The position numbers were made by a program, and so were the translations under genes. Positions 1 through 15,540 of a stretch of DNA of 15,540 nucleotides are shown here, in pieces (the first letter of the stretch is position 1; each line of letters opens with the position of its first letter). This DNA comes from Haloferacaceae archaeon. Its GTDB lineage: Archaea > Halobacteriota > Halobacteria > Halobacteriales > Haloferacaceae. Under the pieces are notes generated by a model, which was not told where the DNA came from, made no database searches, and saw only the letters and a list, made by a program, of their open reading frames with translations. Location of the stretch: the NCBI GenBank assembly GCA_018609965.1, contig JAHENP010000223.1:1-15540 (forward strand), written 5' to 3'.

Positions 1-276
1 GAGTTCCAGTCAGTGACGGAGACGTTCGGTGTCGTGTTGGTCGACTTCTACGCAGACTGGTGTGGACCGTGCAAGCAGATGGAGCCGATGGTGGAGCGCG
101 TCGCGCGAGAGACGGACGCCGCCGTCGCGAAGGTGAACATCGACGACCACCGGGGGCTCGCACAGCAGTATCAGGTTCGGGGCGTCCCGACGGTAGTGGT
201 GTTCACCGACGGTGAGCCGGCAGATCGGGCGGTCGGACTCCAGACTGCTGATCAGCTCGCCGCACTCGTCGATTAA
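1..276 (+). CDS. Thioredoxin (5' end outside the window)
   Basis: Thiol-disulfide oxidoreductase, cytosolic. The redox centre WCGPC is visible at bases 58-72, preceded by VDFYAD and followed by the family's cis-proline segment VRGVPTVVVF and a final strand and helix. The frame is open to base 1 (EFQSV before a GTG at 13). Thioredoxins normally have about 20 further residues before the VDFYAD strand, so the GTG at 13 is probably internal and the true start lies upstream of the window. The stop is TAA at 274-276. A 107-nt gap without an evident TATA box separates it from the permease gene, so the two may be cotranscribed. In this sulfur-gene setting it could supply electrons to reduce persulfides or disulfides; that role is inference. 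The family call is very secure. Confidence 0.93.
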   Translation, partial: EFQSVTETFGVVLVDFYADWCGPCKQMEPMVERVARETDAAVAKVNIDDHRGLAQQYQVRGVPTVVVFTDGEPADRAVGLQTADQLAALVD

Positions 277-383
277 CACAGCTGAGCCGCCGGTATCTGC
301 CGGCACTGTCGGCTGTCCGGCGCCGTCACGTCCCGTTGCTCGACTGACGACCGGCCGGCGTCGCCGGCCACACTCCACACACC

Positions 384-1388
384 GTGATTCGAACGTTCCT
401 CTCGGGGATCAAGTCGAACTTGATCTACGTCGTGATCGCATCGCTCGTCGTCGGCTTGGCGTTCGGCCAGATCGCCGCGTCGGAGACGAAACAGCTGCTG
501 CAGGGTCTCGTCGTCCCGATCTTGTTCCTGATGATCTACCCGATGATGATCAACATCGATCTTCGGGAGATTCTCAACGTCCGAGGCCACCTGCGACCCG
601 TCGGGCTGAGTCTGGTCGTCAACTTCGGCGTCGCGCCGTTGGTCGCGGTCGTGCTCGCTCGGAGTTTCTTCGGCGGCAACGTGAACTACGCGGTCGGGCT
701 CTACTTCGTCGCGTTGATCCCCACCTCGGGGATGACGGCCGCCTGGACCGGGCTCGCGGACGGGGACTTGGAGTCCGCGCTCGTCGCGATGGCGGTGAAC
801 CTGTTGGCGGCCGTGGCAGTTCTCCCGCCGTATCTCTCCGTGTTGATGCCCGGGAGCGTCGCCTTCGAGCCGACGGCGTTGTACCGACAGCTCGCGCAGG
901 TGATCGTGGCGCCGATGATCGCCGGGAACCTCACCCGACGGCTCCTACTCCGGTGGTACGGGCCTGAGGGGTTCAAGCGGCTGAAGCCGACGTTCGGCGG
1001 GCTGTCGTCGTTCGGCGTGATGCTGATCGTCTTCGTCGCGATGGCGATGCGGTCGACGTCCATTCTCGCGGACCCGGTCGCGTCCGCCGGGACAATCGTT
1101 CCGCTCGTGGCGTTCTACGCGGTGATTCTCGCTATCGCGGCGGGGCTGGGACGACTGTTTCTCGACACTGCACGAAGCGTGGCGCTCGTGTACGCTACCA
1201 GCATGCGGAACCTCTCGATTGCGGTCGCGATCGTCGTCGCGCCCGGCTTCCCGCCCGCAGAGGCCGTGTTGCCGATTGCGCTCGCGTACGTCGTCCAACC
1301 GCCGCTGGGGGCGGTGTACATGCACTACCGACGTGACGTGGTCGGGGCGGGTCGCTCGATCCGAGAGGCTGCCGCAGAACTCGTCTGA
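384..1388 (+). CDS. ACR3/bile-acid-symporter-like permease, cysteine-free
   Basis: Integral membrane protein of 334 residues with about ten hydrophobic segments, of the ACR3/BASS transporter superfamily. The stretch PTSGMTAAW at residues 113-121, followed by LADGDLESALVAMAVN, lines up with the ACR3 signature around its essential cysteine (typically PCTAMVLVW). Here that cysteine position is Thr114, and the whole protein has no cysteine. Known ACR3 arsenite exporters need that residue, so arsenite efflux is doubtful. A different anion, perhaps a sulfur oxyanion given the neighbours, or a Na+-coupled solute is possible. A GTG start at 384 is chosen because the hydrophobic N-terminus begins just after it. 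No promoter is evident in the 107-nt gap after thioredoxin. The superfamily is clear; the substrate is unknown. Confidence 0.8.
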   Translation: MIRTFLSGIKSNLIYVVIASLVVGLAFGQIAASETKQLLQGLVVPILFLMIYPMMINIDLREILNVRGHLRPVGLSLVVNFGVAPLVAVVLARSFFGGNVNYAVGLYFVALIPTSGMTAAWTGLADGDLESALVAMAVNLLAAVAVLPPYLSVLMPGSVAFEPTALYRQLAQVIVAPMIAGNLTRRLLLRWYGPEGFKRLKPTFGGLSSFGVMLIVFVAMAMRSTSILADPVASAGTIVPLVAFYAVILAIAAGLGRLFLDTARSVALVYATSMRNLSIAVAIVVAPGFPPAEAVLPIALAYVVQPPLGAVYMHYRRDVVGAGRSIREAAAELV

Positions 1389-1412
1389 ACGCCAGAGAGA
1401 GTCCGTTGTACA

Positions 1413-1438
1413 GAAGTGCATGTAGTGGACAATTTTAT
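1413..1438 (+). promoter_or_regulatory. Promoter of the aminotransferase gene with shared palindrome (site A)
   Basis: GAAGTGC-N9-ACAATTT at 1413-1435 matches the window-wide palindrome GWATTGT-N9-ACAATWC at 11 of 14 positions. It overlaps a TATA-like TTTTAT at 1433-1438, which lies 26-31 nt before the GTG at 1464. The palindrome centre is 40 bp upstream of that GTG. Confidence 0.55.
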
Positions 1439-1463
1439 CAGGATAGGTCACCACATCACAGAC

Positions 1464-2609
1464 GTGAACACACCAGCGCGGAGGGCGGTGAGCGGACTCA
1501 CGCCGATGGAGCTTCGTGCGGACGTGCCGGCGCTCGACGAGGATGCGTACTTCAACTACGGCGCGCACGGGCCGAGCCCACGGTACGTCGTCGAACGGGC
1601 GGAGTCGTTTCTCGCCGATCACGAGTTCACCGTGCCGGCGACGGGCGACCCGTACCAGCACGCGTTCGACACGTACGACGAGGTGCGCGAGCGGGTCGCC
1701 CGGTTCGTGAACGCCGCACCCGCGGAAATCGCGCTGACGGAGTCGACGACCGCGGGGATCAACGCGGTCGCGGACGGGATCAGTTGGGACGACGGTGACG
1801 TGGTCGTCAGGACCGACCTCGAACACCCCGCCGGAACGCTTCCGTGGCGGCGGCTGGAGCGGGCGGGTGTCGAGGTCAGAACCGTCCCGACGGAAGGGGG
1901 TCGGATCGACCGCGACGCGTTCGTCGACGCGGTCAGGGACGCGAAGTTGGCGTGTTTTAGCGCGATCACGTGGACTCACGGCACACGGCTCCCGGTCGCC
2001 GAGTTGGTCGAGATCGCACACGACGCCGGGGCGCTCGCACTCGTCGACGCCGTGCAGGTGCCCGGACAGGCCGAGTTGGATGTCGACGCCTGGGGCGCCG
2101 ACGCGGTCGCCGCGGCAGGACACAAGTGGCTTCTCGGGCTCTGGGGCGGCGGGTTCCTCTACGTCGACCGCGCGGTCGCGAGCGAACTCACACCCAGACG
2201 GGTTGGCTACCGGAGCGTCGACGACCCGAGCGACCCGGCGGTGTCGTTCGCCCCGGGCGCCGAGCGGTTCGAGGTCGGCTCGGCGAACCCGGCGCCACAC
2301 GTCGCGCTGTCGGAGGCGATGGACACGGTTCGTGCGGTCGGGATCACGACGATCCGCGACCGGATCGCGGCGCTGACCGAACGGTTCACCGATGCGGTGC
2401 CAGAGAAACGACTGCTGACGCCGACGCCAGCGGACTCCGGGCTCGTCACCGTCGACGCCCGCGATCCGCAGACGACGGTCGAACGCCTCGCAGGCGACGG
2501 GATCACCGTCCGGTCGCTGTCGGACCCCGACGCAGTGCGAGTGTCGATTCACGCCGTCAACACGGCCGAGGAGGTCAACAGACTCGCCGACGCGCTCGTC
2601 GAGTCGTGA
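1464..2609 (+). CDS. Class V aminotransferase (cysteine-desulfurase fold, no catalytic Cys)
   Basis: PLP-dependent enzyme of 381 residues in the class V aminotransferase/SufS-like family. The N-terminus contains YFNYGAHGPSP, the middle has DAVQVPGQ (PLP-binding Asp, about residue 195), and the Schiff-base lysine is in AAGHKWLLG (about residue 221). RFEVGSANPAP follows. Cysteine desulfurases need a cysteine on a C-terminal loop. The only cysteine here (in LACFSAITW, about residue 164) is upstream of the PLP lysine, so desulfurase activity is unlikely. A lyase, epimerase or aminotransferase reaction is more likely; the substrate is unknown. The GTG at 1464 is chosen because a TATA-like box lies 26-31 nt upstream, which fits a leaderless transcript. 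An ATG at 1506 is the main alternative. The gene has its own promoter carrying site A. Confidence 0.85.
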   Translation: MNTPARRAVSGLTPMELRADVPALDEDAYFNYGAHGPSPRYVVERAESFLADHEFTVPATGDPYQHAFDTYDEVRERVARFVNAAPAEIALTESTTAGINAVADGISWDDGDVVVRTDLEHPAGTLPWRRLERAGVEVRTVPTEGGRIDRDAFVDAVRDAKLACFSAITWTHGTRLPVAELVEIAHDAGALALVDAVQVPGQAELDVDAWGADAVAAAGHKWLLGLWGGGFLYVDRAVASELTPRRVGYRSVDDPSDPAVSFAPGAERFEVGSANPAPHVALSEAMDTVRAVGITTIRDRIAALTERFTDAVPEKRLLTPTPADSGLVTVDARDPQTTVERLAGDGITVRSLSDPDAVRVSIHAVNTAEEVNRLADALVES

Positions 2610-2669
2610 CTGTGTCGGCAACCGTCGAGTGACCCCCAGCCGGGCAGTTGCGGCGGCGTTCACACTGCG

Positions 2670-2699
2670 TAGTTGTTCACAAAACGCACAACACTTTTG
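2670..2699 (+). promoter_or_regulatory. Promoter of the winged-helix regulator gene with variant palindrome (site B)
   Basis: TAGTTGT-N11-ACAACAC at 2670-2694 is an inverted repeat (GTTGT with ACAAC) that resembles the shared motif but has an 11-nt spacer instead of 9. It abuts a TATA-like CTTTTG at 2694-2699, 25-30 nt before the ATG at 2724. Its centre is 42 bp upstream of that ATG. The inner segment AAACGCACAACAC resembles AAACCCACAATAC in the tusA promoter. Confidence 0.45.
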
Positions 2700-2723
2700 C
2701 CAGCACGAGACGTACAGTCGTGT

Positions 2724-3119
2724 ATGGCAAACTCCATCGACGGCTACCTCCAACAGGACATCGAGTGTGAGGGGTTGTTAGAGTGTTTCTACGGGTTGAA
2801 GGAGCTCGACCTGGTCGTGTTCGACGAACTGGCAGAGGCTGAGGAGGCGTTGACGGTCGACGAGGTCGCCGAGCGGGTCGACCGAGAGCGGTCGACGGCA
2901 TACCGGTCGGTGCGACGGCTCGTCGACACCGGGTTCGTGGAGCGGGAACAGATCAACTACGACCAGGGCGGCTACTACCACGTGTTCACGCTGACCGACC
3001 CGGACGAGGTCGCAGACGAACTCAACCGGATGCTCAACGACTGGTACGCGAAGATGGGGCAGTTGATCGACCAGTACCGCGAGGAGTACGACCAGCCGGC
3101 AGTCGCCGCGAACGGGTAG
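2724..3119 (+). CDS. Winged-helix (TrmB/ArsR-like) regulator with two N-terminal Cys
   Basis: Small DNA-binding protein of 131 residues. An N-terminal helix with DIECEGLLECFYGL carries Cys15 and Cys21, the only cysteines. A winged helix-turn-helix follows at about residues 30-92: LTVDEVAERVDRERSTAYRSVRRLVDTGFVERE, then a wing YDQGGYYHVFTLTD. The C-terminal helix (about 93-122) could dimerise. It has the length of a stand-alone TrmB-type winged-helix protein with no sugar-binding domain. A thiol-based TrmB-family regulator (OxsR) is known in Haloferax, so redox or persulfide sensing by Cys15/Cys21 is plausible but inferred. The ATG is placed 25-30 nt after a TATA-like box (leaderless). Its promoter has a variant of the palindrome seen elsewhere in the window, so autoregulation is possible. 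The HTH call is strong; the effector is unknown. Confidence 0.85.
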   Translation: MANSIDGYLQQDIECEGLLECFYGLKELDLVVFDELAEAEEALTVDEVAERVDRERSTAYRSVRRLVDTGFVEREQINYDQGGYYHVFTLTDPDEVADELNRMLNDWYAKMGQLIDQYREEYDQPAVAANG

Positions 3120-3121
3120 AT

Positions 3122-3203
3122 CGCTCCCGCCGACTGTCGAGTTACTGTCGTCCGCTCCCGCCGGTTGTCGGCCGTTACCGCCGCCCACTCCCGCCGGCCG
3201 TCG
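3122..3203. repeat. Three degenerate 18-bp direct repeats in a convergent gap
   Basis: Copies at 3122-3139, 3153-3170 and 3186-3203 follow CRCTCCCGCCGRNYGTCG closely (starts 31 and 33 bp apart). They fill the gap between the 3' ends of the converging regulator and amidotransferase genes. A looser fourth copy may continue near 3225. Function unknown; it could be simple duplication or a termination-associated element. Confidence 0.5.
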
Positions 3204-3226
3204 CCCAATTTATCAGCTGTCAGTCG

Positions 3227-3961
3227 TCACCGCCGACCGTCGGTCGTCCGTGGAGTCGGTTCACTCGCCGTCGGCTGGTGGTCGACGGCCAGATCACGGA
3301 AGTTGTCGAACAACCCCTTCGTCGCGTCGGCGGCCGCGACGGCCTCGTCGGTGATCGTCTCTCGGGCCGCCGCCAGCCGCTCGTCGGGCAGTTGTTTCCC
3401 GTCGATCACCCACGACGCCGTCTGGCGGTCGTACTCCGGGTGGAACTGGACGCCGTACGTCCGACCGACGCGGTAGGCCTGGACGCCGTAGGGGTTGCGC
3501 GCGAGCGTCGTCGCTCCCGGCGGGAGTTCTGCGACCCGGTCGGAGTGTGTCTCGAAGCTCGTGAGCGTCGCCGGCAGGCCGTCGAACAACGGGTCGTCGC
3601 CGAGCCGTTCGACAGACCGGTAGCCGAGTTCGTACTCCCCCATGTCGACGACGCGGCCACCTAGCGCCTGCGCGAAGAACTGGTGGCCCCAACAGACACC
3701 CAGTGCCGGCACGCCGGCCGCGTGGACGCGACGGCCCCAGTCGGTCAGCTCGTGAATCCAGTCGCGATCGTCGTAGACGGCAGTCTGGGAGCCGCTGACG
3801 ACCACACCGTCGAACGACCAACGGCGACTCGCTGGGGTCGGCGGGCGCTCCCCCGCGCTGGCTTCGAAGACGGTCGTCCCCGCGTCCAGTTCCCGCTGGA
3901 AGTTCTGTTGGGCCGGTGTGTCGCCGATCGACGCGTCGACGACTGCGATCTGTGCGGTCAC
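3227..3961 (-). CDS. Type 1 glutamine amidotransferase
   Basis: Stand-alone class I glutamine amidotransferase domain of 244 residues, resembling the glutaminase half of GMP synthase. The nucleophile elbow GVCWGHQFFAQALGG places Cys90, and VQFHPEYD places the catalytic His174 and Glu176, so the Cys-His-Glu triad is complete. The partner that would accept ammonia is not in the window. Proteins of this type are often annotated only as GMP synthase-like, and some hydrolyse gamma-glutamyl bonds instead. The GTG at 3961 is chosen because TATA-like AGTTATC (minus strand, about 3983-3990) lies 22-29 nt upstream; the reading frame extends to 4030 but lacks family similarity there. The promoter carries site C. 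Its connection to the sulfur genes is suggested only by the shared motif. Confidence 0.85.
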   Translation of the reverse strand: MTAQIAVVDASIGDTPAQQNFQRELDAGTTVFEASAGERPPTPASRRWSFDGVVVSGSQTAVYDDRDWIHELTDWGRRVHAAGVPALGVCWGHQFFAQALGGRVVDMGEYELGYRSVERLGDDPLFDGLPATLTSFETHSDRVAELPPGATTLARNPYGVQAYRVGRTYGVQFHPEYDRQTASWVIDGKQLPDERLAAARETITDEAVAAADATKGLFDNFRDLAVDHQPTASEPTPRTTDGRR

Positions 3962-3982
3962 AAACTCAGTAGTCGCTCGACA

Positions 3983-4012
3983 CCGATAACTATTGCTCGA
4001 AATACACAATTC
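3983..4012 (-). promoter_or_regulatory. Promoter of the amidotransferase gene with shared palindrome (site C)
   Basis: CTATTGC-N9-ACAATTC at 3990-4012 matches the palindrome at 12 of 14 positions with the standard 9-nt spacer. On the minus strand it abuts a TATA-like AGTTATC, and its centre is 40 bp upstream of the GTG at 3961. It lies between divergent genes and could also act on the gene at 4154. Confidence 0.55.
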
Positions 4013-4153
4013 TAGTGACTGTCCGACCACGCGTTACGGCGAACAGCCTACCGGTGAGAAACCGCCTAGTTCGCTTTCGGGTTCGTCGAACGATAAACCA
4101 GCAACAGTGTCCGGTAGTCGCGGGTTCAGGTGTCTGTGGGAGTATTGTTAGAT

Positions 4154-4375
4154 ATGGAAAAGAACGTAGGCGGTTCCGACGGGCTGGTCAGAGTGCTCGC
4201 GGGTGCGGTGTCGGGTGTGTTGTCGTTGGCCGTGTTGGGACAGATGGTCGCGTTGCCGGCCCTCGCCTCCCCGGTGTTGGGTGTGTTGGCGCTCCTGTTG
4301 CTGGTGACGGGAACGGTGAACGTCTGTCCGTTGTACAGCGCGCTCGGGGTCGGTACGCGCGGCAGCAGGCGCTGA
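4154..4375 (+). CDS. DUF2892 (YgaP-like) inner-membrane protein
   Basis: Small membrane protein of 73 residues. It begins MEKNVGGSDGLVRVLAGA, as DUF2892 proteins do, has two hydrophobic segments (about residues 15-33 and 38-56), and ends with the family's VCPLYSALG signature, including its single conserved cysteine. In E. coli YgaP the same module is fused to a rhodanese domain; here it stands alone near sulfur-transfer genes, so a membrane role in sulfane-sulfur handling is plausible. An in-frame GTG at 4130 is an alternative start, but the ATG gives the usual family N-terminus. A perfect palindrome half-site GTATTGT at 4142-4148 sits just before the ATG. A TATA-like GATAAAC near 4091-4097 would give a short untranslated leader. 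Confidence 0.8.
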   Translation: MEKNVGGSDGLVRVLAGAVSGVLSLAVLGQMVALPALASPVLGVLALLLLVTGTVNVCPLYSALGVGTRGSRR

Positions 4376-4498
4376 CCACGAATCTGTCGAGCGTCGTCGG
4401 GACGGTCAAACGGCTACGTCGGAAGCGTCGATTTAGTGATCGGGAGTTGGCGTGGGCCAACCGGTATTCTACGTCCGTGTAGCGCGTATGACCTGTGC

Positions 4499-5005
4499 AT
4501 GCCACCCGAGACGCAGCAGGACACGGCAGAGCAGTCCGAGGATGCAGACACAGACGAGCGTGCGGTCGTTCGTCTGCTCCGGTCGGCGTACCTCGAAGAG
4601 CTGGAAACGGTGATGAACTACCAGACGAACGCCATCGTTCTCGACGGCGTTCGTGCAGAGGAGATCAAGGAGAACCTCCGCGCGGACATCCAAGAGGAGC
4701 TGGGCCACGCGGAGGCGCTCGGAGAACGGCTCAAGCAGTTGGGTGAACGGCCGCCGGGGTCGGCGGAGTTCGACGCCGTCCAGGATTCACTCCAACCGCC
4801 GACAGATTCGACGGACGTACTGGCGGTGATCGACGGCGTACTCGACGCGGAGGGTGACGCAGTCTCCACGTACCGCGAGTTGGTTGAGGCGGCAGAGACA
4901 GCAGGCGATCCGGTGACTGAGGATCTCGCGGTCGAGATCCTCGCCGACGAGGAGGCACACCGGAGTGAGTTCCGTGGCTTCGCGAAGGAGTATCGGTCGG
5001 AGTAG
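4499..5005 (+). CDS. Ferritin-like diiron protein
   Basis: Acidic, mostly helical protein of 168 residues with a ferritin-like four-helix pattern: Glu in YLEELETVMNYQ (about residues 33-36), ExxH at Glu67-His70, Glu118 in DAEGDAVSTYREL, and a second ExxH at Glu151-His154. This is the full ligand set of a carboxylate-bridged diiron site, as in ferritins and rubrerythrins. No rubredoxin CxxC domain is present. The first 20 residues are a low-complexity acidic leader. It could store iron, or remove peroxide or oxygen. The ATG at 4499 is chosen over upstream codons because family similarity begins after it. It is followed by a hairpin and the converging cox genes. The link to sulfur metabolism is by proximity only. 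Confidence 0.82.
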   Translation: MPPETQQDTAEQSEDADTDERAVVRLLRSAYLEELETVMNYQTNAIVLDGVRAEEIKENLRADIQEELGHAEALGERLKQLGERPPGSAEFDAVQDSLQPPTDSTDVLAVIDGVLDAEGDAVSTYRELVEAAETAGDPVTEDLAVEILADEEAHRSEFRGFAKEYRSE

Positions 5006-5075
5006 TCGGGGCCACTGCCCCGTGTCGTCGGGCGACCGGCGCACGACAGAACGCGACTGAGACGCCGGGTGACAG

Positions 5076-5096
5076 AGGTCGCGGCTGTCGCGACCT
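5076..5096. terminator. Hairpin between converging genes, possible bidirectional terminator
   Basis: AGGTCGCG at 5076-5083 and CGCGACCT at 5089-5096 form a perfect 8-bp stem with a 5-nt loop. It lies between the stop of the ferritin-like gene (5005) and the stop of the oppositely oriented membrane gene (5103). No T-tract follows on either strand, so a terminator role is uncertain. Confidence 0.4.
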
Positions 5097-5102
5097 GTCC
5101 GT

Positions 5103-5507
5103 CTACTTCTGTGGCGACACCACTGCCGTCCGTCGGAGCGTGTCGTACCCAGCCCGGACAAGCAGCGCGACGGCAGCGACCGCAAACGCGAGTCCGCGCA
5201 CCCCGAGTGGATCGCCCACCGGTTGGACGACCCACAACAGACTCACAGCCACGACCGCGTACAACCCGGCGACGGCGGCGAGTCGCCGACCGCTGCCGCT
5301 GGCGTCGGCGAGCGAGGTCTCACCGAGCAGTTCGGCGACACTCCACCCGAACAACGAGAGACCCACCGCCGCGACGACGGGACGACCGAGCAGTACACCC
5401 ACCTCCGCGCCGGCGAAGCCGAATGCGACGAAGACGTGGTAGAGACTCGACTCGTGGCCGGGCGCGTGTGACCGCGTCGGCGTCCCGTCTGTAGTCGGTC
5501 GGGACAC
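5103..5507 (-). CDS. Small membrane protein of the cox cluster (DUF7541-like)
   Basis: Membrane protein of 134 residues with about four hydrophobic segments (approximately residues 24-41, 44-62, 74-94 and 102-118) after a hydrophilic N-terminus that contains SHAPGHESSLYHVF. It starts with GTG only 2 nt after the stop of the oxidase subunit I gene, which indicates cotranscription and coupling. Haloarchaeal genomes commonly carry such a protein after cytochrome oxidase subunit I, annotated only as 'cox cluster protein'. A role in oxidase assembly or stability is inferred from this position. No cofactor-binding motif is seen. Confidence 0.75.
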   Translation of the reverse strand: MSRPTTDGTPTRSHAPGHESSLYHVFVAFGFAGAEVGVLLGRPVVAAVGLSLFGWSVAELLGETSLADASGSGRRLAAVAGLYAVVAVSLLWVVQPVGDPLGVRGLAFAVAAVALLVRAGYDTLRRTAVVSPQK

Positions 5508-5509
5508 CG

Positions 5510-7426
5510 TTACGCACCTCCCTCGGAACGGTCTGTGTCACATCGCTGTGTGTCGCCCGTGTTGTCTACGCCGTGTCTCTGTGTGTCGATTCTCTCTGTG
5601 TCGCCCGCGTCGTCAGCAGGTGTCGCGCCGTCGCCGCCAGCCGATTCCGCCGCGTCGTCGGCAGGGTTGCCGTCGTCAACAGGGTAGCCGTCGCCGGCAA
5701 GTTGGCCGCCGTCAGTGAGTGCGTCTCGGCGTTGTTCGTTCAACAACGTCCACTCGGCGGTGTACATGTCGAACCGTCTGAGACCCCACGGGTCGTCGCT
5801 CTCGACGGGGTCGCCTTCGAACCACGACTGAACGGCGTTCCAGAGAAAGAACAACTGTCCGATGGTGATGAAGAACGCGCCCAGTGTGGCGGCTTGGTGG
5901 AGAGTCGCAAACTGCGGGAGGTAGCTCGCGTACCGCCGCGGCATCCCGCCGTAGCCGAGAAGAATCATCGCGAAAAAGGTGATGTTGGTGCCGACGAGTG
6001 TCGCCCAGAAGTGTGCCTTTCCGAGCCGTGGCTGGTACCACCGCCCGGTGAACAACGGGAACCAGTAGTAGATCCCGGCGAAGACGGCGAACACCAGCCC
6101 ACCCATCAGGAAGTAGTGGAAGTGGCCGACGACGTAGTAGGTGTCGTGAAGCACGATGTCGACGGGGATCGACGCGAGAAACACCCCGGTCACCCCGCCG
6201 ATCACGAAGTTCGACAGGAATCCAACACAGAACAACATCGGTGTCGTCAGACGGATTCGGCCGTTCCACAGCGTCGTGATCCAGTTGAACGTCTTCACCG
6301 CAGACGGCACCGCGATTGCGAGCGTGACTGCCATGAACGACGCCCGCAGTCGTGGGTCGAGCCCCGAACTGAACATGTGGTGTGCCCAGACGCCGAACGA
6401 CAACACACCGATTGCGAGTGTGGAGTAGACGACGAACTTGTAGCCGAACAGTTCGCGTCCGGAGAACCGCGGCAACAGGAGACTCACGATCCCCATCGCG
6501 GGGAGGATCAGGATGTACACCTCTGGATGGCCCCAGAACCAGAACAGGTGTTGCCACAGGATCGGTCCCCCGCCGTCAACCGCGTAGAAGGTGGTGCCGA
6601 AGTTCCGATCCATCAGCAGCAACACCATCGCGGAACCGAGCAACGGGAACGCGAACAGAATCTGCCCGGACTGGACGAGCATGGTCCACGAGAAGATGTC
6701 GAGATTCGCCCACGTGACCGACTCGTCGCGTTCAGTGAAGATGGTGACGATGAAGTTGATCGCGCCCATCGTCGCGCTCAGTCCGGTCAGGTGAAGCCCC
6801 AACAACATCAGGTCGACACCGACGTTCCCCTGCGTGCCGGCGCCGATCCCCGAGGAGAGCGGGGGGTACATCGTCCAGGCTGTCTGTGCCGGCAGGAGCC
6901 CGTCGACCGGGAGGAAGCCGGCGAACACCAACACCGTCCCCATCGGGAGTAGCCAGAATGCGATGGCGTTGATCCGCGGGAACGCCATATCGTCTGCGCC
7001 GATGATCAGCGGGAGAAGATAGTTACCGAACGCCGCCAGAATCGGCGTCCCGAACAACAACAACATCGCGATCCCGTGTGTCGTCAACAACGCGTTGTAG
7101 AAAGAGGCCGGGAACAGGTCGGAGGCGGGCGTGATCAGCTCCGTCCGCATCAACACCGCCGCTAGTCCGGCCCACACGAACATTCCCGTGGCGTAGAAAC
7201 CGTATAGAATCCCGATGTCCTTGTGATCGACCGTCGTGAGCCACCTGATCACGCCGGACGGCTTCACACCGGTGTGCTCCTCTTCGTCTGTCCGTTCACC
7301 GGCCGTCCCGCTGCCGCGCACCGAGCCGACGAGTTGCCAGTTCTCCAGCCGCGACAGCCACAGGAACGCTCCAACCAGGAGTGCGCCCATCACTGTCGTC
7401 ATCACCGCTTGTGGTCCGATCGCCAT
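5510..7426 (-). CDS. coxA: Cytochrome c oxidase subunit I (type A heme-copper oxidase)
   Basis: Catalytic subunit of a terminal oxidase, 638 residues. Visible ligands: low-spin heme His117 (TTHG); CuB His300 with cross-linking Tyr304 in WGHPEVY; CuB His349-His350 in AHHMFSSG; and the heme pair His435/His437 in GHFHYFLMGG. Glu302 of HPEVY and Asp146 of GADDMAFP mark a D-channel, and Lys378 in PSAVKTFNW fits the K-channel, so it is a complete type A proton pump. It has an extra N-terminal membrane segment before the conserved VDHKDIGILYGFY. The last 68 residues are a disordered Asp/Gly-rich tail. The ATG at 7426 is preceded by TATA-like CTTTTC near 7455-7460. No subunit II or III gene is present on either side, which is unusual. 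It may pair with subunits encoded elsewhere. Confidence 0.96.
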   Translation of the reverse strand: MAIGPQAVMTTVMGALLVGAFLWLSRLENWQLVGSVRGSGTAGERTDEEEHTGVKPSGVIRWLTTVDHKDIGILYGFYATGMFVWAGLAAVLMRTELITPASDLFPASFYNALLTTHGIAMLLLFGTPILAAFGNYLLPLIIGADDMAFPRINAIAFWLLPMGTVLVFAGFLPVDGLLPAQTAWTMYPPLSSGIGAGTQGNVGVDLMLLGLHLTGLSATMGAINFIVTIFTERDESVTWANLDIFSWTMLVQSGQILFAFPLLGSAMVLLLMDRNFGTTFYAVDGGGPILWQHLFWFWGHPEVYILILPAMGIVSLLLPRFSGRELFGYKFVVYSTLAIGVLSFGVWAHHMFSSGLDPRLRASFMAVTLAIAVPSAVKTFNWITTLWNGRIRLTTPMLFCVGFLSNFVIGGVTGVFLASIPVDIVLHDTYYVVGHFHYFLMGGLVFAVFAGIYYWFPLFTGRWYQPRLGKAHFWATLVGTNITFFAMILLGYGGMPRRYASYLPQFATLHQAATLGAFFITIGQLFFLWNAVQSWFEGDPVESDDPWGLRRFDMYTAEWTLLNEQRRDALTDGGQLAGDGYPVDDGNPADDAAESAGGDGATPADDAGDTERIDTQRHGVDNTGDTQRCDTDRSEGGA

Positions 7427-7491
7427 ACCACAGCGGTGCCACTGGTAACAACTGAAAAGTCGCTTGGCGTGTGCCAACCCGTGGGAACACC

Positions 7492-8385
7492 TCACTCACC
7501 GCGCGCGATGGACGCCCCGACGAGACTCCCCCACTCCGTCCACGAACCGTCGTAGTTGCGGACCTGTTCGTAGCCGAGCAGCTCCGAGAGCACGAACCAC
7601 GTGATCGAGGATCGTTCACCGATTCGACAGTAGGCGATCACACCGTCACGGCTGACACCCGCCTCCTCGTAGATCGACGCCAGCGTCTCCCGTGACTTGA
7701 ACCGGCGGTCGGGGCCGACGTTCGTCGACCAGACGACGTTCGTCGCGCCGGGGATGTGGCCGCCGCGAACGGCAGTCTCGTCCATCCCCGGTGGGGCGAT
7801 CAGGTCGCCACGGAACTCCTCCGGGAGCCGGGCGTCGACGATGGTCGTCTCGTCGTCGAGCGCGCGCATCACGTCGTCTCGGTATGCACGGACGGACTCG
7901 TCTGCCGTCGGAGTCGGGTAGGAGACGGCAGGGTACGACGGCACCTCGTCGGTCGTGGGCATGTCGTGTTCCATCCAGTACTCTCGGCCACCGTCGAGAA
8001 TTCGAACGTCTGCGTGGCTGTAGTACGTCGCGAGCCAGTAGAAGTTCGTCGCGAACCAGTTCGCGTTGTCACCGTACACGACGAGCGTGGTGTCTGGCCC
8101 GACTCCGTGGCTCTCTAACAGTTCGGCGAACCCGGCCGGCGAGACGACATCACGGACATCCTCGGCCTGGAGATCCATCTCCCAGTCGATCCCGACGGCA
8201 CCCGGGATGTGGCTGTCGTCGTAGAAGGACGGATTCACGTCCACCTCGACGAGTCGCAACCCGGGGTCGTCCGTCCGGAACTCGTCGAGTCGGTCTTCGA
8301 CCCACTCGGGAGAGACGAGTGGTGTCGTCTCCGTCGACGGGTGTCCAGTCGACCGAGAGTCCTCACTCGGCGGCACGTCACTCAT
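7492..8385 (-). CDS. Thiosulfate sulfurtransferase, two rhodanese domains
   Basis: Tandem-domain rhodanese of 297 residues. The N-terminal domain (about residues 25-150) has an inactive loop, VVYGDNANWFA, without cysteine. The C-terminal domain (about 165-295) carries the active loop AYCRIGERSS with catalytic Cys253, and the motifs VDARLPEEFRG and GGHIPGATNV. This is the standard arrangement of thiosulfate:cyanide sulfurtransferases; the Arg-rich loop fits thiosulfate better than mercaptopyruvate. It would transfer the sulfane sulfur of thiosulfate to thiol acceptors such as TusA or thioredoxin. The ATG at 8385 (MSDVPPSED) is chosen because the upstream frame is low-complexity. It lies 64 nt after the HTH-10 gene on the same strand, so cotranscription is possible. 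A weak TATA-like CTTTCG lies near 8408-8413. Confidence 0.92.
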   Translation of the reverse strand: MSDVPPSEDSRSTGHPSTETTPLVSPEWVEDRLDEFRTDDPGLRLVEVDVNPSFYDDSHIPGAVGIDWEMDLQAEDVRDVVSPAGFAELLESHGVGPDTTLVVYGDNANWFATNFYWLATYYSHADVRILDGGREYWMEHDMPTTDEVPSYPAVSYPTPTADESVRAYRDDVMRALDDETTIVDARLPEEFRGDLIAPPGMDETAVRGGHIPGATNVVWSTNVGPDRRFKSRETLASIYEEAGVSRDGVIAYCRIGERSSITWFVLSELLGYEQVRNYDGSWTEWGSLVGASIARGE

Positions 8386-8449
8386 TATCCGTACAAACTC
8401 ACTCCGTGTCGAAAGGTCTGCCGGAGACGCCAGCAGCCGGGACCACTGC

Positions 8450-9169
8450 TCAGTACCAGCCGTCGACGTACGCTTCGGTGAGTGCGGCGGTCGCACGGCG
8501 GAGTCGGTAGGAGGCAGTCGAGCGGGCGACACCAAGTTCCGAGGCGAGTTCGTCGACGGAGACAGCGCGTGGCTCCTCGAAGTAGCCGCGCTCAACAGCC
8601 AGCTCCAGCGTTTCTCGTTGCTCTTCGGGGAGCGAGACCTGGCCGGCGAGTGGGTTGTGCCACCGCTCGGCCTGCTCGACGGAGTCGAACTCGACAGAGA
8701 CCGCGTCCGCGAGCCGACCAGTCACCGCGTCGTACATCATCCCGACACGTTCGTCGTCACGGACCAACACCCGCCACGTCGCCATCGCCCCCTCGCGGAC
8801 GACCTCGAACAACGCCCCGCCGTCGAGATACTGCGTGGCGACAGTCGGGACAGCGTCGTGGTACTGGATCTCGGTCGCGTGCGTGTACAGGATACGGTGT
8901 GAGGCGTCCGACTCCAACACACTGTGGTGGCGGTCTGCCTGGGAGTTCCGGCCGCTGATCGACTCCCGGTCGACCGTCTCGTCTTCGAGCAGGGGGTCGG
9001 CAGCGGCGAGCGCGTCGTGGTCACCGGTGACGAGCTCCAGTCGCCAGAACTCGTTCGGATCGAGACAGGAGACGAGCGCTTCCGAACGGAGCGTGCCGTG
9101 GTCCCGGAGGAAGTCGACGTAGTCGTTGACTCCCTCGTCGTAGACGAGAGAGAACTGGAACTCTCGCAT
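8450..9169 (-). CDS. Bat-type HTH-10 transcriptional regulator
   Basis: Regulator of 239 residues typical of the large haloarchaeal Bat/HTH-10 family. The N-terminal sensory part begins MREFQFSLVYDEGVNDYVDF. The C-terminal helix-turn-helix (about residues 178-239) reads LPEEQRETLELAVERGYFEE followed by VSVDELASELGVARSTASYRLRRA. The ligand of the N-terminal half is unknown; it contains a single cysteine (in VSCLDPNEFWRLEL). The gene sits between the YeeE/YedE pair and the sulfurtransferase on the same strand, so control of thiosulfate uptake or use is a reasonable inference. The ATG at 9169 matches the usual family N-terminus; an upstream in-frame start at 9247 adds residues without similarity. 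Confidence 0.88.
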   Translation of the reverse strand: MREFQFSLVYDEGVNDYVDFLRDHGTLRSEALVSCLDPNEFWRLELVTGDHDALAAADPLLEDETVDRESISGRNSQADRHHSVLESDASHRILYTHATEIQYHDAVPTVATQYLDGGALFEVVREGAMATWRVLVRDDERVGMMYDAVTGRLADAVSVEFDSVEQAERWHNPLAGQVSLPEEQRETLELAVERGYFEEPRAVSVDELASELGVARSTASYRLRRATAALTEAYVDGWY

Positions 9170-9286
9170 CTCGTTGTCGTTCAGTCCCGGGAGTGGAACC
9201 GGTTTCGGTCTGTTAGCTCTGGACCCGATTGCGTCTACTCGGGCCACACCCCCGTGTCTACAGGACAGCCGAGAGGCGAACCACCC

Positions 9287-9748
9287 TCAGTCGTCCGCGG
9301 TCGCGGGTGTCGCGCCGCGCTCGCTCCCACGAGACCGCCAGACACCCTGGAGATACGCGCCGAGGAACATCCCGGCGAGTGCCCACAGGATGGTGACGTT
9401 CCCGATTCCGATGCTGGCGTACGCCGCGCCCGGACAGATGCCCGAGATTCCCCAGCCGACGCCGAAGACGACCCCGCCGACCGCAACGTTACGGTCCATC
9501 GACTTCAGCCGGCGGCCGTAGGTGTCGCCGGTCAGCGGTGCGCGATCACGGAGTCGCGGGACGACGAAGAAGACCACACTCGACACGACCGCCGCGCCAC
9601 CCATCACGAACACCAGTCCGAGGTCGTCGAACTGGAGGAAGTCGAGCACGACCTCCGGGCGTGCCATCCCGCTGTACGCGAGCCCGAACCCCTCGATCAC
9701 CCCGCCGAGAACGATCAACGGGTAGAACAACGGGTGTCTGTCGCTCAC
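9287..9748 (-). CDS. YeeE/YedE family half-transporter, C-terminal half (DUF6691-like)
   Basis: Membrane protein of 153 residues with about four hydrophobic segments. The motif GVGWGISGICPGAAYASIG holds Cys105 and is the second of the paired GxxxxxGxCPG repeats of the YeeE/YedE thiosulfate transporters. Full-length YeeE proteins contain both repeats in one chain of about 350 residues; here they are separate genes. The GTG start at 9748-9746 overlaps the TGA stop of the preceding gene as GTGA, which indicates translational coupling and a 1:1 complex. Thiosulfate passage in YeeE uses conserved cysteines, and Cys105 is the obvious counterpart here. It precedes the HTH-10 regulator by 117 nt. Confidence 0.88.
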   Translation of the reverse strand: MSDRHPLFYPLIVLGGVIEGFGLAYSGMARPEVVLDFLQFDDLGLVFVMGGAAVVSSVVFFVVPRLRDRAPLTGDTYGRRLKSMDRNVAVGGVVFGVGWGISGICPGAAYASIGIGNVTILWALAGMFLGAYLQGVWRSRGSERGATPATADD

Positions 9749-10245
9749 GGCGTCACCCCCAGGGCGGCGACGACGGCGGCCGTCGCGATCGCGACCCCGA
9801 CGAACACGGCGACGTTGAGAATCGAGGTCCGCGATCCGGAGCCCAGCCCACAGACGCCGTGGCCGGCCGTGCAACCCTTCCCGACTCGGGTGCCGATCCC
9901 GACGAGAATCCCGCCGAGGAACAACCGCCACGGCTGGACCTCGGTGAGGAACGGACCGGGGTCCAACACCAGCCCCCACAACGCCGCGCCGGCGACGATA
10001 CTCACGGCGAACACGACCCGCCAGTCTCGCGACTCGACGAACTGTCGTTGTTGGAACTGCGACTGGTCGGAGACGTACGACAGCGTCGTCTCCAGGAACG
10101 TGCTGTTGCCGGGTGAGATCGCGGTCGCGACGTAGATCACGCCGATCCCCGTCGCCACCAACAACCCACCGACGGCGTACTGTCCGATCCCACGCGGGAA
10201 CAACGCCTCCAGGCCGCCGAGCTGTGCGAGGATGCTCGTCACCAT
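9745..10245 (-). CDS. YeeE/YedE family half-transporter, N-terminal half
   Basis: Membrane protein of 166 residues with about four hydrophobic segments. GIGTRVGKGCTAGHGVCGLG contains Cys125 and Cys132 and is the hallmark GCTxGHG motif of YeeE/YedE transporters, which import thiosulfate in bacteria (YeeE/TsuA). The segment SDQSQFQQRQFVESRDWR lies between membrane segments. The ATG at 10245 is chosen: GAGGGTGA lies six bases upstream as a possible ribosome-binding site, and the frame's upstream ATG at 10305 falls within the promoter. It overlaps the second half-transporter by 4 nt. A 12-codon ORF (10277 to 10239) ends within its first codons. Divergent from tusA, with 231 nt between starts. Confidence 0.9.
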   Translation of the reverse strand: MVTSILAQLGGLEALFPRGIGQYAVGGLLVATGIGVIYVATAISPGNSTFLETTLSYVSDQSQFQQRQFVESRDWRVVFAVSIVAGAALWGLVLDPGPFLTEVQPWRLFLGGILVGIGTRVGKGCTAGHGVCGLGSGSRTSILNVAVFVGVAIATAAVVAALGVTP

Positions 10246-10277
10246 CGTCTCACCCTCGCCGCGTCCGTCGTACTCAT
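10239..10277 (-). CDS. Possible 12-codon leaderless upstream ORF before yeeE/yedE
   Basis: ATG at 10277-10275 opens a 12-codon frame, MSTTDAARVRRW, whose TGA at 10241-10239 overlaps the first codons of the transporter gene (ATGGTGA). A TATA-like TTATTG on the minus strand at 10303-10308 lies 26-31 nt upstream, so transcription should begin at or near this ATG. Peptide function is unlikely; translational coupling is the likelier role. Speculative. Confidence 0.25.
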   Translation of the reverse strand: MSTTDAARVRRW

Positions 10278-10296
10278 GTGGTCTCCTCTTGTTCCC

Positions 10297-10319
10297 GAAT
10301 TGCAATAAGGCTTCACATC
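10297..10319 (-). promoter_or_regulatory. Promoter of the YeeE/YedE operon with weak palindrome (site I)
   Basis: GAATTGC-N9-TCACATC matches the shared motif at 10 of 14 positions (left half 6 of 7, right half 4 of 7). On the minus strand it overlaps the TATA-like TTATTG at 10303-10308. This is the weakest member of the set with the standard spacer. Confidence 0.35.
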
Positions 10320-10411
10320 TACAACGCTATCGGGGCGGTCGCTCCCGACCAGAACCCAATTTATGGCTTTAGACCGTCTTTGCGGTCGATTGTGATATAC
10401 GACCCAGGATT

Positions 10412-10450
10412 GACTGGTGAGAAACCCACAATACAGTCGACATGCTTATA
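10412..10450 (+). promoter_or_regulatory. tusA promoter with shared palindrome (site D)
   Basis: GACTGGT-N9-ACAATAC at 10412-10434 matches the shared palindrome at 12 of 14 positions. TATA-like CTTATA follows at 10445-10450, 27-32 nt before the ATG of tusA. The palindrome centre is 54 bp upstream of the ATG, farther than at the other sites. The string GGTGAGAAACC here also occurs at 4051-4061. Confidence 0.55.
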
Positions 10451-10476
10451 CCAATCCCCACCCAACGAACAGGTGG

Positions 10477-10722
10477 ATGAGTTCGACTGTCGACGCGACG
10501 GAGACACTCGACGTACAGGGACAGAACTGCCCGATGCCGGTCGTCAAGACGAAACAGGCGGTCGACGAGTTAGACGCGGACGGCGTGTTGGAGGTGCTCG
10601 CGACGGACCCCGGGAGCGTGAGCGACATCGCGGGGTGGGCCGAGTCCGCCGACGAGTTCGAACTCGTCGATCAGAGCGAGGACGGCGATGTCTACCGCCA
10701 CTACGTCCGGCGGACGGCCTGA
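10477..10722 (+). CDS. tusA: TusA-family sulfur carrier
   Basis: Sulfur relay protein of 81 residues. The family signature is intact near the N-terminus: TLDVQGQNCPMPVVKTKQAV, with the persulfide-carrying Cys18 in the CPxP motif (NCPMPV). The rest gives the beta-alpha fold: GVLEVLATDPGSVSDIAGWAE, then a final FELVDQSEDGDVYRHYV strand. It would receive sulfane sulfur from the sulfurtransferase or the DsrE protein and pass it on. The ATG is placed 27-32 nt after TATA-like CTTATA, a clear leaderless start. Its TGA is separated by 1 nt from the ATG of the DsrE-family gene, so the two form an operon and probably a functional pair. The sequence does not separate tRNA-thiolation from sulfur-catabolism TusA, but the context favours the latter. 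Confidence 0.95.
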   Translation: MSSTVDATETLDVQGQNCPMPVVKTKQAVDELDADGVLEVLATDPGSVSDIAGWAESADEFELVDQSEDGDVYRHYVRRTA

Positions 10723-10723
10723 G

Positions 10724-11305
10724 ATGAGCACCGACACACCGGCCGGGCCGACAGACGAGCCGAGTCGAGCGGAGCTTGCGGCTCGTGTCGCCGAGTTGGA
10801 AGCGGAGTTGTCGGAACTCGGCGAGGACGTCGCCGCCGCCCAGACGGAGGACAAGATGGTGATTGTCGCCACCCAGGGCACCCTCGACATGGCGTACCCG
10901 CCGTTGATCCTCGCGTCGACGGCCGCGGCGTTTGGCTACGACGTGACCGTCTTCCACACGTTCTGGGGGTTGGAGATTCTCCACGAGGACCACGCGAGCG
11001 AACTCTCGTTGTCGGCGGTCGGCAACCCCAACCTCTCGGTGCCCAACGCCGTCGCGGCGTTGCCCGGGATGGACGCCGTGACGAGCCGGATGATGCGCCA
11101 GAAGATCGACGACGAGAACGTCGCCAGCATCGAGGAGCTGATCCAGACCTCGTTGGACACTGGTGTCGACCTGCAGGCGTGTCAGATGACGATGGAGCTG
11201 TTCGACTACGAGGAGACGGCGTTCTTCGAGGGTGTCACGACCGGCGTAGGCGCCGCGACCGCGTTCCAGGAGATGGCCGAGGCAGACATCCAGTTGCTCG
11301 TCTGA
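10724..11305 (+). CDS. DsrE/DsrF/DrsH-like sulfurtransferase (DsrE2-type)
   Basis: Protein of 193 residues. A charged coiled-coil-like leader (about residues 14-40) precedes the DsrE fold, which begins DKMVIVATQGTLDMAYPPLILASTAAAFGYDVTVFHTFWGLEIL. The likely active residue is Cys153 in DLQACQMTMELF, matching the ACQMSM-type motif of the DsrE2 group. It is the only cysteine. Such proteins accept and donate persulfide sulfur with TusA, often next to rhodanese genes, as here. The ATG follows the tusA stop by 1 nt, so translation is coupled. Membrane-associated DsrE2 proteins exist, and the segment after residue 60 is moderately hydrophobic. The family call is firm; its exact partner is inferred from gene order. 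Confidence 0.92.
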   Translation: MSTDTPAGPTDEPSRAELAARVAELEAELSELGEDVAAAQTEDKMVIVATQGTLDMAYPPLILASTAAAFGYDVTVFHTFWGLEILHEDHASELSLSAVGNPNLSVPNAVAALPGMDAVTSRMMRQKIDDENVASIEELIQTSLDTGVDLQACQMTMELFDYEETAFFEGVTTGVGAATAFQEMAEADIQLLV

Positions 11306-11550
11306 GTTCTCGCGACACAGCTTTCCCGGACCACTCTGCTGCAGGCAACACCTCGGGTGTCGTGTTCCTCGGTCGTTCGATACCAACACACAACTCTACA
11401 CAGTCGTGGGTCCGGCCACCGTTCGACCCTCGACGTTCGAGCGCGTGCGACACGAGCGACGAGAACACCACACGCGAGCCGTCAGCCTGTCGTCTCCGAG
11501 GTAACGACCTGATAACTTACGTGAGGCTACGCATCAGACACGCGAATATA
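11306..11550. other. Non-coding stretch between the DsrE-family gene and the TauE operon
   Basis: Part of a gap of about 340 nt. Frames crossing it on both strands have shadow-like Arg/Ser/Pro compositions and no recognisable family. No tRNA, strong hairpin or long repeat was seen. AT content rises towards 11550, where the promoter begins. It may hold the 3' end of the tusA transcript. Confidence 0.5.
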
Positions 11551-11581
11551 GTATTGTACAAGTAGTCCAACACTGTTTTGG
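11551..11581 (+). promoter_or_regulatory. Promoter of the TauE/SafE operon with shared palindrome (site E)
   Basis: GTATTGT-N9-CCAACAC at 11551-11573 matches the shared palindrome at 12 of 14 positions with a perfect left half. TATA-like TTTTGG follows at 11576-11581, about 26 nt before an ATG at 11604. The palindrome centre is 42 bp upstream of that ATG. A second, weaker match, GATATGC-N9-CCAATAC, lies at 11601-11623. Confidence 0.5.
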
Positions 11582-11603
11582 GGACTCGGAGTAACAGACA
11601 GAT

Positions 11604-11663
11604 ATGCAGCGAACTTCCAATACTACGGTGACGGTCGAACGGGGGAACGATGCTGGGTGTTGA
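11604..11663 (+). CDS. Possible 19-codon leaderless upstream ORF before the TauE operon
   Basis: ATG at 11604 is at the spacing expected for a leaderless start after TATA-like TTTTGG. The frame runs 19 codons (MQRTSNTTVTVERGNDAGC) to TGA at 11661-11663 and overlaps the next gene's ATG (11650) out of frame by 14 nt. No family is recognised. It may serve to bring ribosomes to the downstream start. Speculative, but it mirrors the ORF at 10239-10277. Confidence 0.25.
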   Translation: MQRTSNTTVTVERGNDAGC

Positions 11664-11796
11664 GTCGGCTGCAGCGACACAGGCGGGTGTCGTCATCGGC
11701 GCGGTGCTCGTCGAGGCGTTGTTGTTGTACGTCGGTTACGGCGCCTTAGAGCGAGTGGCCGGACCATGGCTGACACGCAGGCTGGAGGGTCGGTAG
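11650..11796 (+). CDS. 48-aa single-pass membrane protein (DUF7512-like)
   Basis: Very small protein of 48 residues. It has a short polar N-terminus, one hydrophobic helix (about residues 11-32, QAGVVIGAVLVEALLLYVGY) with a glutamate in the membrane, and a basic C-terminus after GALERVAGPW. Its TAG stop is 1 nt before the ATG of the TauE/SafE gene, so the two are certainly cotranscribed and probably coupled. In haloarchaea a protein of this form (I recall it as DUF7512) often sits beside TauE/SafE genes, so it may be a small subunit of the exporter; that is inference. The coding call rests on haloarchaeal codon use, the membrane helix and tight spacing. Confidence 0.75.
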   Translation: MLGVESAAATQAGVVIGAVLVEALLLYVGYGALERVAGPWLTRRLEGR

Positions 11797-11797
11797 T

Positions 11798-12829
11798 ATG
11801 GAGCTGTTCGGTGTCGCCGTGAGCCTGCTCGGCACCTTCGCCGGGTTCGGGCTCCTCGTTGGGCTCCTGTTCGGGTTCTTCGGGATGGGTGGATCGTTCC
11901 TCGTCACGCCCGCGTTGCTCGTGATGGGGTACGAGACGGACGTGGCGGTCGCCTCCGGGCTGGCGTTCGTGTTCGGCACCTCGGTGATCGCGACGCTGAA
12001 ACACCGCGATCTGGGGCAGGTGGACTACAAGCTGGGCCTCTCGATGATCGTCGGTACCACCGCCGGGATCGAGGTGGGGAAGATCGGCCTCCACTGGCTC
12101 CAACGGATCGGGCTGGCGAACGCTGTCGTCAACGTGTCGTACGTCGGGCTCCTCGGCGGGATCGGGGCGTTCGTCACCTACCGCGCGCTCGGTGACGGCG
12201 GTGGTGGGTTCGGTCCCGACGAGGACGCCGACGCGCCCGGCGACAGAGAGCTTCCGCCGGTCGCACAGAAGATCCAGTCGTACCAGGTGCCGCCGATGTT
12301 GGAGCTGCGTGGCGGTGTCGTTGTCTCGCTGTGGATGGTGTTGTTCGTCGCGTTCGCGACGGGGCTCCTGTCGGGGTTCCTCGGCGTCGGCGGGGGATTC
12401 ATCCGGATGCCGGCGTTGTTCTATCTGGTCGGCGTTCCCGTGCCGGTCGCCGTCGGCACGGACCTGTTCGAGATCGTGTTCTCCGGCGGGATCGGGAGCT
12501 TCCTGTACGCGCTCGACGGCGCGGTCGATCTGACGATCGTGGTCCCACTGCTGAGCGGGTCGGCGCTGGGCGCACGGCTGGGGGCCGCCGCGACGAGTGT
12601 CGTCGAAGAAGACGACATCCAGGTGTACTTCGGCGTGATGTTGTTGCTCGGTGCCGTCGCGGTCGCGATCCGGCAGATCGGCAGCGTGGTCGACGCGCCC
12701 GTGTTGGACACGGTCGCGCTCGTCGTGATCGTCGGAGCCGCACTGCTCGTCAGCGGAGCGATCGTCGTCAGCTCCGTCCGCGAACTCCGTACGGACGAGC
12801 GGACGGACGCGACACGCACTGCCGACTGA
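11798..12829 (+). CDS. TauE/SafE family anion permease (sulfite exporter-like)
   Basis: Membrane protein of 343 residues with about eight hydrophobic segments in two repeats. Each repeat has the glycine-rich family signature: LLFGFFGMGGSFLVTPALLVMG near residue 25 and GLLSGFLGVGGGFIRMPALFYLVG near residue 190. An acidic loop (about residues 134-165, GGGGFGPDEDADAPGDREL) separates the halves. TauE/SafE proteins export sulfite, sulfoacetate or related organosulfur anions. With a persulfide-oxidising enzyme encoded next door, sulfite or thiosulfate is the most likely substrate. It starts 1 nt after the 48-aa gene. The last 20 residues are a charged cytoplasmic tail. Confidence 0.92.
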   Translation: MELFGVAVSLLGTFAGFGLLVGLLFGFFGMGGSFLVTPALLVMGYETDVAVASGLAFVFGTSVIATLKHRDLGQVDYKLGLSMIVGTTAGIEVGKIGLHWLQRIGLANAVVNVSYVGLLGGIGAFVTYRALGDGGGGFGPDEDADAPGDRELPPVAQKIQSYQVPPMLELRGGVVVSLWMVLFVAFATGLLSGFLGVGGGFIRMPALFYLVGVPVPVAVGTDLFEIVFSGGIGSFLYALDGAVDLTIVVPLLSGSALGARLGAAATSVVEEDDIQVYFGVMLLLGAVAVAIRQIGSVVDAPVLDTVALVVIVGAALLVSGAIVVSSVRELRTDERTDATRTAD

Positions 12830-12849
12830 GACTCTGTCTTGTCGGCCGC

Positions 12850-12930
12850 TGATCGAGGTTCCGTCTCGTCGACTACTGATCGAGGTTCCGTCTCGTCGAC
12901 TGTTAGTCGAAATTCTGTCTCGTCACTCGG
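12850..12930. repeat. 27-bp tandem repeat, three copies, in a convergent gap
   Basis: Units at 12850-12876 and 12877-12903 differ only in the last two bases; both begin TGATCGAGGTTCCGTCTCG. A third, diverged unit at 12904-12930 begins TAGTCGAAATTCTGTCTCG. A remnant may lie at 12829-12849. The array occupies the gap between the stops of the converging TauE/SafE and rhodanese-MBL genes. An open frame through it encodes only a TDRGSVSST repeat and is not considered a gene. Confidence 0.85.
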
Positions 12931-13023
12931 ACGCGGTTCAGGAACACTGCGTCTCGGCGAGTCAGCTACAGAAACGAGTCGACGATCAAAAAGAGTCGGA
13001 CGGTCGGAGCCGTTGTATCGGCC

Positions 13024-14214
13024 TCAGTCGCCGGCCATCGACCCCTGACTGGCGGCGCAGTTGTTCGGCCCGAGTTCCAGCCGGAACGCCTCGTCGTCGT
13101 CGACCGCCTGTTGGCCGAGGTTGGTCGCGATGATCGCCTCGTAGTTCGCCGGCCGGGGCGGCATGTCGGCCAACACCGTCTCGACAAACCGATCTTCCTC
13201 GTAGGTCAGCGCGTCCATCTCCTCGACGAGTCGGCCGATGGGTGCGGTGTAGCTCCCGTCGGCGGCCGGCTCTGCGGCGTCGCTGACGTGTGCGCCGCCG
13301 ACCAACACGTCGTCGTCGAGCGAGAGGATACGTTCCTGGAGCGTCTCGTACAGCTGTCGGGCGGCGTCGGGCGCGCCGTCGTCACCCTCTTCGAGATCCG
13401 GCCGGGCGACGCTCTCGACGAACAACCCGTCACCCGTCGCCAGCAGCGAGTCGCCGACGAGATACGAGGTCATCCCGGAGGTGTGGCCGGGCGTGTGGAC
13501 CGTCTCGATCTCGATGTCGCCGACGGTGAACACGTCACCGTCCGCGGCGGTCGACACCTCGTCGTCGTAGGTGACGCCCCGCGGGACGGCCTCGGACGGG
13601 ATCACGCCCACGCTTGTCTCGTTCAGATCACGCACACCGCTGACGTGGTCTGCGTGGACGTGTGTGTCGAGTGCGTACACCAACTCTGCGTCCAGCGCCG
13701 CGACGTCGTCCGCGTACCGGTCAGTGAACGACCGCAACGGGTCGATCACCGCCGCCTCGCCGTCGGAGACGACGAGGTAGCCGAGACAGCCGGAGGAGGG
13801 ACGGTGGTACTGGTAGGCCGTCCCCGGGCCGTCGTAGCCGTCGATCTCCGTGCGTTCGTAGATCCGGGCCCACGCCTCCATCCCGCCGTCGAGGTGGACC
13901 ACGTCGCGGCCGGCCGCGATCAACTCGCCGGCGACGTACTCGCTTGCGCCACCCTTCGCACACAACACCACCAACGGGTCGCCGACCGGCACCCGGTCAA
14001 GGAGCGCCTCGTCGATCTCCTCGCCGAGGAACTCGTAGTAGGGGACGTTCACGATTTCCACGTTCGGCCCGTCGACGTGCCACTCCGCGAAGTCGGAGTC
14101 GTTCCGCGCGTCGAGAACGGTCACGCTGTCGCCGTCGGTGATTGACCCTCTGAGTTCGGTCGCGGTCGTCGACTGTACCTCGACATCCGGCGTCGGAAAG
14201 TCCTCTGGGTTCAT
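13024..14214 (-). CDS. Rhodanese / metallo-beta-lactamase fusion, persulfide dioxygenase-like
   Basis: Fusion of 396 residues. The N-terminal rhodanese domain (about 15-120) has active Cys85 in VVLCAKGGAS and GGMEAW. The metallo-beta-lactamase domain (about 130-310) has the metal motif THVHADH (His185, His187, Asp189, His190), His240/His244 in HTPGHTSGM, Asp262 in GDGLF, and VARPDL. These fit the ETHE1/Blh/CstB group of non-heme iron persulfide dioxygenases, which convert persulfide to sulfite; a coupled rhodanese can form or use thiosulfate. In CstB-type fusions the rhodanese is C-terminal; here it is N-terminal. About 85 C-terminal residues follow, with two cysteines in the whole protein outside the rhodanese (Cys143, Cys386). 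The ATG at 14214 follows TATA-like TTAAG (minus strand) by 29-34 nt. Its promoter carries the perfect palindrome, site F. Confidence 0.92.
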   Translation of the reverse strand: MNPEDFPTPDVEVQSTTATELRGSITDGDSVTVLDARNDSDFAEWHVDGPNVEIVNVPYYEFLGEEIDEALLDRVPVGDPLVVLCAKGGASEYVAGELIAAGRDVVHLDGGMEAWARIYERTEIDGYDGPGTAYQYHRPSSGCLGYLVVSDGEAAVIDPLRSFTDRYADDVAALDAELVYALDTHVHADHVSGVRDLNETSVGVIPSEAVPRGVTYDDEVSTAADGDVFTVGDIEIETVHTPGHTSGMTSYLVGDSLLATGDGLFVESVARPDLEEGDDGAPDAARQLYETLQERILSLDDDVLVGGAHVSDAAEPAADGSYTAPIGRLVEEMDALTYEEDRFVETVLADMPPRPANYEAIIATNLGQQAVDDDEAFRLELGPNNCAASQGSMAGD

Positions 14215-14242
14215 CTCCACCAGAGGGTAGGGTCGGGGGCTA

Positions 14243-14270
14243 CTTAAGAATTGTGAGCCAGTTACAATAC
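14243..14270 (-). promoter_or_regulatory. Promoter of the rhodanese-MBL gene with the perfect palindrome (site F)
   Basis: GAATTGT-N9-ACAATAC at 14248-14270 matches the consensus at all 14 positions and is the best copy in the window. It abuts TATA-like TTAAG (14243-14248, minus strand), with its centre 45 bp upstream of the ATG at 14214. Confidence 0.65.
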
Positions 14271-14457
14271 TATGAGAGAGAACGCGACGCCACACGTCTC
14301 ACACCGGACGCGACTCTCGATACTTTCCCGGAAGCGTTCGGTTTCGGTCGAAATTCGTCTCTGGTGGCGACGCGGGTCACGCTGATCGGATTTGCAGTAC
14401 GTTTTCACAGCTACACAGTCGATGTCGTGATCGGAGCGTCGCGGAAGTCTCTGGTCG

Positions 14458-14775
14458 TCACCCACCCGCCACGCGGGTTGTGACGAGCGTTGTCACCGCG
14501 AGCACCGGGATCGTGAGAATTGCGCCGGTGATGACGACGAACGGTGCCGTTGACGCGACCGGGTAGGCCAACACGCCCACCAACACGTCGACGACCGAGA
14601 CGAGAAGTCCGTACGCGACCGCCGCGAACGTCACCACCACCGCGAACACCGGCACCGCGACCGCCAACGGTGACTGCCCTGTCTCCTTGTCGTCTCCCGA
14701 CTCGGCTTCACCGGCTGTCGAGCTGTGTCTGTCGTCTCCCGACCCGGCTCCGTCGTTTCCTGCTGTCGTACTCAC
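14458..14775 (-). CDS. Hypothetical membrane protein, two transmembrane segments
   Basis: Protein of 105 residues, family not recognised. The first 35 residues are hydrophilic, Gly/Asp/Ser-rich and probably disordered. Two long hydrophobic segments follow (about residues 37-64 and 70-97). There are no cysteines, histidines in the membrane or known motifs. The GTG at 14775 is chosen because an A/T-rich AAAAGTG (minus strand, about 14799-14805) lies 25-30 nt upstream, giving a leaderless transcript; an earlier in-frame start at 14805 would fall inside the promoter. Site G lies between the TATA region and the start. It is divergent from the membrane gene at 14918, and both have the shared palindrome, so it probably belongs to the same regulon. 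Confidence 0.65.
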   Translation of the reverse strand: MSTTAGNDGAGSGDDRHSSTAGEAESGDDKETGQSPLAVAVPVFAVVVTFAAVAYGLLVSVVDVLVGVLAYPVASTAPFVVITGAILTIPVLAVTTLVTTRVAGG

Positions 14776-14778
14776 GTA

Positions 14779-14806
14779 GAATTGTACATTTTCTACACTT
14801 TTCAAC
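14779..14806 (-). promoter_or_regulatory. Promoter of the 105-aa membrane gene with shared palindrome (site G)
   Basis: GAATTGT-N9-ACACTTT at 14779-14801 matches the consensus at 12 of 14 positions, with a perfect half GAATTGT. Unlike the other copies it lies over the transcription start region (centre 15 bp from the GTG at 14775), which would suit a repressor. Confidence 0.45.
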
Positions 14807-14867
14807 CCGTCTACTCGGCTCGTTCCCTCCGCACTTCTCTCTCAGCACCGCTGTCATCTGCACGATG

Positions 14868-14895
14868 TCACTGTGGATAACCCACAATTCTTTCT
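14868..14895 (+). promoter_or_regulatory. Promoter of the 115-aa membrane gene with shared palindrome (site H)
   Basis: TCACTGT-N9-ACAATTC at 14868-14890 matches the consensus at 11 of 14 positions, with a perfect right half. Its centre is 39 bp upstream of the GTG at 14918. An internal perfect inverted repeat TGTGG-N5-CCACA spans 14872-14886. TTCTTTCT following it may serve as the TATA element. Confidence 0.5.
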
Positions 14896-14917
14896 GTATC
14901 CGTGTCCTCGTACACAC

Positions 14918-15265
14918 GTGGCAACACGAGATCAGACAACACTCGGTGGAACCGGACTCTCGACACTGGAGGCGGCGGCGGTCGGACTGCTCGCGCTCAC
15001 GGGGGTGTTCCACCTCTACGCAGGCGTCGTGGAGGGCGCACCGCCGGTGTTGCTGGCCGGGCTTGGCTTCTTCGGCGGCGTCGGGCTCTACCTGTGGGGG
15101 TGGCGGCGCCGGCTGTTGACCGCGGCGGCGATCCCGTTCACCGCCGTCCAGATTCTGCTGTGGTACGTCGTGAAGGCCGGCAACTTCACCGCCGTCGGCT
15201 ACGCCGACAAGCTGACGCAAGCCGTCGCGATCGTCGCATTGGTGGCGTTGCTCGTCCGTCGGTAG
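14918..15265 (+). CDS. Small four-helix membrane protein, family unknown
   Basis: Protein of 115 residues with four predicted membrane segments (about residues 15-35, 41-58, 65-84 and 97-113). The first pair contains LTGVFHLYAGV and the third ends ILLWYVVKAGNF. The single histidine (His28) and the tryptophans near the membrane edge are the only polar features. Small four-helix proteins of this look in haloarchaea are usually unnamed; a DoxX-like relationship is possible but not supported by a specific motif. The GTG at 14918 is chosen over the GTG at 14873, which lies inside the promoter palindrome and would add a non-membrane extension. Its promoter carries site H, linking it to the sulfur genes. 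Confidence 0.7.
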   Translation: MATRDQTTLGGTGLSTLEAAAVGLLALTGVFHLYAGVVEGAPPVLLAGLGFFGGVGLYLWGWRRRLLTAAAIPFTAVQILLWYVVKAGNFTAVGYADKLTQAVAIVALVALLVRR

Positions 15266-15280
15266 CGGCGTGCCGGTGCC

Positions 15281-15286
15281 GATAAC
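15281..15286 (+). promoter_or_regulatory. TATA-like box of the CBS-domain gene
   Basis: GATAAC at 15281-15286 is 24-29 nt before the ATG at 15310, the usual spacing for a leaderless haloarchaeal transcript. No copy of the shared palindrome was seen here, so this gene may lie outside the regulon. Confidence 0.4.
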
Positions 15287-15309
15287 TGTCTCGCGTGAGA
15301 GTGTGACGT

Positions 15310-15540
15310 ATGGCATCTGCGGCAACCCCGATCGAAGACGTAATGAGTGCACCCGTCGTCACGGTTGACTCCGACACGCCCGTCGACGAGGCGGCACAAA
15401 CGATGTTAGACGAGGAGATCGGCTCGTTGCTCGTCGCCGACGGTGACGACACGGTCGGCGTCGTCACGGCGACGGACCTCCTGTCCGACGTGGCAGCCGG
15501 CGAGATCGACCCCTCGGCGACCGTCGCGACACACATGTCC
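15310..15540 (+). CDS. CBS-domain protein (3' end outside the window)
   Basis: The first 77 residues of a CBS-domain protein. The typical opening IEDVMSAPVVTVDSDTPVDEAAQTMLDEEIGSLLVADGDDTVGVVTATDLL forms a first CBS motif (about residues 8-60). THMS at the window edge starts what looks like the second motif, so a tandem CBS pair is likely. These domains usually bind adenine nucleotides and regulate a partner; many haloarchaeal ones stand alone. The ATG at 15310 is supported by a TATA-like box 24-29 nt upstream. The gene has its own promoter and a gap of 44 nt from the membrane gene. Its relation to the sulfur genes is unknown. Confidence 0.92.
   Translation, partial: MASAATPIEDVMSAPVVTVDSDTPVDEAAQTMLDEEIGSLLVADGDDTVGVVTATDLLSDVAAGEIDPSATVATHMS

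Follow-up and report, generated by a model that had tools for sequence, protein, structure and literature searches.

The sulfur-gene island on this haloarchaeal contig raises a simple question: what reads the palindrome that recurs in front of its genes? An earlier note on the window, by which we mean the whole 15,540-nt stretch of DNA analyzed here, had proposed a sulfur regulon under one factor. Our analysis supports that proposal well, and sharpens it by naming a candidate protein. To judge from sequence comparison, a small regulator with cysteines, widespread in haloarchaea, very probably binds the palindrome, and the factor for the whole set is most likely encoded within the island itself, by the gene at 2724-3119.

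The signal stands well clear of background. Allowing up to three mismatches, the pattern GWATTGTN9ACAATWC matches the window 8 times, where 0.35 matches are expected, and none of 200 dinucleotide shuffles of the window reaches that number. Seven of the eight matches are the N9 sites of the earlier note, with identical match counts. Because the consensus had been read from this very window, we used a palindromic matrix whose weights came solely from regulator promoters of other species, with the earlier consensus as its starting seed; those promoters define a core, KTGYR-N7-YRCAM, which is typically TTGTR-N7-YACAA. The eight palindromes originally described (1413, 2670/2672, 3990, 10412, 11551, 14248, 14779 and 14868) take the top eight places in the matrix scan, with scores from 10.9 to 25.4, the weakest being 14868 and 10412, and five matrices, each built from a random subset of 20 sites, return the identical top eight. 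As had been claimed for most of them, the sites are intergenic (8 of 8; the 13.3 kb of coding sequence holds none and scores 6.3 at most). Simulated intergenic sequence gives 0.1-0.2 hits, and at most 2 in any of 896 simulated sets, against 8. The sites are given here with their scores and with their counterparts in G174, the same-genus relative used for promoter-by-promoter comparison.

1413-1435, plus strand: candidate operator of a class-V aminotransferase/cysteine-desulfurase-like gene (start 1464), overlapping a TTTTATC box; score 13.3 (G174, 11.6, at L137 2822).
2672-2694, plus strand: candidate operator of the TrmB-family regulator's own gene (ATG 2724); score 16.6 (G174, 12.7).
3990-4012, minus strand: candidate operator of a class-I glutamine amidotransferase (start 3961); score 18.0 (both G174 homologues have an upstream site, 15.2 and 24.7).
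4142-4164, plus strand: left half-site, GTATTGT, immediately upstream of the YgaP-TM gene, the match overlapping the ATG; score 6.0 (kept in G174).
10412-10434, plus strand: candidate operator of tusA-dsrE2 (start 10477); score 11.9 (G174, 14.6).
11551-11573, plus strand: candidate operator of a small membrane ORF (11650) and tauE (11798); score 15.1 (G174, 12.6).
14248-14270, minus strand: candidate operator of the rhodanese/metallo-beta-lactamase (MBL) fusion (start 14214), a 14/14 match; score 16.2 (G174, 18.2).
14779-14801, minus strand: site immediately ahead of the small gene 14458-14775, next to its start codon; score 25.4 (G174, 20.8, at the same position before the orthologous start).
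14868-14890, plus strand: candidate operator of a DUF7475-like gene (start 14918); score 10.9, the weakest of the eight (the promoter of the G174 homologue has GTATTGTAC but scores only 8.7).

Some details of the first description change. What had been called a variant with an 11-nt spacer at 2670 is a site, but not a separate spacer class: the ordinary register at 2672 fits too (16.6 versus 7.9), and the left half is weak. The supposed weak copy at 10297 scores 4.8, inside background, and is not supported; the element at 10297 is similar in G174 despite this background-level score. The pattern match at 4142 is a left half-site alone and not a full operator. Site 14779 lies between a TATA-like box (called by eye) and the start codon rather than upstream of the box, and 11 bp separate the tusA site from its box, where "within about 10 bp" had been stated. 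The two membrane proteins placed behind sites fit genes 14458-14775 and 14918-15265, the first of which has no Pfam match. Gene 14458-14775 looks from its sequence like a membrane protein.

Across the source genome (2.61 Mb), 10 sites match with up to two mismatches, 5 of them inside the 15.5-kb window, against 2 for the reversed control. Other hits at this level lie on C34, C69, C234 and C333; those on the first three contigs include none scoring at least 13 on the scanned contig stretches and were taken as chance. A strong site at C205:8384 has no nameable sulfur-related gene downstream.

Conservation at orthologous promoters, the other expectation of a real operator set, is seen both in G174, where the sites are conserved against diverged flanks, and across haloarchaea. 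Of 80 relatives, 78 have a site upstream of the regulator gene, a figure that is partly circular because the matrix was seeded with the earlier consensus and the best site per promoter was picked; matrix building left out L068, where the contig edge truncates the gene at its start, and L100, which scored 4.7. We give promoter counts beside those of 100 column-permuted matrices, using homologues with at least 60% coverage and set identity limits, a threshold score of at least 9, and dropping two malformed regions (TrmB in L068 and the first YeeE in L108, each gene extending past the start of its contig). Regulator promoters reach the threshold in 80 of 81 cases (permuted mean 4.2), tusA in 30 of 32 (3.0), tauE operons in 33 of 35 (4.2) and thioredoxin in 27 of 36 (3.6); no permuted matrix attains any of these counts, though some score high, the maximum being 48 of 81 TrmB promoters. 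Rhodanese-MBL promoters reach it in only 17 of 31 (2.7; one permuted matrix reaches 17), and the amidotransferase in 1 of 2, a count that 9 permuted matrices reach; 3 of 8 AT5 promoters score well. Operon-internal genes have no sites at this threshold (dsrE2, 0 of 26; second yeeE, 0 of 32). YeeE was rejected as a separate target, with 2 of 29 first-YeeE promoters scoring and 5 permuted matrices reaching 2; it follows rhodanese-MBL in most loci that hold both. In the annotated plasmid pHH400 of Haloarcula hispanica, 13 hits scoring at least 9, at 11 distinct places over 28.4 kb, all fall in the 12% intergenic portion. That the sites adjoin AT-rich boxes might suggest that promoter sequence mimics the palindrome by chance. 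This reading, to which we give practically no credence, is refuted by the counts (8 found against 0.16 expected at a score of at least 10 with the relatives' matrix), by a reversed pattern threefold rarer in 97 genomes, and by conservation against diverged flanks.

Which protein binds the site? The genes of the island that bear on this question, and on the nature of the regulon, are as follows.

1464-2609, plus strand: class-V aminotransferase, SufS/cysteine-desulfurase-like (PF00266); 150.8 bits against TIGR01979, below the 475.1 cut-off.
2724-3119, plus strand: candidate regulator of 131 aa, a single-domain winged helix of TrmB/Lrs14/OxsR type (PF01978, E 7.5e-15).
3227-3961, minus strand: class-I glutamine amidotransferase (PF00117).
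8450-9169: Bat/HTH_10-type protein, within the island.
9287-10275, minus strand: YeeE/YedE sulfur-transport pair, without a convincing operator of its own (DUF6691, PF04143).
10477-11305, plus strand: tusA and dsrE2, sulfur carriers (PF01206, PF13686).
11798-12829, plus strand: TauE/SafE exporter (PF01925).
13024-14214, minus strand: rhodanese plus MBL protein, persulfide-dioxygenase-like (PF00753, PF00581); solved relatives include ETHE1 (4chl) and BpPRF (5ve3).

The presence of the palindrome follows that of the TrmB-family protein, which supports control of the set by one factor. In 97 genomes there are 129 strict palindromes against 43 for the reversed control, a threefold excess. No such excess is seen in 17 genomes that lack a detected regulator, where the counts are 3 against 4 (P about 2e-7 for a number this low); lack of detection means no match at E<=1e-15 among the candidates scored, 10 at most for each genome, and 5 of the 17 are less than 90% complete. 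Of 95 regulator-bearing genomes, 83 have a TusA match (weak in two, E about 3e-11), and none of the 17 has one, so that loss of the regulator and loss of its targets are not separable in this comparison. One of the genomes with no detected regulator, G236, carries a site scoring 12.8, located 30 bp upstream of its rhodanese-MBL homologue. Among 63 of the 129 strict palindromes, examined with a crude ORF caller for gene starts, 11 lie inside called ORFs, and for most of the others the caller placed no gene start at the usual distance. Another factor might bind the palindrome, for example the Bat/HTH_10-type protein, which the island also encodes. We regard this as very unlikely: Bat homologues occur in only 3 of 80 regulator loci, the Bat gene's own promoter scores -9.6 at best, and the palindrome excess tracks the TrmB-family protein.

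The candidate itself consists of one TrmB winged-helix domain (PF01978 at residues 19-93) with no C-terminal ligand domain. Eleven Pfam families match it, TrmB best and most others of helix-turn-helix types, with no CsoR-type family among them; it misses the NCBIfam cut-offs for Sta1 (NF053606, 73.1 versus 80 bits) and Lrs14 (NF040939, 47.8 versus 90). It is matched at E<=1e-15 in 374 of the 391 genomes of the class sample, and C15 and C21 are invariant in 80 of 80 sequences. Its best solved relative is 3R0A (MM_1094; E 2.6e-10), whose C17 aligns with C21 of the regulator and, according to the available part of PMC9426492, with C24 of OxsR. The same source places two Haloferax volcanii paralogues, OxsR (HVO_2970) and HVO_1360, among the TrmB-type regulators of arCOG02242. 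OxsR resembles the candidate in being a small single winged-helix protein with a redox cysteine at the same alignment position and sites near BRE/TATA; as described there, it differs in its single cysteine (C24), in its CG-rich motif, CGGnCGnGCG, and in controlling a hypochlorite regulon. The candidate is not OxsR itself, because the operator KTGYR-N7-YRCAM differs from that motif. HVO_1360 is said to have C15 and C21, in agreement with the numbering here, a comparison of cysteine positions only; the available part of PMC9426492 presents it only as a proposed heterodimer partner of OxsR, with neither regulon nor motif.

We consider it likely that the palindrome is the operator of this TrmB-family regulator, which would control its own gene through the site at its own promoter and would run a haloarchaea-wide sulfane-sulfur gene set. 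The protein would bind probably as a homodimer. Its inducer would be sulfane sulfur (persulfide, polysulfide), which the targets would carry, oxidize, reduce or export, and C15 and C21 may sense it, probably by forming a disulfide or polysulfide bridge between subunits. Beyond the window, sites stand in front of tusA, tauE, thioredoxin, persulfide-dioxygenase-like, SQR-like and CoA-disulfide-reductase-like genes, and DCC1 and DUF1684 genes as well; the names thioredoxin, thioredoxin-reductase and cytochrome were given by eye to proteins outside the set run against Pfam.

The thioredoxin, DCC1, CoA-disulfide-reductase-like and DUF1684 targets could point instead to a general thiol or oxidant (hypochlorite, disulfide) regulon like that of OxsR, with the sulfur genes present as thiol relays. 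OxsR targets too include thioredoxins, a CoA-disulfide-reductase homologue and DUF1684, according to the available part of PMC9426492, and the two proteins have a cysteine position in common. Yet it is TusA, TauE and the regulator itself that recur most consistently as targets, together with rhodanese-MBL and SQR-like genes, and the CG-rich OxsR motif is different from the palindrome; we hold this alternative to be rather unlikely. A sulfane-sulfur regulon has a bacterial parallel. TusA, DsrE, rhodanese, persulfide dioxygenase, TauE, thioredoxin and SQR genes, or their operons, are preceded by sites here, and this candidate set resembles the persulfide-stress regulon of CstR (Staphylococcus aureus) and YrkD (Bacillus licheniformis) described in PMC9774590 and PMC9918477, a regulon run by an unrelated protein family. 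The sensing by a dithiol across protomers that is proposed here is a feature of CstR, but CstR and YrkD are CsoR-like all-helical tetramers at bacterial promoters, whereas the candidate regulator has a winged-helix fold and its sites adjoin TATA boxes of archaeal promoters. The ArsR-family repressors SqrR and BigR have two sensing cysteines and targets in detoxification of sulfide and reactive sulfur species (RSS); they belong to another family, and SqrR forms a C41-C107 bridge within one subunit, in contrast to the N-terminal CX5C here. SurR of Thermococcales, also of the ArsR family, is archaeal and responds to elemental sulfur (PMC9426492, in part), but it differs in family and in gene set (H2 production, S0 metabolism).

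The position of the sites bears on the sign of control. TATA boxes were called by a simple rule, and the remaining promoters had no box by that rule. Wherever a box was detected, it starts 0-2 bp after the site in regulator (68 of 79), tauE (25 of 33) and thioredoxin (16 of 27) promoters; it starts 9 bp after the site in 7 of 30 tusA promoters, and 0 or 9-11 bp after it in 5 of 16 rhodanese-MBL promoters. Sites abutting the box from upstream would activate, and sites downstream of it (the second tusA site and 14779) would repress, an assignment that we rate just above an even call. Activation is favored for the upstream sites because the sites keep a set distance from TATA, either 0-2 bp or roughly one helical turn beyond that, and because OxsR, the nearest studied relative, activates from upstream sites. 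The same regulator and regulon could also work by pure repression, the reduced dimer blocking TFB/TBP beside the BRE and persulfidation releasing it. The core ends 3-5 bp before TATA in regulator, tauE and thioredoxin promoters with a detected box and can therefore overlap the BRE; an additional site past the TATA box is common in relatives' tusA promoters; 14779 sits between its box and the start codon; and the bacterial counterparts CstR, SqrR, BigR and YrkD are called repressors. Against this, fixed spacing with one-turn steps exceeds what a repressor needs, and OxsR, of the same family, activates, with DNA binding that depends on its disulfide-forming C24 (PMC9426492, in part). Pure repression has a substantial, if less than even, chance of being right.

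Beyond the earlier note, this analysis supplies a candidate protein, a core, a fixed TATA spacing, a wider regulon and the likeness to bacterial persulfide-stress regulons. The broadest reading, which we advance tentatively and at a little short of even confidence, is that nearly all haloarchaea share a dedicated TrmB-family sulfane-sulfur sensor, invented independently of CstR, SqrR/BigR and SurR, that acts on a convergent gene set from either side of TATA, activating upstream and repressing downstream. The proposed regulon would assign a role, an operator and targets to a family of regulators with matches in 374 of the 391 haloarchaeal genomes sampled. Should the regulator belong with HVO_1360, as its cysteines hint, it would add to a protein mentioned, in what is available of PMC9426492, only as a possible OxsR partner. 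The system would also lend itself to a clean test of the way in which site placement around BRE/TATA determines the sign of control in archaea, and it suggests that archaea and bacteria used unrelated sensors to arrive at one and the same set of persulfide-stress genes.

The window belongs to the draft genome of a haloarchaeon, 2.61 Mb in 361 contigs and 74% complete. By Pfam, its genes encode:

Thioredoxin, SBF-type transporter, class-V aminotransferase, TrmB-family regulator (2724-3119), glutamine amidotransferase
YgaP-TM, ferritin-like, DUF7541, COX1, double rhodanese, Bat-type HTH_10
Two YeeE-like, TusA, DsrE2, TauE, rhodanese-MBL
A small protein without a Pfam match, a DUF7475-like protein (just under the cut-off), CBS

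The rhodanese-MBL protein matches ETHE1 (4chl, E 4.6e-17) and BpPRF (5ve3, E 4.7e-14); solved persulfide dioxygenases are among its structural matches.

The earlier note proposed that the palindrome GWATTGT-N9-ACAATWC marks promoters across this island. With up to three mismatches, the window holds eight matches against 0.35 expected, a number reached by none of 200 shuffles, and seven of the eight are the N9 sites originally proposed. The other, at 4142, is a half-site and not a full operator: GTATTGT (4142-4148) lies directly 5' of the YgaP-TM start, and both copies in the same-genus relative G174 keep the half-site without a matching right half. At up to two mismatches, the whole genome contains 10 sites, five of them in the window (0.6% of the genome), and the reversed control gives 2. 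Because the pattern had been derived from the window itself, we trained a palindromic matrix on the regulator promoter in 80 relatives, with the consensus as seed and weights taken from the relatives. The regulator promoter scored above 8 in 78 of the 80, the exceptions being L068, a locus with hardly any upstream DNA, and L100 (score 4.7). In the window, exactly eight places scored at least 10.9 (1413, 2672, 3990, 10412, 11551, 14248, 14779 and 14868), with 0.16 expected at score 10. Five matrices built from 20 randomly drawn sites each returned the identical eight, and 896 sets of simulated intergenic sequence yielded at most two matches each. The sites had been described as mostly intergenic; all eight are, and the top coding score is 6.3.

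We counted promoters over the 80 loci at a score of at least 9, with two malformed regions removed and 100 column-permuted matrices as control.

Promoters with a site, by class (observed; permuted mean; permuted matrices reaching the observed count)
Regulator: 80/81; 4.2; 0/100
TusA: 30/32; 3.0; 0/100
TauE operon: 33/35; 4.2; 0/100
Thioredoxin: 27/36; 3.6; 0/100
Rhodanese-MBL: 17/31; 2.7; 1/100
Aminotransferase: 3/8; 0.2; 0/100
Amidotransferase: 1/2; 0.1; 9/100
First YeeE: 2/29; 0.2; 5/100
DsrE2: 0/26; 0.05
Second YeeE: 0/32; 0.2
COX1: 0/2; 0.04
Double rhodanese: 0/1; 0.02
YgaP-TM: 0/1; 0

Individual permuted matrices climbed as high as 48/81. Conservation at orthologous promoters was borne out in G174 for two amidotransferase homologues (15.2 and 24.7), TusA (14.6), rhodanese-MBL (18.2) and the small membrane-type protein (20.8). 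Counterparts were weaker for the regulator (12.7), TauE operon (12.6) and aminotransferase (11.6); the DUF7475 site has a counterpart, with a score of just 8.7. Additional G174 sites precede thioredoxin, SBF transporter and thioredoxin-reductase-like genes (the last named by eye). Elsewhere in the window's own genome, a canonical site (19.5) lies about 30 nt before the likely ATG of a second rhodanese-MBL-like gene, identified by its N-terminus (contig C224, 4934), and a strong one (20.2) lies upstream of a gene without a recognised sulfur tie (contig C205, 8384).

The island's regulator gene is the best candidate for binding the sites. A predicted site in its own promoter is near-universal in the relatives examined, with 29-39 bp separating its end from the start codon in 79 sites. 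Of 391 genomes in a sample of the class, 374 contain a match to the regulator (E<=1e-15). Across 97 genomes, there are 129 copies of the strict palindrome WTTGTRN7YACAAW versus 43 of the reversed pattern (Wilcoxon 8e-8); two of these genomes lack the regulator, and both have none. In the 17 genomes without a regulator match, a status resting on at most 10 scored candidates each and including five genomes less than 90% complete, the strict palindrome occurs 3 times versus 4 reversed, with about 23 expected at the others' rate. TusA is present in 83 of 95 regulator-bearing genomes (two matched weakly) versus 0 of the 17. The site counts and TusA split therefore mean that the regulator, the sites and a main target come and go together, a pattern that does not separate regulator loss from target loss. 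Rhodanese-MBL homologues in regulator-free genomes have a moderate promoter site in one of nine cases (G236, a draft). On plasmid PHS3 of Halobacterium salinarum R1, the regulator gene (L258, 12001-12405) adjoins an ISH8A transposase.

Outside regulator loci, we examined 60 stretches around strict palindromes (63 sites) from 75 places listed of the 129. By a crude ORF caller, eleven sites fall inside an ORF and 21 have a start 20-60 nt downstream. Named by Pfam for ten proteins and otherwise by eye, these 21 genes comprise five regulator orthologues, four thioredoxin-like, two CoA-disulfide-reductase-like, single rhodanese-MBL, SBF transporter, other MBL, Usp, SQR-like and M20 peptidase genes, and four without a name. 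DCC1, DUF302, DUF1684, DoxX and IscA-like genes lie at other distances, and some neighbors show no evident sulfur link. On the annotated 28.4 kb of Haloarcula hispanica pHH400, 13 matrix matches of at least 9 mark 11 distinct places, all within the 3.5 kb intergenic part. They precede DUF302, two trxA, M20, both tusA, MBL, regulator and TauE genes, one being matched to no gene; the urease and nos genes have no match of at least 9.

The regulator (131 aa) is a single winged helix (PF01978) whose two cysteines, C15 and C21, lie in CEGLLEC-like motifs; all 80 sequences compared carry both. In alignment, C21 matches C17 of MM_1094 (3R0A), which, according to the OxsR paper, forms inter-subunit disulfides with C6 and is aligned to OxsR C24; the same paper mentions an OxsR paralogue, HVO_1360, which has C15 and C21, just as a possible heterodimer partner (PMC9426492). 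The regulator is probably a homodimer in which C15 and C21' would be bridged by sulfane sulfur. The gene set here is that of bacterial persulfide regulons. The YrkD-led cluster of Bacillus licheniformis comprises DsrE, TusA, RHOD, PDO, TauE, Trx and SQR, and CstR senses through sulfide bridges between protomers (PMC9774590, PMC9918477).

The core of the 23-bp palindrome is KTGYR-N7-YRCAM. Where a TATA box was detected by a simple rule, it starts 0-2 bp past the 23-mer in regulator (68/79), TauE (25/33) and thioredoxin (16/27) promoters, the rest having none by that rule; it begins 9 bp past in 7 of 30 TusA promoters and 0 or 9-11 bp past in 5 of 16 rhodanese-MBL promoters, again with none by rule in the others. 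The sites had been placed within about 10 bp of a TATA-like box; by inspection, six of the eight lie at most 3 bp from a T-rich box, and the TusA site, at 11 bp, falls just beyond. Because of this fixed phase and the OxsR precedent, activation from upstream sites seems slightly more likely than pure repression by the regulator, which has bacterial precedent and would fit sites downstream of the box: the 14779 site lies between box and start codon, and relatives' TusA promoters frequently carry a second, downstream site. In loci such as L052, L059 and L120, the tusA TATA box has a site on either side, and the downstream site resembles GTATTGTGCGATAGCTCCAATAC. Rhodanese-MBL promoters, by eye, often appear to carry the left half followed by a degraded middle, with the right half displaced by one further turn.

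Separately, the perfect palindrome TTGGCN4GCCAA lies upstream of the ferritin-like and COX1 genes (4447-4460 and 7464-7477). It also occurs at 6244, 7226 and 18134 of L137, the G174 locus, where it also precedes a cytochrome-bd-like gene (named by eye), and at L041 16626. It is rare, the 2.24 Mb of loci scanned containing just four copies, three of them in L137, and may mark a second regulon, for terminal oxidases.

Among the matches listed from open-access literature, with few subscription journals covered, we found no account of the motif, the regulon or HVO_1360 function. The kind of system is already known; its family, operator and breadth appear new.
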